Assembly (NCBI RefSeq): GCF_900162665.1
Contig: NZ_LT727813.1
Span: 6,961-70,960, forward strand
Length of the DNA: 64,000 nucleotides
Reading direction: 5' to 3'
DNA from: Oceanobacillus sojae
GTDB taxonomy: Bacteria > Bacillota > Bacilli > Bacillales > Amphibacillaceae
Shown here: positions 1 through 64,000 of the stretch, in pieces
How the letters are laid out: each line of letters starts with the position of its first letter
Position numbering within the stretch: the stretch's first letter is position 1
Notes under the pieces: model-generated
Told to the model about the DNA's origin: nothing
Database searches by the model: none
What the model saw: the letters and a program-made list of their open reading frames with translations, nothing else
Program-made: the position numbers and the translations under genes

Positions 1-555
1 ATCGATAAAGAAACAATGAATATCCATCATACGAAGCATCATAACACCTACGTTACAAAATTAAATGATGCACTGGAAGGGCATGAAGATCTGCAAAATA
101 AATCCGTAGAAGAGCTTGTAACTGATTTGAATTCCGTACCTGAAAGCATTCGTACTGCAGTACGCAATAATGGCGGCGGACATGCGAACCACAGCTTTTT
201 CTGGAAGACATTGTCACCAAATGGCGGCGGAGAACCGGCAGGAGAACTGGCTGATAAAATCAACAGCAAATTCGGTTCTTTAGACAAATTTAAAGAAGAA
301 TTTGCAGCTGCAGCAGCGGGACGCTTTGGTTCTGGCTGGGCATGGCTGGTATTAAACAATGGCGAGCTTGAAATTACAAGCACACCGAACCAGGATTCAC
401 CATTAACAGAAGGTAAAACACCATTATTAGGACTGGATGTATGGGAGCATGCATACTATCTTAAATATCAAAATAAACGCCCTGAATACATTTCAGCATT
501 CTGGAATGTAGTAAACTGGGATCAGGTAGCTAACAATTACGAAGCTGCGAAATAA
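1..555 (+). CDS. sodA: Manganese superoxide dismutase (5' end outside window)
   Basis: Converts superoxide to peroxide and oxygen in the cytoplasm. The frame is open from base 1 ([18 protein letters not shown]), so the true start lies upstream; the ATG at 16 is internal. The Fe/Mn SOD C-terminal domain is complete, including the [11 protein letters not shown] block and the metal-binding signature [18 protein letters not shown] that supplies the last Asp and His ligands. The visible 184 residues against a usual length near 200 mean only about 15-20 N-terminal residues are missing. The GGGEPAG and AWLV context favours the Mn form. A stem-loop downstream (730-768) may end the transcript. Confidence 0.95.
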
Positions 556-729
556 CTAAAAAACAGGCTGAGGCAAAAAAGAAAATATGTAAGCTCTGAA
601 GCCGAAAAATATGTAAATAGAATGAAATAGATACAGGCCTGCTTCTTCAGGAAAGCTCCATTTTTTTCGATGGACAGGCAATCGCAGCTGGTTTCATTTT
701 GGGGGAGCAATTACAATTCCAGCAGAGGG

Positions 730-768
730 ACATTTCAGGAAAAAGCAAATTTCTTTTTTCTGAAGTGT
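730..768. terminator. Imperfect 16-bp stem-loop downstream of sodA
   Basis: Arms 730-745 and 753-768 pair with two mismatches around a 7-nt loop. The A-run in one arm and T-run in the other resemble a bidirectional rho-independent terminator. It lies 175 bp past sodA, so its link to that gene is an inference. Confidence 0.4.
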
Positions 769-1111
769 TCCTAACACCCCCTGCATAGAACCAGATTCCA
801 TCCTGACACAGCGTCTTCAATAATCGTTAAGAAATCCATATAATCCATAAGGGTATGCATACAACTCCTTTTATAAAGTTTATTGCCTGACATTCTAAAT
901 CTATGACTGCACACTGTCCCTATACATATCCTCTTAACCTCATGCAAAAAAATTATGATATTCAACTGAAAATCATTAAAAACAAATCTTTTTCGTAAAT
1001 TTTGTGAAATATTGAACAAAGTTATTACAAAAATAAACAATTAGTATATTATAAAAGTATAGATTATGAATTATTTCACAATATGAAAATTCACAATCAA
1101 ATAAATTACTT
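769..1111. other. Gap with no gene recognised
   Basis: AT-rich sequence with stops in all frames apart from one minus-strand open frame (771-1040) that has no recognisable protein character. I see no convincing gene or regulatory element. Confidence 0.4.
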
Positions 1112-1389
1112 CCTGAACAGGAAAAAAAAGTAACTTTCTATGAAACACCAAATACTTCAGGTTCCCTTTGGTGCTTAGAACCCGGGCAAGAGGTGTTCAA
1201 GCACTCCCATTCTGATGGAGATGACCTTTGGATTTGTCTCCAGGGAACGGAGAAGAAGTGGAAATCGAAAAAGGAGATATGATTATTTCCAAACCTGCCC
1301 AGCACCATGGAATGAAGAATACAGGCGATGAAAGATTTATCTTTGTCGGTGTGGCGGGACCAATGCCGATAGATGTCATCCGTCATTAA
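1112..1389 (+). pseudogene. Cupin-domain protein, frameshifted remnant
   Basis: Reading from about 1112 gives a cupin-like stretch (LEPGQEVFKHSHSDGDDLW, then ICLQG). The frame breaks near 1240 and resumes in a second frame with NGEEVEIEKGDMIISKP, then AQHHGMKNTGDERFIFVGV, ending at a TAA at 1387-1389. The HSH-containing first motif and the PAQHHGMKN second motif are what cupin_2 proteins use to bind metal. No start codon is available in frame upstream, so both the start and the frame are lost. A terminator follows at once. The substrate of the original protein is unknown. Confidence 0.65.
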
Positions 1390-1408
1390 GCGTTTAATCA
1401 ATTGACAT

Positions 1409-1444
1409 AAACCCTCGATCCAGATGGATGGAGGGTTTTGTTTG
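1409..1444 (+). terminator. Rho-independent terminator after cupin remnant
   Basis: AAACCCTC (1409-1416) pairs with GAGGGTTTT (1431-1439), followed by TGTTTG. Confidence 0.7.
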
Positions 1445-1753
1445 TCTAAAAATACTTCCGCTTTTCAAACAGTAAGATTGACATATCGTAAAATATCGAT
1501 ATAAAGAAATCCATGGAACCAATTGATGTATTTAAGGCTGCTCTGCTTCAACGATACTCCTCAAATTGATAATAGGGTTATTTATATAGTAACAAGCATA
1601 GAGATGAAAAAATACTTACAGTTGATGTAAGAAAAGGTTGTTAAATGGAGATGATAATGTTGCTTCCAGGAAATAACAATACCCTTCTCCTCAGCCTAAA
1701 TAAAAAGCAGATCTCACACTAATGAACAGTTCCATAATGCTGATATTGTGTTT
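1445..1753. other. Gap left of the IS21 element
   Basis: About 300 bp of AT-rich sequence with no open frame of note and no clear repeat. Confidence 0.35.
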
Positions 1754-1815
1754 TGCAACTTAAAAGGTTACAAGATTGCAATGAAAAGGTTAGAACTTTG
1801 CCAGCCCGTATTTTA

Positions 1816-2544
1816 TTATGATTGATGATTGGAAAGCGCATGTGTGACGCGATAACTATCCCCAGTAAAGCTCAAAATGTGCGCGTGGTGAATAACTCGA
1901 TCTACTAATGCAGCTGTTAAACGCGCATCTGTAAATATTCTATTCCATTGACTAAATTCTAAATTGGATGTAATCACGAGGCTAGACCTCTCATACCAAT
2001 CAGATATCAATTGGAATAATAATTCAGCGCCTTCCTTACTAAATGGAACATATCCCATCTCGTCTAAAATAATCATCTCTACTTTATTAAACCTATTGCG
2101 TAAGGCTTGAAAGCGTCCTTCTCTCCAAGACTTTTCAAGTAGTTCTACCAAATCGGCCACTCGATAGAAACGGACTTCATATCCAGATCTACATGCCTTT
2201 CGACCAAGCGCTGTAACCAGATGAGACTTCCCAGTCCCAGGCGCACCTGTTAAAATTAAATTCTCTTTTTTATCGATAAAATATAATGATTCGAGACTTT
2301 CTCTATCCAATTGTGGAGGGAGACGAATATGTTCACTCCACCGGTAATCCTTTAGTTCTTTTTCATTCATGAATTTCGCCTTTTTGATCAAACGCTCTCC
2401 TTTAGCTACCTCTCTATGTTCTAATTCTTGTTGTAATAAAGCCGAGATATACTGCTCAGGATTCTCGAAGGGAATCTGCTCGTATATGTCTGCGACATAT
2501 GCTAAACGCAACGATTTGCATTTCTCTCTAATCAAATTAGACAT
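1816..2544 (-). CDS. istB: IS21 helper ATPase IstB
   Basis: AAA+ ATPase that works with the IstA transposase to choose and prepare the target site. The 242 residues carry Walker A GAPGTGKSH (about 100-108), Walker B VEMIILDEMGY (about 155-165) and the family C-terminal block LVITSNLEFSQW, then DRVIHHAHILSF. The length is about right for the family. The start lies one base after the istA stop, so the two genes are translationally linked. No frameshift is seen. Confidence 0.95.
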   Translation of the reverse strand: MSNLIREKCKSLRLAYVADIYEQIPFENPEQYISALLQQELEHREVAKGERLIKKAKFMNEKELKDYRWSEHIRLPPQLDRESLESLYFIDKKENLILTGAPGTGKSHLVTALGRKACRSGYEVRFYRVADLVELLEKSWREGRFQALRNRFNKVEMIILDEMGYVPFSKEGAELLFQLISDWYERSSLVITSNLEFSQWNRIFTDARLTAALVDRVIHHAHILSFTGDSYRVTHALSNHQS

Positions 2545-2545
2545 T

Positions 2546-4036
2546 CTATACTTCCTCTCCTGTCAACGAATGGTTGAAGGGTTGAAGAGAGTCGTAGATA
2601 CTCCAATTTATATCATACGGATGTGCAACCGAAGCATGTAATGATTCATTTCTATTTTCTTTATCATCCACTGGTAACAATTCATAGAAACGCTCATCTA
2701 TTTCTTGCATACTGTATTTTATTATGAAGCTCTGTAACCAATCGACACGTTCTTTTCTGAGTTCCATTGATTCACTATTCAAATAATGCGCGATTCTTCC
2801 TGGAAGATATGGGAAGTATCTAGAATAGGTAATTGATCTTGGTTTCCTCATCCAATTTTTCAAAATGAATTGCCATGGAATTTCCCTAGACCGATTCATA
2901 TATTGTCTAGGTCCCTTATAAAGTACCTCTCCTTGTGGAGAAATCACTTTAAAGTCATCCCAGTACTTAATTACATACAATTGTGTATAGTGATAACTAT
3001 TCGGTATGTGGATTTCCTGTCCATCAATTTTTACCTCACCATATTTATTAGCTGAAGTCAGTGTTTTATTAAATACTGGATACTCTTTCTCAGGTAATGC
3101 GAGACCATATTTCTTTTCTTCCTCTATTAGATCCGCGATACAAATTCCTTTTTTATAATGCACCCTTAAATGATCATCCTGACAATGTTTGAGCAATAAC
3201 GCACGTAAGTGTGTCAGATCCTGAACAACGGGTGATGGCGTAAAGAAATTATATCGAACATAACCAACCTTATTTTCTACATGCCCTTTTTCATTTCCTT
3301 TTCTTGGATTACAGGCTACCGGCTCAAATCCATAGTGATTGGCAAACCGTTGAAAACCCTCATTGAAAATGGTTTCCTGATTATGAACTCTAGCTTTTAC
3401 AACGGCAGCTGATAGATTATCTAACCACAGTGTCCTTGGAACAAAGCCAGCTTGTTCAAAAAGTATTTTAATACCTTCCAAAAAGCATTCTTGATTTTCT
3501 GCCGGTAAGGGTGCTACAAATCCACCATTACTAAAGGGGAAACTCAAGACCAAGCAATGCGTATCTTTTACTTTCCCTTCATGTACGACTTCTGTAACTC
3601 CAAAATCTATCTGGGCTTCCGCCGGAGGATGTGTTAACCTATCATATTCCTCTTTTACTGTGTCAGTTTCATCTAACATTTTATCTTTCCATTCAGCGAT
3701 ATAGTTACAAACGGTTCGATAAGAACCCGGGAACTTTAATCGCTGTAATTCTTCAAATATATTTTTATTATTCCTTCGCAATTTCTTTTTAAGTGCTTGG
3801 TCCTCCATTAGCCAATCAGAAACAATTTCTCCCCACTCTTCTTCATACATCATACCTTTTTTTATGGGTGTTTTTTCCTCGGGTAATTGATCTTCATCCG
3901 CATATTTCTTAACGGTTTTCCAAGCAAAACCTGTTCTTTTTACTATTTCATTAATTGATAGTGATTTATTATTACGTAAATTTTTGATATGATTAACTTC
4001 GGGCATTGCTAGCATCCTTTCACTTACCTCCACCAT
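2546..4036 (-). CDS. istA: IS21 transposase IstA
   Basis: DDE transposase of the IS21 family, 496 residues. An N-terminal helix-turn-helix (SINEIVKRTGFAWKTVKKYA, about 27-46) precedes the catalytic core. Likely catalytic residues are D144 (AQIDFGVTEV), D206 (TLWLDNLSAAV) and E254 (KGHVENKVGY). The HVENKVG block and the C-terminal domain are complete. It is transcribed first, with istB following one base later. It acts on the terminal repeats at 1754 and 4127. Confidence 0.95.
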   Translation of the reverse strand: MVEVSERMLAMPEVNHIKNLRNNKSLSINEIVKRTGFAWKTVKKYADEDQLPEEKTPIKKGMMYEEEWGEIVSDWLMEDQALKKKLRRNNKNIFEELQRLKFPGSYRTVCNYIAEWKDKMLDETDTVKEEYDRLTHPPAEAQIDFGVTEVVHEGKVKDTHCLVLSFPFSNGGFVAPLPAENQECFLEGIKILFEQAGFVPRTLWLDNLSAAVVKARVHNQETIFNEGFQRFANHYGFEPVACNPRKGNEKGHVENKVGYVRYNFFTPSPVVQDLTHLRALLLKHCQDDHLRVHYKKGICIADLIEEEKKYGLALPEKEYPVFNKTLTSANKYGEVKIDGQEIHIPNSYHYTQLYVIKYWDDFKVISPQGEVLYKGPRQYMNRSREIPWQFILKNWMRKPRSITYSRYFPYLPGRIAHYLNSESMELRKERVDWLQSFIIKYSMQEIDERFYELLPVDDKENRNESLHASVAHPYDINWSIYDSLQPFNHSLTGEEV

Positions 4037-4127
4037 TAATTTGTTTAGTCGCTATTAACGGTAGAGTATTTTGTTAGGGCTGGCAAGCCTTTTTTTATTT
4101 GTGCAACCTTCTAACATTTTGGTTGCA

Positions 4128-4680
4128 ATACTCTGTACTTTTATTATGCATTAAACATATATAACAGTATAAAAAACGTTTTGAGAAATATACAGATAAA
4201 TTCTAAGTGTATTGAATACATCGCAATCTATTAATATCAACGTTTCGGGGGTTGTTATATGGATAAAAATGTATGAAAAAGGATTGAAATTGATATTACT
4301 TGAACCAAATTTGAAACAGCATGATAGATGTTAGTTGAATACATTTTGTTAACATGTTTGATTGCTTTATAAAAAGTAAGATTCTGGACGGTGCAGTAAG
4401 ATACTTTCAAATAAAAAAAGACACTTCTGTCGTGGAAGTTTATTGAGATAAGGGTGAAACCTTATCTTATCTTATTTTCAATTGAATTGTTCCTTCCCCC
4501 TATTCTTTAAGTTTATTAGTTTATTATTGCTTTTGAAAAAATTTTTTGAATATTTTTAATGTAGGGGTTGTTTTAGTTGTTATTTATGGTAGAATTGGTT
4601 CTAAATTGGAAAGAGGAGGGTATTATAGTATATTTTAAAGTCATTTAATGTAATAAAATTGATTGTTAAGGTGGGACACT
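4128..4680. other. Gap right of the IS21 element
   Basis: AT-rich intergenic sequence with one good hairpin (4446-4467) and the ribosome binding site of the next gene. No gene is recognised. Confidence 0.4.
4446..4467 (+). terminator. Stem-loop, candidate terminator
   Basis: AGATAAGG pairs perfectly with CCTTATCT around GTGAAA, followed by a T-rich stretch. No adjacent gene explains it, so it may belong to a lost gene. Confidence 0.45.
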
Positions 4681-5037
4681 ATGAAAAAAATAATTTTAGT
4701 AATAAGTATTTTACTTGTTATAGTAATCTTTTTACTATTTTATAGTGTGAAAAAGGAATATACCGGTCTAATTGAAATTTTAGAGGTACAAAATAATGAC
4801 ACCGACTATTTTCTTACTTTTCAAATCATTGATTGGGAAGAAACAATTACTGTAGAAATTGATAGTAATTTTGTATTTATTGATGAAAATTCCAATCGTG
4901 TATCTTTTAATAGAGGATGGGATTCTATTAAAGTGAACGAATATTACCACGCAGATGTTATTAAGGAAAATGGTTTGAAAAGTTTAAACGGTGAGAAATA
5001 TACCTTGGAAAAAATGTACCTATTAGAAAACAATTGA
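4681..5037 (+). CDS. Small membrane-anchored protein, unknown function
   Basis: 118 residues beginning MKKIILVIS. An in-frame TTG at 4663 is rejected because the ribosome binding site AAGGTGG (4668-4674) sits 6 nt before the ATG at 4681. A strongly hydrophobic segment (residues 3-23, then KK) looks like an uncleaved anchor or signal peptide. The rest (about 25-118) is a predicted extracytoplasmic domain rich in beta-type sequence and acidic residues. I do not recognise the family. It heads a run of small exported proteins on the same strand (4681-7354), which suggests a surface role but does not prove it. Confidence 0.7.
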   Translation: MKKIILVISILLVIVIFLLFYSVKKEYTGLIEILEVQNNDTDYFLTFQIIDWEETITVEIDSNFVFIDENSNRVSFNRGWDSIKVNEYYHADVIKENGLKSLNGEKYTLEKMYLLENN

Positions 5038-5049
5038 AAGGGGATACAA

Positions 5050-5145
5050 ATGAAAAAATCATTATTATCTATAGTAATTTTTGTAAGTTCAATTATATTT
5101 TTGTTTTTTACTCATAATGCTTCTAGTGTTTATGCAGCCTCTTGA
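5050..5145 (+). CDS. 31-residue peptide, almost only a signal peptide
   Basis: ATG at 5050 follows a GAAAGGGG ribosome binding site and starts 12 bp after the previous stop. The product is MKK, then a hydrophobic core of about 18 residues, then NASSVYAAS and a stop. The end resembles a signal-peptidase site (VYA-AS) with nothing after it. It could be a secreted micropeptide, a membrane peptide, or the leftover 5' end of a deleted secreted-protein gene. The position just downstream of 4681-5037 suggests cotranscription. Confidence 0.5.
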   Translation: MKKSLLSIVIFVSSIIFLFFTHNASSVYAAS

Positions 5146-5317
5146 TTTTGATTGATCTCTTCATTTGAAATAATGATACAATCAAAAATTGTCGTATTAT
5201 GTAATGTTATTTACATAATATTGATAATAAAAAAATTATAATATACTTTATAACCATATTATGAAATTATGGGAAAAGGAGGCAGTAAAAATAAACCGAT
5301 ATTTGGAGTGAATCATT

Positions 5318-6783
5318 ATGAGGACTTTTTTTACGGCAATAATTATCATGCTATCTATTACTTTAATTGGAACAGGTTCGGTGCTAGCAGAAGATTCAAA
5401 AAATGAAAGCGAGTTCATGGGTGTTGTTTATGAAGAAAAAATATTTCCACTAGACTCAAAAAATCAATTAGATGCGAAACTAGAAATTAATGAGCTAGAA
5501 ACAAAGACTGATGGCTTAGATGTTGAGTTAACTTTGAGTTACGGTGGAAACAAATTTAATTTAAACACCAGTGGAAAGGTATACCCTTCAAGTAATACAT
5601 ACACAGGCGGTTATCTAGTTGATTTAAATGAGACAGAGAATTATATGGTTTTATCTTTTAAGGTAGAAGAAGAAGCTAAAGAAGCTTTACTATTACCAAT
5701 TAATTATGATTTAGCAAATAAAACAGTAGTAAAGATTGCTATACTTGATAAAAACACAAACGATTTAATATACTTTGAAGATATGTTATCGAATTCTCAA
5801 CAAATCGATGACGTAAAAGAAGTAAGTCAAGAACTGACATCGGAAAACTTTGATGATCAAGAAACTTTAAACGAACAAGAGGAAAAGAATCACTATATGG
5901 AATCATGGTTTATTCCGTTTCTAGAGCCTGTAGGAGAAAAGAATATAACAGAAGAAGAGGCGAGGCAGGCTGAATCTCTTGTTTTAGCAGATGATGGTAG
6001 TAATATTCCTCCATTAATTCCTTCTGGCTTCTTTCAAATCGAAGGGGAGCAATTATCGACCTATAGAGATGCTGGTGGTTATTATATAGTAACGAATGAA
6101 TATCCGGCTGGTTCAAATAATATGCTCTCCAATGGTCTTGGGTGCATAATGCTCCAGATCCATTTGGGAGTAACGATAATAAAGAAATTTTTTCAACATC
6201 ATTAGAATTAACACATCAAGGGCAATTTATATATCATTCGGATACCCGTAAGTTGACAACATTCGATGTTTCACCTGATTATCGGATTAAAAATCCTACT
6301 GTAAGTACCGGTGTTATGGACAAAAATACAGAAATTTTTTCTGAAGTGACAAGGAACGCAGATTTTACCGATAGAGATGTAAATTTTAATTTAAAAGGAC
6401 TTATTGGATTAACACCAATTGGTGAACAGTTCTTCTTTAAAATGCTCAGTCTTATAGATTTTGTAGAAGATAAGCAAACCTCTGGTACAGTGATTCTCCA
6501 TGATAGTATAGCTAATCAGGAGGCAATATGGGGAGAAGCTGTTAGAGCATACGGCTATCAATTGGAAGATGAATTCTTTATTGACACGGGAGACAAATTA
6601 GCCTTTTCAACTGTTGTACAGATACCGACTAATAAGGGCGTAGAGCGTATTCCAGGTGAAAGAGAAATAGAATATAATTTTAAATTTGAAATTTATAAAA
6701 AGAGTTTTTGGGGCATTGGTTATACTGATTTAGTAAGAGAAGTAGATAAATCTTTTTATCAAAGTTATGAAGTAATGGAGTAG
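5318..6783 (+). pseudogene. Large secreted protein split by one frameshift, unknown function
   Basis: The first frame (5318-6205) starts MRTFFTAIIIMLSITLIG with a signal peptide ending near VLAEDS. It then reads as one acidic exported protein up to about 6137 (SNNMLSNGLG). The same protein plainly continues in another frame from about 6142 (HNAPDPFGSNDNKEIF) to the TAG ending at 6783. Joined, they give roughly 485 residues. No slippery site typical of programmed frameshifting is evident at the junction, so a mutation is the simplest reading. I do not recognise a domain. The next gene starts 10 bp later. Confidence 0.65.
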
Positions 6784-6793
6784 GTAGAAGCAA

Positions 6794-7354
6794 ATGACAA
6801 TCAACAGGTATTTAATGGCTTTATCTATCGTATTATCCGTCGTGTGCGCTGTATTAGGATGGCAGTACTATCAGGAATATAAAGAAATTCAACGACTTAT
6901 GACAAATACTCAGGACAGAATTTACGGAGAGATTGTTTCATTAAAGCGTACTATAGAGCCTTTAGTTGAATTAGACGAATACTCTAGTAGTGCTGGAGAT
7001 GTATGGGCAGATATGCAAGCTTCTGCAGAAAAAATTGTGCAAACTACGGAAATTCGTGCATCGATCAATCGTTCTTTAGAGGAAAAAACTGCTCTTAGCA
7101 ATATGCATTCTACTTTCACAAATTTTCTATATTTTATCAGACATACTCGTCATGCTTTATCATCGGACTACACTTATGAAGTAGGCTCCTGTGACAATGT
7201 AAAGATAATAACCGATGAGGATATCAATAAAAGATTATCCGAGTATAATCAGTTGTTGGATTATTTTGATCCTGTGGAAGATTCATATACGGAATTAGTG
7301 AACAACTGGGATACACAACAATCCTATCAGGTCAATAGCTGTGGTAATTGGTAA
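6794..7354 (+). CDS. Single-anchor protein with coiled-coil-like domain, unknown function
   Basis: 186 residues. The N-terminus has one membrane segment (about 6-25, LMALSIVLSVVCAVLGW) followed by YYQEYKEIQRL, so the bulk is probably outside the membrane. The outer part is helical and acidic with two cysteine-containing motifs (GSCDNVK and NSCGNW at the very end) that could form a disulfide. It lies 10 bp after the split secreted gene and is probably cotranscribed. A strong inverted repeat ends the unit. No family is recognised. Confidence 0.65.
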   Translation: MTINRYLMALSIVLSVVCAVLGWQYYQEYKEIQRLMTNTQDRIYGEIVSLKRTIEPLVELDEYSSSAGDVWADMQASAEKIVQTTEIRASINRSLEEKTALSNMHSTFTNFLYFIRHTRHALSSDYTYEVGSCDNVKIITDEDINKRLSEYNQLLDYFDPVEDSYTELVNNWDTQQSYQVNSCGNW

Positions 7355-7418
7355 AGTAAATATAGTTTTAAGGGGTGTTTCTATAAAGACCACATAAAAT
7401 AAGATATCCTATATTTAA

Positions 7419-7471
7419 TATTTAGTCCTTATCTGTTTTTAATTTGTATTAATTTAGATAAGGACTAAATA
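7419..7471 (+). terminator. Perfect 16-bp inverted repeat, terminator
   Basis: TATTTAGTCCTTATCT (7419-7434) pairs perfectly with 7456-7471, and a T-run follows (ATTTTTG). It closes the 4681-7354 group. The sequence from 7472 to 7729 contains nothing else that I can support. Confidence 0.65.
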
Positions 7472-7729
7472 ATTTTTGTGCTTACAGCATAAATCTATTT
7501 TGGATAGTTGAATGAAAGATTAATTCTTTCTTGATTATACTGTGAAATAATTCAATATATGCACTACCATAACAGTCATCTTTCCGGCTCACGCTTGTGA
7601 TGATGAAATGAAGTTTTCTTAAAAAACTCTTGATGGTCCTTAACTGCGTATTACCCCCTATTTAGTTGATTCGAATACTGGGTGTTGATGTTTTGAGTTC
7701 GTTGTCTCTTTATATTTCTTCATCATTTT

Positions 7730-8272
7730 CTAATCAATCGGCCTTTTTCTTGGCCAAATAAAGTATGAAACAGAAATAATAAAGTCAATACCTAACACAA
7801 ATGTCCATATTTGTAAGACCCTAAGTAATGCTTCTGTTCGAGATGGATCATTGATTAAGAAAATGACTCCTGCTAAAATACCAGCACCAATCAAATAAGA
7901 TAAAACGTGTTTTCCCCATCCCTTTAAATAATGCTTTGAATATTCGATTCCATACAGTTTAATTGGTTTTGGACCTTCTTTTATCACGTAGTAGCGAAAT
8001 CTCTCATCAGCCCATTTAATCATACTTTTTCCAAATACAATCGAAACGCCTATATAAACTGCCGCAATCGCATGTGCAGCTGTTGCTGTGGCTCCTCGAT
8101 ATAAATCGGCAGCCGTAATAATTAATAAAATGAAATCAATTACTGGTGTTAAGGCTAAGAAAAATAACCCAAGCTTATTTTTCTTGAGGACATATCTTGT
8201 AAATAAACCTAAAATAATCACTATCCAAAATCCTATTTCACAAGCAACAATCATCCAAGCAATAAAATTCAA
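7730..8272 (-). CDS. Multi-pass membrane protein, unknown function (YmcC-like)
   Basis: 180 residues with about five hydrophobic segments: residues 5-25, 33-54, 62-82, 118-140 and 150-170. The middle carries DLYRGATATAAHAIAAVYIG and the soluble stretch WADERFRYYV. The layout reminds me of the small Bacillus membrane protein YmcC, but that is memory and not a search result. Translation probably begins at TTG (NFIAWMIVA) behind a GGGGTG ribosome binding site. The neighbours give no functional clue. Confidence 0.6.
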   Translation of the reverse strand: MNFIAWMIVACEIGFWIVIILGLFTRYVLKKNKLGLFFLALTPVIDFILLIITAADLYRGATATAAHAIAAVYIGVSIVFGKSMIKWADERFRYYVIKEGPKPIKLYGIEYSKHYLKGWGKHVLSYLIGAGILAGVIFLINDPSRTEALLRVLQIWTFVLGIDFIISVSYFIWPRKRPID

Positions 8273-8367
8273 AAAGACACCCCAATTCTAATCCATTTAT
8301 ATTATGAAACACTTTGATAATATTCGTTTTCCGCAAAATTCATCCTTCGCTGAATTTCATTTATGTT

Positions 8368-8615
8368 CTATCTGATTGTGATGTTACCTGTTATTGTTTC
8401 AACATCCATCTCAAAACTTCCTTTACTTGCAGTGCCCGCTATCTCTTCTTCATCTTGTGATTCATCAGATGAAATAGGGATATTGATCATTTCATTCCCG
8501 CTTTTCGTTTCTATATCCAGGTTATTTGTTGAAAGCTGGTCTGAAAAACATCTCCTTAATTTCCATTGATAACAAGCTTTCCTGTAAATTCATCAGGGAT
8601 TGTCACTTTCTCATT
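8368..8615 (-). pseudogene. DUF4097-like adhesin-fold protein, C-terminal remnant
   Basis: Directly after the MerR gene, the minus strand reads NEKVTIPDEFTGKLVINGN and stops. After a frame change it reads NNLDIETKSGNEMINIP and later GSFEMDVETITGNITIR with a TAG stop at 8370-8368. The repeating beta-strand pattern with the GNITIR ending is typical of DUF4097 (putative adhesin) proteins, which are often encoded next to a regulator. There is no start codon and at least one frameshift, so it is not expected to be functional. Confidence 0.6.
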
Positions 8616-9364
8616 CAAAAATTGCTTTTCTTTTTTACATAAAATTCATATGCCTTCTCAAAAAAATCCAATGTTTCCGCATCGATAGGATAAAACCCGG
8701 CGCTCTCCGATTTTTGAGGTGACTTTCTAATATCCCATATCTTTTCTACAAATTCTTTGTTATCCCCAAATGTTTCCTGTTCTTTTTCATACATACGTTT
8801 TATGAGTCGCTGTATTTCCGGTGCCGAAATTCCTTTTGACATATGCTTTTTTAATTGTGCTATTAAGGCAATCCATTCCAGCGTTTCAGGATCGTCTCTA
8901 TTTATATTTGGAAGATTTTGAAGCAATTTACTTTCTTCCTCATTAAATATTTGGTTTAAATACCCTTCTCTTTTGTCCATATTTTGTTGATATAATTGGA
9001 TGAGCTTCTGCACACTAAACAAATCAATATTGCCATTCAGCATTATTTCATTTATTAACCCTCGTAATGTTCCTTCAATTTGTTCTAATCTCTCTTTTTC
9101 CTTTGAAATATAGCCCAATTGTTTCTTTAGACCCGTGAACCAATCATGATTCTCATCAGCTAACATTTCTTTGATTTCTTGCAGACTAAACCCTATTGTC
9201 TTTAAAAATTGGATTTCCTGCAGCTTTTTCATTTCTTTCTCTCCATATAATCTATGGCCGCCCTCTGTTTTATCTGCTGGGTGGAGAAGACCTATCTGAT
9301 CGTAATAGCGCATCGTTCTGACTGTAATCCCTGTTTGTTTTGTTACTTCTTTAATCGAAATCAA
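8615..9364 (-). CDS. MerR-family transcriptional regulator
   Basis: 249 residues from a TTG start: SIKEVTKQTGITVRTMRYYD is the winged HTH, followed by GGHRLYGEKEMKKL and a long effector part. The C-terminal ~130 residues resemble TipAS-type or other drug-sensing MerR regulators. Start choice: TTG at 9364 lies 10 nt after AAGGGG, and the predicted promoter at 9401-9431 excludes starts further upstream. A MerR-type operator lies in that promoter, which predicts autoregulation. The gene overlaps the start of the DUF4097 remnant, a probable former partner. Confidence 0.85.
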   Translation of the reverse strand: MISIKEVTKQTGITVRTMRYYDQIGLLHPADKTEGGHRLYGEKEMKKLQEIQFLKTIGFSLQEIKEMLADENHDWFTGLKKQLGYISKEKERLEQIEGTLRGLINEIMLNGNIDLFSVQKLIQLYQQNMDKREGYLNQIFNEEESKLLQNLPNINRDDPETLEWIALIAQLKKHMSKGISAPEIQRLIKRMYEKEQETFGDNKEFVEKIWDIRKSPQKSESAGFYPIDAETLDFFEKAYEFYVKKKSNF

Positions 9365-9400
9365 GTATAGCCAACCCCTTGTTTTATTTTTACTATGTTC

Positions 9401-9431
9401 ATTATACAAAATGACGTAACGTCAATTTCAA
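9401..9431 (-). promoter_or_regulatory. MerR-type promoter with 19-bp spacer and palindrome
   Basis: On the minus strand a TTGAAA -35 box (9426-9431) and a TATAAT -10 box (9401-9406) are separated by 19 bp. The spacer holds the palindrome TGACGTTACGTCA. An over-long 19-bp spacer containing a dyad is the hallmark of MerR-controlled promoters. Confidence 0.75.
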
Positions 9432-9602
9432 GTTTTTTTACTTAATTATTTGAATAAGCAGGATGAAATGTTTGAAATTAACAATTTTTATTATATAGGC
9501 AGGCTTTCATTTCAATTTTATTCAACACAATTAAGATACGAAAAATTTTATACGAGCAAATCGATGTAAGCGTCAAATCTTTTCTAAGAAAAAAGGAAAC
9601 AC

Positions 9603-9633
9603 AAAAAATCCTGCTAAAATTTTATCAGCTGGA
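9603..9633 (-). terminator. Terminator of the APH-like kinase gene
   Basis: On the minus strand TCCAGCT pairs with AGCAGGA around an AT-rich loop, followed by TTTTTTG. The rest of 9432-9725 shows no gene. Confidence 0.5.
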
Positions 9634-9725
9634 CTTTTTGTAGAAAACGATATTATTTCAAGTTGCCTATTCCTAAATAATACGCTCAATTCGGTTTACT
9701 ACATTATAAAGTATTGGGAACCTCA

Positions 9726-10733
9726 TTAAATCATTAACGGAAAAACCTTACGCTTAAAGTCATTTATTTCCTCAAGTTTAAATTTAAACGCAATATTGTC
9801 TGTATCATTTAGAATACTATTTAGGAAAAAGAGACAAAAATAAGATTGCCTGTATTTGGGCTGAAACTTCAGATGAAAAATAGCAAACAGGCGGGTCAGG
9901 CCTTCATCAAATTCCCCAGCAATATACCTCTTATAGCAGGAATAATTATCATGTACATCTAATTCATTCCAAATAAATTTGAAAAAATCGTAGAAGAAAA
10001 CATATTTATCCGCAGTCTCCCAGTCGATATACCATAGGGTCTTCTCCCCTGCCTCATCGTTTAAAAGAATATTATCAGACCACAAATCGCCATGCAGGTC
10101 GATAAACGGCAGCTTCAGGGAAAGCAATTCCGGGGCAACTTTTTCTATTATTTTTTCAAATTGCTGAATATGAACCACATTTGAACTTGTATCGAATAAG
10201 CTATTCAACGTTTGATAGTCAACCTTTGAATGAAGCATTAGGTAATTGAAATAACTGTGATAATCATCATATATTGTTTTTAAAATGAACGCTTCATCGT
10301 TCTCTGTTTGATTTTCAAAATGAATGAATGTTTCCGTCACCATATTGTGCTTAGCATCTTGCTTGAGTAACGCAGGAATACGAAAGAAAGATGAAAAATA
10401 CGTGTAGTTTGCTATTTTTCTTTGATAGCTTTCTTGGTTGGTGCAAATAACAAGTATTTCATCATCTGAAAAAATTCTGATATCGCCATTAATACAAAAC
10501 CATAAAATACTTCCATTAAAATACTTACGTCCATAATCCTCCATTTCCAGTGAAGGAGAACCCTCTTCTTTTGAATTTTTAAGATTATTAACCATAGGGT
10601 GGCTGGTTTTTGCAGTATTATAAACAGTTCTAAGATCTTTATCAAAAGTATACTGTCCGTTTTCCAAGTAAGGACTCAGTTCTAGTATCTTGGCTTTTCT
10701 CGCCTGGACTACTTTATTATATTCTTTTATCAT
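9726..10733 (-). CDS. APH/choline-kinase-fold phosphotransferase
   Basis: 335 residues if begun at the ATG at 10733, which has a GAGGAG ribosome binding site 7 nt upstream; an earlier in-frame start at 10748 is less well placed. The catalytic loop is visible as LHGDLWSDN (about 213-221) and the metal-binding motif as WYIDWETA (about 234-241), as in aminoglycoside and choline kinases. The N-terminal lobe is unusual, with no clear glycine-rich loop. The substrate is unknown. The DUF2798 gene lies 40 bp upstream on the same strand and may be cotranscribed. Confidence 0.75.
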   Translation of the reverse strand: MIKEYNKVVQARKAKILELSPYLENGQYTFDKDLRTVYNTAKTSHPMVNNLKNSKEEGSPSLEMEDYGRKYFNGSILWFCINGDIRIFSDDEILVICTNQESYQRKIANYTYFSSFFRIPALLKQDAKHNMVTETFIHFENQTENDEAFILKTIYDDYHSYFNYLMLHSKVDYQTLNSLFDTSSNVVHIQQFEKIIEKVAPELLSLKLPFIDLHGDLWSDNILLNDEAGEKTLWYIDWETADKYVFFYDFFKFIWNELDVHDNYSCYKRYIAGEFDEGLTRLFAIFHLKFQPKYRQSYFCLFFLNSILNDTDNIAFKFKLEEINDFKRKVFPLMI

Positions 10734-10773
10734 CTGCCATCTCCTCATCTTTTAAAAATATTTATATAAAATG

Positions 10774-11022
10774 TTATTTGTAGGACGTTTCCTTTTCTAC
10801 AAAGTTAAAAATTTTCATTAACTTCCTTATAGCTTTTGGGAAATAATACGCACATGGAACTGCACAAATAAAAGCCTGCAGCCACATTGTCAGCCAAGTC
10901 CCCAAAAACGAGCTATTGTAGCCTATATTTATGGAGACAAAAACAAATGATATTATGTATGAGATACCAAGTTCCATCAAAACAGTAAAAGTAATATGCT
11001 CATATTTTTTATTTATTTTCAA
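10774..11022 (-). CDS. DUF2798-like small membrane protein
   Basis: 82 residues with two membrane segments (about 13-35 and 42-64) and a basic C-terminus. KKYEHITFTVLMELGISY and the MWLQAFICAVPCAYYFPK block fit DUF2798, a family of two-helix proteins of unknown function often found beside MarR-type regulators. Here a MarR remnant lies just upstream. A TTG start (KINKKYE) follows an AAGGATGG ribosome binding site. Confidence 0.65.
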   Translation of the reverse strand: MKINKKYEHITFTVLMELGISYIISFVFVSINIGYNSSFLGTWLTMWLQAFICAVPCAYYFPKAIRKLMKIFNFVEKETSYK

Positions 11023-11077
11023 TTATAATCCATCCTTCTGTTAAAAAAAATAGTATTTATTTCAAACGGATATACTC

Positions 11078-11345
11078 TTATTCCAGCATATCCGTGTTTT
11101 TTATTTGGTCGGTCCATTCAGACATAAAGCGTATAATAGTAGTTAGCTCCGCTCCATCAAATTTATGAAGCAGTTCCTCATAACGCTCTATTACTTTTTG
11201 GTGAAGATGATGATGCATATAAGCTAATTCAGTCCCGGCATCTGTTAAAGAGTAGTATACAGATTTATAATCTTCTTTTTTCTTATTGGATTGAATGAGC
11301 CCTTTTTGAATCATTTTATTCACTTGGAAAATAAGTGATTCACAA
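11078..11345 (-). pseudogene. MarR-family regulator, 5' truncated
   Basis: The wing and C-terminal helices of a MarR protein are readable: ESLIFQVNKMIQKGLIQ, then YSLTDAGTELA and FMSEWTDQI. The reading frame continues upstream of the GTG at 11323 to about 11345, where it meets the terminator of the next gene. The recognition helix and N-terminal half are absent. The deletion probably occurred when the 11349-13437 block was joined here. The downstream DUF2798 gene was likely its target. Confidence 0.65.
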
Positions 11346-11348
11346 CAT

Positions 11349-11386
11349 AAAAAAGCAGCTGCTATGCTGATTTCATAGCAACTGCT
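11349..11386 (-). terminator. Terminator of the CynX-type transporter gene
   Basis: A 13-bp stem (11354-11366 with 11374-11386, one mismatch) is followed on the minus strand by six T. Confidence 0.75.
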
Positions 11387-11433
11387 AATATATAGAACCT
11401 CCCCCGCACGAGTGAGGGTTTCTTACCATTTCA

Positions 11434-12684
11434 TTAAACCTCTTCTATCCAATCCTTCGGTATCTGTTTATTAGATTGATCCGATATGGTTCCTTCCTTG
11501 CCAGATACAATCCCTGCTGCTAATATGACCACAGAAATGATGATTAAGAAAATAAGCGGCATGAGCCATCCATTACTCCTATCATGCAAGACACCGACAA
11601 GTACTGGACCAACCGCAGCTAAAAGATAACCAAAGGATTGTGCCATACCAGAAAGTTCGGCTGCTTCTTTCCCGTCTTTAGTCCGGATTGTAAAGAACAT
11701 CATGGAGAGGCTGAAGCCGCTGCCGCCTGCAATTCCAAGCAATATTGCCCAAACAGGGACAAGTGCCATACTTCCAGACATCAAGCCGGTAAATCCAATA
11801 ATAAACAAAACGGCTGTTCCAACAGCTAAACCGATCTGATTGCTCATTTTTTCGGCTATAACCGGAATAACAAAAGTAGTAGGAATAAGCGCAACCTGCA
11901 TCAGGAAGACCATCCATCCTGCCCCGCCTGCGTTATAACCAACCGTTCTCAAAATGTCTGGCATCCAGGTAATCAATGTATAAAATGCAAGAGATTGCCC
12001 TCCCATAAATAAGGTCACACTCCAGGCAATCGGTGAACGCCATAAATTGGTTTTCTTGTCTTTTTCCACATTTGCTTTAGGTGATTCATCCGGATGTTTG
12101 CGAAGCTGCGGTAACCAAATGAGTAATGCGATAATTGTAATTATTCCCCAAATGTTCAATGCACCCTGCCAGCCCATATTGCCAACAGAAGAAATCGGGA
12201 CGCTGAGACCAGAGCCCAAGGCACCGAATATATTCATAAAAACAGCATATACACCGGTCATGATTCCTATTTTTAAAGGAAAACTCATTTTGATAATACC
12301 TGGAATTAAAACATTTCCAATCGCAATAGCCAATCCTACGAAAATGGTACCTGTAAATAGATATCCTATTCCCGCAATGGACCGTACGATCATGCCTGTG
12401 ATAAGTAATACTAACGATAAGGCAATTGTCCATTCCATCCCTATTTTATTCGCTATCCTTGGAGCAAACGGAGAAAGCAATGCAAATGCAATCAAAGGCA
12501 ACGTTGTTATCATTCCAGCTGAGGCATTGCTGATGCCAAGATCCTCACGAATAAAGGTAATCAATGCTCCAACAGAGGTAATAGGCACTCTTAAGTTTGC
12601 TCCAACCAAAATAACGCCGATAAGCAATAACCATCTGGCTTTTGTGCTGTTTTGATCTGTTAATGTTCCTGCTTGTTTCGTCAT
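11434..12684 (-). CDS. CynX/NimT-family MFS transporter
   Basis: 416 residues with twelve predicted membrane helices. The N-terminal block GANLRVPITSVGALI and DLGISNASAGMITTLPL are typical of the CynX/NimT (2-nitroimidazole or cyanate-type) branch, which includes B. subtilis YycB. The substrate cannot be read from sequence. A FadR-type regulator gene ends 9 bp upstream on the same strand, so regulator and transporter form a two-gene operon with its own terminator. Confidence 0.85.
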   Translation of the reverse strand: MTKQAGTLTDQNSTKARWLLLIGVILVGANLRVPITSVGALITFIREDLGISNASAGMITTLPLIAFALLSPFAPRIANKIGMEWTIALSLVLLITGMIVRSIAGIGYLFTGTIFVGLAIAIGNVLIPGIIKMSFPLKIGIMTGVYAVFMNIFGALGSGLSVPISSVGNMGWQGALNIWGIITIIALLIWLPQLRKHPDESPKANVEKDKKTNLWRSPIAWSVTLFMGGQSLAFYTLITWMPDILRTVGYNAGGAGWMVFLMQVALIPTTFVIPVIAEKMSNQIGLAVGTAVLFIIGFTGLMSGSMALVPVWAILLGIAGGSGFSLSMMFFTIRTKDGKEAAELSGMAQSFGYLLAAVGPVLVGVLHDRSNGWLMPLIFLIIISVVILAAGIVSGKEGTISDQSNKQIPKDWIEEV

Positions 12685-12693
12685 CTTAATCCT

Positions 12694-13383
12694 CTATTCT
12701 TTCATTATCTTTATGATGCTTTCTTTTAATACTTCCATATCATTCTCTACATAGGCTGCTGCAGATTCCTTGTTCTGTTTCTGTATCGCTTTAAAAAGCT
12801 CCAGATGAATTCCCTGTTCAAATGGAAAAAGGGGTTCGATAGTCATAAAATCCTGTACAAAAGAAAATAATACCTCTGTCATATTTTCATATAAATCAAT
12901 CAGCAGCTGATTATTGGAAGCTGCTACAACTGTTTTGTGAAACTGGATATCCGAAGAAATAAACTGTTCTAAATCTTTCTTTGCAGAAGCCTCTTTGCAG
13001 TTGTTAATACAGAGTTCCAAATCTATTAAATCTGATTCGGTTCTGCGTTCAGCTGCCATCTGGGCCGCTTGTTTTTCCAAGGCTAATCGTACTTCCAATG
13101 TTTCCAGCATGGTTGATTTTTTGACATGGCGTTTCAATGCGGCATCAAGCGCACTTGTTGAACGCACCATTGTTCCGCTTCCTTGTTTTGTCTCTAATAA
13201 CCCAGCATGTACTAATGCCCGTACCGCTTCTCTTAATGTATTACGGCTGACATCGAATTCTTCTATTAATTCCATTTCCGGCGGAAGCTTGTCCCCCACC
13301 TTCCAATGCTTCTGTTCAATTAATTGTTCTATCTGTTCAGCAACCTGCTCTACAAGCGATTTGCGATTGGTTTTGAGAATCAT
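12694..13383 (-). CDS. GntR/FadR-subfamily transcriptional regulator
   Basis: 229 residues from the ATG at 13383 (ILKTNRKSLVEQVAEQIEQL), which follows a TGGAGG ribosome binding site; the longer open frame to 13437 lacks one. The winged HTH reads GDKLPPEMELIEEFDVSRNT then LREAVRALVHAGLLE. The C-terminal ~150 residues are an all-helical FCD ligand-binding domain (VRLALEKQAAQMAAERR onward). It most likely senses a small acid and controls the adjacent exporter. Confidence 0.88.
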   Translation of the reverse strand: MILKTNRKSLVEQVAEQIEQLIEQKHWKVGDKLPPEMELIEEFDVSRNTLREAVRALVHAGLLETKQGSGTMVRSTSALDAALKRHVKKSTMLETLEVRLALEKQAAQMAAERRTESDLIDLELCINNCKEASAKKDLEQFISSDIQFHKTVVAASNNQLLIDLYENMTEVLFSFVQDFMTIEPLFPFEQGIHLELFKAIQKQNKESAAAYVENDMEVLKESIIKIMKE

Positions 13384-13409
13384 TTCTTTGCCTCCAGAAA
13401 ATTTGTAGG

Positions 13410-13425
13410 ATGATTGGTACATCAT
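13410..13425. promoter_or_regulatory. Candidate GntR operator
   Basis: ATGAT TGGTAC ATCAT is a perfect 5-bp-arm palindrome 27 bp upstream of the regulator start. Its TGGT core resembles FadR-type sites. Autoregulation is inferred. Confidence 0.4.
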
Positions 13426-13626
13426 ACATATTATCATAACGGAATATATTTGTAAATGTCCTGTTCAATAGATTCATAACGCACAGAAGCAAGCTATGCA
13501 TATGACTTTTCCTTTTGACTGCTTGTGCCTGGTAAATTCTTTTTATATTTTTGTAATGTCGGAAGCATGACGTCCTTGGCACAGTTATGCTACGATTATG
13601 TTATAAAACGGAATAGAGGGATTCAA

Positions 13627-14166
13627 ATGTATTATAAAACAACTTATACGTCACCCTTTGGGACAATTACACTGGCTTGTGACGGTAATACTATCGTTGG
13701 TCTATGGAATGAAGGACAGAAATATTACGGTGCTAGTATTCCCGCAGAAATGAACATCAAAGATGATATCCCTGTATTTGAAGCAGCAAAAAAATGGCTG
13801 GATCAATATTTTATGGGGAAGAATCCTGCCATTTCCGAATTGCCGCTATCTCCTATTGGCGGAGAATTTCGGCAAATCGTATGGGATATTTTATGTGAAA
13901 TACCATATGGCGAGGTAATCACCTATGGTGAAATTGCCAAAAAGGCAGCGGCTAAAATGAACAAGAAAACCATGTCAAGCCAAGCAGTAGGCGGCGCTGT
14001 TGGTCATAATCCCATCTCTATTATTATTCCTTGTCATAGAGTTGTAGGTACGAATGGCAGCTTGACAGGTTATGCCGGCGGGCTTGCCACAAAAGTAAAA
14101 TTGCTTGAATTAGAGGGTGCTGACATGTCCCAATTGTTTATTCCTGCAAAAGGTACAGCTCTTTAA
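13627..14166 (+). CDS. ogt: Methylated-DNA-protein-cysteine methyltransferase
   Basis: Suicide DNA-repair enzyme that transfers the methyl group from O6-methylguanine to its own cysteine. 179 residues from the ATG at 13627, preceded by AGAGGGA; the open frame extends to 13525 without a better start. The active site IPCHRVVG, the Asn-containing AVGGAVGHNPISII hinge and the C-terminal GYAGGLATKVKLLELEG are all present. Length and order of blocks match the Ogt/AdaB family. It is transcribed alone and ended by a strong terminator. Confidence 0.95.
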   Translation: MYYKTTYTSPFGTITLACDGNTIVGLWNEGQKYYGASIPAEMNIKDDIPVFEAAKKWLDQYFMGKNPAISELPLSPIGGEFRQIVWDILCEIPYGEVITYGEIAKKAAAKMNKKTMSSQAVGGAVGHNPISIIIPCHRVVGTNGSLTGYAGGLATKVKLLELEGADMSQLFIPAKGTAL

Positions 14167-14246
14167 TATTGTGTTTTAAGGGTATAGATAAGTAATTACC
14201 ATTGATGTCTATTACGTTATATGCAAAATAACTTGATTAAAATAAT

Positions 14247-14290
14247 AAAAGACGTGGGACTCACACTTTTGTGTAAGCACCACGTCTTTT
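14247..14290 (+). terminator. Terminator downstream of ogt
   Basis: AAAAGACGTG (14247-14256) pairs perfectly with CACGTCTTTT (14281-14290), and a further TCACACTTTTGTGT-like inner stem lies between. Confidence 0.8.
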
Positions 14291-14358
14291 GTTATTTAAT
14301 GGGTTTGTCCCAGCCTCTTATTGAGCTATTATTCCTTAACCGTCTTTATATGACAAGG

Positions 14359-14664
14359 TTATCTTACCGTCTGATAAACAAGACCTAAGGCTCCAGAATT
14401 AAAGGACTTGTTTTCGATCAGCTTAAGATTGTCCTTCTCCTCGATGCCATCGAATAACGGCAATCCGCTGCCAATCAGGACGGGGGAAACCGTAATTTTA
14501 TACTCATCTATTAAATTAAGCTGCATAAGGTAGTGTGCAAACCTGGGACTTCCGAGGATGACCATATCTTCTCCTGGCTGCTGTTTAAGGTTGTTGATTT
14601 CTTCCTCAATATTTTCTTTCACCAGTCTGGAATTGTTCCATTCTATTCTGTAAGACTGCCCGGC
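14359..14664 (-). pseudogene. RibD-C/dihydrofolate-reductase-like protein, 5' truncated
   Basis: The readable part starts SYRIEWNNSRLVKENIEEE and goes through GEDMVILGSPRFAHYLMQ and VSPVLIGSGLPLFDG to a normal C-terminus (LVYQTVR). This is the second half of the YwjB/YyaP type of RibD C-terminal reductase-like proteins. A TAG precedes the readable part and the N-terminal ~85 residues with the cofactor-binding start are missing. A full-length paralogue lies at 29777-30328. Confidence 0.7.
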
Positions 14665-14697
14665 AACCTAACAATAATCACTGGTTACGCATACTAC

Positions 14698-14737
14698 TTC
14701 ACCATGTAACCTACATTCTGTATGATTACATGGTGAA
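14698..14737. repeat. 12-bp perfect inverted repeat
   Basis: TTCACCATGTAA (14698-14709) pairs with TTACATGGTGAA (14726-14737) across 16 bp. No T-run follows. It lies at the broken end of the preceding pseudogene, so it may be the end of a small lost element. Confidence 0.45.
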
Positions 14738-14860
14738 ATATATACACCTGGAAATATAAAGGCACGCTAAGTAATTACAAAGTTGAGTGCCTTCATTTTA
14801 TGTGTAAGACCGCAGACAAACTTGCAATAGGAACTACTCCAGTCATTAGGAATACATTCT

Positions 14861-15610
14861 TCAGTTAATAATGTCTCCTTTGTTTTCCGCTAAATTTTTG
14901 TGCCATTTACGTCGATCTGCAGTTGTTAGTTTCGCCCACTCTATTTCTTCACCAACGATTTTTAAAGGAGATTTCGAGCGGTAAGAACGTGTTAAGTTTC
15001 CAGGAAATTTTTTATCAGTAACATTTGGGTCGTTTTCAAATTCACCTGTTGGTTCAATGATATAAACGCGCTCTCTTCCTTCTCCTTTTGCTAATGCTGC
15101 TGCAAGTCCTGCGCCATTGGCGTTAGCAGTAAAATAAATGTGGTTCATTTTAAGCTCAGGTTCGTAATTTGAATTTCCACCCGCTGTCAGTAAATCACCG
15201 GCTTGCAAATCTGCCTTTGTCCCGTGATAGAATGGCCCTTCATCAGAAGGTGCACCCTTATAAGAATTTGACAATTCAAAATTTCTTTTTGCGTTATCAG
15301 AATCACCTAATTCCTCATAATATTGGGCAATATTTAGGTATAACGTCGCGTATGCACTTTTAACATTTTCATCATTTATTTCCTGGGCATACTTTAAAGA
15401 GGCTTCCATCCATTTCAATTTATCTGCAATCTCTTTTTGCAGACGTGCTAAATGATATGCTGCAAGGAATCTTTCATAGTCATCCGTTGCTTCGTGCCAT
15501 GCTTTATGAAACATCGTAATTGCCTCTTCAATGCTTCCGCTATCTTCCAGACTCATCCCACGCATACAAAGTTTAATAACGGCATTATTTGGATCAAATT
15601 TCATATTCAT
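14861..15610 (-). CDS. arr: Rifampin ADP-ribosyltransferase with N-terminal TPR-like domain
   Basis: The C-terminal part (about 125-232) is a full Arr domain: GPFYHGTKADLQAGDLL, YIIEPTGEFENDPN, VTDKKFPGNLTRSYRS and PLKIVGEEIEW. Arr uses NAD to ADP-ribosylate rifampicin and so inactivates it. The first ~118 residues are extra: paired helices such as GSIEEAITMFHKAWHEATDD and YLNIAQYYEELGDSDNAKRN look like tetratricopeptide repeats. Stand-alone Arr proteins are about 140 residues, so this 249-residue form is a fusion. The ATG at 15610 has a GGAGGT ribosome binding site 8 nt upstream. The role of the TPR part is unknown. Confidence 0.88.
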   Translation of the reverse strand: MNMKFDPNNAVIKLCMRGMSLEDSGSIEEAITMFHKAWHEATDDYERFLAAYHLARLQKEIADKLKWMEASLKYAQEINDENVKSAYATLYLNIAQYYEELGDSDNAKRNFELSNSYKGAPSDEGPFYHGTKADLQAGDLLTAGGNSNYEPELKMNHIYFTANANGAGLAAALAKGEGRERVYIIEPTGEFENDPNVTDKKFPGNLTRSYRSKSPLKIVGEEIEWAKLTTADRRKWHKNLAENKGDIIN

Positions 15611-15810
15611 CTAATCTTACCTCCAAATTAATGAAACAGATTTTTTCAAGCCTAATCATAAGTTTCGTTTCTGCACTAATGCCAGTATAGTTCTTTCATC
15701 TTCACAAGACAAAAATGAACAACTATTCTTTTACTGACAAAAAGCAAAATAGCTTATTGGATACAATAAAAATCAAATTTTTGCACTTCATTTTTATCAT
15801 TAAAATCAAG

Positions 15811-15856
15811 AAAAATTGCATGGTAAGTTTAAAAATGCTTAAACGTGCAATTTTTT
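15811..15856 (+). terminator. Long AT-rich hairpin ending in T-run
   Basis: AAAAATTGCA (15811-15820) pairs with TGCAATTTTTT (15846-15856), with further pairing inside. It is the only feature I see between 15611 and 16045 apart from AT-rich sequence. Confidence 0.5.
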
Positions 15857-16045
15857 CCAGTATAGCTTGTTGCCCCTATTCTAATAAGCTTGCTATCTAA
15901 CAGGGAAAAACTTAAATTACAATTATTCCTATTTTACAAACTTTCAACCATACGGAAATATATATTCTATCAACATATCGACCTATCGACAAATTTTTCT
16001 ATAGAATCTAAAATGGGTGAATAACTATTTAGAAGGAGGAGTAGT

Positions 16046-16711
16046 ATTATCTTTTCAAAACAAGGAAAACCAGAATTAAAAAAGTTTCTGTTTATTTCTA
16101 TCATTTTGGGAATCGCCTTAACAGGTATGACTATCCCTCATGATTCAGCAGAAGCAGCAGACACACGCATTTATATTGATCCAGGACATGGCGGATCTGA
16201 CCCTGGAGCATCAGCGAACGGGTTACAGGAAAAGGATGTAACGTTAGATATCGCATTGAAAACAAGAGACATTTTAAATGAACAGTATAGCGGTCACACG
16301 ATTAAGCTTTCGCGAACGTCCGATATTACCAAGTCATTAGATGCGAGAACAAATGAAGCAAATAATTGGGGAGCTAACTTTTTTGTTTCCATACATATCA
16401 ATGCAGGCGGGGCTACAGGCTATGAATCTTATACATGGAACGGAAGCTATGATAATAAAGAAAGAACCAACGCCATAAGAAGGACAATCCATAATGAAAC
16501 AGTGGAACAAACAGGGTTTACGGATCGCGGCGCAAAACAAGCCAATTTACATGTCTTACGTGAATCAAGTGCACCGGCCGTCTTAACAGAAAATGGATTT
16601 ATTGATAATGCAGCAGATGCGAACAAGCTAAAAAGCGATGCCTTTATAGAAGAAATAGCACAAGCGCATGCGGATGGAATAGCTAAAGCACTTGGGTTGC
16701 CTGCTAAGTAA
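16046..16711 (+). CDS. Secreted N-acetylmuramoyl-L-alanine amidase (Amidase_3)
   Basis: Zinc amidase that cuts the bond between MurNAc and the stem peptide in the cell wall. Core motifs are IYIDPGHGGSDPGA (first His), a KDVTLDIALKTRDIL helix with the Glu ligand just before it, FFVSIHINAGG (second His) and VLTENGFIDN (catalytic Glu). It has a signal peptide (LKKFLFISIILGIALTGM, cleaved near AEAADT) but no SPOR or SLH wall-binding domain. The start is odd: the signal peptide begins with ATT at 16046, 5 nt after a perfect AAGGAGGA, and no ATG, GTG or TTG is in frame before the TTG at 16106, which would cut off half of it. Confidence 0.85.
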   Translation: MIFSKQGKPELKKFLFISIILGIALTGMTIPHDSAEAADTRIYIDPGHGGSDPGASANGLQEKDVTLDIALKTRDILNEQYSGHTIKLSRTSDITKSLDARTNEANNWGANFFVSIHINAGGATGYESYTWNGSYDNKERTNAIRRTIHNETVEQTGFTDRGAKQANLHVLRESSAPAVLTENGFIDNAADANKLKSDAFIEEIAQAHADGIAKALGLPAK

Positions 16712-16776
16712 CTTTTGTTCGTTTTCGATATCCAAACCAAGGCTAGAGCAAATGGAAAAAATTCAAAATGTTTGAT

Positions 16777-16823
16777 AAAAATCGTACTGCTATCTACTAA
16801 TGAATATAGCGGTACGATTTTTT
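16777..16823 (+). terminator. Terminator downstream of the amidase gene
   Basis: AAAATCGTAC-GCTAT (from 16777) pairs with ATAGC-GTACGATTTTTT (to 16823). Confidence 0.75.
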
Positions 16824-17175
16824 GCTGTTTTTCGATCTATTGGGCACGAGTTAGTTCATACTCTGAAGCAGATGAATTCGAAGGTACAGCCGGCCAGTAA
16901 CTGTGCATCATCTGATAAGTCCCACGTTTCAAATAACAGGGCCGGCAGTACTCAGAATTTCTTTCGTTTGATTTTTTCCAAATCAGAATCGCAGAAAACC
17001 CAGCCTATGCCCATTTCACCATTTGGACCTTCTGTAAAACCGTCTGCGATGTGTGCAAAAATAGAACAAGTCAGCTCATTTTCTGTTCTCCTTTGTTCAT
17101 ATGGAATATTTATATTAACTATTTTAACTTATTTCAGCTCAAATTATTTTCTATTTATATTATACGACAAAAAAT
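16824..17175 (-). pseudogene. Possible minus-strand coding remnant, unknown family
   Basis: The minus strand reads FAHIADGFTEGPNGEMGIGW then VFCDSDLEKIKRKKF and a stop, which looks like real protein. Upstream and downstream frames are broken. I cannot name the family. The rest of this stretch is AT-rich and appears empty. Confidence 0.3.
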
Positions 17176-17206
17176 AAAAAGCCTTTCTGTGACAGAAAGA
17201 CTTTTT
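17176..17206 (-). terminator. Terminator of the cold-shock gene
   Basis: AAAAAG-CTTTCTG pairs with CAGAAAG-CTTTTT; on the minus strand the stem is followed by TATTTTTTG. Confidence 0.8.
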
Positions 17207-17221
17207 ATCAATTATAAATTA

Positions 17222-17419
17222 TTATTTAACAACGTTAGCTGCTTGTGGTCCACGATTACCTTCTTCGATGTCGAAAGTAACTGTTTGACCTTCTTCTAAA
17301 GATTTGAAACCTTCGCCTTGAATTGCTGAGAAGTGTACGAATACGTCGTCTCCACCTTCAACCTCGATAAATCCAAAACCTTTATCTGCGTTAAACCATT
17401 TTACTGAACCTGTGTTCAT
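17222..17419 (-). CDS. Cold-shock protein (CspB/CspD type)
   Basis: 65-residue single-strand nucleic-acid chaperone that melts RNA structure, especially after cold shock. [20 protein letters not shown] contains RNP1 (KGFGFIEV) and [10 protein letters not shown] contains RNP2. The end GPQAANVVK is standard. The start is the ATG at 17419 behind GGAGG; the open frame upstream to 17443 belongs to the leader. A long 5' leader of about 130 nt separates it from an extended -10 promoter, as usual for csp genes whose leader regulates translation with temperature. Confidence 0.95.
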
Positions 17420-17554
17420 ATGAAATTCCTCCATTGTGCACAATGTACACGTTTATTACTTTGGTTGTTCTGATAATAATTCAAGACGATGATATAAATT
17501 GTGATGTTATGACATAAATCCTGTATTGCTAGCACGAACAATTAAGTTATTTAT

Positions 17555-17563
17555 AGTATAACA
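17555..17563 (-). promoter_or_regulatory. Extended -10 promoter of the csp gene
   Basis: The minus strand reads TGTTATACT (TGn plus TATACT). It would give a 5' leader of about 130 nt, in line with other cold-shock genes. Confidence 0.5.
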
Positions 17564-17582
17564 CATGTCACTCAAAAAAGAT

Positions 17583-17612
17583 ACCGTCTTCTTTATATAT
17601 TTAAAAGACGGT
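17583..17612. terminator. Stem-loop upstream of the csp promoter
   Basis: ACCGTCTT (17583-17590) pairs with AAGACGGT (17605-17612); T-rich sequence lies on both sides. Confidence 0.5.
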
Positions 17613-17742
17613 CTTCTTGTTCTATTAATGGATTCTTTTTAGTTGAATAAAAAACATAATCATAAATGCAATGTATACTCATTTGTTAAATTTTTCTCGT
17701 CATAGTTTAACAATTGATACACAAAATAATTTATAAAAAGAC

Positions 17743-17777
17743 AGTCTAAAACCCTGTAATTACAAGGATATTAGACT
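17743..17777. terminator. Stem-loop between csp and the small membrane gene
   Basis: AGTCTAA pairs with TTAGACT, with an inner CCTGTAATTACAAGG stem. It probably ends transcription from 17908-18108. No gene is seen in 17613-17907. Confidence 0.45.
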
Positions 17778-17907
17778 GTATTCAAAATCAACCATTTATT
17801 CCTGCTCTAAAAAACAGAAAGAACGGTAATTTTGCACAATCACCATCCTTTATTATTAAACCCTACTAAATTTGTTTTAAATATGCTGCTTTATTCATTT
17901 CACTAAA

Positions 17908-18108
17908 TTACCTTCTTTGCTGCTCATCTAATCGTCGACGAAGTACTAGAGCCGAGATAGCAAATATAACGAAAGCTGTTACTGAACCAGCAGTAACTAT
18001 CATCAATACATTTCCTATTGGATTGTTAAATAATAAAGCAACTGAGATGATTAAGACGGCTCCAGTTAATCCCATCCCTGAAATTGAGTACGCTAAAACT
18101 TTATTCAT
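17908..18108 (-). CDS. 66-residue two-helix membrane protein, unknown function
   Basis: Starts NKVLAYSISGMGLTGAVLII behind a GGAGG ribosome binding site. Two hydrophobic helices (about 7-28 and 34-56) are joined by a short NNPIGN loop and end in a charged tail LRRRLDEQQRR. It is not a recognised family. A stem-loop follows at 17743. The good ribosome binding site and clean hydrophobic profile support a real gene. Confidence 0.55.
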   Translation of the reverse strand: MNKVLAYSISGMGLTGAVLIISVALLFNNPIGNVLMIVTAGSVTAFVIFAISALVLRRRLDEQQRR

Positions 18109-18571
18109 TCAGTAACCTCCATTGTTAATTCTTTTAGATACTGATGGTTCTTTGAAAGTCAAATTCAGTAAAATCACAATCTATTTTCTTCAGTAAGATA
18201 ATAGGATGTACAGGATAACTATCTTAGTCATGAATACTCCCGTCTACTTATTGGGTTTCGCCCTACATATTTCTTGAGGTTGGGAGTCTTCTCGCTTAAT
18301 CAAGATAGATTATTACTCACAAATTCTTTAAGTTCTAATACATATTGAGAAGCACCGTGGCGCCTCACATTACCATAATAATCAAAGTACCATTATTATA
18401 TTCTTTTATTATTTTTGGTACTTCTATAAAACAATCTAATAAATCATAAATAATATTGTCATTGAAATCCTTGAATCAGTTACTTAATTTTGGATCAATA
18501 TCTCTATTCTTAAATAAAAAATTAAAACAATAAGTGTTTACCTTTATTCTAGGTTTTTACCTATTGGTAAA
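18109..18571. other. Gap with one structured patch
   Basis: No gene is recognised. Near 18237-18292 CTCCC and GGGAG flank a compact GGGTTTCGCCC hairpin, so an RNA structure or an IS-end relic is possible. I could not assign it. Confidence 0.3.
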
Positions 18572-19111
18572 CTAATGTTGTTTTAACAACTGAAGCATCC
18601 TGTCACACCAAAGAATACTTGCCTCCTCAAAGTTTATCCCCATATTAATAACAGAAATTGTGGCGAACAAGGGATGATTGACATCAGGATTCTGTTCTTC
18701 GAAGGAAGAAATTCTCTTTTTATAATCCTCAAGCGTTCGTTCATGTTGTTCCTTTTTCTTCTTTATCAAGCTAAACAATTCATCTGGTTTTAATAACCAA
18801 GAACTGTACTGCTTCAACAGGAAGGTTTTCGAATCCTCAGCTTCAGGAAGCTCTTGTACCCACGATTTTAAAGTGTCCATGCCACTAGCCGTAATTCTGT
18901 AAATTTTTCGAGGCGGACGATAAGACTCTTGTTCAATGGCTTGCAATTCAATAAATCCGGTTTTTTCCAATTTTGATAGAGATGGATAAAGCTGATTATT
19001 GTTTATTTTATAGAAATGGCTAATTCTGCTGTTGATTTGCTGCTTCATTTCATATCCGCTTAACGGTTCTCGTGCTAATAATCCTAATAAGATGTATTGG
19101 GTATTATTCAT
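18572..19111 (-). CDS. PadR-family transcriptional regulator
   Basis: 179 residues from the ATG at 19111 (NNTQYILLGLLAREPLSGYE) behind GAGGAG. The PadR winged helix (about 4-80, with NNNQLYPSLSKLEKTGFIE as recognition part) is followed by a Vir_act_alpha_C-type helical tail (about 90-175) that serves for dimerisation. It is divergent from the alpha/beta hydrolase gene at 19258, with a direct repeat in the shared 146-bp region, so it probably represses that gene and itself. Confidence 0.88.
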   Translation of the reverse strand: MNNTQYILLGLLAREPLSGYEMKQQINSRISHFYKINNNQLYPSLSKLEKTGFIELQAIEQESYRPPRKIYRITASGMDTLKSWVQELPEAEDSKTFLLKQYSSWLLKPDELFSLIKKKKEQHERTLEDYKKRISSFEEQNPDVNHPLFATISVINMGINFEEASILWCDRMLQLLKQH

Positions 19112-19168
19112 TAAGTTCTCCTCTTTCATGCTTTTGATTTATATACTTTCATTTAGATAGGTTAATTA

Positions 19169-19220
19169 TAACATAAAATAATATTTGACATATAAAATAA
19201 CATAGAATAATATTTACATA
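19169..19220. promoter_or_regulatory. Direct repeat, candidate PadR operators
   Basis: Two nearly identical 23-24 bp units at 19169-19192 and 19198-19220 share TAACATA-AATAATATTT-ACATA with a 29-bp period, about three helix turns. They lie between the divergent padR and hydrolase genes. Confidence 0.5.
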
Positions 19221-19257
19221 GGTTATAAATAACATATTATGAGGAGTGTGTATTATT

Positions 19258-20457
19258 GTGAAACTTATTTTTAAAGATCAGACTTTTTCATTCGAATTGC
19301 TTCGGACAATGGGTTATGCTGCTTTTGGAGGGGCAGACATAGGGGAATGTCTATCTACTGCCTATCGAATTGAAGAAGGTAATTTTGAAAGCTGGTATGA
19401 GGAATGGCTAAAGACTGCAATCCGGGTTCATCAAGAAGCTGACGAAAGCAGCAAGCATGGCAATAAGAGTAGTGCGAGAGACTTCTATTTAAGTGCATCG
19501 AATTACTACCGTACAGCCGAATTTTTTCTCCATGGCAATCCGGAGGATAAACGTATTCTGAAAACGTGGAGATTAAGCCAAAGCACATTCAGACGCGCGC
19601 TTACCTTACTCGATCATCATTGGGAGATTGTTACTATTCCTTATGAAGACATAGAGTTACCTGGTTACTTGTATTTAGCAGGAGATCAGCCTGCTCCTAC
19701 CCTGATTGTTCATGGAGGATATGATTCCACCGCAGAAGAGCTTTATTTCCAAGTTGTTACCTCTGCTTTAGAAAAAGGGTATCATTGCTTGGTATTCGAG
19801 GGACCAGGACAAGGAGCTGTTATACGCGAGCAACGAATTCCATTCAGACATGACTGGGAGGCTGCTGTAACACCAGTGGTAGATTATCTGATCAAGCGTC
19901 CAGAAGTTATCTCTGACAAAATCGCATTAATGGGTATCAGTTTAGGCGGGTATTTGGCTCCGCGTGCGGCTGCTTATGAACACAGGCTTGCTGCATGCAT
20001 TGCAAATGATGGCCTATTCTCCTTCCAAGTGGGAAAAATAGCTGCGGCATTAGGCGGAAAAGAAAGTGAGGAACTCCATTTTAATTCACCAGAGATGGAT
20101 AATTTTATTGCGTCGATTATGGCACAAGATACAGGTATTCGATGGGGAATTGAAAATGGACAGTTTACTTTTTCAGCAACTAATCTGGAAGAGCTGGTGC
20201 ACAAAACGGAACCTTTTACCTTGGAAGGCATTGCTGAGAAAATCAAGTGTCCAGTACTCGTTTGCGAAGCTGAACATGATCATGCCTTTGCTGGACAACC
20301 CGAACAATTGTACAAATCTTTAAGAAGTTCCAAAACGTATATGAAGTTTACTGCTGAAGATTCTGCTGAAGAACATTGCCATTTTGGGGCATTAAAATTG
20401 GCTAACCACCGCATATTCACTTGGTTAGATCAAGTTTTGAATACAGAAGCCAGGTAA
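19258..20457 (+). CDS. FrsA-like alpha/beta hydrolase
   Basis: 399 residues from the GTG at 19258; the earlier GTG at 19246 overlaps its own GAGGAG ribosome binding site. The helical N-terminal ~125 residues are followed by an alpha/beta hydrolase core with VHGGYDS (oxyanion, about 151-157), the nucleophile elbow GISLGG (S228), an acid in CEAEHDHAF (D341) and the catalytic His in EEHCHFGA (H375). The layout is like the FrsA/pseudooxynicotine-hydrolase group that cleaves C-C or ester bonds. The substrate is unknown. It is probably repressed by the divergent PadR protein and ends in a strong terminator. Confidence 0.85.
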   Translation: MKLIFKDQTFSFELLRTMGYAAFGGADIGECLSTAYRIEEGNFESWYEEWLKTAIRVHQEADESSKHGNKSSARDFYLSASNYYRTAEFFLHGNPEDKRILKTWRLSQSTFRRALTLLDHHWEIVTIPYEDIELPGYLYLAGDQPAPTLIVHGGYDSTAEELYFQVVTSALEKGYHCLVFEGPGQGAVIREQRIPFRHDWEAAVTPVVDYLIKRPEVISDKIALMGISLGGYLAPRAAAYEHRLAACIANDGLFSFQVGKIAAALGGKESEELHFNSPEMDNFIASIMAQDTGIRWGIENGQFTFSATNLEELVHKTEPFTLEGIAEKIKCPVLVCEAEHDHAFAGQPEQLYKSLRSSKTYMKFTAEDSAEEHCHFGALKLANHRIFTWLDQVLNTEAR

Positions 20458-20474
20458 GGATTACATCATCTTTT

Positions 20475-20512
20475 AAGCGCCTCTCCCCCAAACGGGGAAA
20501 AGGCGCTTTTTT
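20475..20512 (+). terminator. Strong terminator after the hydrolase gene
   Basis: AAGCGCCT and inner CCCC pair with GGGG and AGGCGCTT, followed by TTTTT. The stretch 20513-20676 has no gene. Confidence 0.85.
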
Positions 20513-20676
20513 GGAGTAGCAACAAAGCTGCCTTTTCCATATGTGGTGGACCTGTTACGCTTTTTCAAACGGGATTTAGAAAATATAAAAAACGAAGAAA
20601 AACACAAAAAAGATTGAACAAAAGAGGAGCCATAAATGGAATCTCTTTTTAAGATTTTGTTAATAACAAAAATAGT

Positions 20677-21318
20677 TTAATTTTTATTATTAGCTGGCAG
20701 AGTTTGCATAAGTTCAAAGAAGTATTTAGAATCGCCCGTATTAAAATAGTTATACCAAGATTCTAATGTGTTTGACTTAAAAACATCTAAGTACTCAATG
20801 ATTTGTTTCGTCCATAGCAAAGCTTCAGTAGAACCGGCAGTAATAAGGTTATTAGATGCAACAGATGGCTGGTCTATATAAAAATCTTGTCCTTTATAAT
20901 CAGAACAAACCATTTCAAGGAATCCCGGACCATTGCTAGTATGTGGACGGTTATCTAGTACCCCAAAATTAGCAAGTGCTGCGGTAGCTCCACAGATTGC
21001 ACATACTGCAGCGCCTACAGAGAGCAGCTCGCTTGCTTTTACGAGAATAGCTTCATGCTTTGGATCATTCCATGTATCTGCATCTGGTAATAACAGCATA
21101 CTTGCTTCACTTACATTAATGTCATCAATTAAGTAGTCAGGAACTATTGTCATTCCGCCCATTGTACGGATTGATTGTTTGGAGTAACTAACTGTTTTAA
21201 TCGATACTTGGTTCGCTTCTTCTTTGAAAAACCTCCTGGAATGCAACCCCGAAGTAACATATCCTAGTTCCCAGTCAGCTAAAGTATCAAGTACATAAAT
21301 ATAAATTGTTTTCATCAT
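20677..21318 (-). CDS. DJ-1/PfpI-family protein (YdeA-like)
   Basis: 213 residues of the class I glutamine-amidotransferase-like DJ-1/PfpI fold. The nucleophile elbow is VCAICGATAAL with C109. The N-terminal YIYVLDTLADWELGYVTSG carries the usual acidic residue that pairs with the cysteine. Family members act as amidases, glyoxalases or chaperones, and the exact activity cannot be read here. A WYL-type regulator gene is divergent at 21435, so that regulator (now broken) probably controlled this gene. Confidence 0.8.
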   Translation of the reverse strand: MMKTIYIYVLDTLADWELGYVTSGLHSRRFFKEEANQVSIKTVSYSKQSIRTMGGMTIVPDYLIDDINVSEASMLLLPDADTWNDPKHEAILVKASELLSVGAAVCAICGATAALANFGVLDNRPHTSNGPGFLEMVCSDYKGQDFYIDQPSVASNNLITAGSTEALLWTKQIIEYLDVFKSNTLESWYNYFNTGDSKYFFELMQTLPANNKN

Positions 21319-21434
21319 TTTCCTCCATTTGATTGTAATAGATTGGTTGTTTTATTATTATTATACGTATCTATTGTTGACACCAATATGGCAACAATCT
21401 GGAATGGAGAATTTTTTTGAAAGGCGGTTAACAG

Positions 21435-22011
21435 ATGAAAGTTAGCAGGCTTGTTAGCATTATTATGGTACTACTCGATAAAGAACGGATAAGCGCACAG
21501 GAGTTAGCAAATATGTTTGAAGTTTCGAAACGCACAATCTACCGTGATATAGATGCCATCAACATGGCGGGTATTCCAATTTACTCAACATCAGGAGTAG
21601 GAGGCGGCTTTGAAATCATGAAAAACTATAAAATGGATAGTAAGGTTTTTTCAACTACTGATATTTCTACTATTTTGACAGGACTTTCTAGCCTCTCCAA
21701 TATGATGCAAAGTAACGAACTGGTAAATGCTCTTGCGAAAGTAAAAAGTTTTATCCCGGTGGATAGAGCTGACGAGATCAAATTAAAAACAGATCAAATA
21801 CATATCGATTTAAATCAGTGGATAGGTTATCGGAACGTACAAGCCTATTTAGAAATCATAAAAATAGCTTTACAAGAAAACAGGCTGCTTTCGTTTGAAT
21901 ATGCCGACCGTCATGGAAATAAAACGAAACGGGAAGTTGAAGCCTATCAAATTGTATTGAAGGGTAATCATTGGTATTTTCAAGGATACTGTTTTGAACT
22001 ACCCCACTTAT
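21435..22011 (+). pseudogene. YafY-type HTH-WYL regulator cut by an IS605-type insertion
   Basis: The first ~190 residues are intact: an HTH_11 domain (KERISAQELANMFEVSKRT) and the start of the WYL domain (LSFEYADRHGNKTKREVEAY, then KGNHWYFQGYCFEL). The protein then runs into the right end of an IS605-type element and stops at 22022. The rest of the WYL domain and the C-terminal extension (~100 residues) is missing, and no continuation is found beyond the element at 22930. A good GAAAGGCGG ribosome binding site precedes the ATG. It is divergent from the DJ-1 gene. Confidence 0.8.
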
Positions 22012-22925
22012 CAACCTTATAGGTTGCTTGAAGTGAGAGATTCCTAAGAACACCAACCCATTGGTCAGTTATGGATTAGGCTATCCCCACAGTTCCTGCG
22101 GTTAATCGCAATGCTTCCTTACGAAGATTCCTGCTTGCGTTAATATCTCTTTGGTGATGGCACTGACAGATATTACACGTCCATGTACGCAAAGCAAGAT
22201 TTTTAACGTCTTGGTTTTGGTGTCCACAATTGGAACAAAGCTGGCTTGATGGATAGTTTTTAGCAACCTTAACAACCTGTTTTCCATACCAGGCCGCTTT
22301 ATATTCCAACATAGTTCGGAATGTTGACCAGGATGCGTTGCTAATCGCTTTCGCAAGATTGTGATTTTTTAACATGTTTTTAACAGATAAATCTTCCAAA
22401 CCTATGATATCGTGGTTATTGATTATCTCGGTGGAGACCTTATCTAACATGTCTTTTCTTTTATTAGCAATTTTTTCATGAAGCCGGGGTAATTTTTCTT
22501 CATTTCCCGAACCGCTTTGATCGCTTTATTTTTATTGAAAAATTCGCCTTTCCAATTATTTTGAAGAAACTGCCCGTTTTGCACCATTTCATTCACTATA
22601 TACCAGTAGTCGTCTTTTTCTTTTTGTTTTCCTGTAAAATAGTTGTAGACAAAACGGGCACAGCCCATTGTTTTATGGATGAAGGTGATTTGGTTTTTGT
22701 TCGGATAGATACGAAAACCAAACACTTTTTTTACTTTCATGGTCCCTTACCTCCTTCTTTCTATTATATCAGAAGAAGTATCAAGAAGGAACATTCGTTC
22801 TGTTTATTTATGAATAATCACTGCTCAAAAAGCAATCTCTTGTCGGCAGGCGATTCATCTCCCCCCTTATCGCTTAGACTATACCTTTCACGCGCTTGAA
22901 GAGGGGGTTTTCTCGCCTGTTTTGA
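22008..22925 (-). mobile_element. Defective IS200/IS605-type element (tnpB remnant, no tnpA)
   Basis: The right end is marked by the perfect hairpin CAACCT-TAT-AGGTTG (22012-22026) that abuts the broken WYL gene. The left end lies between 22742 and 22925, where a large stem (CAGGCGA at 22847 with TCGCCTG at 22913, and an inner CCCCCC/GGGGG pair) occurs. No tnpA is present and tnpB is internally deleted, so it could only move in trans. The exact left boundary is not fixed. Confidence 0.6.
22076..22740 (-). pseudogene. tnpB: TnpB (OrfB) with large internal deletion
   Basis: The N-terminus is normal (KVKKVFGFRIYPNKNQITFI, then GCARFVYNYF) up to MKKNYPGF near 22480. In another frame the protein resumes at [20 protein letters not shown] and ends with the DUF/zinc block [16 protein letters not shown] and [15 protein letters not shown]. 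About 150 central residues are lost, including the first RuvC aspartate and the REC region. It cannot be an active RNA-guided nuclease. The zinc ribbon and third RuvC motif (DINASRN) survive. Confidence 0.85.
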
Positions 22926-22927
22926 TA

Positions 22928-23140
22928 AAAAAGGTGTAGAGTTTGTTTCAGGTAATCTCTATGTATTATGAAAATAAAAGCTTGGTGATTACTACTAACC
23001 TTCCATTTGGACAATGGAATCATGTTTTTGGAGATCCAATATTAACAGAAGCGGTGATTGACCGACTTATTCATCATTCACATTTACTCCTTTTTAACGG
23101 TGAAAGTTTCCGTTATAAGGAATCATTCATACAGCAATAA
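22928..23140 (+). pseudogene. istB 3' fragment (IS21-type helper ATPase)
   Basis: KGVEF, a frameshift, then LFQVISMYYENKSLVITTN and FGQWNHVFGDPILTEAVI, then DRLIHHSHLLLFNGESF. This matches the last ~70 residues of an IstB protein, close to but distinct from the intact istB at 1816-2544. Nothing of the rest of this IS remains nearby. Confidence 0.8.
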
Positions 23141-23271
23141 TTCGGGACGGCAAGTGGCATACATTTTTTTACTTGCCAAATACAGCCAGCTGCACAGTCA
23201 ATCACCTTCTTTTTAAATAAGATATAGAAAAGCACATCAAAATTTCATTTAGGAGGGGGGGTGAAATACCG

Positions 23272-23697
23272 TTGAATGAAAAACAATATAGCTATTATAA
23301 TAGTAGTAGAAAGCTACGTGGCAGAGATCCCTATCCAAATTGCCACTGCCATCATTGCAATAAAGAGCGCAAAAGGATTCATGAGGGAAATGAAAATAGC
23401 ACATCCAATACAAATACATTTAATCCTATATTTAATCCATCCATTACAGTCAATATATCCCCTGAATACTCACCAACCCCCATAGCAGTGGAGACTGTTC
23501 AATACATTACCCTTGCCGAAGAAGGGAAAAAGGTTTATACGAACAAGGATGCATTAAAGCAATATGGAAGTAGTGATATACTTGATCCGGACAATGTTTC
23601 CACTCTAAATTTATTTGTCAATGGAGTGTTGCAGCCCCCATCCATTTACACTTTCAAGGAGGGATGCCCCAATTACTCTTCTGTTTGTCACGGTTAA
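23272..23697 (+). pseudogene. DUF4183 protein with frameshifted C-terminus
   Basis: 141 residues from a TTG start behind GGAGGGGGGTG. The N-terminal part holds a cysteine/histidine cluster ([12 protein letters not shown]) and a low-complexity [11 protein letters not shown] linker. The DUF4183 domain follows ([38 protein letters not shown]). After TFKEG the frame is wrong; the usual family ending [10 protein letters not shown] is readable in another frame up to a TGA at 23701. A short deletion is the likely cause. DUF4183 proteins are common in spore-forming Bacillaceae and probably sit on the spore surface. Confidence 0.65.
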
Positions 23698-23843
23698 ATG
23701 ATAATATCACCTTTCTATTTGATAAATATGCCTTTTTTAATGGGACATTTTGTTAACTTCCAATACGTACTAGTTAGTCTGACCAAGCATTTCCAACTCC
23801 TCTTCATAGAATAAAATTTGGTTGATATAAAATGGAGGTGAAA

Positions 23844-24233
23844 ATGAACATGGCACTTCAGTTAATGAAAATCGCTATTAATGGCACAATTGACACAGAT
23901 GTTAATCCTGATTCCGCAAAATTCTTTTATATCACAACAGAAGATACGGCAGCAGGAAGTACATTATCTATTGATACTGCAAGTTTCCTAGGGGATGATG
24001 GTTTAGAGGTAACGACACTTCCAGAACTTGCAGAAGATAATAGTTATTTCACTGTGGAAATTAACGGTGTTGAACAAATGCAAGGAGTATCAACATATAC
24101 ACCAAGTGCTACAGGAACTGGGTCATTAGACATTGCTGTTCCTGCTGGTGGAGGGTCCATTCCAGCAAACCAAACCGTTATCCTGCAAGTCGTTAATTTC
24201 GCAGCAACATCCTCCGGAACATTTGACACCTAG
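23844..24233 (+). CDS. DUF4183-type protein, probable spore-surface component
   Basis: 129 residues from the ATG at 23844, which follows GGAGGTG; a second ATG at 23850 is also possible. Text such as KFFYITTEDTAAGSTLSI, SYFTVEINGVEQMQGVSTY and the C-terminal PANQTVILQVVNFAATSSG matches the beta-rich DUF4183 pattern (FVNGVLQ...STY in the neighbour). It has no signal peptide, as expected for mother-cell-made spore proteins. It lies 146 bp after the broken DUF4183 gene. Function is inferred from family context only. Confidence 0.65.
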   Translation: MNMALQLMKIAINGTIDTDVNPDSAKFFYITTEDTAAGSTLSIDTASFLGDDGLEVTTLPELAEDNSYFTVEINGVEQMQGVSTYTPSATGTGSLDIAVPAGGGSIPANQTVILQVVNFAATSSGTFDT

Positions 24234-24246
24234 GATAAAAGCACTG

Positions 24247-24281
24247 CCTTTGTGCCCACCAGATACTGGCAGGGCACAAAG
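24247..24281. terminator. Strong stem-loop after the DUF4183 gene
   Basis: CTTTGTGCCC pairs perfectly with GGGCACAAAG and encloses a CCAGATACTGG hairpin. There is no long T-run on the plus strand. Confidence 0.55.
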
Positions 24282-24417
24282 AAATTTATCTATTTTCACC
24301 ATAAACACCTCACATAAGAAAAAGTCTGTTTAAATGACCGCACTTTTTTGGAAGTTTGAATAACATTATACTGTCATGCTTTTAATTTCTTTTAAAGAAT
24401 AACCAGGGGGCATAGTT

Positions 24418-24816
24418 ATGAGTATTGAATTCTTTACATTGGGTCCGACAGCTATTCAACTATTTAAGGCAGGAGAGCAAAACCCGCAAAAAGCAAAACG
24501 AATTGTTTATGGACAGGCTACTTCAAATGCAAATGGGATAGCTACACTTTATTTCACAGACAATGGATTAGCAGATGGAAATCCATTATTAGATACGATT
24601 GATTATGCGGTATCAAGCATATATTCAACAAATTCTACGATAAATGCAAGACCAAGAGTGCAAATGCGTGAGAAGAACATTACTGGAAAATATGTTTCGG
24701 CCAATGTTACAAATATTAGTGGTGTAACCGTTCTAGGCATAAGTGTATTGGGTTCGGAGAATCCAATGAGTGGGATTGTTGTGGATTTTATGATTTTGGG
24801 TAGTTTTCATAATTAA
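24418..24816 (+). CDS. Beta-rich protein of unknown function near DUF4183 genes
   Basis: 132 residues from the ATG at 24418 behind an AGGGGG site. It has no signal peptide and no cysteine. ATSNANGIATLYFTDNGLAD and NVTNISGVTVLGISVLGSEN suggest a small beta-sandwich, as in spore-coat filament or phage tail proteins. I do not recognise a family. The two genes before it encode DUF4183-type proteins, so a spore-surface role is possible. Confidence 0.5.
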   Translation: MSIEFFTLGPTAIQLFKAGEQNPQKAKRIVYGQATSNANGIATLYFTDNGLADGNPLLDTIDYAVSSIYSTNSTINARPRVQMREKNITGKYVSANVTNISGVTVLGISVLGSENPMSGIVVDFMILGSFHN

Positions 24817-25043
24817 GATAGACCTTCTCTGAATGGGAAAGTATCAATAAATGTACTTGTTCGAGTATAAATAATGATTGGCCAAACTACAATATTTAAC
24901 ATATTCTCCCCAAACAAAATAGCATATACATGATGATGCGCTTGTATTATATACCTAAATTGCAAATATATTCGTGTCAATGACAAATAAAGTAAAGAGC
25001 CGAAACCTTTGTCATCAAAGGGGATTCGACTCGCTTACAACTA
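24817..25043. other. Gap before the dispersed repeat
   Basis: AT-rich. A hairpin at about 24996-25032 (CGAAACCTTTG with CAAAGGGGATTCG) is present. No gene is seen. Confidence 0.35.
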
Positions 25044-25216
25044 TTCCTACTCAATACTTCGCCAATACAATATAGTGCAATATCGTTGATATGATAGGAT
25101 CTTAGGATATATCAAAAACTATAAAGACATGAAAATTGATATAAAGTGTGTCACGACTGTGCCACTGGTTTTAATAAATCGGAAAGCTGGAATGAGAAAT
25201 CATTTCGGCTTTATTA
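25044..25216 (+). repeat. Dispersed ~175 bp repeat, copy 1
   Basis: Shares almost every base with copies at 29308-29481 and 30721-30895, all in the same orientation. Conserved blocks include TACTTCGCCAATACAATATAG, the pair CACGACTGTGCCACTG, and an end with AAAGCTGGAATGA facing TCATTTCAGC-like bases, a terminator-type hairpin. This copy is the most diverged and its hairpin is damaged. It bounds the cadmium operon on the left. Its origin is unknown to me. Confidence 0.8.
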
Positions 25217-25430
25217 CTTGAATGAATTTCATAATTGTCCCTTTTAGAATAAAAAAGTGGAAAAATCAGATTTTCTTTGTAAACATTAGATTTACAAATA
25301 CTTTTCAAGAATGCAGCAATCCATTTCACCTCTAATTTATTACTTTTGGATGAGTCTTGATACGACGTAATGTCCTAGAAAAATGAAGAACAATAAAAGA
25401 TACTTCCATTGTGAAAATGGAAAATTTATT

Positions 25431-25465
25431 AGATAGACACTTCAAATGGAGGTGTCTATCTTTGT
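25431..25465 (+). terminator. Stem-loop upstream of cadC
   Basis: AGATAGACAC (25431-25440) pairs perfectly with GTGTCTATCT (25452-25461), followed by TTG. No gene is recognised in 25217-25600. Confidence 0.55.
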
Positions 25466-25561
25466 ATATTCAATTTTAGTTAAACGAATAGAAGTCATTC
25501 TAACATCAGTTGAAAAATTAAAATCCTATTAAAGTATTTCAACCCTTTATTCAAATGTATA

Positions 25562-25577
25562 CTTGAATGAATTCAAG
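25562..25577. promoter_or_regulatory. CadC-type operator
   Basis: CTTGAATGAATTCAAG is an inverted repeat just upstream of TATAAT (about 25591) and a further GTATTTGAATG half-site. ArsR/CadC repressors bind such TTGAAT-rich dyads. Confidence 0.6.
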
Positions 25578-25631
25578 AAATAAGATACTATATAATCAAA
25601 TGAGTATTTGAATGAAAATGGAGTGATTACT

Positions 25632-26000
25632 TTGGTTAAAAAAGATATGTGTGAAATGTATTGTTATGACGAGGAAAAAGTCAATCGTATACAAGAAGAA
25701 TTACAAAAAGAAGACTTATCTTATGTTTCCCAATTGTTCAAAGTACTTGCAGATGAAAACAGAACAAAAATTTCTTATGCCTTATGTATAGATGATGAGT
25801 TGTGTGTATGTGACATTGCGAATATCATAGGTTCTTCTGTAGCAACTGCTTCCCACCACTTGCGGACACTGCATAAACAAAAAATTGTGAAGTACCGAAA
25901 AGAAGGAAAACTTGCTTTTTATTCATTGGATGATGAACATATTAAGCAATTAATTTCGATTACGTTAATCCATCAGAAAGAAGAAAAAGCAAATGTCTGA
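25632..26000 (+). CDS. cadC: ArsR/SmtB-family metal repressor CadC
   Basis: 122 residues from the TTG at 25632 ([20 protein letters not shown]), matching the usual CadC start; an earlier TTG lies before the ribosome binding site. The N-terminal cysteines (MCEMYC) and the DNA-helix cysteines in [13 protein letters not shown] are the thiolate ligands for Cd/Pb/Zn. The recognition helix region is [16 protein letters not shown]. It represses the operon by binding the dyad at 25562-25577 and releases on metal binding. It overlaps cadA by 8 bp. Confidence 0.93.
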
Positions 26001-28116
26001 GCCACTCACAAAAGAAGAAATGAAAACTTATCGTGTTCAAGGATTTAGTTGTGCGGGGTGTGCAAAAACTTTCGAAAATAATGTCAAGAAATTACAAGGG
26101 GTGGAAAACGCCGAAGTTAATTTTGGAGCTTCAAAAGTGTATATAAAGGGACAAATAACTATTGAGGAGCTTGAAAAAGCAGGAGCCTTTGAAAATTTAA
26201 AGGTTCGAGATGAAAAAGAACAAAAGGTAGATTATGAACCTTTTTGGAAACAAAAAGAAAATATAAAAGTTTATATTTCAGCCATACTCCTTTTGGTTAG
26301 CTGGTTTTTAGGTAAACAATTAGGAGAAGAACATTTTTTACCAACAATCGGATATGCACTGTCTATTTTAATTGGCGGCTACACGCTTTTTATTAAAGGG
26401 CTTAGAAATCTGAGTAGATTACAATTTGATATGAATACGCTTATGACTATTGCGATTATCGGTGCAGCTATTATTGGCGAATGGATGGAAGGTGCGACGG
26501 TTGTTATCCTGTTCGCTATTAGTGAAGCATTGGAACGCTATTCCATGGATAAAGCCCGTCAATCGATTGAATCGTTAATGGATATCGCACCAAAAGAAGC
26601 ATTAATCCGTCGGGGAAATCAAGAAATGAGTATCCATGTAGATGACATTGAAATTGGCGATATGATGATTGTAAAGCCTGGTCAGAAATTAGCGATGGAT
26701 GGTACTGTTCTCAAAGGAACTTCCACCTTAAATCAAGCTGCTATTACAGGTGAAAGTGTTCCTGTTAGGAAAACATTAGATGATGAAGTATTTGCTGGAA
26801 CATTAAATGAAGAAGGTTTACTTGAGATTAGCGTAACCAAACGAGTGGAAGATACTACACTTTCAAAAATCATTCATCTTGTAGAAGAAGCACAATCAGA
26901 GCGTGCACCCTCTCAAGCATTTGTCGATAAATTTGCTAAATATTATACGCCAGCTATTGTTATTTTAGCTATGCTGATTGCTATTATTCCTCCTTTATTT
27001 ATTGGAGAAGATTGGAATACATGGGTTTATCAAGGTCTGGCTGCACTCGTAGTTGGTTGTCCTTGTGCTCTTGTCGTTTCTACTCCAGTAGCTGTAGTTA
27101 CTGCCATAGGGAACGCTGCAAAAAATGGGGTATTGATTAAAGGCGGTGTCTATTTAGAAGAGACTGGAAACCTTAAAGTCATCGCTTTTGATAAAACAGG
27201 AACACTGACAAAAGGGGTTCCTACTGTCACAGATGTTGTAACGTATAGACGAAGTGAAGACGAATTAATCACTATTACCGCAGCAATTGAAAAAGGATCA
27301 CAACACCCTCTCGCTTCCGCTATTATAAGAAAGGCGGAAGAAAAAGGTTTACATTACAATGATATAGCTATGGAAGAATTTCAATCCATTACAGGAAAGG
27401 GCGTTAAAGCTAAGATAAATCATGAAACATATTATGTAGGAAGCCCAAGTCTTTTTGAAGAACTGCATAATCAAATAGAAAGTGAACAAAAAGAAAAGAT
27501 TACCTCTTTACAAACAGCTGGAAAAACAGTCATGGTGTTAGGCACAGAAACAGAGATTCTTGCATTCATTGCTGTCGCAGATGAAATAAGAGAATCATCT
27601 AAAGAGGTTATCAGCCAATTAAATCATCTAGGAGTCGAAACAGTTATGTTGACAGGTGATAATCAACGAACTGCACATGCGATTGGACAACAAGTTGGGG
27701 TTGTAGATGTCGAAACTGATTTATTGCCAGAAGATAAGTTGACCTTTATTAAAGAACTTCGAGAAAAACATCAACAAGTAGCAATGGTTGGTGATGGTGT
27801 GAATGACGCTCCAGCACTGGCAGCTTCTACGGTCGGAGTAGCTATGGGCGGTGCAGGAACTGATACAGCACTAGAAACAGCAGATATTGCTCTTATGTCA
27901 GATGAATTGAATAAGTTACCATATACCGTTCAATTAAGCCGAAAAGCACTGATGATTATCAAGCAGAATATTACCTTCTCTTTAGGAATTAAAGCTGTTG
28001 CTCTACTATTAGTTGTTCCTGGTTGGTTAACCTTATGGATAGCGATATTTGCAGATATGGGAGCGACCTTGCTTGTGACATTAAACAGTTTACGATTATT
28101 GAGGATTAAGAAATGA
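25993..28116 (+). CDS. cadA: Cd2+/Zn2+/Pb2+-exporting P1B-type ATPase CadA
   Basis: 707 residues, inner-membrane efflux pump. The order is a heavy-metal-associated domain with GFSCAGCA (about 17-24), transmembrane helices, the TGES actuator motif, the intramembrane metal site CPC (356-358 in [13 protein letters not shown]), the phosphorylation site DKTGT (D about 400), the HP motif (about 438), GDGVNDAP in the hinge, and two last helices. All key residues are present. Single metal-binding domain and length fit the staphylococcal CadA group. It is cotranscribed with cadC and the following oxidoreductase. Confidence 0.95.
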
Positions 28117-29144
28117 GTTATTCCATGGCATATGACGTTATAATAATCGGCGGTGGGCAAGCTGGTTTAGCTTTGGAGTTTTCATTAAAACAGAAAAACA
28201 TTCCTTTCGTTATTCTTGATGAGAATGAACAAACTGGCATGTCTTGGCGAAAACGTTATGATTCATTACGTTTATTTACTCCTAGAAGTTACAGTCAATT
28301 GCATGGGTTTTATCTGAAGGGCGATCCCAAAGGATTTCCAGATAATAATGAAATTGCAGATTATTTAGCTGCATTTAAAATACAGAATGAATTACCCGTT
28401 CATCGTGAGAAAGTCATCAAACTAACTCAGAATGAGAGGAAACAGTTTTTAGTCACCACTCCAAATAAAATGTATACAGCTAAACAAGTAGTTATTGCTA
28501 CTGGAGCTTTTCATAATCCTTTTGTTCCAAATGTTCAAGAAGGGACAGCAGGCTTTGAAATTCATGCTTCTAAATATCAGAATCCATCTCAAATACCTAA
28601 TGGGAATGTTTTAATTGTAGGTGCTGGTAATACAGGTGTTCAAATTGCGGCGGAATTGAGTAAGACACACCAAGTTACACTATCACAAAGCAATCCAATG
28701 AAACATGTTCCTCAAAATATTGCTGGGCGAAGTCTTTTTTGGTTGTTAGAAACGTTCCTAATTGGTCGAGCAAAAGCAGATTCTTTTATAGGAAAAATGT
28801 TAAGGGAACGAGAGCCTTTAATAGGAAATGATTACAAAACAGTTCAAAATAATGTAGAAATCGGTGACAGGTTAAAAGAAATTAAAGATGATAACGCCTA
28901 CTTTAATAACGGTATATCTAAGCAAGTTCAAAATGTGATATGGACGACTGGTTATCGTAATGATTATTCATGGATACAAATTGATGGAATTTTAAATGGG
29001 CATGGAGAACTATTACATCATTTTGGTGTTACGAATGTAGCTGGATTGTATTTCATAGGGTTAAGTTGGCAGAGCAGAAGAAGTTCCGCCCTTATATATG
29101 GTGTTAGCGATGACGCAAATTATATAGCTAAAAAAATTCAGTAA
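28113..29144 (+). CDS. FAD/NAD(P)-dependent oxidoreductase of the CzcO type
   Basis: 343 residues (or 339 from ATG at 28125). The FAD-binding loop [13 protein letters not shown] lies at the N-terminus and a second Rossmann motif [17 protein letters not shown] at about 168-184. The end ([20 protein letters not shown]) is typical of flavin-containing monooxygenase-like proteins such as CzcO. The ATG overlaps the cadA stop (ATGA), so it is translationally coupled and part of the metal-resistance operon. Its reaction there is unknown; a redox job linked to metal or arsenic stress is an inference. Confidence 0.82.
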
Positions 29145-29307
29145 GACATGAAATTGGATTCATTCCTAAGTATATATCATAATAAGTTGTAAACCCTCAT
29201 AATTTTTTGGTAGGGAACTATATTATTTTAGATGGTTTTAAGTCATTTTTAACAAGGTTAAATCCTTATAAATCGGTGTTCCCCCTTCAAGTTAAATTGT
29301 AGCCTTA

Positions 29308-29481
29308 TTCCCACTCAGTACTTCGCCAATACAATATAGTGCAATATCGTTGATATGATAGGATTTCACGAAATATCAAAAACTATAAAAACATGGAAAA
29401 TGATATAAAGTGTGCCACGACTGTGCCACTGATTTTAATAAATCGGAAAGCTGGAATGAGTAAAATCATTTCAGCTTTTTA
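29308..29481 (+). repeat. Dispersed ~175 bp repeat, copy 2
   Basis: Same orientation as copies 1 and 3 and very close to copy 3. The terminal hairpin AAAGCTGGAATGA/TCATTTCAGCTTT is well formed and followed by TTATT. It bounds the cad operon on the right. A TnpB scrap begins 18 bp later. Confidence 0.85.
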
Positions 29482-29498
29482 TTGCTTCATTAATTGTT

Positions 29499-29696
29499 AA
29501 CGGTTTCCTTGATCAGGATGAAATCCCCGTATATGGTGAAAAGGGTTCGAACCCATCATTTTCAGGTAAGCGGATGAAACGTGGACTTTATCAATCAAAG
29601 AATGGAGTCATCGCAAACGCCGATGTCAATGGAGCCGGGAATATTATGATGAAAATGTTCCGAGAAGCATTCAAAGAACCGTTTGCTTGTACTTAG
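29499..29696 (+). pseudogene. tnpB 3' fragment
   Basis: Reads DQDEIPVYGEKGSNPSFSGK, then MKRGLYQSKNGVIANADVNG and AGNIMMKMFREAFKEPFACT, ending in TAG. NADVNGAGNI is the third RuvC motif of TnpB. Only about 65 residues remain. It differs from the tnpB at 22076-22740, so it comes from another element. Confidence 0.8.
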
Positions 29697-29776
29697 ATGT
29701 TGCTTCGACCGACAGCAATCATTCTAAAATAAAAGTAGTCCCAAAGGCAAGACCAATGGAATAGTGGTGAGAGTAT

Positions 29777-30328
29777 TCATTTGTAAACTAAGAGCACACT
29801 CCCGCACTGAAACGTTCGTGATTCAATTAATTCAAGTTTTTGATTAACATCATTAAATAACCGTTGTCCTTTTCCAATTAAAACAGGATTCAGTATAAGT
29901 CGATACTCATCAATTAAGTCATGTTGGATAAAGGTTTGTGCAATGCTTGCGCCTGCAAGTAGTGCTATATTTTTGCCGGGTTGGTCCTTCAGTTTTTCCA
30001 CTTCAAAAGCCACATTTCCTTTAACCAATCTTGCATTCCATTCCGCCTTTTCCAACGTTCGAGAGAAAACAACTTTTTTCATCTTATTCATTTTTCTAGC
30101 AAAAGAACGATTTTTTTCCGTGCTTTTTTTATCAAATTCAGCAGAAGGCCAATGCTGGAGCATCATCTCATAGGCAACTCGTCCATAAAGTAGTGTATCT
30201 ACAGAATCCAAAAAGTCATCCATAAAATCGTGCATTTCCTCATCCATCACATGCCAAGAGCTATCCCCGTCTTCACCTGCAACAAATCCATCTAATGACA
30301 TAACCATTGATAAGACAATTTTTCTCAT
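29777..30328 (-). CDS. RibD C-terminal/dihydrofolate-reductase-like protein
   Basis: 183 residues from the ATG at 30328 (RKIVLSMVMSLDGFVAGEDG). Typical family marks are SLDGF, DTLLYGRVAYEMM, KKVVFSRTLE, the cofactor loop KNIALLAGASIAQTFI and NPVLIGKGQRLF. These proteins resemble B. subtilis YwjB/YyaP; most have no proven substrate. It is complete, in contrast to the truncated relative at 14359-14664. It stands alone between repeats 2 and 3. Confidence 0.82.
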   Translation of the reverse strand: MRKIVLSMVMSLDGFVAGEDGDSSWHVMDEEMHDFMDDFLDSVDTLLYGRVAYEMMLQHWPSAEFDKKSTEKNRSFARKMNKMKKVVFSRTLEKAEWNARLVKGNVAFEVEKLKDQPGKNIALLAGASIAQTFIQHDLIDEYRLILNPVLIGKGQRLFNDVNQKLELIESRTFQCGSVLLVYK

Positions 30329-30569
30329 CCTACTCAACCTTTCTCTAGAAATTTTTAAAAATATCACACATGCATGATATTCAATAACCTTATGACCAAT
30401 GCTTACTTTCTATATTAGAGCATAAATAACGTTTTGATTTCTTTTCAATTGCTACTTTTTATAGTCCAGTCATTAAAGGAAAGGTGGATGAACAAGTTAA
30501 CTCTAATTTTTTACGTATTAAAATATAAAAAGCTTTCTTTTCGTCCATTTCATTGACTTTATCAACAAA

Positions 30570-30601
30570 AAAAAGAGCCACTGCTTTCATACAGTAGCTC
30601 T
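30570..30601. terminator. Stem-loop in the gap before repeat copy 3
   Basis: AGAGC-ACTG pairs with CAGT-GCTCT around a short loop. Otherwise 30329-30720 is AT-rich without a recognised gene. Confidence 0.4.
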
Positions 30602-30720
30602 ACTTCCCTGTCTATTCCTTTGGCGGGGAACCTATTGATTTTTAATCATTTCACCCATTTTATGCGCCCCTAAAATGCTGTCAAATCAACATTTTCACTT
30701 CAAATGCTTCTAGTGAATTA

Positions 30721-30895
30721 CTCCCACTCAGTACTTCGCCAATACAATATAGTGCAATATCGTTGATATGATAGGATTTCAGGAAATATCAAAAACTATT
30801 AAGAACATGAAAATTGATATAAAGTGTGCCACGACTGTGCCACTGATTTTAATAAATCGGAAAGCTGGAATGAGTAAAATCATATCAGCTTTTTA
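30721..30895 (+). repeat. Dispersed ~175 bp repeat, copy 3
   Basis: Third direct copy, nearly identical to copy 2 over its whole length with a one-base insertion (ACTATTAAGAACATG). The terminal hairpin is present with one change (TCATATCAGC). The broken retron-type gene starts about 145 bp further on. Confidence 0.85.
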
Positions 30896-31038
30896 TAGAT
30901 TTCATATAGAGTCTTTATGTCATGATAGTAAAACCAATTACAGTTCTAATATCAACCAGACTAATAAGTTAACCTAAACACGATAATTAAACTTATAAGA
31001 ATCGTAAGAGATATAAAACATTATATAATTATTTAAAA

Positions 31039-32285
31039 CTATACTTTATTTGAATACAATGTTTTTAAATTACTGATACTGTCCAAAATCAGTTTTAGTG
31101 TATCTAACTTCAAAGAATTATACTCTTTATAAATATATTTGGATAAGATATCTTTACCAAAGAAATTATCTCCTCCATTTTTATTGAATTTTTTACCATG
31201 AAGTTGAAGCGTGTCTGTAATATGAATTAATAAATCTTCTATATCACCCTCATTTGATTGAGAATCTCTTGGCACACTCATCAGAAAGATATTCCCAATT
31301 AAACGTTGAGGTTCAGGAATTGGTTTATTTAATTTATCTATTAATTCATCTTTTTTAGCTTCATAGGTTTTTGTACCTTATTGATGAATTTATGCAACGG
31401 GCTTCCTTCCCTTTCATTATCAAATAAAAGGATTATAGGATTGGTAGGCTCTCTTTTTATTTTACAATAAAAAAATCTAAATAATTAAATGTTTTTTCTC
31501 TTAACCCATTTATCTTGGAAGGGATGTAATAATTTATTATTTTTTGCATTGTATCTGCACCATCTTTATCTATCTCGAAAAAAAACATTTTTTTGTCCTT
31601 TGAAAGAAATCTATCTTGTATTCAAAAGTACCATCGTCATTTAATTGAATTAAATCGGGGTAATACAAATAATGTTTTTTAGAGCAGCTTTAATATACAA
31701 AACGTCGGTTTTCCCTTCAGTTACAATTAGAGGTCGATCATTATTCCAAAAATGTTTGTAAAATAGAAATTTCTGATACCTTTTTTTCTTGCATTGAGCG
31801 GCTTCCTTTTAAAAAATGTTTTAATTTGTTCTATCTTTTGATCTTGATATATTACTCTATTATATTCTTTAATATTATTATGTTTGTCTAATTGATTAAT
31901 AAATGAAAAACATCCCTCAAACAGTTAAGCCAGTTACTACTTGTTGCGAATCCTTATATTGTAGCCTATTCTTTTTATCCAGCTTTTGATATTTCTTTTT
32001 GTAGTATCGAATAAAAATCTTCATAACTTTCTAAGAAGTGGAGATGTAGGTGCTCCTTGAGGTAGAATTCCTTCATGACAAACAAGCTGAGCAATCATGG
32101 TTGCTATATTTTCTTGCATTTTAAATTTATTATTTTTCACAAAGTATCCTTTTACTCTACCAAAATGAATAGTCGCGAAAAAGTCTTTGATATCTGTATT
32201 AAAAACGTATCTCTTATTCTTATGTATTTCTGAATTGCTTGCCTTTGTTTTAGGTGAAACAAAATAAATCAGGAAATGGATTCTT
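31039..32285 (-). pseudogene. Retron-type reverse transcriptase fused to TOPRIM-like domain, degraded
   Basis: Read from the high end on the minus strand: NSEIHKNKRYVFNTDIKDFF and EGILPQGAPTSPLL are RT motifs. Then comes an abrupt jump to FYSILQKEISKAG and LQYKDSQQVVTGLTV, a later RT motif, so the YADD region is deleted. Further on RPLIVTEGKTDVLYIKAALK and FFFEIDKDGADTM, then PIILLFDNEREGSPL, look like the acidic motifs of a TOPRIM domain. The end is SNLKTLYSNKV. Several frameshifts separate these pieces and the N-terminus is missing. RT-TOPRIM fusion is the architecture of retron Eco2/Ec67-like defence genes. No msr/msd is visible. Confidence 0.7.
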
Positions 32286-32590
32286 TTTTGGCTTAGGTTA
32301 TTGGACACGGTCGAATGCTGAAATTTGTTTATTAGCTGTAAAAGGACCCCAAAAGAATTTCAAAAAAGGGGCATCAACTGATTGTTAGTCCAATTGAAGG
32401 ACACAGCAAGAAACCAGATATAGCCAGAGAGAAAATTGTAGAACTGATGGGAGATCTACCACGAATTGAATTATTCGCAAGGCAATCCCCTGCAGATTGG
32501 GATGTTTGGGGAAATCAAGTAGATAGTAGCCTTTCTTTAAAAATTAAATCACATATATTTTCTTCCTCATTAAAGAATGATTACCTATGA
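32270..32590 (+). pseudogene. MT-A70-family adenine methyltransferase, 3' fragment
   Basis: FFFGLGYWTRSNAEICLLAV, then a frameshift, then DPKRISKKGHQLIVSPIEGH, SKKPDIAREKIVELMGDLPR and ELFARQSPADWDVWGNQV. These are the C-terminal blocks of MT-A70-type N6-adenine DNA methyltransferases common in phages. The catalytic DPPW part is missing. It abuts the broken retron gene head to head, so the junction lies near 32270-32290. Confidence 0.75.
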
Positions 32591-33009
32591 CAAACACTAT
32601 ATAAGAAAGTACTTTTGACAGGATTAGTTGCTTTCTTTTAGCTACCTGGTTTTCTCAAATTCTGCCTATCTAGGCAAGTGAGATGTTAGTGATTAAGTAA
32701 GATGCAAAGCACTTGGAAATGCCATTGCTTTACTATTTTCTGAATATACTATGGCTTATATTGTAAAAAGTTTATAGATGAATGAATTTCATAATTCTTA
32801 ACCCTTGTGCCCCAATGAGTTCAGGACACGAAAAAAGAAATACCTCCCCAAATCTTGTATAATGGTAGTTGCCTAGAAAACCATAAAAAGACTGGAGGAG
32901 TACTTCTTATGACCATTATACGACAACCAAGTCCAAGTCCTGCTTGTACTAAATAGGCATAACATAAGAAAAATACAGAGATAACGGGATAAATTAGTAA
33001 TACTAACCA
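32591..33009. other. Gap with an IS start relic
   Basis: Mostly AT-rich and without a gene. A strong GGAGGAG site and an ATG at 32909 open a 15-codon frame (TIIRQPSPSPACTK, stop at 32956) that looks like the first codons of a transposase after deletion. Confidence 0.35.
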
Positions 33010-33382
33010 TCAACCTATCATAAATCTAGGTTGATGGAATAACCCCGTATCTATTAGTGGTTGTAGATTAGCAAACCGTTTCCTTGTTTGAAGCTTCCAA
33101 AACCAAAATAAGACGAACACGGAAGAAATAAATGACAAGGAAGACCAAATTGTCCATCCATGATTTGGTGATTCAATAAGGGGGGGCAAGAAATAAAACC
33201 AGCCCAATACTGACAATAACTACGCCAGGCCAATCAAGCAATGTTCGATCTGGAGCATAAGATTCTGGAATGAATCGTGCCATAATGATAGAGAAAATTC
33301 CTATTGGGACATTAACTAGAAAGATCATACGCCAGCCTAATCCACCAAAATCTGATTCAATAATAAAGCCACCTAGAACCAT
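33010..33382 (-). pseudogene. DHA2-type MFS drug exporter, internal fragment
   Basis: The minus strand reads GGFIIESDFGGLGWRMIFLV, NVPIGIFSIIMARFIPES, LLDWPGVVIVSIGLVLFLAP, a frameshift, then PLIESPNHGWTIWSSLSFIS and ending LIDTGLFHQPRFMIG. This covers about membrane helices 5-8 of a 14-helix exporter. Both ends are missing. A second exporter scrap at 54000-54720 covers later helices. Confidence 0.75.
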
Positions 33383-33690
33383 TCGGTGTCAGAGAGGAAC
33401 CCTACTCCCTTTAAATCAATAATAAATTGTAGTAATATAAACATTTTTATCCCAACTGTCTTTATCTCAGTTGAGTTACTTACTGAAAGAAACGTTTTAA
33501 TTCAAGAGTAAAATAAATCTATGTTACTGGCTCTAGTACAAGCAATATAGAACAATCTTTTATTATTCCCTACTGATATTTGCTATCCAACTAGTTTTTA
33601 TTTGCCACTCAAAGCAAAAATCATTGGATAATTTCAAGAAGTGTTATATAGTAACTAGAAGCAGTAAGACAAGGGAGTGATGACCTGAAA
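33383..33690. other. Gap, nothing recognised
   Basis: AT-rich sequence with the ribosome binding site AAGGGAGTG of the next gene at its end. Confidence 0.35.
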
Positions 33691-34215
33691 ATGGTCAAAA
33701 TTAATTTGTCGGGAAAGCGGTTCGGAAGACTTACTGTATTGCATGAAGTTAAAAAGAAAAACAGAAACAGACGTTGGTGCTGCTTATGTGATTGCGGTAA
33801 TTACACAAATGTGGACCAGAATTTATTAAGACAAAGGCAGAGTAGATCTTGCGGTTGCTTACAAAAGGAAATAGTGTCTGAAATAGCTACCTCTAAGATT
33901 GCTAAAAAATCTAATATTGCTGGTAAGCGGTTCGGCATGTTAACCGCTATCAAGAAAGTAGGTAAATCTAAAAATAGAAATAATTGGTTATGCAAATGTG
34001 ATTGCGGTAATGAAACTATAGTGTTAACTTCTAATTTAACTAGTGGAACTACTAAAAGTTGTGGTTGCAAAGGCAATGATGGGCCAAAGAACGTATACCC
34101 TAGAAACAATAAGTTTAGAGTAATTATATCTGAAAATGGGAACCAAAAATATGTAGGTACATTTGATACAGAGGAGCAAGCAATTAAAGCTAGAAATCAA
34201 GCGAAACTACAGTAG
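33691..34215 (+). CDS. Duplicated zinc-ribbon protein with C-terminal AP2-like domain
   Basis: 174 residues in three parts: two similar units (about 3-60 and 74-128), each with GKRFG.L, a CDCGN and a final SCGC, which makes two four-cysteine zinc sites, and an AP2-like DNA-binding domain (about 135-170, FRVIISENGNQKYVGTFDTE followed by EQAIKARNQA). Such proteins occur in phages and mobile elements and are related to the DNA-binding parts of HNH homing endonucleases, but no HNH nuclease motif is visible. It stands alone in the accessory region. Sequence-specific DNA binding is an inference. Confidence 0.7.
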   Translation: MVKINLSGKRFGRLTVLHEVKKKNRNRRWCCLCDCGNYTNVDQNLLRQRQSRSCGCLQKEIVSEIATSKIAKKSNIAGKRFGMLTAIKKVGKSKNRNNWLCKCDCGNETIVLTSNLTSGTTKSCGCKGNDGPKNVYPRNNKFRVIISENGNQKYVGTFDTEEQAIKARNQAKLQ

Positions 34216-34301
34216 ATCATAAAAACACCTTTATTTAGAATTGTAATTTATGGATTTTCCTGTGTGAATAGAAGCCTATTCAACACCCCATAACAAAATG
34301 A

Positions 34302-34330
34302 AAACCGCACTTTTTAAAAAAGCGCGGTTT
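34302..34330 (-). terminator. Terminator of the SDR gene
   Basis: AACCGC and an A/T stem pair with GCGGTT; T-runs are in the stem. Confidence 0.55.
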
Positions 34331-34345
34331 CCTATAACCCTCTAA

Positions 34346-35098
34346 TTAAACTGCTGTAAACCCACCGTCAATTGGTACGACTACACCATTAATATATTTT
34401 GCTTCGCCATTTAATAAAAAGGCTACAAGTTCTGCGATTTCTTCTGGTTTTCCGAGACGACGCTGTGGAATACTTGCTTCTACTTGCTTGAAGTTTTCTG
34501 GGTGATCTTTGCGATATTGTGCAACCATTGGTGTTTCAGTTGTTCCTGGTGCTATCGCATTTACTTGGATACCTTCTCTTGCATATTCTGCGGCGATTGT
34601 TTTCGTAATACCGACAATTCCATGTTTGGTTGCAGAATATGTACCGACTGTTTCTTGTCCAACTACCCCTGCTGTTGATGATGTATTCACAATCGCCCCA
34701 TCACCGTTTTTCAGCATCACTTCTAATACATATTTAATACCATATAAGCCACCTAGTAAGTTAATGCCAACCACTTGTTCAATTTCTTCAATCGTGTTGT
34801 CAGCGAATCGTTTACCTGGGCCAGAAATACCTGCATTGTTAAAGAACATATCAATTTTTCCAAAGGTTTCAACCGTTTGATCTACATAATTTTTTACATC
34901 TTCTGCTTTCGATACGTCAGCTTTGACGAAAAGTGCTTTTACACCTTTTTCTTCGAGTGCTTTCACTGTTTCATTACCGGCTTCTTCAGAAATGTCAACA
35001 ACGGTAATGTTGATACCTTGATCTGCTAGCTTATACGCTACAGCTTGGCCTAGCCCATTAGCTCCACCTGTTACAATTGCTACTTTGTTGTCTGCCAT
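34346..35098 (-). CDS. Short-chain dehydrogenase/reductase
   Basis: 250 residues from the ATG at 35098 with AAGGAG 8 nt upstream. The cofactor loop is TGGANGLGQA, followed by DIS at the end of the second strand (NAD preference), FNNAGISG, the Ser of VNTSSTAG and the catalytic YSATKHG. The C-terminal GEAKYINGVVVPIDGGFT is standard for the classical SDR family of about 250 residues. Substrate unknown. It is next to a LysR gene on the same strand but 77 bp away from it. Confidence 0.88.
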   Translation of the reverse strand: MADNKVAIVTGGANGLGQAVAYKLADQGINITVVDISEEAGNETVKALEEKGVKALFVKADVSKAEDVKNYVDQTVETFGKIDMFFNNAGISGPGKRFADNTIEEIEQVVGINLLGGLYGIKYVLEVMLKNGDGAIVNTSSTAGVVGQETVGTYSATKHGIVGITKTIAAEYAREGIQVNAIAPGTTETPMVAQYRKDHPENFKQVEASIPQRRLGKPEEIAELVAFLLNGEAKYINGVVVPIDGGFTAV

Positions 35099-35174
35099 CT
35101 GAAACACTCCTTTTTGTTATGTCTTTCATATACTTATCATACTACTTTTTTCACTAATCAAGCAACTAAAGACC

Positions 35175-36053
35175 TTACTCTGCATCTAAGTCTGTTACTA
35201 GCTCCTTAAAATATTGAAACGGCTTACTTATCCATAAATTACGGTGATAAACAAAATGAATTTGCCTTTCTAAATCTTGATTTTGAAATTCTATATAAGA
35301 TAAGTGTGTTTCCTTTTCAATTAATCGTTTAGAAATTAGTGCAACAGCTTTGCCATATGACAACATCTTAATAATTGTTGAAACAGAATCTAGTTGAATC
35401 ATTTCCATTCTTAGCTTTTTTTCTTGTAACCATGATTGAGAGAAGCGACCTGTTGAACTTGATAAACGATGGACTAGCAATGTCTGATTGTACAAATCAT
35501 TTTCTTCTAAAAGGGAGTTTCCATTAAATGAATGTTCCTTACTAAAGGCTAGTACAATCTTATCGCTCGTAATAGGCTCATAGATTAGGTCTTGCTCTTT
35601 ATTGCCTGTTTCCATAATTAAGCCACAATCAAGTTCTTGTAACAACAGTCTTCTTTCTATGTCTGGAGCGGTTTTTACATCTAAAGAAACCTTCACTTTG
35701 GGATAGTTTTCTGCTAATTGGTGAATTAATTCTGGCATGAACAATTGAGCTGGAACACCACTTGCCCCAAGCTTCAAAGCACCTTTTTCCCCATTTTTAT
35801 AATCTGCTACACTTTTTTCTAATGCTTGATTCGTCTGACTTAATTGTTTCGCATAATGGTAGAGCATTTCTCCTGCATCTGTTAACCGATAGCCGCTAGA
35901 ATTTGTACGAAAAAGCTTAATCCCGTAGTCTTCCTCTAACGATTTAATATGGAAAGAAACGGTTGGTGTTGATAAACCTAATATTTTAGCGGTATCGGTC
36001 ATTTTTCTTGTTTCTACTAATAATATAAACACATTTAATTTTTGGATATTCAC
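35175..36053 (-). CDS. LysR-family regulator divergent from ABC operon 1
   Basis: 292 residues. The N-terminal HTH (NIQKLNVFILLVETRKMTDT, with GLSTPTVSFHIKSLEEDYG) is followed by a periplasmic-binding-like ligand domain (about 90-290). It is transcribed away from the ABC transporter operon at 36190, the classical layout for a LysR activator of its divergent neighbour. A second LysR gene at 52240 stands in the same relation to ABC operon 2. The two proteins share the layout VFILLVETRKM versus VFVYTVKYKKL at the start, so they may be distant paralogues. Confidence 0.88.
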   Translation of the reverse strand: MNIQKLNVFILLVETRKMTDTAKILGLSTPTVSFHIKSLEEDYGIKLFRTNSSGYRLTDAGEMLYHYAKQLSQTNQALEKSVADYKNGEKGALKLGASGVPAQLFMPELIHQLAENYPKVKVSLDVKTAPDIERRLLLQELDCGLIMETGNKEQDLIYEPITSDKIVLAFSKEHSFNGNSLLEENDLYNQTLLVHRLSSSTGRFSQSWLQEKKLRMEMIQLDSVSTIIKMLSYGKAVALISKRLIEKETHLSYIEFQNQDLERQIHFVYHRNLWISKPFQYFKELVTDLDAE

Positions 36054-36189
36054 TTTATCACCCTAAAGTATTTTAGATTTTTTCTAACGATATGATGATT
36101 TTATCAGATTTATTTTAATTTAATGTTAACAGTTAGTTAATATTCACTAAACATTTCTCCTCTACACTAATGAGTAAGGAGAGGATACC
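36054..36189. promoter_or_regulatory. LysR/ABC operon 1 divergent control region
   Basis: 136 bp, very AT-rich, with TATTTTAGATTTT and ATCAGATTTATTTTA motifs that resemble the AAAATCTA motifs upstream of ABC operon 2. A GGAGAGG ribosome binding site precedes the ATPase gene. Confidence 0.4.
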
Positions 36190-37158
36190 ATGAAAATTCT
36201 TTTAAAAGGGGTCGAAAAAAAATACGGAAATATCCAAGCAATAAAACCGATTGATCTAACGATAGAAGATAGATTTGTCACCATTCTTGGTCAATCAGGC
36301 TGTGGTAAAACTACTTTATTAAAAATGCTAGCAGGACTTACAGAACCAACAGCTGGCGAAATTTATTTTGATGACACACCGATTTTTTCTCAGTCAAAAA
36401 AAGTGAATGTAAAACCAAACAAACGAGAAATTGCCATGGTATTTCAAGATTTTGGGCTATGGCCACACATGACTGTTTTTGACAATGTCGCTTTTGGCCT
36501 CAGAGGAAAAATATCAAAATCTGAACGAACAGAGATCGTTCATGATGCATTAAAGAAAGTAAAGCTGGAACAAAAGGCAAAAATGAAACCAGGGGAACTA
36601 TCTGGGGGACAACAGCAACGTGTTGCATTAGCCAGAGCCATCGCTGTTAATCCAAAACTAATTTTATTTGATGAGGCACTTAGTGCACTTGATGCTATTC
36701 TTCGTGAGCAAATGCGTGAAGAGATTTTAACGATCGTACATTCGATTGGTTCAAAGGCTATTTTTGTGACACATGACCAGACCGAAGCAATGGCGATGTC
36801 TGACAACATGATTGTCATGGATAGCGGAGAAGTAGTCCAAACAGGTTCACCTGAAGAAATCTATCATTCTCCTATTAATTCTTTTGTTGCTAATTTTATC
36901 GGCAAGACAAATTGGCTTGAAGAACAAGAAAGAATGATTCGTCCTGAACATGTCCACCCATACCCACAAGCAAATACATCAACGAGATCAGGAATTGTAA
37001 GAAAATGTATGTATGAAGGTGATCGCTATCTCATCTTCGTTGAAACAAACGGCCATATGTGGAAGTTCTATGATCATCATCCACATATACAAGGTGAAAA
37101 GATCATGCTTTATATCGAAGAAAATACGATACATTCATTACAAAAACAGGAGGCGTAA
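36190..37158 (+). CDS. ABC importer ATPase, FbpC/AfuC type (operon 1)
   Basis: 322 residues. Walker A is GQSGCGKTT (about 35-43), the Q-loop is VFQDFGLWPHMTV, the signature LSGGQQQRVALARAI (about 138), Walker B LILFDEALSALD, and the H-loop VTHDQTEAMAMSD. The C-terminal extension (about 245-320) is the regulatory domain usual in Fe3+, sulfate or organophosphate importers. It energises the permease encoded at 38218. First gene of a five-gene operon: the binding-protein gene starts 3 bp after its stop. Confidence 0.92.
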   Translation: MKILLKGVEKKYGNIQAIKPIDLTIEDRFVTILGQSGCGKTTLLKMLAGLTEPTAGEIYFDDTPIFSQSKKVNVKPNKREIAMVFQDFGLWPHMTVFDNVAFGLRGKISKSERTEIVHDALKKVKLEQKAKMKPGELSGGQQQRVALARAIAVNPKLILFDEALSALDAILREQMREEILTIVHSIGSKAIFVTHDQTEAMAMSDNMIVMDSGEVVQTGSPEEIYHSPINSFVANFIGKTNWLEEQERMIRPEHVHPYPQANTSTRSGIVRKCMYEGDRYLIFVETNGHMWKFYDHHPHIQGEKIMLYIEENTIHSLQKQEA

Positions 37159-37161
37159 CAA

Positions 37162-38178
37162 ATGAAAAAATTAAAATTAACGGCTATGGCAGGAATTTTC
37201 ACATCAGCATTACTATTAGGTGCTTGTGGAGCTAATAATGATGAAGCTTCAGGTGCGGAGAATAACACTTCGACAGACGAGAATATGATCACCGTATATT
37301 CAGCAGGACCTGGTGGACTGGCGGAAAATATTCAAGAAGCATTTGAAGAGGAAACAGGTATCAAGGTAGAAATGTTCCAAAGTACGACAGGTAAAATTTT
37401 ATCAAGATTAGAAGCAGAATCAAATAACCCAGTAGCAGATGTTGTTGTACTTGCTTCTGTACCATCCATGGAAGGATTAAAATCAGAAGATAAATTACAA
37501 GCATATGAAGCAGAAAATGGAGAAAGCATCAATCCTGAGTGGAGTGATTCAGACCACTATTATTATGGATATAGTGCAGCTGCTCTTGGTGTTACATATA
37601 ACACAAATCAAGTAGACGCAATCGATGCTGATTGGGATGATTTCAGTGATGCAGAATGGAAAGGTCGTGTTGCGATGCCTGACCCAACTTCTTCCGGCTC
37701 AGCTGTGGACTTTCTATACGGCTTAACGAATCAAACAGACGGCGGTTGGGATACTGTACAAAGCTGGTTAGACAATGACTTATTAATCGCAGGTGCAAAC
37801 AAAGAAGCATTAAACTCTGTAATTACTGGAGATAAAGATGTTGTTGTATCTGCTGTGGACTATATGACATATAAAGCGAAAAATGATGGAGAGCCTGTTG
37901 ATATTTACTATCCTGAAAGTGGTACAGTAATAAGTCCACGAGCTGCCGGTATACTAGCAGATGCACACAACTTAGAAGGTGCTCAAGCATATATCGATTT
38001 CTTATTATCTGATACAGCACAACAATTGATTGCAGATGCCTATATTTTACCTGGTAACGATGCGATTGAATTAAACGATCGAGCAGCATTAAGTGAAATC
38101 TCAACACTTCCACTAGACCTAGAAGATATAGAAGAAAAACAAACAGAAACGTTAAATAAATTCACATCAATGGAGTAA
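37162..38178 (+). CDS. ABC importer substrate-binding lipoprotein (operon 1)
   Basis: 338 residues. A lipoprotein signal peptide ends at LLLGAC (C22), so the protein is tethered to the outer face of the membrane. The rest is an extracellular binding protein of the FbpA/AfuA cluster (VYSAGPGGLAENIQEAFEEE, then DVVVLASVPSMEGL, SAAALGVTYNTNQV, ISPRAAGILADAHN). This cluster binds Fe3+, sugar phosphates, 2-aminoethylphosphonate or related anions. The tyrosine pair typical of ferric-binding proteins is not evident, which favours an organic or phosphorylated ligand. Confidence 0.85.
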   Translation: MKKLKLTAMAGIFTSALLLGACGANNDEASGAENNTSTDENMITVYSAGPGGLAENIQEAFEEETGIKVEMFQSTTGKILSRLEAESNNPVADVVVLASVPSMEGLKSEDKLQAYEAENGESINPEWSDSDHYYYGYSAAALGVTYNTNQVDAIDADWDDFSDAEWKGRVAMPDPTSSGSAVDFLYGLTNQTDGGWDTVQSWLDNDLLIAGANKEALNSVITGDKDVVVSAVDYMTYKAKNDGEPVDIYYPESGTVISPRAAGILADAHNLEGAQAYIDFLLSDTAQQLIADAYILPGNDAIELNDRAALSEISTLPLDLEDIEEKQTETLNKFTSME

Positions 38179-38217
38179 AACTTCTAGATAATGAAGTAAC
38201 AAACTGGAGGAATACGT

Positions 38218-39870
38218 ATGATTGTACGTAGACATGCCCCTTTCACGGCTTTGTTTATTATACTTAGTATTTTAGCTGTAGCACCGCTTCTTGCGGTGCT
38301 AGGCTATACATTCTTTGAAGATGGTAGTCTTTCATTCGATTCACTGCTATCTGTCCTGCAAAATAATAGTATTGTCAAAACGATGCAAAACTCGTTATTG
38401 CTCGGTCTTTATGTCATTGCATTAACGACCTGTATCGCGCTACCACTAGCGATTATTAGAACGAAAACATTTCTAGCAAAATATGACTGGTTAGATATTG
38501 TTTTTACTATTCCATTTATGACACCACCATATATCGGTTCAATGGGATGGATATTGTTCATGCAACATAATGGCTATTATGAACAGATTTTCCAATCAGA
38601 AGCACCGTTTACTTTTTTCAGTGTAGCAGGAATGGTATTTATCATGAGCATGCATCTATATCCATTTCTTTATCTCATGTTAAAGAATGCCTTACTCAGA
38701 TTTGATGGATCCTTTCAAGATGCGACATTAATTTATGGTGGCAATCCGATTATGAACTGGATTCGCACCATTATGCCACTATTAATTTCAAGTTATGTGA
38801 TGGCAGCATTACTCGTTTTCATCAAGGCCTTAGCAGAGTTCGGAACACCTGCCACTTTTGGTAAAAGGATTGGCTATGATGTTTTCACAACAGAAATTCA
38901 TGGCTATCTATCTCATTGGCCGATTAATATTTCTGCTGCGACAAGTTTATCACTTATCTTATTAAGTGTTTGTATGCTTATTTGGTATATCCAAAATGTG
39001 ATTAGTCGTAAACATTCTTACGGTACACTTTCAGGCAAATCAACAAATGCTAACCAAGTGAAAGATTCACTCGTCATCCGAATTGTTTCTTCAGGATATG
39101 TGTTAATTGTATTAGGGTTATCGATTGGTATACCATATTTTTCGATCATTGCTACCTCTTTATTAAAAGTCCGCGGTGAAGCACTTAGCTTGAGTAATAT
39201 AACTTTTAGTCACTATACAGATCTTTTCACAGTTGGTTCTTCTAGTTTTCTAGCATTAATGAACAGTATTAACTTTGCCTTTGTCGCTTCTACTATTGCG
39301 GCTGGTATCGGATTTTGCGCAGCATTATATATTAAAGATGGCAAAAGGAAACCACAACAGTTTCTCGATTTTACGAGCCTGTTATCGAATATCATTCCTG
39401 GCATTGTCTTCGTCGTAGGACTTATTCTATTTTGGAATGCAGCATGGCTTCCTACTACAGTCTATAATACTAACTGGATGCCTATTTTGACTTATATTGT
39501 GTTGTTTTTACCTTATTCTGTTCAATATACAAAGTCAGCTTTATCACAGTTACACCCATCGATTCATCAATCAAATGCAGTTTTTGCGCAAAATAGTTGG
39601 ATAATTTTATTAAAAATATGGCTTCCACTTTTGGGTCAAGGTATTCTAGCCGGATGGATGATGACCTTTATTATTTCTATGCGTGAACTAGTTGGTTCTT
39701 TACTTATTCTCCCTCCATCAGTTGAAACTAGTGCCACCTTCATTTTTAGTCAATTTGAACAAGGTGATGTATCAAAAGGGATGGCAATGGCTGTTATCAC
39801 CGTACTATTAACCATACTTTGTATCTTTTTGATTGAACTCTTGCAACGAAAGGCCTTGCGTACCAACTAA
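38218..39870 (+). CDS. ABC importer fused permease, FbpB/AfuB type (operon 1)
   Basis: 550 residues with about twelve membrane helices in two halves, each carrying a binding-protein-dependent transport domain. EAA-like loops that touch the ATPase are seen around DATLIYGGNPIMNWIRTIMP (about 180) and SNAVFAQNSWIILLKIWLP (about 455). Fused double permeases are typical of the Fe3+/phosphonate group. It follows the binding-protein gene by 39 bp with GGAGG before the ATG, and its stop overlaps the next start. Confidence 0.9.
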   Translation: MIVRRHAPFTALFIILSILAVAPLLAVLGYTFFEDGSLSFDSLLSVLQNNSIVKTMQNSLLLGLYVIALTTCIALPLAIIRTKTFLAKYDWLDIVFTIPFMTPPYIGSMGWILFMQHNGYYEQIFQSEAPFTFFSVAGMVFIMSMHLYPFLYLMLKNALLRFDGSFQDATLIYGGNPIMNWIRTIMPLLISSYVMAALLVFIKALAEFGTPATFGKRIGYDVFTTEIHGYLSHWPINISAATSLSLILLSVCMLIWYIQNVISRKHSYGTLSGKSTNANQVKDSLVIRIVSSGYVLIVLGLSIGIPYFSIIATSLLKVRGEALSLSNITFSHYTDLFTVGSSSFLALMNSINFAFVASTIAAGIGFCAALYIKDGKRKPQQFLDFTSLLSNIIPGIVFVVGLILFWNAAWLPTTVYNTNWMPILTYIVLFLPYSVQYTKSALSQLHPSIHQSNAVFAQNSWIILLKIWLPLLGQGILAGWMMTFIISMRELVGSLLILPPSVETSATFIFSQFEQGDVSKGMAMAVITVLLTILCIFLIELLQRKALRTN

Positions 39871-40952
39871 TGTTAGATGTATGCGCCCTTGGAGGAGTAG
39901 GAGAATATGGTCGCAATTGCTTTTTAGTAACCGACCAACGAACCAACACACGCATTTTACTTGATTGTGGTGTACGAAATGGAGAACCGGAAATATACCC
40001 AGCTATTACAGAGGAAGTAGCAAAACCCATTCAAGCCGTATTTATTTCACATGTTCATAATGACCATGTTGGGGCACTTCCATTCCTAGCGGCAAAAGGA
40101 TTTATAGGGGATATTTGGATGAGCGTAGCTAGCTTCGAACAAATGCCTTCTATTAGGAGAAATTGGCAAGATAAGTTAGGAATTACTGCGATCGACAAAC
40201 TGCATTTTCGCCCTCTTGCTAAAAACACAAGAGGGAAACGAATCAGGTTAACAGAAAACTTGTCCATTACTTGGGGTTATAGTGGTCATATGCTAGGCAG
40301 TGTCTGGTATATCATCCAAATAGGTGAGCAAACACTATTTTATTCTGGGGATATTGCGCTTGCTTCACCACTATTAGTGACAGACAAACCTATTATCAAT
40401 ACGTACGACGTTGCCCTAATAGATAGCGGCCATGGTGCACAAACAATGCCCTATCATAAAAGTATTACGAATATATTGCAGCATATAACAAACCCAATGG
40501 AAAAGTATCTGATTCCGGTTACGATTTCTGGAAAAGCTTGTGATTTACTGTTTTCTCTTTTTCACGAACTGCCAGACAGAATGTTTATAATCGATGATTC
40601 GTTACATCAACATTTATACAACCATTTAGAACACAAAGATAACATACACAATGACAAACTGAAGAAATTTAAAGCAATGCTACAAAGTAATCGTTTGGAG
40701 AGCTATCAAAAAACAAGGAAGCCTGGCATTTACTTATTAAGAGATAAGCCAAGTGGATTTTGTGAAATAAATACGTCTATATATAAAGATGAACAATCCC
40801 CCTTTTACAAATCACATCCTGATTTAGAAGACGTGCAAACACTAATGCGAACGATTGATGCAGAAGAATTTATTTTTTTCCACAGTAAACAAGCGGATTT
40901 AGAAAAGATGTTAGATTCATTACATGTAAAAACTGGAGGGCTTTTAAAATGA
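39870..40952 (+). CDS. Metallo-beta-lactamase/beta-CASP-like hydrolase in ABC operon 1
   Basis: 360 residues. The order of motifs is GGVGEYGRNCFLV, LDCGVRNGEPE, SHVHNDHVGALP (the HxHxDH metal site, about 55-66), SGHMLGSVWYI and FYSGDIAL, which is the MBL core as found in beta-CASP nucleases of the CPSF/RNase J branch. The C-terminal half is shorter and atypical. It overlaps the permease by one base and the next gene by 4 bp, so it is made together with the transporter. A hydrolase acting on an imported phosphoester is my inference; nuclease action is the alternative. Confidence 0.75.
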   Translation: MLDVCALGGVGEYGRNCFLVTDQRTNTRILLDCGVRNGEPEIYPAITEEVAKPIQAVFISHVHNDHVGALPFLAAKGFIGDIWMSVASFEQMPSIRRNWQDKLGITAIDKLHFRPLAKNTRGKRIRLTENLSITWGYSGHMLGSVWYIIQIGEQTLFYSGDIALASPLLVTDKPIINTYDVALIDSGHGAQTMPYHKSITNILQHITNPMEKYLIPVTISGKACDLLFSLFHELPDRMFIIDDSLHQHLYNHLEHKDNIHNDKLKKFKAMLQSNRLESYQKTRKPGIYLLRDKPSGFCEINTSIYKDEQSPFYKSHPDLEDVQTLMRTIDAEEFIFFHSKQADLEKMLDSLHVKTGGLLK

Positions 40953-41743
40953 AAAAAATGATGTTGTTGTTAACGTTATTGTTGAGTGTAGTCATAGGTG
41001 TTGCTACCCCGTCCTATGCAGCAAGTGACATTGAACCTGGTTATGAAATTAAATTCAACCTTGATTTAGATGCTTTTTCAAGTACGATCGATATGCTAGA
41101 TATTTTCGATGCAGAACATGACGAAGATTTAAAAGTTTATTATTTTGATACACCTGATCAAGAATTTCGTCAATTAGGCTATATTCATCGTCTACGTGTT
41201 TATGCTAGCGACAAAAAGACGAACATTACGTATAAAAAAAGATTTACTGGTGTAGCTGTTGAAGACGCGATTGCAGAAGCAACGGAAAAAGGTTTCCACA
41301 ATGATATGCCCAATTACAAATTTGAAAATGACCGTAAAGAAAGAATCGATGTGTTCTCCATTAGTCGAAAAGAAAAATTTACAAAGGATGATATATTACG
41401 CTTTGATCTAATCGATCCACAATATGCAATCGAATTATTCCAAGACGAGGCACCGAAAAAGTACCGCAGATGGGATGATGAAGATTGGTATCGTGAAACG
41501 TTAAGTAATACAATTCCTTATGGGCCTGCATTAGCACACACATACGAAGGTGAGTTCCTAGGCTTTGAAGCTGATTTGGAAATCTGGTCTTATAAAGGAG
41601 ATACCGTTACGGAAATTTCAACGAAAACAGATGATCCAAGAGAAGCTGATCAAATCGAAGCAGCATGGTTCAACAAATTAAGTGAAGAAGGTTGGTTAAG
41701 TGATAACCAAACATCTAAAACTGGATTTGTAATGGATCGCTAA
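40949..41743 (+). CDS. Secreted CYTH/triphosphate-tunnel-like protein (operon 1)
   Basis: 264 residues. The signal peptide (KKMMLLLTLLLSVVIGVATP, cleavage near SYA-AS) exports the protein. The mature part has the CYTH pattern: YEIKFNLDLDAF near its start, VYYFDTPDQEFRQLGY, HRLRVYASDKKTNITYKKRF, and near the end FEADLEIWSYKGDTVTEIST. CYTH proteins form a beta-barrel tunnel that binds triphosphates or polyphosphate with metal. An exported one is unusual. It overlaps the MBL gene by ATGA. A group II intron is inserted directly after its stop codon. Confidence 0.7.
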   Translation: MKKMMLLLTLLLSVVIGVATPSYAASDIEPGYEIKFNLDLDAFSSTIDMLDIFDAEHDEDLKVYYFDTPDQEFRQLGYIHRLRVYASDKKTNITYKKRFTGVAVEDAIAEATEKGFHNDMPNYKFENDRKERIDVFSISRKEKFTKDDILRFDLIDPQYAIELFQDEAPKKYRRWDDEDWYRETLSNTIPYGPALAHTYEGEFLGFEADLEIWSYKGDTVTEISTKTDDPREADQIEAAWFNKLSEEGWLSDNQTSKTGFVMDR

Positions 41744-43465
41744 TCGAGTAGAGGGAAAAACTAAATAACTTTTCGCCCCTCTCACACCACCGTACGTACG
41801 GTTCCGTATACGACGGTTCAATAGTTTAAGTGTACGAACTGGTATTGAAGAGCGATATCTTTATATCCTCTCGATGCCAGTTCTTTGTCTGTCAATGAAC
41901 GGTGGAGTACAAAGCTACTTGATATAATCCAGTAACCTTTTCTTGTATTCGACCATTCATAAGCTTTCCGTTTATCGATACCTAAATGCATTAGATTCTT
42001 TCTTTTGTTGCGTGGATTTTTCCATTGCTTCCAGATATATTGTCTAATCCTTCGCTTCAGCCACCCGTTTAGATTCTTCATAAATCCTTTCATTTCTCCT
42101 ATGCCATAGTAGTTTATCCACCCTGTCATAAGCTGCTGGATTTCTTTAAGAATCATATCGATACTTCGTCCCCGATTACGTTTGGTAATCCGTCTAAGTT
42201 TCTGTTTAACGGTTACTTTTGCTTTATAATGGGGACGGATTTGAATACCTTTCTTTGTAACGAGGAGACAGAAGCCTAGAAACTTTCGTTTCAAAGGGCT
42301 ACCCACCGCACTCTTTTCTCGATTCACTGTAAGACTCAAATCCGTCTCGAGAAATTTCGTGATACTTTTCATTACGCGCTGACCTGCTCTTTTACTTTTC
42401 ACATAAATGTTACAGTCATCTGCGTAACGCACGAATCGATGTCCTCGTTTCTCCAGTAGCTGGTCTGATTCGTTTAAGTAGATATTACTGAGTAACGGAG
42501 ACAGGTTTCCTCCTTGTGGCGTTCCTTCCTCCGATTTTTCAAAGATGCCGTCAATCATGATTCCACTTAATAAATATTGTCTTATCAAGCGTAGTACTCG
42601 TTTATCCGTTATCCGCTTTTCCACAAAGTGCATCAGTTTATCATGATTTGCTGTATCGAAGTAGGCTTTCATATCCAAGTCCACCACATATTTGTATCCT
42701 TGTTCGTAGTACGACTTTGCCCGTATGATGGCTTGATGTGCACTACGTTTTGGACGAAACCCAAAACTATTATCGGAGAACGTCGGTTCAAATATTGGTT
42801 GTAATACTTGGTTTATTGCTTGCTGAAGCATTCGGTCAATAACGGTAGGAATCCCCAGTTTTCTTGTTCCGCCGTCTTGTTTTGGAATGTCAACCCGTAA
42901 TACGGGTTGAGGATATTTCCCAAGATGCAACTGCGTTAATAATTCTTCCCTATGTTTCTTCAAGTATGGAAGCAGCCTGTCATATGTCATACCATCAACT
43001 CCAGCTGCACCCTTACTTCTGACCACTTGAAGGTAAGCTTGATTTAGATTATTCCTTGAAAGGATTCTTTCAAACAGATTCGACACACCATTTTGATTGT
43101 TCTTTTCACCATGAAAGGCACTATGCGCTTCGACATACCCTTCATGTTCCACACTATCTCTCTGCCGATAGCCAGATTCTCCTGTTTTCTGCAGTTCTCG
43201 CGCCTTTCACACCTCCTGGACTTTTCAAAATTACTATCGTTCGGTCCTTCATGTTTTGGTCCTTTCACACTACTACGACCTCTGCTGACTTCTTGTGATT
43301 TACCAAGATATCACCATCATGGTTGTGTCGGCTCGTTATCACTCAACTTACACGTCACCCTCACAAGACCTCCCCCGGTAAGAACGAAAACTTTCCTCCC
43401 ACGTAACTGCTAGATTTACTGTATAGGTTTCGGGCAGTATTGGATTTTGTCTCGTTGCGCAGACT
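41744..43465 (-). mobile_element. Group II intron
   Basis: The minus strand has an RT/maturase gene framed by RNA structure. Downstream of the gene, domain V-like bases are seen (GTATACGGAACCGTACGTAC near 41780-41815) followed by GGTGTGAGAGGGGCG for domain VI, and the intron ends near TCTACTCGAT at about 41744. The 5' end lies near 43460 (TGCGCAACGAGAC). The boundaries are estimated. It is inserted just after operon 1, where it does no coding damage. Confidence 0.75.
41818..43152 (-). CDS. ltrA: Group II intron reverse transcriptase/maturase
   Basis: 444 residues. RT motifs are SKGAAGVDGMTYDRL, YVVDLDMKAYFDTANHD, GTPQGGNLSPLLSNIYL and the catalytic RYADD (about 240-244). The maturase (X) domain includes QQLMTGWINYYGIGEMKGF. 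No HNH endonuclease domain is seen at the C-terminus, so insertion probably relies on replication forks or single-stranded DNA. It helps the intron splice and move. It starts at a GTG inside intron domain IV. All residues needed for RT activity are present. Confidence 0.93.
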   Translation of the reverse strand: MEHEGYVEAHSAFHGEKNNQNGVSNLFERILSRNNLNQAYLQVVRSKGAAGVDGMTYDRLLPYLKKHREELLTQLHLGKYPQPVLRVDIPKQDGGTRKLGIPTVIDRMLQQAINQVLQPIFEPTFSDNSFGFRPKRSAHQAIIRAKSYYEQGYKYVVDLDMKAYFDTANHDKLMHFVEKRITDKRVLRLIRQYLLSGIMIDGIFEKSEEGTPQGGNLSPLLSNIYLNESDQLLEKRGHRFVRYADDCNIYVKSKRAGQRVMKSITKFLETDLSLTVNREKSAVGSPLKRKFLGFCLLVTKKGIQIRPHYKAKVTVKQKLRRITKRNRGRSIDMILKEIQQLMTGWINYYGIGEMKGFMKNLNGWLKRRIRQYIWKQWKNPRNKRKNLMHLGIDKRKAYEWSNTRKGYWIISSSFVLHRSLTDKELASRGYKDIALQYQFVHLNY

Positions 43466-43473
43466 CATCCGAC

Positions 43474-43602
43474 CTAATTCAGCCTTCTATATGCAGATAA
43501 GACTCCAATAAGTGCAATCGTTATTACGACAGTAGGCAATGCGGTAACAATCACCCCATTGATCATACCGAACAAACCACCAATACGATATGCCACTTCC
43601 AT
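43474..43602 (-). CDS. 42-residue hydrophobic membrane peptide
   Basis: The product begins MEVAYRIGGLFG, continues with one membrane helix (about 14-36) and ends SAYRRLN. A GAGGTAG site precedes the ATG. It lies 15 bp after the 12-codon frame at 43618 and just before the group II intron. It could be a small membrane protein or toxin-like peptide. I do not recognise it. Confidence 0.45.
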   Translation of the reverse strand: MEVAYRIGGLFGMINGVIVTALPTVVITIALIGVLSAYRRLN

Positions 43603-43617
43603 TACTACCTCAACCTG

Positions 43618-43656
43618 CTAATAATACATTACAACTATTGCTGCTCGTTTTCTCAT
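43618..43656 (-). CDS. 12-codon frame with strong ribosome binding site
   Basis: MRKRAAIVVMYY is preceded by GGAGGAGAGAGG. It may be a leader peptide coupled to the 42-residue gene after it. Evidence is limited to the strong ribosome binding site and spacing. Confidence 0.35.
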   Translation of the reverse strand: MRKRAAIVVMYY

Positions 43657-43960
43657 CCTCTCTCCTCCTGAATACATACGATTTAAATATGATAATACCG
43701 TTTCTACCCTTTTATAGGAACAGAAGAAAGTACTATTTATAGTGTTTAAAACAATCAAGCAATGAAATAGGCCTAAAATATAAAACAGAAAAGAAAACTC
43801 CTTTCTGCTAAATTTAAACAAATAAACTGTAAAAAATAAGAAAAAACCTTTATTCACGCCCTCTTCATTGTCATTAGATATATAGAAATAATCATTTCTC
43901 TATAGCATGGTAATACTTGATAATATTTATCCACTATAACGAAGGAGTAGGTGTTATATA

Positions 43961-44658
43961 ATGAAAAAGTATGTAATGGCCACGATGATTCTATTTGTAA
44001 GCGCATTATTGTTAATGGCATGCAGTGAGTAAAACGATGAAATTGAAGCTGCCAATACCAATACCGCTAATCATCAGGAAGATGATTGTGAAAATCAAGA
44101 AGCGAGCGCAACTCTTCCGGAAGAAGTAATTCGTGATGCAGATGCTGACTCAATAGAGCTTGAAGACCAAATGAGACTTGAAATTAGAGATATGGGCTAT
44201 GTCATCACACAGTCGGAAAAAATCCCGCTTGCATTAACGTTAAACAGCGTGGAAAAAACACAAGATCTTGGAACAGAAACGAAAGACGGGGATGAATTTT
44301 ACCTGGTCGGTAATTTCACATTCGAGAACCTGTCGGATAGTAATATAAAAAATTGAAAAGCTAGATGCAGCTTCAGGAGCAGATGAATCCATAATCCTGA
44401 ATGATGAACCGACGAAAGGTGACCGACTCCCACGTTGGTGCGTGGTATCTTGATGGGCAAAGTAATATCGACTCTAACAATCGAACAAACACTGTCTCCT
44501 TAAGTCCTTGGGAAGAAGCAAATGACAAGATTGCTATTTCTATGCATGACAGTGCATATAAGTATATCATTTTCTTTGGTCTTTATACTTCAAATAACAG
44601 AGATTATCAGAACAAGGCTGCATGGACAGTCCAGCCTTACCAGATAGACGAAAATTAA
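43961..44658 (+). pseudogene. Lipoprotein gene with nonsense and frameshift mutations
   Basis: MKKYVMATMILFVSALLLMA followed by CSE is a lipoprotein signal peptide, but a TAA stop comes right after. The frame continues with acidic residues to 44171 and then EIRDMGYVITQSEKIPLALT and FYLVGNFTFENLSDSNIKN, another stop, and in a shifted frame HVGAWYLDGQSNIDSNNRTN to VQPYQIDEN. The beta-sandwich wording (GNFTFENLSD) resembles DUF4352-like lipoproteins. With at least two breaks it is not functional. Confidence 0.7.
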
Positions 44659-44742
44659 CCCATCAGTTGACTTCACGCAAAAATCGGCATTTTAAATATC
44701 CTCATACAAAATGCTATTCCATTAAAGTGTTATGTTAGAAAA

Positions 44743-45543
44743 TTATTTATCCTTACTCAAAATATACCGTTCTTCCGCCGCAAGCTCTTTCATTCTATCC
44801 GGATTTACTATTTTATCGAAAAGATCAGCTGGATTGGCATTAAAAGCCTCCATATTTGGCGCATCAACCGTTCCCCAGTGGGAAAGAAGCAAGTTAGCTT
44901 CGGGATAGGTATTGGCCAGCTTTACTGCATTATCAAAGCCAATATGCCACTCATTATCGGAGAAATCAAAGAGAATCGCATCGGGTTCCGGCATTTGTAA
45001 ATGTTCTTCCATCAGACGGAAATCACCGGGAATCCATAATGTTCCATCAGTCGTCTCTATCCAGAATCCACAATAATCCTCTAGTTTAAACACATGATCA
45101 AATTTGCTGGTTTCATTTTGCCATAAATGATTTGCTGGCGTCAGTATAATTTTTATTTCTTCTATATTAAATGTTGTATGGATATCATGTCCAATTGCAT
45201 CTGTATGGAATTCCTTTGAATAAAGCTCTGCAACATATTTGGGTGCATAAAAGGATTCTGTAACGGGGAGTAAATTTTTTAATGTATCTAAGCTAAAATG
45301 GTCATTATCAGAATGTGTCATTAAAATTCCATCAAGTTTTGGCACTTCTTCTGTTTTAATTGGCATATCATTTAATAAGGGCAGTTCAAAACCTTCTAAA
45401 ACGGAATCAACCATAATACAGGTTCCTCTGCTATTCAGTAAAATCTCCGAATTTCCAAGCCATCTGATTTCTGTTTCATTGATTGCTTCAAATGCTTCCG
45501 CAGAAAAGGAAATTGTTTTTCGGGGTGTTGCTTGTTTCATCAT
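44743..45543 (-). CDS. UlaG-like metallo-beta-lactamase-fold hydrolase
   Basis: 266 residues. The MBL motifs are RWLGNSEILLNSRGTCIMVD, GILMTHSDNDHFSLDTL (the metal-site HxDxDH variant), a later ANHLWQ, WIPGDFRLM and LLSHWGTVDAP. This layout is that of the UlaG/RomA branch, which includes lactonases and phosphodiesterases. The substrate is unknown. It is monocistronic, between a broken lipoprotein gene and a MerR fragment, and is not part of the two ABC operons. Confidence 0.8.
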   Translation of the reverse strand: MMKQATPRKTISFSAEAFEAINETEIRWLGNSEILLNSRGTCIMVDSVLEGFELPLLNDMPIKTEEVPKLDGILMTHSDNDHFSLDTLKNLLPVTESFYAPKYVAELYSKEFHTDAIGHDIHTTFNIEEIKIILTPANHLWQNETSKFDHVFKLEDYCGFWIETTDGTLWIPGDFRLMEEHLQMPEPDAILFDFSDNEWHIGFDNAVKLANTYPEANLLLSHWGTVDAPNMEAFNANPADLFDKIVNPDRMKELAAEERYILSKDK

Positions 45544-45672
45544 TATTATCGCCTCATCTTTTATTACTTTTAGTCAAAAATTGTACTTCCTATTTATAGT
45601 TTGAATATACGTTAACTACAATCATAGTAATCCTGTCATTCTCATAAGAAATCTACTTTTATACAATATTCT

Positions 45673-45870
45673 TCACGTTTTATCTATAAGCATATTTTCA
45701 CATGTTACAAATTTATTTTCGTAATTCGTAATTTTATTATTCAATCGCTGTATTGTTTTGTTTAACTCTTTCTGTTTAATCAAAAGTTTATCTCTTTCTT
45801 CTATTAATATTTGTTTTCTTCGGTTAGTCGTTTCATCGCCCTCTTGATATAGCCTTGTATACTCGGTCAA
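45673..45870 (-). pseudogene. MerR-family regulator, C-terminal fragment
   Basis: TRLYQEGDETTNRRKQILIE, then ERDKLLIKQKELNKTIQRLN, is the dimerisation helix of a MerR regulator of the YyaN type. The DNA-binding half is missing. Upstream bases read nothing related. Confidence 0.65.
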
Positions 45871-46058
45871 GACATCGATAGAAAAGGCTGAGAATGGATG
45901 CCTTCTTTTTCAGCCTCTTTTCTGGTGAGTGATCTGTCCACGTCCGTTCATACCTGATAAATGAATCGCATTGCGCCACGGCTTTCCAGTTGAGCGCATC
46001 ATGCCGACAATCTAAACGATGTCAGGAAAAAATATTCGATATGAGTAAAGCTAAATCA

Positions 46059-46121
46059 AAAAATACCCAACACGTCAGTTAATCTTCCTTAAGCATAGTT
46101 TATCTACGTGTTGAGTATTTT
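46059..46121. terminator. Long-loop inverted repeat
   Basis: AAAATAC-CAACACGT pairs with ACGTGTTG-GTATTTTT. A second stem, AGGATAG-CTAT with ATAG-CTATCCT, follows at about 46190-46223. The stretch 45871-46058 has a minus-strand scrap (GKPWRNAIHLSGMNGRGQIT) that I cannot assign. Confidence 0.45.
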
Positions 46122-46239
46122 TCTATATACTTATTGATCGCTCACGTTATCTCGGGCGCTATTTCTAGGTTCCCATTAGTAAACTCAAAAGGATAGCCTA
46201 TCTCTTCAAATAGACTATCCTTCACTTTTATCGATAATT

Positions 46240-46570
46240 TATTCGTCTACATCAGCTACACCCGTTTGCTGATAATCAATTAAGATAACAGAACGCATGC
46301 CAGCTTCTTCTGCGTCTCCGTTTTCAACCGGATTGACATAATGGGAAACAGCAGAATCTTGTACACCGAACGATTCTAAAGGCTTGGTAATCTCAAACAC
46401 TCAATTACATCATCCTGATTTCACCGTCCTGAAGAAAACAATTTGGAGAAGAAACAGCCCTATCTGAGTCATTTTCTACATACAGCTTCACAAGATGCAT
46501 TCCAACATGAATTGGCATAATCTGGTCTTCTTCCTTCCAAAAAGTTTCATGGTAGCCCTTGATTTTTAGT
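46240..46570 (-). pseudogene. Lipoprotein-like protein of unknown family, frameshifted fragment
   Basis: The minus strand reads HETFWKEEDQIMPIHVGMHL, VKLYVENDSDRAVSSPNCFL, QDGEIRMM, a break near 46400, then VFEITKPLESFGVQDSAVSH, YVNPVENGDAEEAGMRSVIL and DYQQTGVADVDE. It reads as the C-terminal half of an extracytoplasmic beta-sandwich protein. The N-terminus is absent. The gap 46571-46888 shows nothing else. Confidence 0.5.
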
Positions 46571-46888
46571 TACTCATCTATATGACTCCTTTATAATAAA
46601 CTTCTTGTCAGCTCTTCCCGTAAGATTGAAAGGCAAGAAAGGTTGATTCCAAGCTATTATTTTAGGTGATTCAAAAGGAAAAGACAAATGGACAGAGTTC
46701 GTTATACATTTTGTACAAATTATTAAAAGAGTTTTTTAACTAAGACTGTTAAAATCACCATTCCTATTTGATGAACGCTGTTTAGTAACTTAGATGTGAG
46801 TCAAGGTTCTTCTTCCCAGAAGCTCTAAAATGGAAACTACAAGAAAAAATCATTTTCTTCCAACAGTAGAGAGCATTATCCATAAAAT

Positions 46889-47392
46889 TCATTTCGAATG
46901 TTGTACTTGCAACCATAATTGATAGTTACCTAACCTTTTATCTAAGCTCACATCTTCACCGAACCAGTTTGGCGGGGTAAATTTATCTACTTCTTCCTCA
47001 TTCTGAAACTCCACTTCAGCAACTAAGAGGGGTATTTGTTCGTATTGGTCGATTTCTATATAAGTATTCATTCCGCTTAATTGCCAAATAGATCTTGTTT
47101 TTATAAGTGCTTGCTTATTCGCCATATTGATTAGTTGCTCATATATTTCTTTTGAAATTTCATATTCGATTTCATCTCGAATAATCCCGCTTCCTTCTTT
47201 AAAAGTGTGAGTATATTTAACATATCCTGTTTGTATATTAACTATTTTCCGCACTCGGATTTGTTGAGTAGGCTGATAAGCCAAATATGTTTGTTCGATT
47301 AAATAAGTGGATATCATTTTTAAAATTCCCTTCTGAATTTCATTATCAGGGTAGGCAGACAAAACAAATTTCCGTTCAATTTCTAATGTTAT
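46889..47392 (-). CDS. CYTH-domain protein (triphosphate tunnel fold), operon 2
   Basis: About 168 residues. The N-terminal LEIERKFVLSAYPD holds the ExExK signature of CYTH proteins, followed by QQIRVRKIVNIQTGYVKYTH, TFKEGSGIIRDEIEYEIS, MNTYIEIDQYEQIPLLVAEV and a final NWFGEDVSLDKRLGN. CYTH enzymes hydrolyse inorganic triphosphate, thiamine triphosphate or related compounds with metal in the tunnel. The start is odd: codons before LEIERK are ATT ATT ATA ACA behind a CGGAGGG site and no ATG, GTG or TTG is in frame; ATA at 47392 or ATT at 47395 is the likely start, or the start is mutated. The previous gene ends 24 bp upstream. Confidence 0.8.
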   Translation of the reverse strand: MTLEIERKFVLSAYPDNEIQKGILKMISTYLIEQTYLAYQPTQQIRVRKIVNIQTGYVKYTHTFKEGSGIIRDEIEYEISKEIYEQLINMANKQALIKTRSIWQLSGMNTYIEIDQYEQIPLLVAEVEFQNEEEVDKFTPPNWFGEDVSLDKRLGNYQLWLQVQHSK

Positions 47393-47415
47393 AATAATCG
47401 CCCTCCGTTCTTTGT

Positions 47416-48054
47416 TTAAATATAGTCGTCCCCATATACAATTTGTTTTTGTAAAGGATAAGAATTCACCTCTTCAGAATTATTTATCCGCACGAAATAA
47501 GATATCCAATTTGTTAAATCTACAAGCGATAAATTAGAACCATGACCGGCACCTGTATCTATTCCAACCATCCCTTTCTTCAACCAAATTTGACCAGTAC
47601 TGGATGCCAGTCTAAATGTTGGTGTGTGACCAAATACAACTATTCTATCAGGAAAGCATTCGAAAGATGGTGTATTAATTCCTGTTAAATCTTCTATACG
47701 TTGTTTATACAATGGTAGACTTTTCTTTATACCGGCATGAACAAATATGAAAGGACTAATCTCTTTGTAAAAGGGCAGTGATTTCAAAAAAGATTTCCAT
47801 CTTGCTGTATCACTGTTTTCAGAGTTTAACCATTTCAATTCATTATTACCTGCCAGAGCGATGGCACCTTCCTTACATAAAGATTCAATGCTTTGCAGGG
47901 TACCGATGGAGTCAGGGCCTTTATTTATGTAATCACCTAACATAATTAGTTGATCTATATCAGGTGAATAATTTACTGCTTGTAATAACTTAGTGAGTAA
48001 ATGTCCATTTCCATGGACATCCGATATTGCAAGTATTCGCTTTTGATTTTTCAT
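47416..48054 (-). CDS. Metallophosphoesterase, ApaH/PrpE type (operon 2)
   Basis: 212 residues from the ATG at 48054, with GGAG 9 nt upstream. Metal-site motifs in order: AISDVHGNGHLL, MLGDYINKGPDS, LAGNNELKW, FIFVHAGIKK and VVFGHTPTF. The family holds diadenosine tetraphosphatases and protein phosphatases of the PPP fold. The GNNE variant replaces the usual GNHE motif. It lies 30 bp after the ATPase gene and before the CYTH gene, so it probably acts on what the transporter brings in. Confidence 0.85.
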   Translation of the reverse strand: MKNQKRILAISDVHGNGHLLTKLLQAVNYSPDIDQLIMLGDYINKGPDSIGTLQSIESLCKEGAIALAGNNELKWLNSENSDTARWKSFLKSLPFYKEISPFIFVHAGIKKSLPLYKQRIEDLTGINTPSFECFPDRIVVFGHTPTFRLASSTGQIWLKKGMVGIDTGAGHGSNLSLVDLTNWISYFVRINNSEEVNSYPLQKQIVYGDDYI

Positions 48055-48084
48055 AAAGATAGTCTCCAAATAACAATTAATAAA

Positions 48085-49170
48085 TTATAACTTAAATATA
48101 CGCGTTTGCTGGACAGAGAAGGAAATGTTCATAATGTCATCTAAAGATTGCTTTTTCGTATGCAGAGCCTCAATATACTGCCCATCCTTCATTTCTAATC
48201 GATACCGCCATCTACTTCCCTCATAAATTACTTGCACAATTTTTGCTTCTATATAATTCTCAGGTTGAAATGAAACTGAATCAAAATGAATTGCTTCTAA
48301 TTGGAGCATTACCAATACATCATCTCCAACAGATAGTTTGTCATTTTGACCTGTTTGAAGTGTTCCTTTTACCGAATACTCGCCACATTGAATGGTGGCT
48401 GTGCCATCATTAATCGAGGTGATTTTTCCCTTTAATCGATTTTGGTACCCCATTAATTGCGCTACACCCAGTGTTTCAGGTTCCTCATACATTTTTTGAG
48501 GCGATGCAAGCTGTTCAATTTTTCCTTGGTGCAGGACAAGAATTCGGTCCGCCAAGGCAAAAGCTTCCATCATATCGTGTGTTACATAAATTGTTGTAAT
48601 CGAAAGCCTACGTAAAATATCAGCTAATTCACTTCTCATTTCCGTCCGCAGCTTTACATCTAAATTAGATAAAGGTTCATCCATTAGCAGGATATTGGGC
48701 TCTGTAGCTAACGCTCTGGCAATTCCTACTCTTTGCTGTTGCCCACCAGATAATTCAGATGGCAGCCTATTCAACAGCCCTTCCAATTGGAGCAGTTGGG
48801 AGACTGATTCTATCCTCTTCCGTCTAATGGATTCAGGGACTTTAGACATTTTCAAACCATATTCTATATTTTTACGGACGGTCATATGCGGCCACAATGC
48901 ATAATCCTGAAACACCATATTAATTGGCCTTTTCTCAGGCGGAATAAATTTATTCCTGCTCAATGCTTGTAAACCACTCATGTTTATTTCTCCATGCTCA
49001 GCTTTTAACAACCCAGCAATAATCTGTAGTAATGTAGATTTACCACTGCCAGAAGAGCCCAAAAGACATATACACTCTCCCTCTATCATTTCAAATGAAA
49101 TACCATCTAACACTTTTGTCATGCCAAAAGATTTTTGGACATCATTTATCTTTAAGATTGGTTCCAACAA
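48085..49170 (-). CDS. ABC importer ATPase, FbpC/PotA type (operon 2)
   Basis: 361 residues. Walker A GSSGSGKST, Q-loop VFQDYALWPHMTV, signature LSGGQQQRVGIARALA, Walker B ILLMDEPLSNLD and H-loop VTHDMMEAFALAD are intact. The C-terminal TOBE-type domain (about 240-355) is present. Starts at a TTG behind GAGGG and overlaps the end of the permease gene by 29 bp. It powers the permease at 49142-50893. Confidence 0.92.
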   Translation of the reverse strand: MLEPILKINDVQKSFGMTKVLDGISFEMIEGECICLLGSSGSGKSTLLQIIAGLLKAEHGEINMSGLQALSRNKFIPPEKRPINMVFQDYALWPHMTVRKNIEYGLKMSKVPESIRRKRIESVSQLLQLEGLLNRLPSELSGGQQQRVGIARALATEPNILLMDEPLSNLDVKLRTEMRSELADILRRLSITTIYVTHDMMEAFALADRILVLHQGKIEQLASPQKMYEEPETLGVAQLMGYQNRLKGKITSINDGTATIQCGEYSVKGTLQTGQNDKLSVGDDVLVMLQLEAIHFDSVSFQPENYIEAKIVQVIYEGSRWRYRLEMKDGQYIEALHTKKQSLDDIMNISFSVQQTRIFKL

Positions 49171-50893
49171 AATTACCCTCTTTTCTATCTAGTTGATCAA
49201 TTTTCTTGAAAATAAAGTTAAATACATACTGGACACCTATAATTAATAACACAACGATAGCTCCGCCAATTATAGTTGCAGCAGTAGCATATCCATATTT
49301 AGCAAATTCAAACGCCTCATCAATTACTAAAGGCAAAAGTACAAAATTTGACGGCTTTAGCATGGAGGCTGTAGCCAAATCAAATACACTGGTACCAAAT
49401 GAAGCAAGCACGGCAAGTAATAAAGTATTTCGCACAATTGGCAAGATAATCGTCCTCATTTTAGTAAACATCGATGCACCTTGTACTGCAGCCGCTTTAA
49501 GTAAGGACGGAGATAAATTAGCAAACGTCCCTAATTGGACACGCACTGCATAAGGAATCGCTCCAGCAACTGCTGCCATGATAAGTAAAGATGGTTTCCC
49601 ATATAAATGAAGACCAATTGGTTCCAACCATTTTTGGTTCCATATGAAAATATAACCAATACCTAACACAACTCCCGGCACAGCTAAAGAAACTAAAGTA
49701 AATACATGAAGAGAGCTTTTTAATCTGGACTTAGTAAAAGTCAATACGTAAGCTACGATGAATCCAAGAATAATACTAATAATTGCCGCTATAGCTGCAA
49801 TAGTAAGTGAATTTTTCAACCCTTCCAAAATCGATAACTGTGAATAATCTAATCCATTCGCTCCACCTAAAACATCAATATAATGTTTGAATGTAAAATT
49901 ATCTAATTTTATACCTGCGCCTAAATGCTTCATAAATGATACCGTTGCACTCGTCCCAATTGGGATTCCTAAACATAAAATCAGAAAAGCGAATGTCCCG
50001 ATACTTAATAACCAAGCACGTTTTGGTTTCTTTTTTGTTACTCGTATGGCTTTACTATTTAAGAAATCTACTTTTGATTTTTTAATTGCAACAAATAAAA
50101 TAGCCATAGTCAATGCTAAAATAAGCACTAAATAAAAAGATAATACTCCTGCCATATCAAATCTTACCGGCGATTGATTGATAGCAGAATAGATGGAGTA
50201 GGGTAAAGTTGGAAAACGATATACTGTAGCTAATGCTGCAGGAAGTCCAAAATCACCAATAGTATCAATGAACACAAGCGTCCAGCCAGCAAAATAAGCA
50301 GGTAATGATAGTGGAAGCTGTACCGTCCTCCACACCGTGAAAGGACGAGCTCCATTTAGCCTTGCTGCATGCTCAAACCGCGATACATTCCACTCCATAG
50401 CGGCTACTACTGTCAAATATGCCAGAGGAAACTTTGTTAATCCCATAATAAAAATTAAGCCACTAGGTTGAAATATAAATGAAGTCACCCAAGACCAACC
50501 TAACACACTGTTCGCCAATCCTTCAGAACTGGCGAACAATACCCATCCTTGTGCAATTATAAAAGAAGGGGCTATCAGCAAAACCCATACAGCAATATCT
50601 AACCATCGCGCTGCAGCATAATCCCATTTTGACCGGATAGTTGCTAATAAGCCGCCAAGTATTGTTCCAAAGGTTGCCGCCCCAAGACCGAGCATGACAG
50701 AATTTTTTAAAGATACGTACCACAGTTCTCTTTCAAATATCTCAAAGATAACCTGAAAACCATTGAACTCTAAATTCCCAAAAAATAATCCTGGTAAGAC
50801 AGCATTTAAAATAACAGCAAGCAAAGGTAAAAAGATAAAGATAAACAGTATAAGAGTAACTACCCCGCCTAATCGATTTTCATTTCGGTTCAT
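49142..50893 (-). CDS. ABC importer fused permease, FbpB type (operon 2)
   Basis: 583 residues with about twelve helices in two halves. EAA-type loops are visible at EHAARLNGARPFTVWRTVQL (about 180) and KAAAVQGASMFTKMRTIILP (about 480). The size and two-domain layout equal the operon 1 permease, but the sequences are clearly different. It sits 12 bp after the binding-protein gene. Confidence 0.92.
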   Translation of the reverse strand: MNRNENRLGGVVTLILFIFIFLPLLAVILNAVLPGLFFGNLEFNGFQVIFEIFERELWYVSLKNSVMLGLGAATFGTILGGLLATIRSKWDYAAARWLDIAVWVLLIAPSFIIAQGWVLFASSEGLANSVLGWSWVTSFIFQPSGLIFIMGLTKFPLAYLTVVAAMEWNVSRFEHAARLNGARPFTVWRTVQLPLSLPAYFAGWTLVFIDTIGDFGLPAALATVYRFPTLPYSIYSAINQSPVRFDMAGVLSFYLVLILALTMAILFVAIKKSKVDFLNSKAIRVTKKKPKRAWLLSIGTFAFLILCLGIPIGTSATVSFMKHLGAGIKLDNFTFKHYIDVLGGANGLDYSQLSILEGLKNSLTIAAIAAIISIILGFIVAYVLTFTKSRLKSSLHVFTLVSLAVPGVVLGIGYIFIWNQKWLEPIGLHLYGKPSLLIMAAVAGAIPYAVRVQLGTFANLSPSLLKAAAVQGASMFTKMRTIILPIVRNTLLLAVLASFGTSVFDLATASMLKPSNFVLLPLVIDEAFEFAKYGYATAATIIGGAIVVLLIIGVQYVFNFIFKKIDQLDRKEGNFVGTNLKDK

Positions 50894-50905
50894 AATATTC
50901 TATCC

Positions 50906-51976
50906 TTAATTAACATTTTGATCAGCAAACCAAGTTTTTATTTCTGTTTCGTGTTCTGCCGCCCATTCCGCTGGAGGAAGTAAAAACGTACCATTTTGTT
51001 CGCGTTCTTTACGCATTTCAGTTCCTTTACTGAGCGGAGTGAAAAAGCTTGAGCTGTCATCTTCAAGAGAAGTCAGGTAGTTTTGTGTATCTGGTTCTAA
51101 CATATACTCCACAAATACCTTCGCAGCTTCCAAATTTTTAGAATCTTTATTGATTGCAACTACTCGCACACTGCCTGGTGCTCCTTCTTCAGGCCAGATA
51201 ACACCTACATTTTCTCCATCAAGTTCAGCTTGATATGCATTATGCTCTTGTAAAGCTGCAACATGAATTTCACCATTAATTACTGCACTTGTAACAGGTC
51301 CGTTTTTGGGATATATATTAAAACCATCTTCAAAACGCTTTAGATAGCGTTCTTTCCCTTCCTCTACTCCCCATTTATAGAAAAGGGAAGAAACTAATGG
51401 ATAAGCTGGTGCTGCAACTGCTGGATCAGCATGCCCAACAGGGCCATCATAAGCAAAAAATTCATCCCAAGTTTTTGGTGCTGTTTCCTCTGTTAAAATA
51501 TCTGTATTATAAACAATAACAGCTGAAGCATGAATCCCGATTGGGGTATATGCATTATCCTCAGGCACCAACTCTGTTCCTTCTTCACTCAGTAAATCAA
51601 TATTTTCTGGCTTCCAATCAGTAAGCAAAAATCCTCGGTCAGCTAAATTTCTAATTGATCCATGACCATCCATCATAATGACATCCCACTGCGGGTTACC
51701 TTGCTCAGCTTCAATTTGGGCAAGTGCCTCTCCCCCACCGTAGTGAACCCCTTCGATTTCGTACCCCGTATCTCCTTGAAACTTCGGAGAAATTTCCTCT
51801 ATAAAATCATTACCATAAAGTTTAATTGGCTCTCCAGTTCCTTTTTCGCCTTCTGCATTTTGCTCCTTCGATGATTCATCTGAAGCTGTGCTCTTTTCAT
51901 CCTCGTTTAAACTACAAGCTGTAAGAACGAGAAAAGAAAATAAACAGATAAACAATATAGTCTTACTTCTTAGCAT
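50906..51976 (-). CDS. ABC importer substrate-binding lipoprotein (operon 2)
   Basis: 356 residues. The signal peptide ends with the lipobox LVLTAC (C21), followed by a Ser/Glu-rich linker. The binding domain (KLYGNDFIEEISPKFQGDTG, DVIMMDGHGSIRNLADRGFL, GIHASAVIVYNTDIL, AALQEHNAYQAELDG) belongs to the FbpA/PotD-like cluster that includes phosphonate and polyamine binders. It is the first gene of operon 2 and is divergent from a LysR gene. The ligand cannot be read from sequence. Confidence 0.85.
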   Translation of the reverse strand: MLRSKTILFICLFSFLVLTACSLNEDEKSTASDESSKEQNAEGEKGTGEPIKLYGNDFIEEISPKFQGDTGYEIEGVHYGGGEALAQIEAEQGNPQWDVIMMDGHGSIRNLADRGFLLTDWKPENIDLLSEEGTELVPEDNAYTPIGIHASAVIVYNTDILTEETAPKTWDEFFAYDGPVGHADPAVAAPAYPLVSSLFYKWGVEEGKERYLKRFEDGFNIYPKNGPVTSAVINGEIHVAALQEHNAYQAELDGENVGVIWPEEGAPGSVRVVAINKDSKNLEAAKVFVEYMLEPDTQNYLTSLEDDSSSFFTPLSKGTEMRKEREQNGTFLLPPAEWAAEHETEIKTWFADQNVN

Positions 51977-52096
51977 GTGCCTTCCCCCAATTTTTTGTGA
52001 ATTACTTACAGAGTTAAATATAAAGTATGAACATTAACTATTTGTAAATTAGCAGTAAACTTCTTGTAAAATAAAATCTATTTTATATTAAATCCC

Positions 52097-52111
52097 ATAG
52101 ATAAAATCTAT
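52097..52111. promoter_or_regulatory. Candidate LysR operator for ABC operon 2
   Basis: ATAGAT-AAA-ATCTAT is a perfect dyad between the divergent binding-protein and LysR genes. A related AAAATCTATTTTAT lies just before it. Confidence 0.45.
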
Positions 52112-52239
52112 AATGAAGATAGATAGAGGTGGATAGTACATGGATAATTAAACAAGAAGGAATTAATTGAGAGAAGGAGGAAGTTTATAAAAGAAACACC
52201 TCTAGAAAAACATTCATATTATGTCCAAGGAGGAAACAC

Positions 52240-53124
52240 ATGAACTTGCAGCAATTAAAAGTTTTTGTATATACTGTCAAATATAAAAAGTTATACCTTG
52301 TCGCCAATAAGCTAGGAATCCGTCAGCCTACAGTTACTTTTCATTTAAATAAACTACAAGAAGAACTGGGCGTGCCTTTGTTTTTCACGAAATCTTATCA
52401 TACAATTCAGCTGACTGAAGCAGGAAATTCTCTATATCATTATGCACAAAATATTATATATCAATCAGATGAAATTGAAGATCTAATGGAAGAGTTTAAA
52501 GGATTGAAAACAGGTTCTATTTCGATAGGCAGTACGCATACACCTGCAACTTACATAATCACTCCTTTCTTATCTCAATTAAACAAAGAATATAAAGATC
52601 TGGCTCTTATCTTGGATGTAAATACGTCCTCTGTTATCATCGATAAAGTTAAACAATTTCAATTAGATTTTGGTATTATTACGGAGGTAAACTTAAAGGA
52701 CGAGGAATTGGAGATTATTACATTGCAAAAGGATGCTTTAGTCATCGTTATGCATCCCAATCATCCCTTAGCGAATAAACAGTCACTTACTCCCTCTGAT
52801 CTATCCGGGCAGCCTTTAGTACACCACGAAGTTGAATCAGTAAGTAGAAAATTATTTGATAAATGGGCTAAAAAACATAATATTGTTCTCAATATCAAAA
52901 TGCAAACATCCGGATCAGAAGCGATGAAAGAAGCAGTAAAACATGAGATGGGCTATGGAATTTTATCTGAGAATATCGTTAGTTGGGAATTGCAAAACGG
53001 GGAATTAAGTATGCACCCTATACCTGAATGGGAATATCAAAGACAAATTTTCTTAATTAGAAGAAAAGATAAGTTAATCACTCCTGCCATGCAATTATTT
53101 ATGGACCGTCTTCGGTCAAATTAG
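52240..53124 (+). CDS. LysR-family regulator divergent from ABC operon 2
   Basis: 294 residues from the ATG at 52240 behind AAGGAGG. HTH: NLQQLKVFVYTVKYKKLYLV with LGIRQPTVTFHLNKLQEELG; ligand domain about 90-290. It is transcribed away from the binding-protein gene at 51976, the usual place for an activator of that operon. The CysB/CbbR-like coinducer pocket cannot be defined by eye. Confidence 0.88.
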   Translation: MNLQQLKVFVYTVKYKKLYLVANKLGIRQPTVTFHLNKLQEELGVPLFFTKSYHTIQLTEAGNSLYHYAQNIIYQSDEIEDLMEEFKGLKTGSISIGSTHTPATYIITPFLSQLNKEYKDLALILDVNTSSVIIDKVKQFQLDFGIITEVNLKDEELEIITLQKDALVIVMHPNHPLANKQSLTPSDLSGQPLVHHEVESVSRKLFDKWAKKHNIVLNIKMQTSGSEAMKEAVKHEMGYGILSENIVSWELQNGELSMHPIPEWEYQRQIFLIRRKDKLITPAMQLFMDRLRSN

Positions 53125-53252
53125 TTTATTTACAAATAATCTGGCTTCCTAATTTTGATCAGCAATAAAGCATACATGAATTTGTCTTCTTTAACTTAAA
53201 AAATTGCGCCCATATATTATAATGGGAATAGTGTACATCCCTCTAACTAAAA

Positions 53253-53300
53253 TCCCCCCGCAAACAACACCTCAATGCTTGTTTGTGGGGGTATCTTTTT
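53253..53300 (+). terminator. Terminator downstream of LysR 2
   Basis: TCCCCCCGCAAACA pairs with TGTTTGTGGGGGTA, followed by TCTTTTT. Confidence 0.8.
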
Positions 53301-53399
53301 CAAACTATCTGCTACTTCTCAATTGTAATTTCGCTTCCAGGATTTACATTAGCAATCTCTTCCTTTTCCAAATAGAGATCCTATTTGTCTGGCTTCACT

Positions 53400-53426
53400 G
53401 GTGGTATTGATAATACCACCTTTTTT
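53400..53426 (+). terminator. Second strong hairpin with T-run
   Basis: GGTGGTATT-GAT-AATACCACC followed by TTTTTT. No gene between 53125 and 53628 explains it, so a gene may have been lost here. Confidence 0.7.
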
Positions 53427-53628
53427 AGCCTTAATAAAAATGACGGGAAAATCTCTTTGTTAATGCCCTATAAGCCAACGCTAGTCATAATGACTACTTT
53501 ATCTTCTATATTCTAACAATTATTCGCCATTATCATGCCTTCCTTCTCCGTTGTTTATTGTTGCTAAATATTCTCCTCAACATGTTCTTTACTATGTGCA
53601 GGAGAGATAAATATAATGAATCCAAGAA

Positions 53629-53780
53629 GCTGGACACACAAAAGGACATGTTAAAGTAGGTATATGAAACGAAAAAGATATACAACCGAATTTAAATCAC
53701 AAATTGTGTTAGAAGCCTTAAAGGAAGAAAAATCTATGAGCCAAATTGTATCGGAACACGGAATCGATGTGAATGTCTAT
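53629..53780 (+). pseudogene. IS3-family orfA start fragment
   Basis: MKRKRYTTEFKSQIVLEALK then EEKSMSQIVSEHGIDVN is the N-terminal HTH of an IS3-type OrfA; TGGACACACAAAAGGACATG just before it (from 53629) is a typical left end. After about 38 residues the text becomes unrelated. The rest of the IS is missing. The stretch 53780-54000 has nothing else. Confidence 0.65.
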
Positions 53781-53999
53781 TTAGCGCTCACAAAAGTCCC
53801 TGATTTTTCAGATTTTACTAAACGCGCATTTCCCATAAATATACTTGATGTTAAACCAATATAAACAAATACACATCCAACTAGAAATACAACATTTAAA
53901 GAGCTACTAAAAGCAAATTATAACTCATTTAGCATTTCACTAGATAGAGAAGCCTTCACAGCAGGGTAAAAAGAACCTGTATATTGTAAATTTATTGAA

Positions 54000-54720
54000 T
54001 TTTCTCGGTATTCAAACCAACTCCATTTTTATGAAGCATATTTAAGCCCGATGCCATTTTCTGTGCAAATAGACTGCCCACTACGCTTACTCCAATTGTT
54101 CCTCCTATAGAGCGGAAAATTGTGATGATGAAGTAGCAGCACCACAAAAAATCATATCAACCGCACTCTGAGCAGCAGTACCAAGCGTAGGATTAATGGC
54201 ACCCATCCCCAAGCCTGTAATAATCATAAACAAAACAATTTGAAAAAGAGTTGTTTCAGTTGTCATCCTGCTGAGTAGAAAAAACGATTGCCATTAACGT
54301 CATACTTGGTACGAGAATAGCCTTTGTTCATTAAGCGTCCGCCGACCATCGAGGTAATGACAACTGAAAGCATAAGCGGTATTAAATAGAAGGGCTGACC
54401 CTAATAACTCCTTGTGCAAACAATGGAATGTAAGCAACCGTTTCAAATATTCCCGCACTCATAAAAAAACTGGTAATATTGCCAAAAGCAATCTCACGTA
54501 TTTTGAATAACAGAAGCGGAACAATCGGCTCTGCTGCTTTTGTTTCGATCCAAAGGAAGAGAGCAATAAAAATAATCCCTACACTTAACATCTCAATGAT
54601 GATGGGCGAATCCCACGTAACAGTCAGATTGGATCCCTCTCCATTATCAATAAGAATTAAAGCAAGTAAGACAGAAACTATTGAAATGACAAAAGTAACC
54701 GTTATCCAATGAGGCGATCA
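54000..54720 (-). pseudogene. DHA2-type MFS drug exporter, 3' fragment
   Basis: The minus strand reads HWITVTFVISIVSVLLALIL, then IALFLWIETKAAEPIVPLLL, FKIREIAFGNITSFFMSAG, IFETVAYIPLFAQGVI and, after several frameshifts, MITGLGMGAINPTLGTAAQS. These are helices 8-12 of a multidrug exporter. There are at least three breaks and no start. It is separate from the fragment at 33010-33382. Confidence 0.7.
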
Positions 54721-54727
54721 ACATTGT

Positions 54728-55108
54728 TTATGACTCATCCGTCATGACTTCAACAAGGCAACCATCCAAATTGGCCCAGAACAGCCCACGAGGTGCAAAA
54801 GGATGATCCGTACGCTGATTGTTTGGTTCATGTGGGCTATTTCCAAAGGTGACATTCCTCTCACGAAGACGATCGAGAATCTGGTCAAAGGTATGTTCAT
54901 CAACACTGAAAGCCAAATGTTGCTGTGGGGTATCACTCTCGATTGTCATAAAGAAAACAGAAAGTTCAGCATTGATACGGACCGTTGCGAACTTATTATC
55001 TATCCCTTCATACCCCTCAAGTTTAAGGCCCATATTCTCGGCAAATTCGTGTGCAGCTTTATCATTATCTTTAGCAAATACCACCGTATGATTAAGTGTA
55101 ATAGTCAT
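54728..55108 (-). CDS. VOC-family (glyoxalase-like) protein
   Basis: 126 residues. Starts TITLNHTVVFAKDNDKAAHE, with the beta-alpha-beta-beta-beta units of the vicinal-oxygen-chelate fold. Candidate metal ligands are H7, E/Q in QQHLAFSVDEHTF and the final Glu of GCLVEVMTDES. It may detoxify an aldehyde, an antibiotic or an organic acid. It lies 104 bp after the PadR gene on the same strand and may be under its control. Confidence 0.8.
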   Translation of the reverse strand: MTITLNHTVVFAKDNDKAAHEFAENMGLKLEGYEGIDNKFATVRINAELSVFFMTIESDTPQQHLAFSVDEHTFDQILDRLRERNVTFGNSPHEPNNQRTDHPFAPRGLFWANLDGCLVEVMTDES

Positions 55109-55211
55109 TTTTAAGTCCCCTTTCGTATTTTTAAGTTCTATTTTTCATCTGTGCTTTTTTTATTTTCATTATCATTTGATATATTTAACAGCTCTGTGTG
55201 CACCTTTTCAA

Positions 55212-55817
55212 TTAACTTTTGCAGCTGTTCCTTTTTTGTGAATTTTCTATAGATTGACGCCCCACCTTGAAAAATTCATGAAATAATTCTTGAATATTAG
55301 ATCTTAAATTCTGTATTTCATCTATATCCACATTTTCGATCATGTTCATTCTCAAGATGAAAGGATCTTTATCTTGGTTTTCTTCTAAAAAGATTTGACC
55401 CTTATCTGTAAGATGATAAACTTTTTTCCGACCTTCTTTAGTTACATTAACAAAATCTTGATCTTCAAGCATTTGTAAAATAGGGTGAATCGAACCAGGA
55501 CTAGGCGAATAAAAGCCATTAAACTTGTCTTCAAGATCTCTGATTAATCCATATCCATGTGTCGGCTGTTCTTGTAACAACTTTAATAAGATTATCTTGA
55601 GGTCACCACGCCTGAAAAAACGTTCTCCACTGTCTTCTCCACCGAATTCTTTTTCTGAAAAGAATTGTAATCCACCTAGTCGTTCATGGTTTCTATTTCC
55701 TGTTTCTAATTCCCTATCAAATCTGTCGCCTTTAAAGAAGCCATTCTGATGAAAATGACCCCGTCCTTTTAAGAAATGATGTTGAGGAATATTAGGCCTT
55801 TTGAATATTGTAAACAA
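55212..55817 (-). CDS. PadR-family regulator with His/Phe/Gly-rich N-terminus
   Basis: 201 residues. The first ~70 are a charged, Phe/Gly/His-rich tail (HHFLKGRGHFHQNGFFKG, FGGEDSGERFFRRG), followed by the PadR winged helix (LKIILLKLLQEQPTHGYGLI, then SPGSIHPILQMLEDQDFV) and a helical C-terminus. This tail plus PadR layout is common in Bacilli and may bind a metal or drug. Two palindromic operators lie 26-65 bp upstream of the ATG, which predicts autorepression. Confidence 0.87.
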   Translation of the reverse strand: MFTIFKRPNIPQHHFLKGRGHFHQNGFFKGDRFDRELETGNRNHERLGGLQFFSEKEFGGEDSGERFFRRGDLKIILLKLLQEQPTHGYGLIRDLEDKFNGFYSPSPGSIHPILQMLEDQDFVNVTKEGRKKVYHLTDKGQIFLEENQDKDPFILRMNMIENVDIDEIQNLRSNIQELFHEFFKVGRQSIENSQKRNSCKS

Positions 55818-55842
55818 CCTCCTGTTAGTTTTATTTTTTAAT

Positions 55843-55882
55843 AACGATATATCGTTAAATAAATAATAAGCGATATATCGTT
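55843..55882. promoter_or_regulatory. Tandem palindromic PadR operators
   Basis: AACGATATATCGTT (55843-55856) and GCGATATATCGTT (55870-55882) are two palindromes 27 bp apart just upstream of the padR gene. Confidence 0.7.
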
Positions 55883-56004
55883 AACTGTCAAGGTGGAAAA
55901 TATGATTTTTTCATTTAATCTTCCATAGCAATAAAAGAACGCTTTTACTGAATGGAAAGGCGCTCCTATTCATTGACCGAGAGATATGAGTATTTGAGAG
56001 ATTC

Positions 56005-56831
56005 TTAGTTAAATCTTTTTAAAGGGTTGTACAAAAATACACCAACTTTCCTACCGTTCATTCGCACGCAGCTGGCACCCGAACAGTTCCAACGGCTCTC
56101 TGGGCTGGAATGACTCGTACGCTTTGATAAAATTAAAACAGAGGTGTTAAATTCATTAATAAGATAAGAGGCATGCGAATGTCTCAGTCCTTTAACTTGA
56201 ATACGATTAACTTTTGCAAGTTTTAAGAAGCGTTGAATGATTCTAGCAATCGTCGACTTTATCATTGGCATTCCATCATAACTAAAGACGAAATCGTCCA
56301 TCCCGACTTTTGATTGTCGCTCTTTCCATTCTTTTAGCACTTATATCGTATCCTCATCTAAAGAAATGATTCGCTTTCCATTATCTGTTCTCTTATAAGC
56401 TTTTCGTTTCCAATCATTTTTATTCTTTAAATACAAAGAGTGGTGGACTCGAAGACGTTTATTTTTGAAATCAATGTCTTCCCACCATAGAACTGTTCCT
56501 TCATTCACATGTATCCTTGCCATGAAATACGTCCATAACATTACAAAACACAAGTGCTCATAAAAAACATCCAGACAAATCACAGAAATAACTTTTTCAA
56601 ACTCCGTTTTTGTCCAATAAGGAACAACCGCTTTTCCTTTAGGGATTGCTTTTACTTTTTTAGAAATATTAACTTCGAGGTATTGCATATCAACTACTGC
56701 TTTCCTTGTTGATTTGTCGGTCCTTTTTTTCGGAGCCTTTTTCCCGTAATACGGTCGGTTCCCAGCTCTGTTTCATAAAAATATTGTCCAGACCGACCAA
56801 CATAAACACCAGCATATTTTGTTCTAGCCAT
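56005..56831 (-). pseudogene. int: Tyrosine recombinase of a Tn916/phage-type element, broken
   Basis: The N-terminus from 56831 reads ARTKYAGVYVGRSGQYFYET, then ELGTDRITGKRLRKKG, an AP2-like arm-binding domain, and stops near 56692. It then continues as VVPYWTKTEFEKVISVICLD and VHHSLYLKNKNDWKRKAYKR, then DNGKRIISLDEDTI, where a TAA (56343-56341) interrupts the frame. The catalytic part KGLRHSHASYLINEFN follows. After that the end is unrelated and the last Tyr is lost. Three defects make it inactive. Confidence 0.8.
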
Positions 56832-57360
56832 GACTGTTTTCCTCCGATTCTAGTTCACATCCTAGAATCGGCTTGTCTAATGATTCGTATCAAAGTATAT
56901 TTGGGATATCCAAGTTGAATTAAATCATCTTTTGTGATCAGGTCCTTCATTAAATGTATACCTTCTTTTTCATTAACAGAAGAATACATACTAGAAACGA
57001 CTGTTTTCTAATTTACTTAAAAAATCAGACGGCTACTGGTAGCAGCTCCACGGGAATTTCACCCCTGCAAGTATTTCTTCCAGTCCCATTCATTGCCTGC
57101 GACGCTTTGAACGCTCGAACAACGACGATAGGAGAGTATCGTTATATCTATTGATGTATCTTCGCCAGTCATTCACCACAATGACATTAGATAGCTTTTT
57201 TATCGCTCGTTTCTATAGAAAGTCATGGCGCAAATATCAGGTGGCTCAACATCATTAGAACGTATCTGATTTTTTGATATATAACATGGTGTTATTCGCC
57301 ATGCTGTTTTGTCAAAGTACAATAATCTATAGTGAAAGGGGATTATGATTCATGGTGAAA
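56832..57360. other. Gap between integrase and HTH relics
   Basis: Probably the former xis region of the Tn916-like element. I see no intact xis. Sequence is a mix of short broken frames. Confidence 0.35.
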
Positions 57361-57612
57361 TTATATCTTGAAAGCCAAAACAGATTGCATTAGCTTGGAT
57401 CGTAAACGAGATTGCATATCTCCATCTATATCCCAGTAAGTATTATCCTGTTCATCTCGCAGCTTTCTCATGGATAAACTGGCAATATAACTGTCATAGT
57501 GTTTCACTACAAGCCTTAACGCTTCGGCTTCACCCGCGTTTGCAGCGATAATTATCGGATACGGCAACAAACCACGTTCATCATTTTGAATGCTTATGTT
57601 ATTCATTTGCAT
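57361..57612 (-). CDS. Tn916 Orf8-like helix-turn-helix protein
   Basis: 83 residues: GLLPYPIIIAANAGEAEALR, LVVKHYDSYIASLSMRKLRD, then SRLRSKLMQSVLAFKI. The PYP-II-AA-GE-EA--VVKHYDSYIA pattern is that of the small regulatory HTH protein found beside the sigma-like gene in Tn916-type conjugative elements. It overlaps the end of the broken sigma-like gene, as in those elements. It appears intact. Confidence 0.75.
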   Translation of the reverse strand: MQMNNISIQNDERGLLPYPIIIAANAGEAEALRLVVKHYDSYIASLSMRKLRDEQDNTYWDIDGDMQSRLRSKLMQSVLAFKI

Positions 57613-58033
57613 GTTCCTCCAAAAATCGTTTTAACCGTTTTAAAGCACTGGTTCGTCGATAATGCACAGTTCGACGAGGTACATTCAGTCGTTGACTAAT
57701 TTCCTCATCTGATAGATGAAGAAATTAGTATAAGAGGACAAGATTACGCTTCTCTTCTGATAATGAGTGCATGGCTTCTGCTAGTAATTTTGTCGTAATT
57801 TTCTTATCTACAATTTGAAAACCGTCTTTATTACCCTCACCATAATTATCTACAGAATAAAGTTGATTCGCTTCATAAGGCGTTAAATCAGAGAACGTTT
57901 TCTCTTTCGACCGTTGACGCTTTCGTTCTTTGTAGATATCAATGGCGACATTCTTTAATACACGTTTGCAGAACGCATTAAATGCACAGCGTATTTGCCA
58001 TTCGGTACGATTAGGTGCTATCATGCATGTCAT
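57607..58033 (-). pseudogene. Tn916 Orf7-like sigma factor with nonsense mutation
   Basis: NRTEWQIRCAFNAFCKRVLK, KNVAIDIYKERKRQRSKEKT, LLAEAMHSLSEEKRNLVLLY and then TAA (57727-57725). In the same frame after the stop the sigma region 4 continues: FLHLSDEEISQRLNVPRRTV, HYRRTSALKRLKRFLEEHAN. One in-frame stop separates the two parts. In Tn916 this protein drives conjugation gene expression. Confidence 0.8.
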
Positions 58034-58132
58034 CTCCCTTCACAATACTGCAAAGGTGGGTGATGATTTCCCCTTTCATAACCTTCAACGTTAAACATTT
58101 AAAATTGGCAAAGATTTGAGAGATAAAAAATA

Positions 58133-58160
58133 AACCCAACTGAAAATGAACAGTTGGGTT
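58133..58160. terminator. Perfect 10-bp stem-loop
   Basis: AACCCAACTG (58133-58142) pairs with CAGTTGGGTT (58151-58160) around 8 nt. No T-run follows. The rest of 58034-58409 holds no gene that I can recognise. Confidence 0.5.
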
Positions 58161-58409
58161 GGATAAATTAAAAATATATTTAAACCATGTTTACAATCTT
58201 GCAAAATATGGTCTTATTTATTTCTCTTGGATGGCACTTAAGGCATCACTATTATGTTTGAATACGTCTGTTTAACCTACTAAAGTCTTCAACTAATTTG
58301 ATCTCAATTGGAAGTTTTGCTGATTTCACCTGTTTTAAAGATGATAGTCAGTAGGTAAACATGTCATGCCAAACCAACAATTACTACTCTTTTTTATTCA
58401 TTAGGAAGC

Positions 58410-59336
58410 TCATTTCATTTTCTTTAGTACCACATTTGCTAATGTTTCAATAAATTCTGGAAGAGCGTTTGGCATTTCAGGACGATAGTAGCTTGCTCCA
58501 ATCTCATCACAGACTACTTTACATTCATAATCATTATCATATAAAACTTCAAGGTGATCTGCCACAAAGCCGACAGGTGTATAAACAAATGCTTTGTATC
58601 CTTCTTTATTATATAATTCGCGAGTTAGATCCTGAACATCCGGTCCAAGCCAAGGGTCTGGAGTGTTTCCCTCACTTTGCCAGCCTACTTCATAATTTTT
58701 TACATCTGCAGCTTCTGCTATTAATTGTGCTGTTTCCTCTAATTGCTGTTTATATGGATCTCCATGTTGCAGAATTTTTTTTGGAAGACTATGAGCAGAT
58801 ACGATTAATACAGTATTATTTTTTTCTTCTGCTGACATATCCGCAAAGGTATTTTGCACGCCTTTTGCCCAGAAATCAATAAATCCTGGTTCTGTATACC
58901 AATCTTGAACAGACTCCATTTTTATACCGTATTTTTCAGCTGTACTATTTGCACGTTCATTATACAATTTCACGCTAAATGTAGAGTAGTGTGGCGCTAA
59001 AACGATAGAAACTGCTGCTTCTATACCATCTTTCGCCATTTTTTCTACGGCCTCCTCAATAAATGGAGCAATATGTTTTAAACCGATGTAAGCTTTAAAT
59101 TCATATTCATCTTGTAATTCATTCAATTTATTTTCTAATGCATGCGTTTGTTCTTGGGTTATTTTTTCCAAAGGTGAGATGCCGCCAATTGCTTCATACC
59201 GATCTTTTAAATCCTGTAGCGCATCTGGCTCCGGCCTTCTGCCATGACGAATATGCGTGTAATAAGGTTCAATATCTTCTTCCTTATACGGCGTACCGTA
59301 TGCCATTACTAATAATCCTAATTTCTTCTTTTTCAT
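58410..59336 (-). CDS. cpfC: Coproporphyrin III ferrochelatase
   Basis: Inserts Fe2+ into coproporphyrin III in the Gram-positive heme pathway (older name HemH). 308 residues from the ATG at 59336, with GAGGTG 8 nt upstream. Typical text: [54 protein letters not shown], the metal-site [30 protein letters not shown] and [19 protein letters not shown] with the catalytic Glu. It is not next to other hem genes here. The Fur box at 60003 may reach it through the yisL transcript. Confidence 0.93.
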
Positions 59337-59535
59337 TTCCAATACACCTCGTTACGTTTTGTTGTTCAAAAGTTAGGAAATAAGTCTTCTTTTCAAGGAA
59401 AGACATAATTTTCCAATATGATTATCTTTATCTAGTGTAGTAGCCTAATTAGTGTATCTTGCTTTCATGGTGATTCTGGGAAGATATTATGAGTCCACTT
59501 AATTCATTGAAATTCATCAAAGAAAGAACGATAAG

Positions 59536-59901
59536 CTAAAAACTAATGATTTTGGCAGCAATCAATACAACCAAGACTAAAGCAATAATAAATTGAGTCC
59601 AATAACTTTTTGTAGAAGGACCGTTCTCCTTTCTTACAACTGATTTAGAAAGAATTAGTTCCATCATCCATATAAGCCATAGTGCTAAAATACCTTTGAT
59701 AACATACAACCATGGGAAGTTGAGCGTAATTAACATTCCAAGCCCAGAAATAATCATAATTACATAAAACAGACGTAATATCATTTGCGTTATTTTTTTA
59801 CTCTTAGGTTTTCCCATTTTCAATAAGATAAATGAAATGATAAAAAGCAAGATAGTGATTTCCCACAAGCCTGAATGTGATTGAAATAACATATTATACA
59901 T
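59536..59901 (-). CDS. yisL: YisL-family (UPF0344/DUF1516) membrane protein
   Basis: 121 residues from the ATG at 59901 with GAGGAGG 9 nt upstream. Four hydrophobic helices (about 10-28, 40-60, 65-85 and 100-120) and the SHSGLWEITILLFIISFILL start are typical of the YisL family. No function is known. A Fur box lies 102 bp upstream on the same transcription unit, so iron control is likely. The ferrochelatase gene lies about 200 bp downstream. Confidence 0.8.
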   Translation of the reverse strand: MYNMLFQSHSGLWEITILLFIISFILLKMGKPKSKKITQMILRLFYVIMIISGLGMLITLNFPWLYVIKGILALWLIWMMELILSKSVVRKENGPSTKSYWTQFIIALVLVVLIAAKIISF

Positions 59902-60002
59902 CTTTATCATCCTCCTCAATAATTTTATAGCTATCCGCTATTAGTTTTTACTGTATATACACCCTGTTTTGATAACCATCATGTTATCACCTAAAATGGT
60001 AA

Positions 60003-60017
60003 TGATAATCATTATCA
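60003..60017. promoter_or_regulatory. Perfect Fur box
   Basis: TGATAATCATTATCA matches the B. subtilis 7-1-7 Fur consensus TGATAATnATTATCA at every defined position. The only gene reading away from it is yisL on the minus strand. The rest of 59920-60321 has no gene. Confidence 0.85.
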
Positions 60018-60321
60018 TTAAAAAAGAGTACACTTAATCTAAGTTTCTTTTTTAATGGTTATTTTAGTTCATGAACTTAGCCATAATAACACTAAAAAAT
60101 CTTTCTTGGTATGTTAGCCGATATCGAATAGAGACAAGCACTAATGAATAAACAAACATTTTTATAGTTCTGTCCATCATTCAAATCTTTTTTATACATA
60201 AATATTTTAATAGTTAAGTTACCGCACTGGATTAATTATGTTGAAAAAAGCCATATTAGTAGGATTGACTCAAATGATACGCTTGCTTCTCCTAATGAAG
60301 CAAAGAATGATTTAGGTAGCT

Positions 60322-61704
60322 TTATGCATTAAGTCTATTTTTAAGGGATTTATCATCTACTCTCATTTTCTGTCTTTTTGTCACTGATTTCTCCAAAGCA
60401 AGCACTACCATTGCCAATATCACCGTAATGGCCGCAAGAATGAAAGCATTGCTGTATGAAGGATGAGCAGACTCGTTTAACATATTCCATTGTCCACTAT
60501 TGAGTTCAAGAAAACGGCTAAACAATGCCGAGCCAATTGCTGCGCCTAAAAAAATCATAAAGGTGAATAATCCTGTACCCGTACCAGCTTCATTGGGCTG
60601 TAAAATTTCTGATATGCGATTGGTAAGAGCTGATTGATTCGCAGTAAAGCCTAAGCATACAACAATTAGCAGTACAGATATCCAAATTGGAGAGCCTCCA
60701 ACAAATGTGGAAAGAGCCAGAAAAACAATGGTCATACAGATAAAGCTTAATTGATTCATAAACCGATTTCCCCGTTTAGCAATTAATAATCCAATCTGCG
60801 AACCTAAAATGATTGTCATCACCCCTCCTGGAAACAAAACAAGACCAATCAAACTAGTTGACAATCCATTTACCTCTGCAAGCATTAAAGGAAGAATGAA
60901 AATTCCTGCCATATAAGCAATGGAGTTTAACAAACCCATGAAAAGGACGAGACTAAATGGGACATTTTTCAATATGGCAATTTTAATAAATGGCTCGTTT
61001 ACACGTTGAGCTTGCCAGACGAACAGAACAAAAAAGACTACAGCAAAGATAAATAGCCAAGCTGTCACATTAATTCCCATCAACAGAGACGTAATCGCTA
61101 GCATGAATAAAATGGCTCCCACCTGATCAAAACGCCTGCCTGTCTTGACTTCCTCTTTCGGTGCATATTTAAGATAAAATGGAAGCGTAATTAAACTTAA
61201 AAACGATATCAAAAATAAACTGCCCCATCCGAAAGAATCTGTTAAAAATCCACCCAGCATCGGACCAATTGCACTTCCAAGCGACACCATAGCAAACACC
61301 ATGCCAAGCGCATAACCGCGTTTTTCTTCTGGATAATATCGTGCGGCAGCTACTAGGCTTAACGTAGGGAGAGTCCCCCCTCCTATCCCCTGAAGGATTC
61401 GGGCCGCAATGATGAATGAATAGTTCGGGCTCATGAACCCAATCAAAGAACCCGTCATAAAAATAGCTATTCCGATAACAAACAAGTGACGAATCGGATA
61501 TCTATCAGACATTTTTCCAATAACAACTGCTGCAATACCGTTGAACAAACTGAAAATAGCTGTAATCCAGCTTACTTCAGAAGGCGTTAAAGCAAATACC
61601 TTTCTGAATTCCGGAATCGCAACATTCATCATGGTTACGTTCATTGCATTAAACAAAACCATATAACACATGGAAAAAAGTAATAACTTTTGTTTTTTTG
61701 TCAT
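60322..61704 (-). CDS. DHA2-family MFS transporter (14-helix drug exporter type)
   Basis: 460 residues. Proton antiporter marks include the motif A-like GKMSDRYPIRHLF, the motif C-like GPMLGGFLTDSFGW, and RILQGIGGGTLPTLSLVAAA. The family exports drugs, dyes or tetracycline-type compounds or small metabolites. Its end carries a basic tail (KRQKMRVDDKSLKNRLNA). It is monocistronic and has no partner regulator within 300 bp. The Fur box is on its far side and does not control it. Confidence 0.87.
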   Translation of the reverse strand: MTKKQKLLLFSMCYMVLFNAMNVTMMNVAIPEFRKVFALTPSEVSWITAIFSLFNGIAAVVIGKMSDRYPIRHLFVIGIAIFMTGSLIGFMSPNYSFIIAARILQGIGGGTLPTLSLVAAARYYPEEKRGYALGMVFAMVSLGSAIGPMLGGFLTDSFGWGSLFLISFLSLITLPFYLKYAPKEEVKTGRRFDQVGAILFMLAITSLLMGINVTAWLFIFAVVFFVLFVWQAQRVNEPFIKIAILKNVPFSLVLFMGLLNSIAYMAGIFILPLMLAEVNGLSTSLIGLVLFPGGVMTIILGSQIGLLIAKRGNRFMNQLSFICMTIVFLALSTFVGGSPIWISVLLIVVCLGFTANQSALTNRISEILQPNEAGTGTGLFTFMIFLGAAIGSALFSRFLELNSGQWNMLNESAHPSYSNAFILAAITVILAMVVLALEKSVTKRQKMRVDDKSLKNRLNA

Positions 61705-61993
61705 TTTTATTCCCTCTTATCTAACTTAAAAAATAATCCTCAGTTTCTGAAAATACAATATTAATCTACCTTTCAAATAGTAAAAACAATTACTTAGGGA
61801 TTAAAGACATATATATTTTATGAATTTTTATCATCCCTATTTTCAATATAAAATCCCCATTCGTTTTACATTACGACCATGTTTTCCCTCAAGGAAATTA
61901 TTATGCGTTAAGGCAACATAATGATATAGCTATCTAATTTTTAAATGAGGGAAGTCCCGCTACACATGATACTGTAACAGGATTTATTAAAAG
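61705..61993. other. Gap between MFS gene and sufB
   Basis: AT-rich sequence containing the promoter region of the MFS gene and the 3' end of the suf transcript. No clear terminator or gene is seen. Confidence 0.35.
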
Positions 61994-63391
61994 TTATCCA
62001 ATGGAACCTTCCATTTCGAAGCTGATCAATCTATTCATTTCTACTGCATATTCCATTGGAAGTTCCTTTGTAAATGGTTCAATAAAGCCCATAACAATCA
62101 TTTCTGTTGCTTCTACTTCTGTTAAACCGCGGCTCATTAGATAGAAAAGCTGTTCCTCAGATACTTTCGAAACTTTTGCTTCGTGTTCTAAGGAAATATT
62201 GTCATTTAGAATTTCATTGTATGGGATCGTATCCGAAGTAGATTCGTTATCCATTATTAGTGTATCGCACTCAATATTGGAACGAGCCCCCTCCGCTTTA
62301 CGTCCAAAGTGTACTAAACCACGGTAAGATACTTTCCCACCTTGTTTAGAAATAGATTTAGAAACAATAGTAGAAGACGTATTTGGAGCCAAGTGATGCA
62401 TTTTCGCACCGGCGTCTTGTAATTGTCCTTTTCCTGCTAAAGCGATAGAAAGTGTATTTCCTCGTGCACCTTCTCCTTTTAGAAGGATGGATGGATATTT
62501 CATCGTCAGCTTAGAACCAATGTTTCCATCAATCCATTCCATTGTTGCATTCGCATCACAAACAGCACGTTTTGTAACAAGGTTATACACATTGTTCGCC
62601 CAGTTTTGAATTGTAGTATAACGGCAGTAGCCATCTTTTTTAACAATTATTTCTACAACAGCACTATGAAGAGAGTTTGTTGTATAAACTGGTGCTGTAC
62701 AGCCCTCTACATAGTGTACAGATGCTTCTTCATCAACAATGATAAGCGTACGTTCAAACTGTCCCATATTTTCGGAGTTAATACGGAAGTATGCTTGTAA
62801 TGGTGTTGTTGCTTTTACGCCCTTTGGTACATAAATAAATGAACCGCCAGACCATACCGCAGAATTTAATGCAGCGAATTTATTATCAGAATAAGGAACA
62901 ATCGTTCCAAAGTATTCTTTAAATAGTTCTTCGTTTTCTTTCAGTGCAGTGTCTGTATCTTTAAATACAATACCAAGCTCTTGAAGATCTTCTTTTAAGC
63001 TGTGGTAAACAACCTCTGATTCATACTGTGCAGATACACCAGCAAGATATTTTTGTTCAGCCTCTGGTATACCCAGCTTATCAAAAGCCTGCTTAATCTC
63101 TGCAGGCACTTCCTCCCAGCTTCTTCCTTGCTTTTCAGTGGGCTTGACATAATAAACAATTTCATCAAAGTCTAAACCTGAGAGATCTCCGCCCCATTGC
63201 GGCATTGGACGCTTGTAGAAATGCTCTAATGCCTTCAGACGGTAGTCAAGCATCCACTGCGGCTCTTCCTTCATTTTCGAAATTTCCTTAACAATATTTG
63301 GCGTTAATCCTTTTTCTGTACGGAAAATAGATACGTCTTTATCATGAAATCCATATTTATACTCTTCTATTTCCGGCATATTTTTTGCCAT
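61994..63391 (-). CDS. sufB: Fe-S cluster scaffold component SufB
   Basis: 465 residues. SufB forms the SufBC2D complex on which Fe-S clusters are built. Typical text: [60 protein letters not shown] with the scaffold cysteine, [17 protein letters not shown], and [20 protein letters not shown]. The gene is intact with GGGAGG before the ATG. In Bacillus it follows sufCDSU; here only scraps of sufS and sufU lie between it and sufD. Confidence 0.96.
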
Positions 63392-63430
63392 TGTTAATAA
63401 CCTCCCTCGGACAGAATAAAAGCTTCTGTC

Positions 63431-64000
<570 letters not shown>

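Follow-up and report, generated by a model that had tools for sequence, protein, structure and literature searches.

What do two importer operons, both accompanied by hydrolase and CYTH genes, bring into the cell, and do their enzymes belong to the same pathway? Both operons lie in the window, the whole 64-kb stretch of Oceanobacillus sojae DNA that was analyzed (table 1). All 12 genes of the original prediction were found where it had placed them. The importers are distant paralogues (26–41% identity: ATPases 41%, binding lipoproteins and permeases 26% each), the LysR regulators are 26% identical, and BLAST gave no match between the two CYTH proteins at E ≤ 10. At the level of genes, this pair is therefore, as proposed, not a simple duplication. 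Neither operon was found described in the open-licence papers searched.

Table 1. Positions in the window of the genes and promoter elements of operons 1 and 2
Feature	Positions	Strand	Basis or remark
LysR1, divergent regulator of operon 1	35175..36053	-	ORF
LysR-type operator TAGA-N5-TCTA, operon 1	36074..36086	.	the window has 3 such sites
PhoP-type array, operon 1	36115..36153	+	four hexamers, 11-bp period, 22/24 relaxed-consensus positions
-10-like hexamer TACACT, operon 1	36163..36168	+	9 bp past array
ATP1, importer ATPase, operon 1	36190..37158	+	PF00005
SBP1, lipoprotein, operon 1	37162..38178	+	PF13343
PERM1, fused double permease, operon 1	38218..39870	+	PF00528; TIGR03262 below cut-off
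MBL1, compact beta-CASP hydrolase, operon 1	39870..40952	+	signal peptide: none seen
CYTH1, predicted secreted triphosphate-tunnel protein with incomplete metal site, operon 1	40949..41743	+	
CYTH2, predicted cytosolic canonical CYTH with ExExK, operon 2	46889..47392	-	non-standard start codon
MPP2, calcineurin/ApaH-like phosphoesterase, operon 2	47416..48069	-	PF00149; alternative ATG start at 48054 possible
ATP2, importer ATPase, operon 2	48085..49170	-	PF00005
PERM2, fused double permease, operon 2	49142..50893	-	PF00528
SBP2, lipoprotein, operon 2	50906..51976	-	profile search; alignments to 4r72 and 6wce
-10-like hexamer TATATT, operon 2	52017..52022	-	9 bp past array
PhoP-type array, operon 2	52032..52070	-	four hexamers, 11-bp period, 22/24
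LysR-type operator of operon 2	52098..52110	.	TAGA-N5-TCTA
LysR2, divergent regulator of operon 2	52240..53124	+	ORF

Operon 1 (LysR/ATPase-SBP-permease-MBL-CYTH) is conserved as a genuine unit. A scan of GTDB genomes gave 31 loci with strong MBL matches (E ≤ 1e-27), and in every one the MBL gene follows the same importer, in the same order. A divergent LysR gene is present in 31/31 named operon-1 loci; that of L167 is closer to LysR2. CYTH1 follows the MBL gene in 23 of the 31 loci and is missing from the other eight. As a compact beta-CASP protein, MBL1 is complete, its fold match extending over the whole length. Ten residues, D32, H61, H63, D65, H66, H140, D161, D185, H316, and H338, are invariant in 15/15 sequences, and we take them to represent MBL motifs 1–4 and beta-CASP motifs A, B, and C. 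Compared with the beta-CASP nucleases (RNase J, CPSF73, archaeal KH-CPSF, type VII Cas14), MBL1 is 360 amino acids long without KH or C-terminal domains, falls under every listed NCBIfam cut-off, and is linked to an ABC importer. The nuclease role known for beta-CASP enzymes argues against the explanation that we favor below, which does not account for a predicted nuclease-type enzyme next to a small-molecule importer. A type VII CRISPR link for MBL1 was rejected, as the match to the Cas14 model is far under its cut-off and corresponds to the beta-CASP fold. In Clostridium neonatale, genes that look cas-like by eye follow operon 1; inspected in the same way, the neighbors of five other operon-1 loci include none.

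Operon 2 is rarer. An MPP2-type phosphoesterase gene follows in both relatives whose contig spans the place, and homologues of LysR2 are divergent in L032, L126, and L127. The best solved chain for MPP2 is 2qjc, a putative diadenosine tetraphosphatase. Residues 10–83 of MPP2 align with diadenosine tetraphosphatases, a likeness to the ApaH and PrpE-like phosphoesterases; MPP2 differs from ApaH by its link to an importer and by an NCBIfam score of 62.7 bits, which misses the cut-off of 176. The CYTH2 gene does not start at TTG 47362: the frame stays open further upstream, across an intact EIERKF motif, as far as ATA at 47392 or the ATT just before it, behind GGAGG and 23 bp past the phosphoesterase gene. 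Relatives of CYTH2 start MSLEIERKF, and one is encoded by Gracilibacillus alcaliphilus (P0021). Read from the corrected start, CYTH2 reaches 31.4 bits with the Pfam CYTH profile, above the 23.2 cut-off, and carries the full N-terminal ExExK motif as EIERK (P0020).

The promoters of both operons are arranged alike. We scored arrays as matches of four hexamers to the relaxed motif TT[ACT]A[CT]A, the maximum being 24. With both strands counted, the arrays of operons 1 and 2 are the top two in the window. A high score is not rare in itself: with a 10-bp period the window likewise holds two sites scoring 22. Both promoters have the layout array-N9-TAnnnT, and a scan of the gap to the -10 hexamer gave the best total, 27, at 9 bp vs 26 at 12 and 13 bp. 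The 11-bp layout was spotted first in operon 1 and then tested at the other promoters. All 32 operon-1 spacers score 20–22 at the same register and have a TAnnnT hexamer (in six of them the top-scoring array is shifted by one unit or lies on the opposite strand), and the operon-2 relatives score 24/24 (G110) and 21 (G032 and G022). The same layout is found in this genome at pstS (21/24), alkaline phosphatase (22), and ppk (23), and when located regardless of the -10 hexamer the array is again the N9 array. Both pstS and alkaline phosphatase were absent from the output of a genome-wide search with three hexamers, and their arrays were found by checking their upstream regions. By comparison, six two-component-type importers of the same class, two of them (from this genome and G077) near-identical, score only 16–18. 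A further importer, in G023 (L131), scores 19.

The Bacillus subtilis PhoP consensus is TT(A/T/C)ACA-N4-6-TT(A/T/C)ACA, as quoted in PMC12404567. Operons 1 and 2 match this strict two-hexamer pair with one mismatch, and G110 and G032 contain perfect pairs. In the window, the perfect pair is found once, away from both operons, and the strict search is not discriminating. Both operons thus have a predicted PhoP-type promoter with the layout of the accepted Pho genes of the genome. Its hexamers resemble the PhoP boxes of the Bacillus Pho regulon and its -10 spacing is that of this genome's pstS, alkaline phosphatase, and ppk; it differs by an additional LysR-type operator upstream. This operator, TAGA-N5-TCTA, lies 40–41 bp upstream of the array in operon 1, operon 2, and three operon-2 relatives, and is intact in 13 of the 32 operon-1 spacers. 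The same operator at equal distance from the same kind of array in both promoters bears out the shared logic that had been ascribed to the two operons. We also noted a third pairing of importer and hydrolase, the SurE- and PHP-linked importers (Terribacillus, G119). As their arrays score 18–20 and lack the operator, we do not claim that they are Pho-controlled.

Conservation of the divergent LysR genes, and of the operon-1 array and operator as one block, would also be expected if the array were an activation site for LysR, the operons then answering only to their own substrate. We consider this quite unlikely. A LysR site is usually near −65, and the center of the operator falls further away, about 90–100 bp ahead of the probable start. 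An 11-bp period over four direct repeats is consistent with a regulator of the OmpR class, and the promoters of pstS, alkaline phosphatase, and ppk have the array-N9-(-10) layout but no TAGA-N5-TCTA operator.

The importers themselves resemble AfuABC and P5PAB of Actinobacillus in having a lipoprotein and a permease of the FbpA class. AfuA (E 1.1e-17) and P5PA (4.9e-17) both align with SBP1; ranked by E-value, its top solved structure is that of an iron protein, and the tyrosine pair seen in the aligned iron proteins is missing from SBP1. According to PMC8427247, the AfuA phosphate cup consists of Ser37, Gly38, Thr60, Ser148, Gly149, Thr150, and Gly185. Mapped by hand on the alignment to 4r72 and also viewed in the family alignment, the corresponding SBP1 residues are T76, G77, S99, S178, G179, S180, and N213; all seven cup positions are kept as small polar residues or Gly, with N213 at Gly185. 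SBP2, unlike SBP1, has not kept the cup: DPAVAAPAY replaces DPQSSGTAY, and H105 stands at Thr60 (alignments to 4r72 and 6wce). Its ligand is therefore assigned from regulation and the phosphoesterase alone. Both operons further differ from AfuABC and P5PAB by low identity, a LysR and PhoP-type promoter, and a cytosolic hydrolase, often with a CYTH protein, in the operon. The AfuA likeness of SBP1 invites another reading, import of a sugar phosphate or other carbon source (AfuABC/Hpt-like) with hydrolases unrelated to the substrate. We judge it unlikely: Pho-type promoters precede both operons and none of the six two-component-type importers examined, and the linkage of importer and hydrolase is complete (31/31).

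Phosphonates, for example 2-aminoethylphosphonate, would equally fit Pho-type promoters, and the best NCBIfam matches of both lipoproteins and both permeases are the PhnS2 and PhnU2 models. These matches are far under cut-off: for PhnS2, PhnT2, and PhnU2, operon 1 scores 106/392.75, 287.3/457.7, and 138.8/593.25 bits, and operon 2 misses the same equivalog cut-offs with 54.5, 306.4, and 118.8 bits. The partner enzymes have ester-hydrolase folds, and no phosphonatase, PhnW, or C-P lyase was noticed by eye among the listed ORFs of the window, making phosphonate import highly improbable. The PhoP-type arrays of both promoters and the cup of SBP1 support the original proposal that a phosphorylated compound is captured and hydrolyzed.

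The CYTH proteins did not behave as members of a common functional set, the role first given to them. We found CYTH2 joined to operon 2 in this window only. In G110 it does not follow operon 2, and only a remnant, interrupted by stops, is present about 7 kb off, past another importer operon; G032 and G022 yielded no CYTH2, and at 25 CYTH2 loci elsewhere no fused FbpA-type permease was found nearby. We searched 159 genomes for the predicted enrichment of CYTH genes beside such importers. Among the matches listed (at least 150 CYTH genes, and at least 150 permeases from 93 genomes, neither PERM2-type permeases nor CYTH1 members being included), 0/150 canonical CYTH genes lay within 30 kb of a fused permease, and a general association was rejected at that scope. 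The Pfam CYTH search missed CYTH2 in its own genome and is thus blind to some divergent CYTHs.

CYTH1 itself is a divergent case. The two CYTHs as first listed scored 20.9 and 22.6 bits, both just under the Pfam cut-off of 23.2; for CYTH1, all 13 members of its family match CYTH at E ≤ 1 (best 3.8e-07). A tunnel fold is predicted with confidence, and the best structural matches are tripolyphosphatase complexes. Like the triphosphate tunnel metalloenzymes (AtTTM3, YgiF, class IV cyclases, Vtc4), CYTH1 has this fold, the tunnel Arg/Lys residues, and a last-strand acid. Unlike them, it is predicted to be secreted and has G31 where the first Glu of the YgiF ExExK motif aligns (GxExK in 12/13 members, SxExK in 1/13). 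In the last predicted strand (218–227), E222 is the sole invariant acid, without a second one at i+2; this loss of the ExE acid is argued from the predicted strand since the comparison with the canonical CYTH profile gave no useful alignment. The missing Glu residues are reported to matter for PPPi hydrolysis (PMC4641920). Lacking the first ExExK Glu and the ExE of the last strand, CYTH1 may bind its ligand instead of cleaving it. Vtc4 and AtTTM1/2 are reported to lack the acidic motif, and in this respect CYTH1 appears nearer to them. Similarity to the Mycoplasma lipoprotein MG045 (PF02030) was seen in 3/13 members of the CYTH1 family, the first family member scoring below the cut-off. The two CYTHs are predicted to differ in kind, CYTH1 being secreted with an incomplete metal site and CYTH2 cytosolic with a full ExExK. 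The structural matches of CYTH1 and the intact motif of CYTH2 could indicate uptake of inorganic tripolyphosphate or polyphosphate, the chain being trimmed by CYTH and the product taken by the importer. This is very doubtful, given that the CYTH gene is dispensable in operon 1, that CYTH1 lacks the Glu residues in question, and that a constant beta-CASP partner is unexpected for an inorganic chain.

We conclude that both operons probably encode Pho-controlled import of organophosphates followed by cytosolic hydrolysis. When phosphate is exhausted, PhoP would bind the array of four hexamers just ahead of the -10 hexamer, and the divergent LysR, on the shared operator further upstream, would add a substrate-specific signal. 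The lipoprotein would capture the organophosphate, and the fused permease and ATPase, judging from their family, would carry it into the cell, where a metallohydrolase suited to the substrate, beta-CASP in operon 1 and ApaH-like in operon 2, would release phosphate. The CYTH proteins would be optional parts of both systems: outside the membrane, CYTH1 probably binds a triphosphate or pyrophosphate group or trims it slowly, and CYTH2 looks like an ordinary cytosolic triphosphatase and a late addition to operon 2. Most substrates of beta-CASP, ApaH-like, and CYTH enzymes are nucleic acids, nucleotides, or triphosphates, so our guess, by analogy, is that nucleotide-like compounds are what the operons import. 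A more specific version is tentative: under phosphate starvation operon 1 might import nucleotides, dinucleotides, or short oligonucleotides intact, to be cut inside by the beta-CASP enzyme, with the altered CYTH1 presenting or trimming the ligand, and operon 2 might be a parallel ApaH-like version for dinucleoside polyphosphates.

The usual view is that bacteria free phosphate from organic molecules extracellularly. This family of Bacillota operons couples an importer to one particular cytosolic hydrolase, and its promoters point to phosphate starvation together with a specific sensor. It would provide a group of orphan importers through which dissolved organic phosphorus could be taken up, place a beta-CASP protein outside RNA processing, and give a secreted CYTH protein a genomic context.

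Every gene named in the original prediction was found where it had been placed. Operon 1 consists of a divergent LysR1 and genes for an ATPase (ATP1), a binding lipoprotein (SBP1), a fused permease, a beta-CASP hydrolase (MBL1) and the secreted CYTH1; operon 2 of a divergent LysR2 and SBP2, PERM2, ATP2, a calcineurin/ApaH-like phosphoesterase and CYTH2. Ahead of the TTG first given as its start, the reading frame of CYTH2 still encodes an intact EIERKF. Its start codon is a non-standard one, ATA or ATT, with GGAGG just ahead, and MSLEIERKF is the beginning of its relatives. A CYTH search of the genome returned one ordinary CYTH outside the window, with CYTH1 as a weak match and CYTH2 unlisted. 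A reverse transcriptase ORF directly follows CYTH1. Between both operons lies a UlaG-like metallo-hydrolase, without meaningful similarity to MBL1 by BLAST. The window also holds an IS21-like transposase and helper pair.

Coordinates of features in the window and in other sequences
Feature	Sequence or locus	Position	Strand	Basis
TAGA-N5-TCTA operator copies	window	36074; 52098; 63216
Reverse transcriptase ORF	window	41818-43152	-	PHROG match; group II intron type by eye
UlaG-like metallo-hydrolase	window	44743-45543	-	by eye
IS21-like pair	window	1816-4036	-	by eye
Mismatch-free three-hexamer array, upstream of ppk-like gene	L192 (window's genome, C15)	near 355072
Score-23 array; 75-aa ORF the only one listed downstream	L191 (window's genome, C14)	near 511343
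CYTH2 fragments	L014, L015 (G110, C9)	185304-185622
SurE ahead of FbpA-type importer	L130	12723-15149		checked
SurE ahead of FbpA-type importer	L128	13420-14247		checked
SurE ahead of FbpA-type importer	L129, L137			by eye
cas-like genes after operon-1 MBL	L167 (Clostridium neonatale)	9553 onward		by eye

About 110 bp of the LysR1-ATP1 spacer align almost without gaps across 32 loci. The spacer shows, in order, a TAGA-N5-TCTA operator, four hexamers at an 11-bp period, 9 bp, and TAnnnT. We took the Bacillus subtilis PhoP consensus from PMC12404567; PhoP-type boxes at phyL and 11-nt repeat units are described in PMC6327384 and PMC4415409, respectively. The layout was first noticed in operon 1 and tested elsewhere afterwards. 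Four TT[ACT]A[CT]A hexamers at the 11-bp period were scored (matches of 24) along both strands of the whole window. A score of 22 occurs at two sites only, the operon-1 and operon-2 promoters, each oriented with its operon. With the -10 included, these two remain first and second (totals 27 and 26); four further sites total 24-25, two of them lying in the operon-1 spacer on its reverse strand. Dinucleotide shuffles reached 22 in 1/5000 (operon 1) and 4/5000 cases (operon 2), and in 0/1000 in a separate both-strand run for operon 1. A 10-bp period gives two score-22 sites elsewhere in the window, and totals of up to 26 are reached when 12 or 13 bp separate array and -10. Among 35 chosen 265-bp upstream regions of the window, only the two operon promoters exceed 20. 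The operator stands 41 bp (operon 1) and 40 bp (operon 2) upstream of the array, and 40, 41, and 41 bp in relatives; it is degenerate in 19 of the 32 operon-1 family spacers.

In the same genome, the positive controls pstS, alkaline phosphatase, and ppk (the last named by eye from its N-terminus) score 21, 22, and 23, each array lying 9 bp before a -10-like hexamer. As negative controls, six same-class importers of the two-component type score 16-18. At the 11-bp register, the operon-1 spacers score 22 (24 loci), 21 (six), or 20 (two); in 6 of the 32, an equal or better score is reached on the opposite strand or with the array shifted by one unit. Operon-2 relatives score 24/24 (G110) and 21 (G032 and G022). 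A genome-wide three-hexamer search gave 29 matches, against 12 for the reversed pattern. As pstS and alkaline phosphatase are missing from the 29, single matches of this search mean little. Two Pho-type arrays of this genome, one of them ahead of a ppk-like gene, are listed in the table.

Against solved chains, SBP1 matches best an iron-type protein, then AfuA, a FutA-type protein, and P5PA, and SBP2 matches best P5PA and AfuA; AfuA and P5PA belong to the AfuABC and P5PAB importers of Actinobacillus. The AfuA phosphate contacts, as given in PMC8427247, were placed by hand through the alignment to 4r72, for which an offset of two was worked out here. They correspond in SBP1 to T76, G77, S99, S178, G179, S180, and N213, all seven small polar or glycine, and the YY of the aligned iron proteins is missing. 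The phosphate cup of AfuA is thus kept in SBP1 but not in SBP2, which has VAAP in place of SSGT and a His at Thr60. Both operons probably import organophosphates under Pho control; nucleotide-like compounds, though less probable than not, are the leading candidates for the substrates.

CYTH1 relatives were found in 10/159 genomes of the family and in 6/299 of an order-wide draw, own genome counted in each. Twelve loci from other genomes were inspected in 14-20 kb stretches: 11 have the complete LysR/ATPase-SBP-permease-MBL-CYTH order, and the sole exception, G104, has CYTH1 alone. G036, G028, and G005, with permeases 84-89% identical, have operon 1 as far as the MBL, without a match to CYTH1. 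A GTDB scan with the MBL alignment as query returned 53 loci. All 31 at E<=1e-27 (L138-L167 and L169), a line chosen after inspection of the list, share the gene order of the importer and have a LysR divergent from it. CYTH1 comes next in 23 and is absent from eight (L140, L142, L143, L145, L162, L163, L164, and L167); the remaining 22 of the 53 encode weakly similar MBL proteins without the operon-1 importer set. Several of the 31 belong to genomes of the family and order searches, so these counts overlap and are not additive. From these linkage counts, the inseparable pair in operon 1 is importer and MBL, with CYTH1 as a frequent companion. Intergenic gaps in the 31 named relatives are mostly short or overlapping, as expected for a single transcript. 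The longest is 209 bp (SBP to permease), except in Lysinibacillus parviboronicapiens (L154), where 541 bp precede CYTH1 and the MBL is divided over two frames. Hosts include Gracilibacillus, Ornithinibacillus, Amphibacillus, Planococcus, Alkalicoccobacillus, Shouchella, Terribacillus, Lysinibacillus, Viridibacillus, Metasolibacillus, and Clostridium neonatale. Residues 31-152 of CYTH1 weakly match mycoplasma MG045 lipoproteins in Pfam (3/13 family members).

PERM2 relatives of at least 50% identity number three in 159 genomes, G110 (86%), G032 (53%), and G022 (50%), all with divergent LysR2 and SBP2. The phosphoesterase comes next in G110 and G032; the G022 contig stops inside the permease, which also has a stop. 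CYTH2 is not next in operon 2 of G110; its remnant there consists of two pieces, of which one contains four stops, about 7 kb past the phosphoesterase and beyond a second FbpA-type importer operon. G032 and G022 gave no CYTH2 match. CYTH2 has four database relatives, own counted, and its family occurs in 25/398 genomes of the class, own counted, with a Paenibacillus relative (P0022) as query. A fused FbpA-type permease was not found at any of 25 such loci from 24 other genomes, some of them truncated where the contig ends. At three loci, an ABC set with separate permeases is located about 2-5 kb upstream; in the one inspected in detail, it is accompanied by a nucleoside-hydrolase-like and an adenine-deaminase-like gene (by eye). 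The junction with operon 2 was seen in this window only, among the loci examined. As the relatives' loci are without it, CYTH2 looks like a canonical cytosolic enzyme added to the operon recently.

A third importer-phosphohydrolase pairing, with SurE, is present at four loci (table); at L130, a PHP-domain protein and a xylose-isomerase-like TIM barrel also precede the importer.

What both operons have in common is a regulatory and chemical logic without CYTH as its basis. Phosphate starvation together with a LysR signal would switch on an importer paired with a single cytosolic phosphohydrolase, which may be of any fold that suits.
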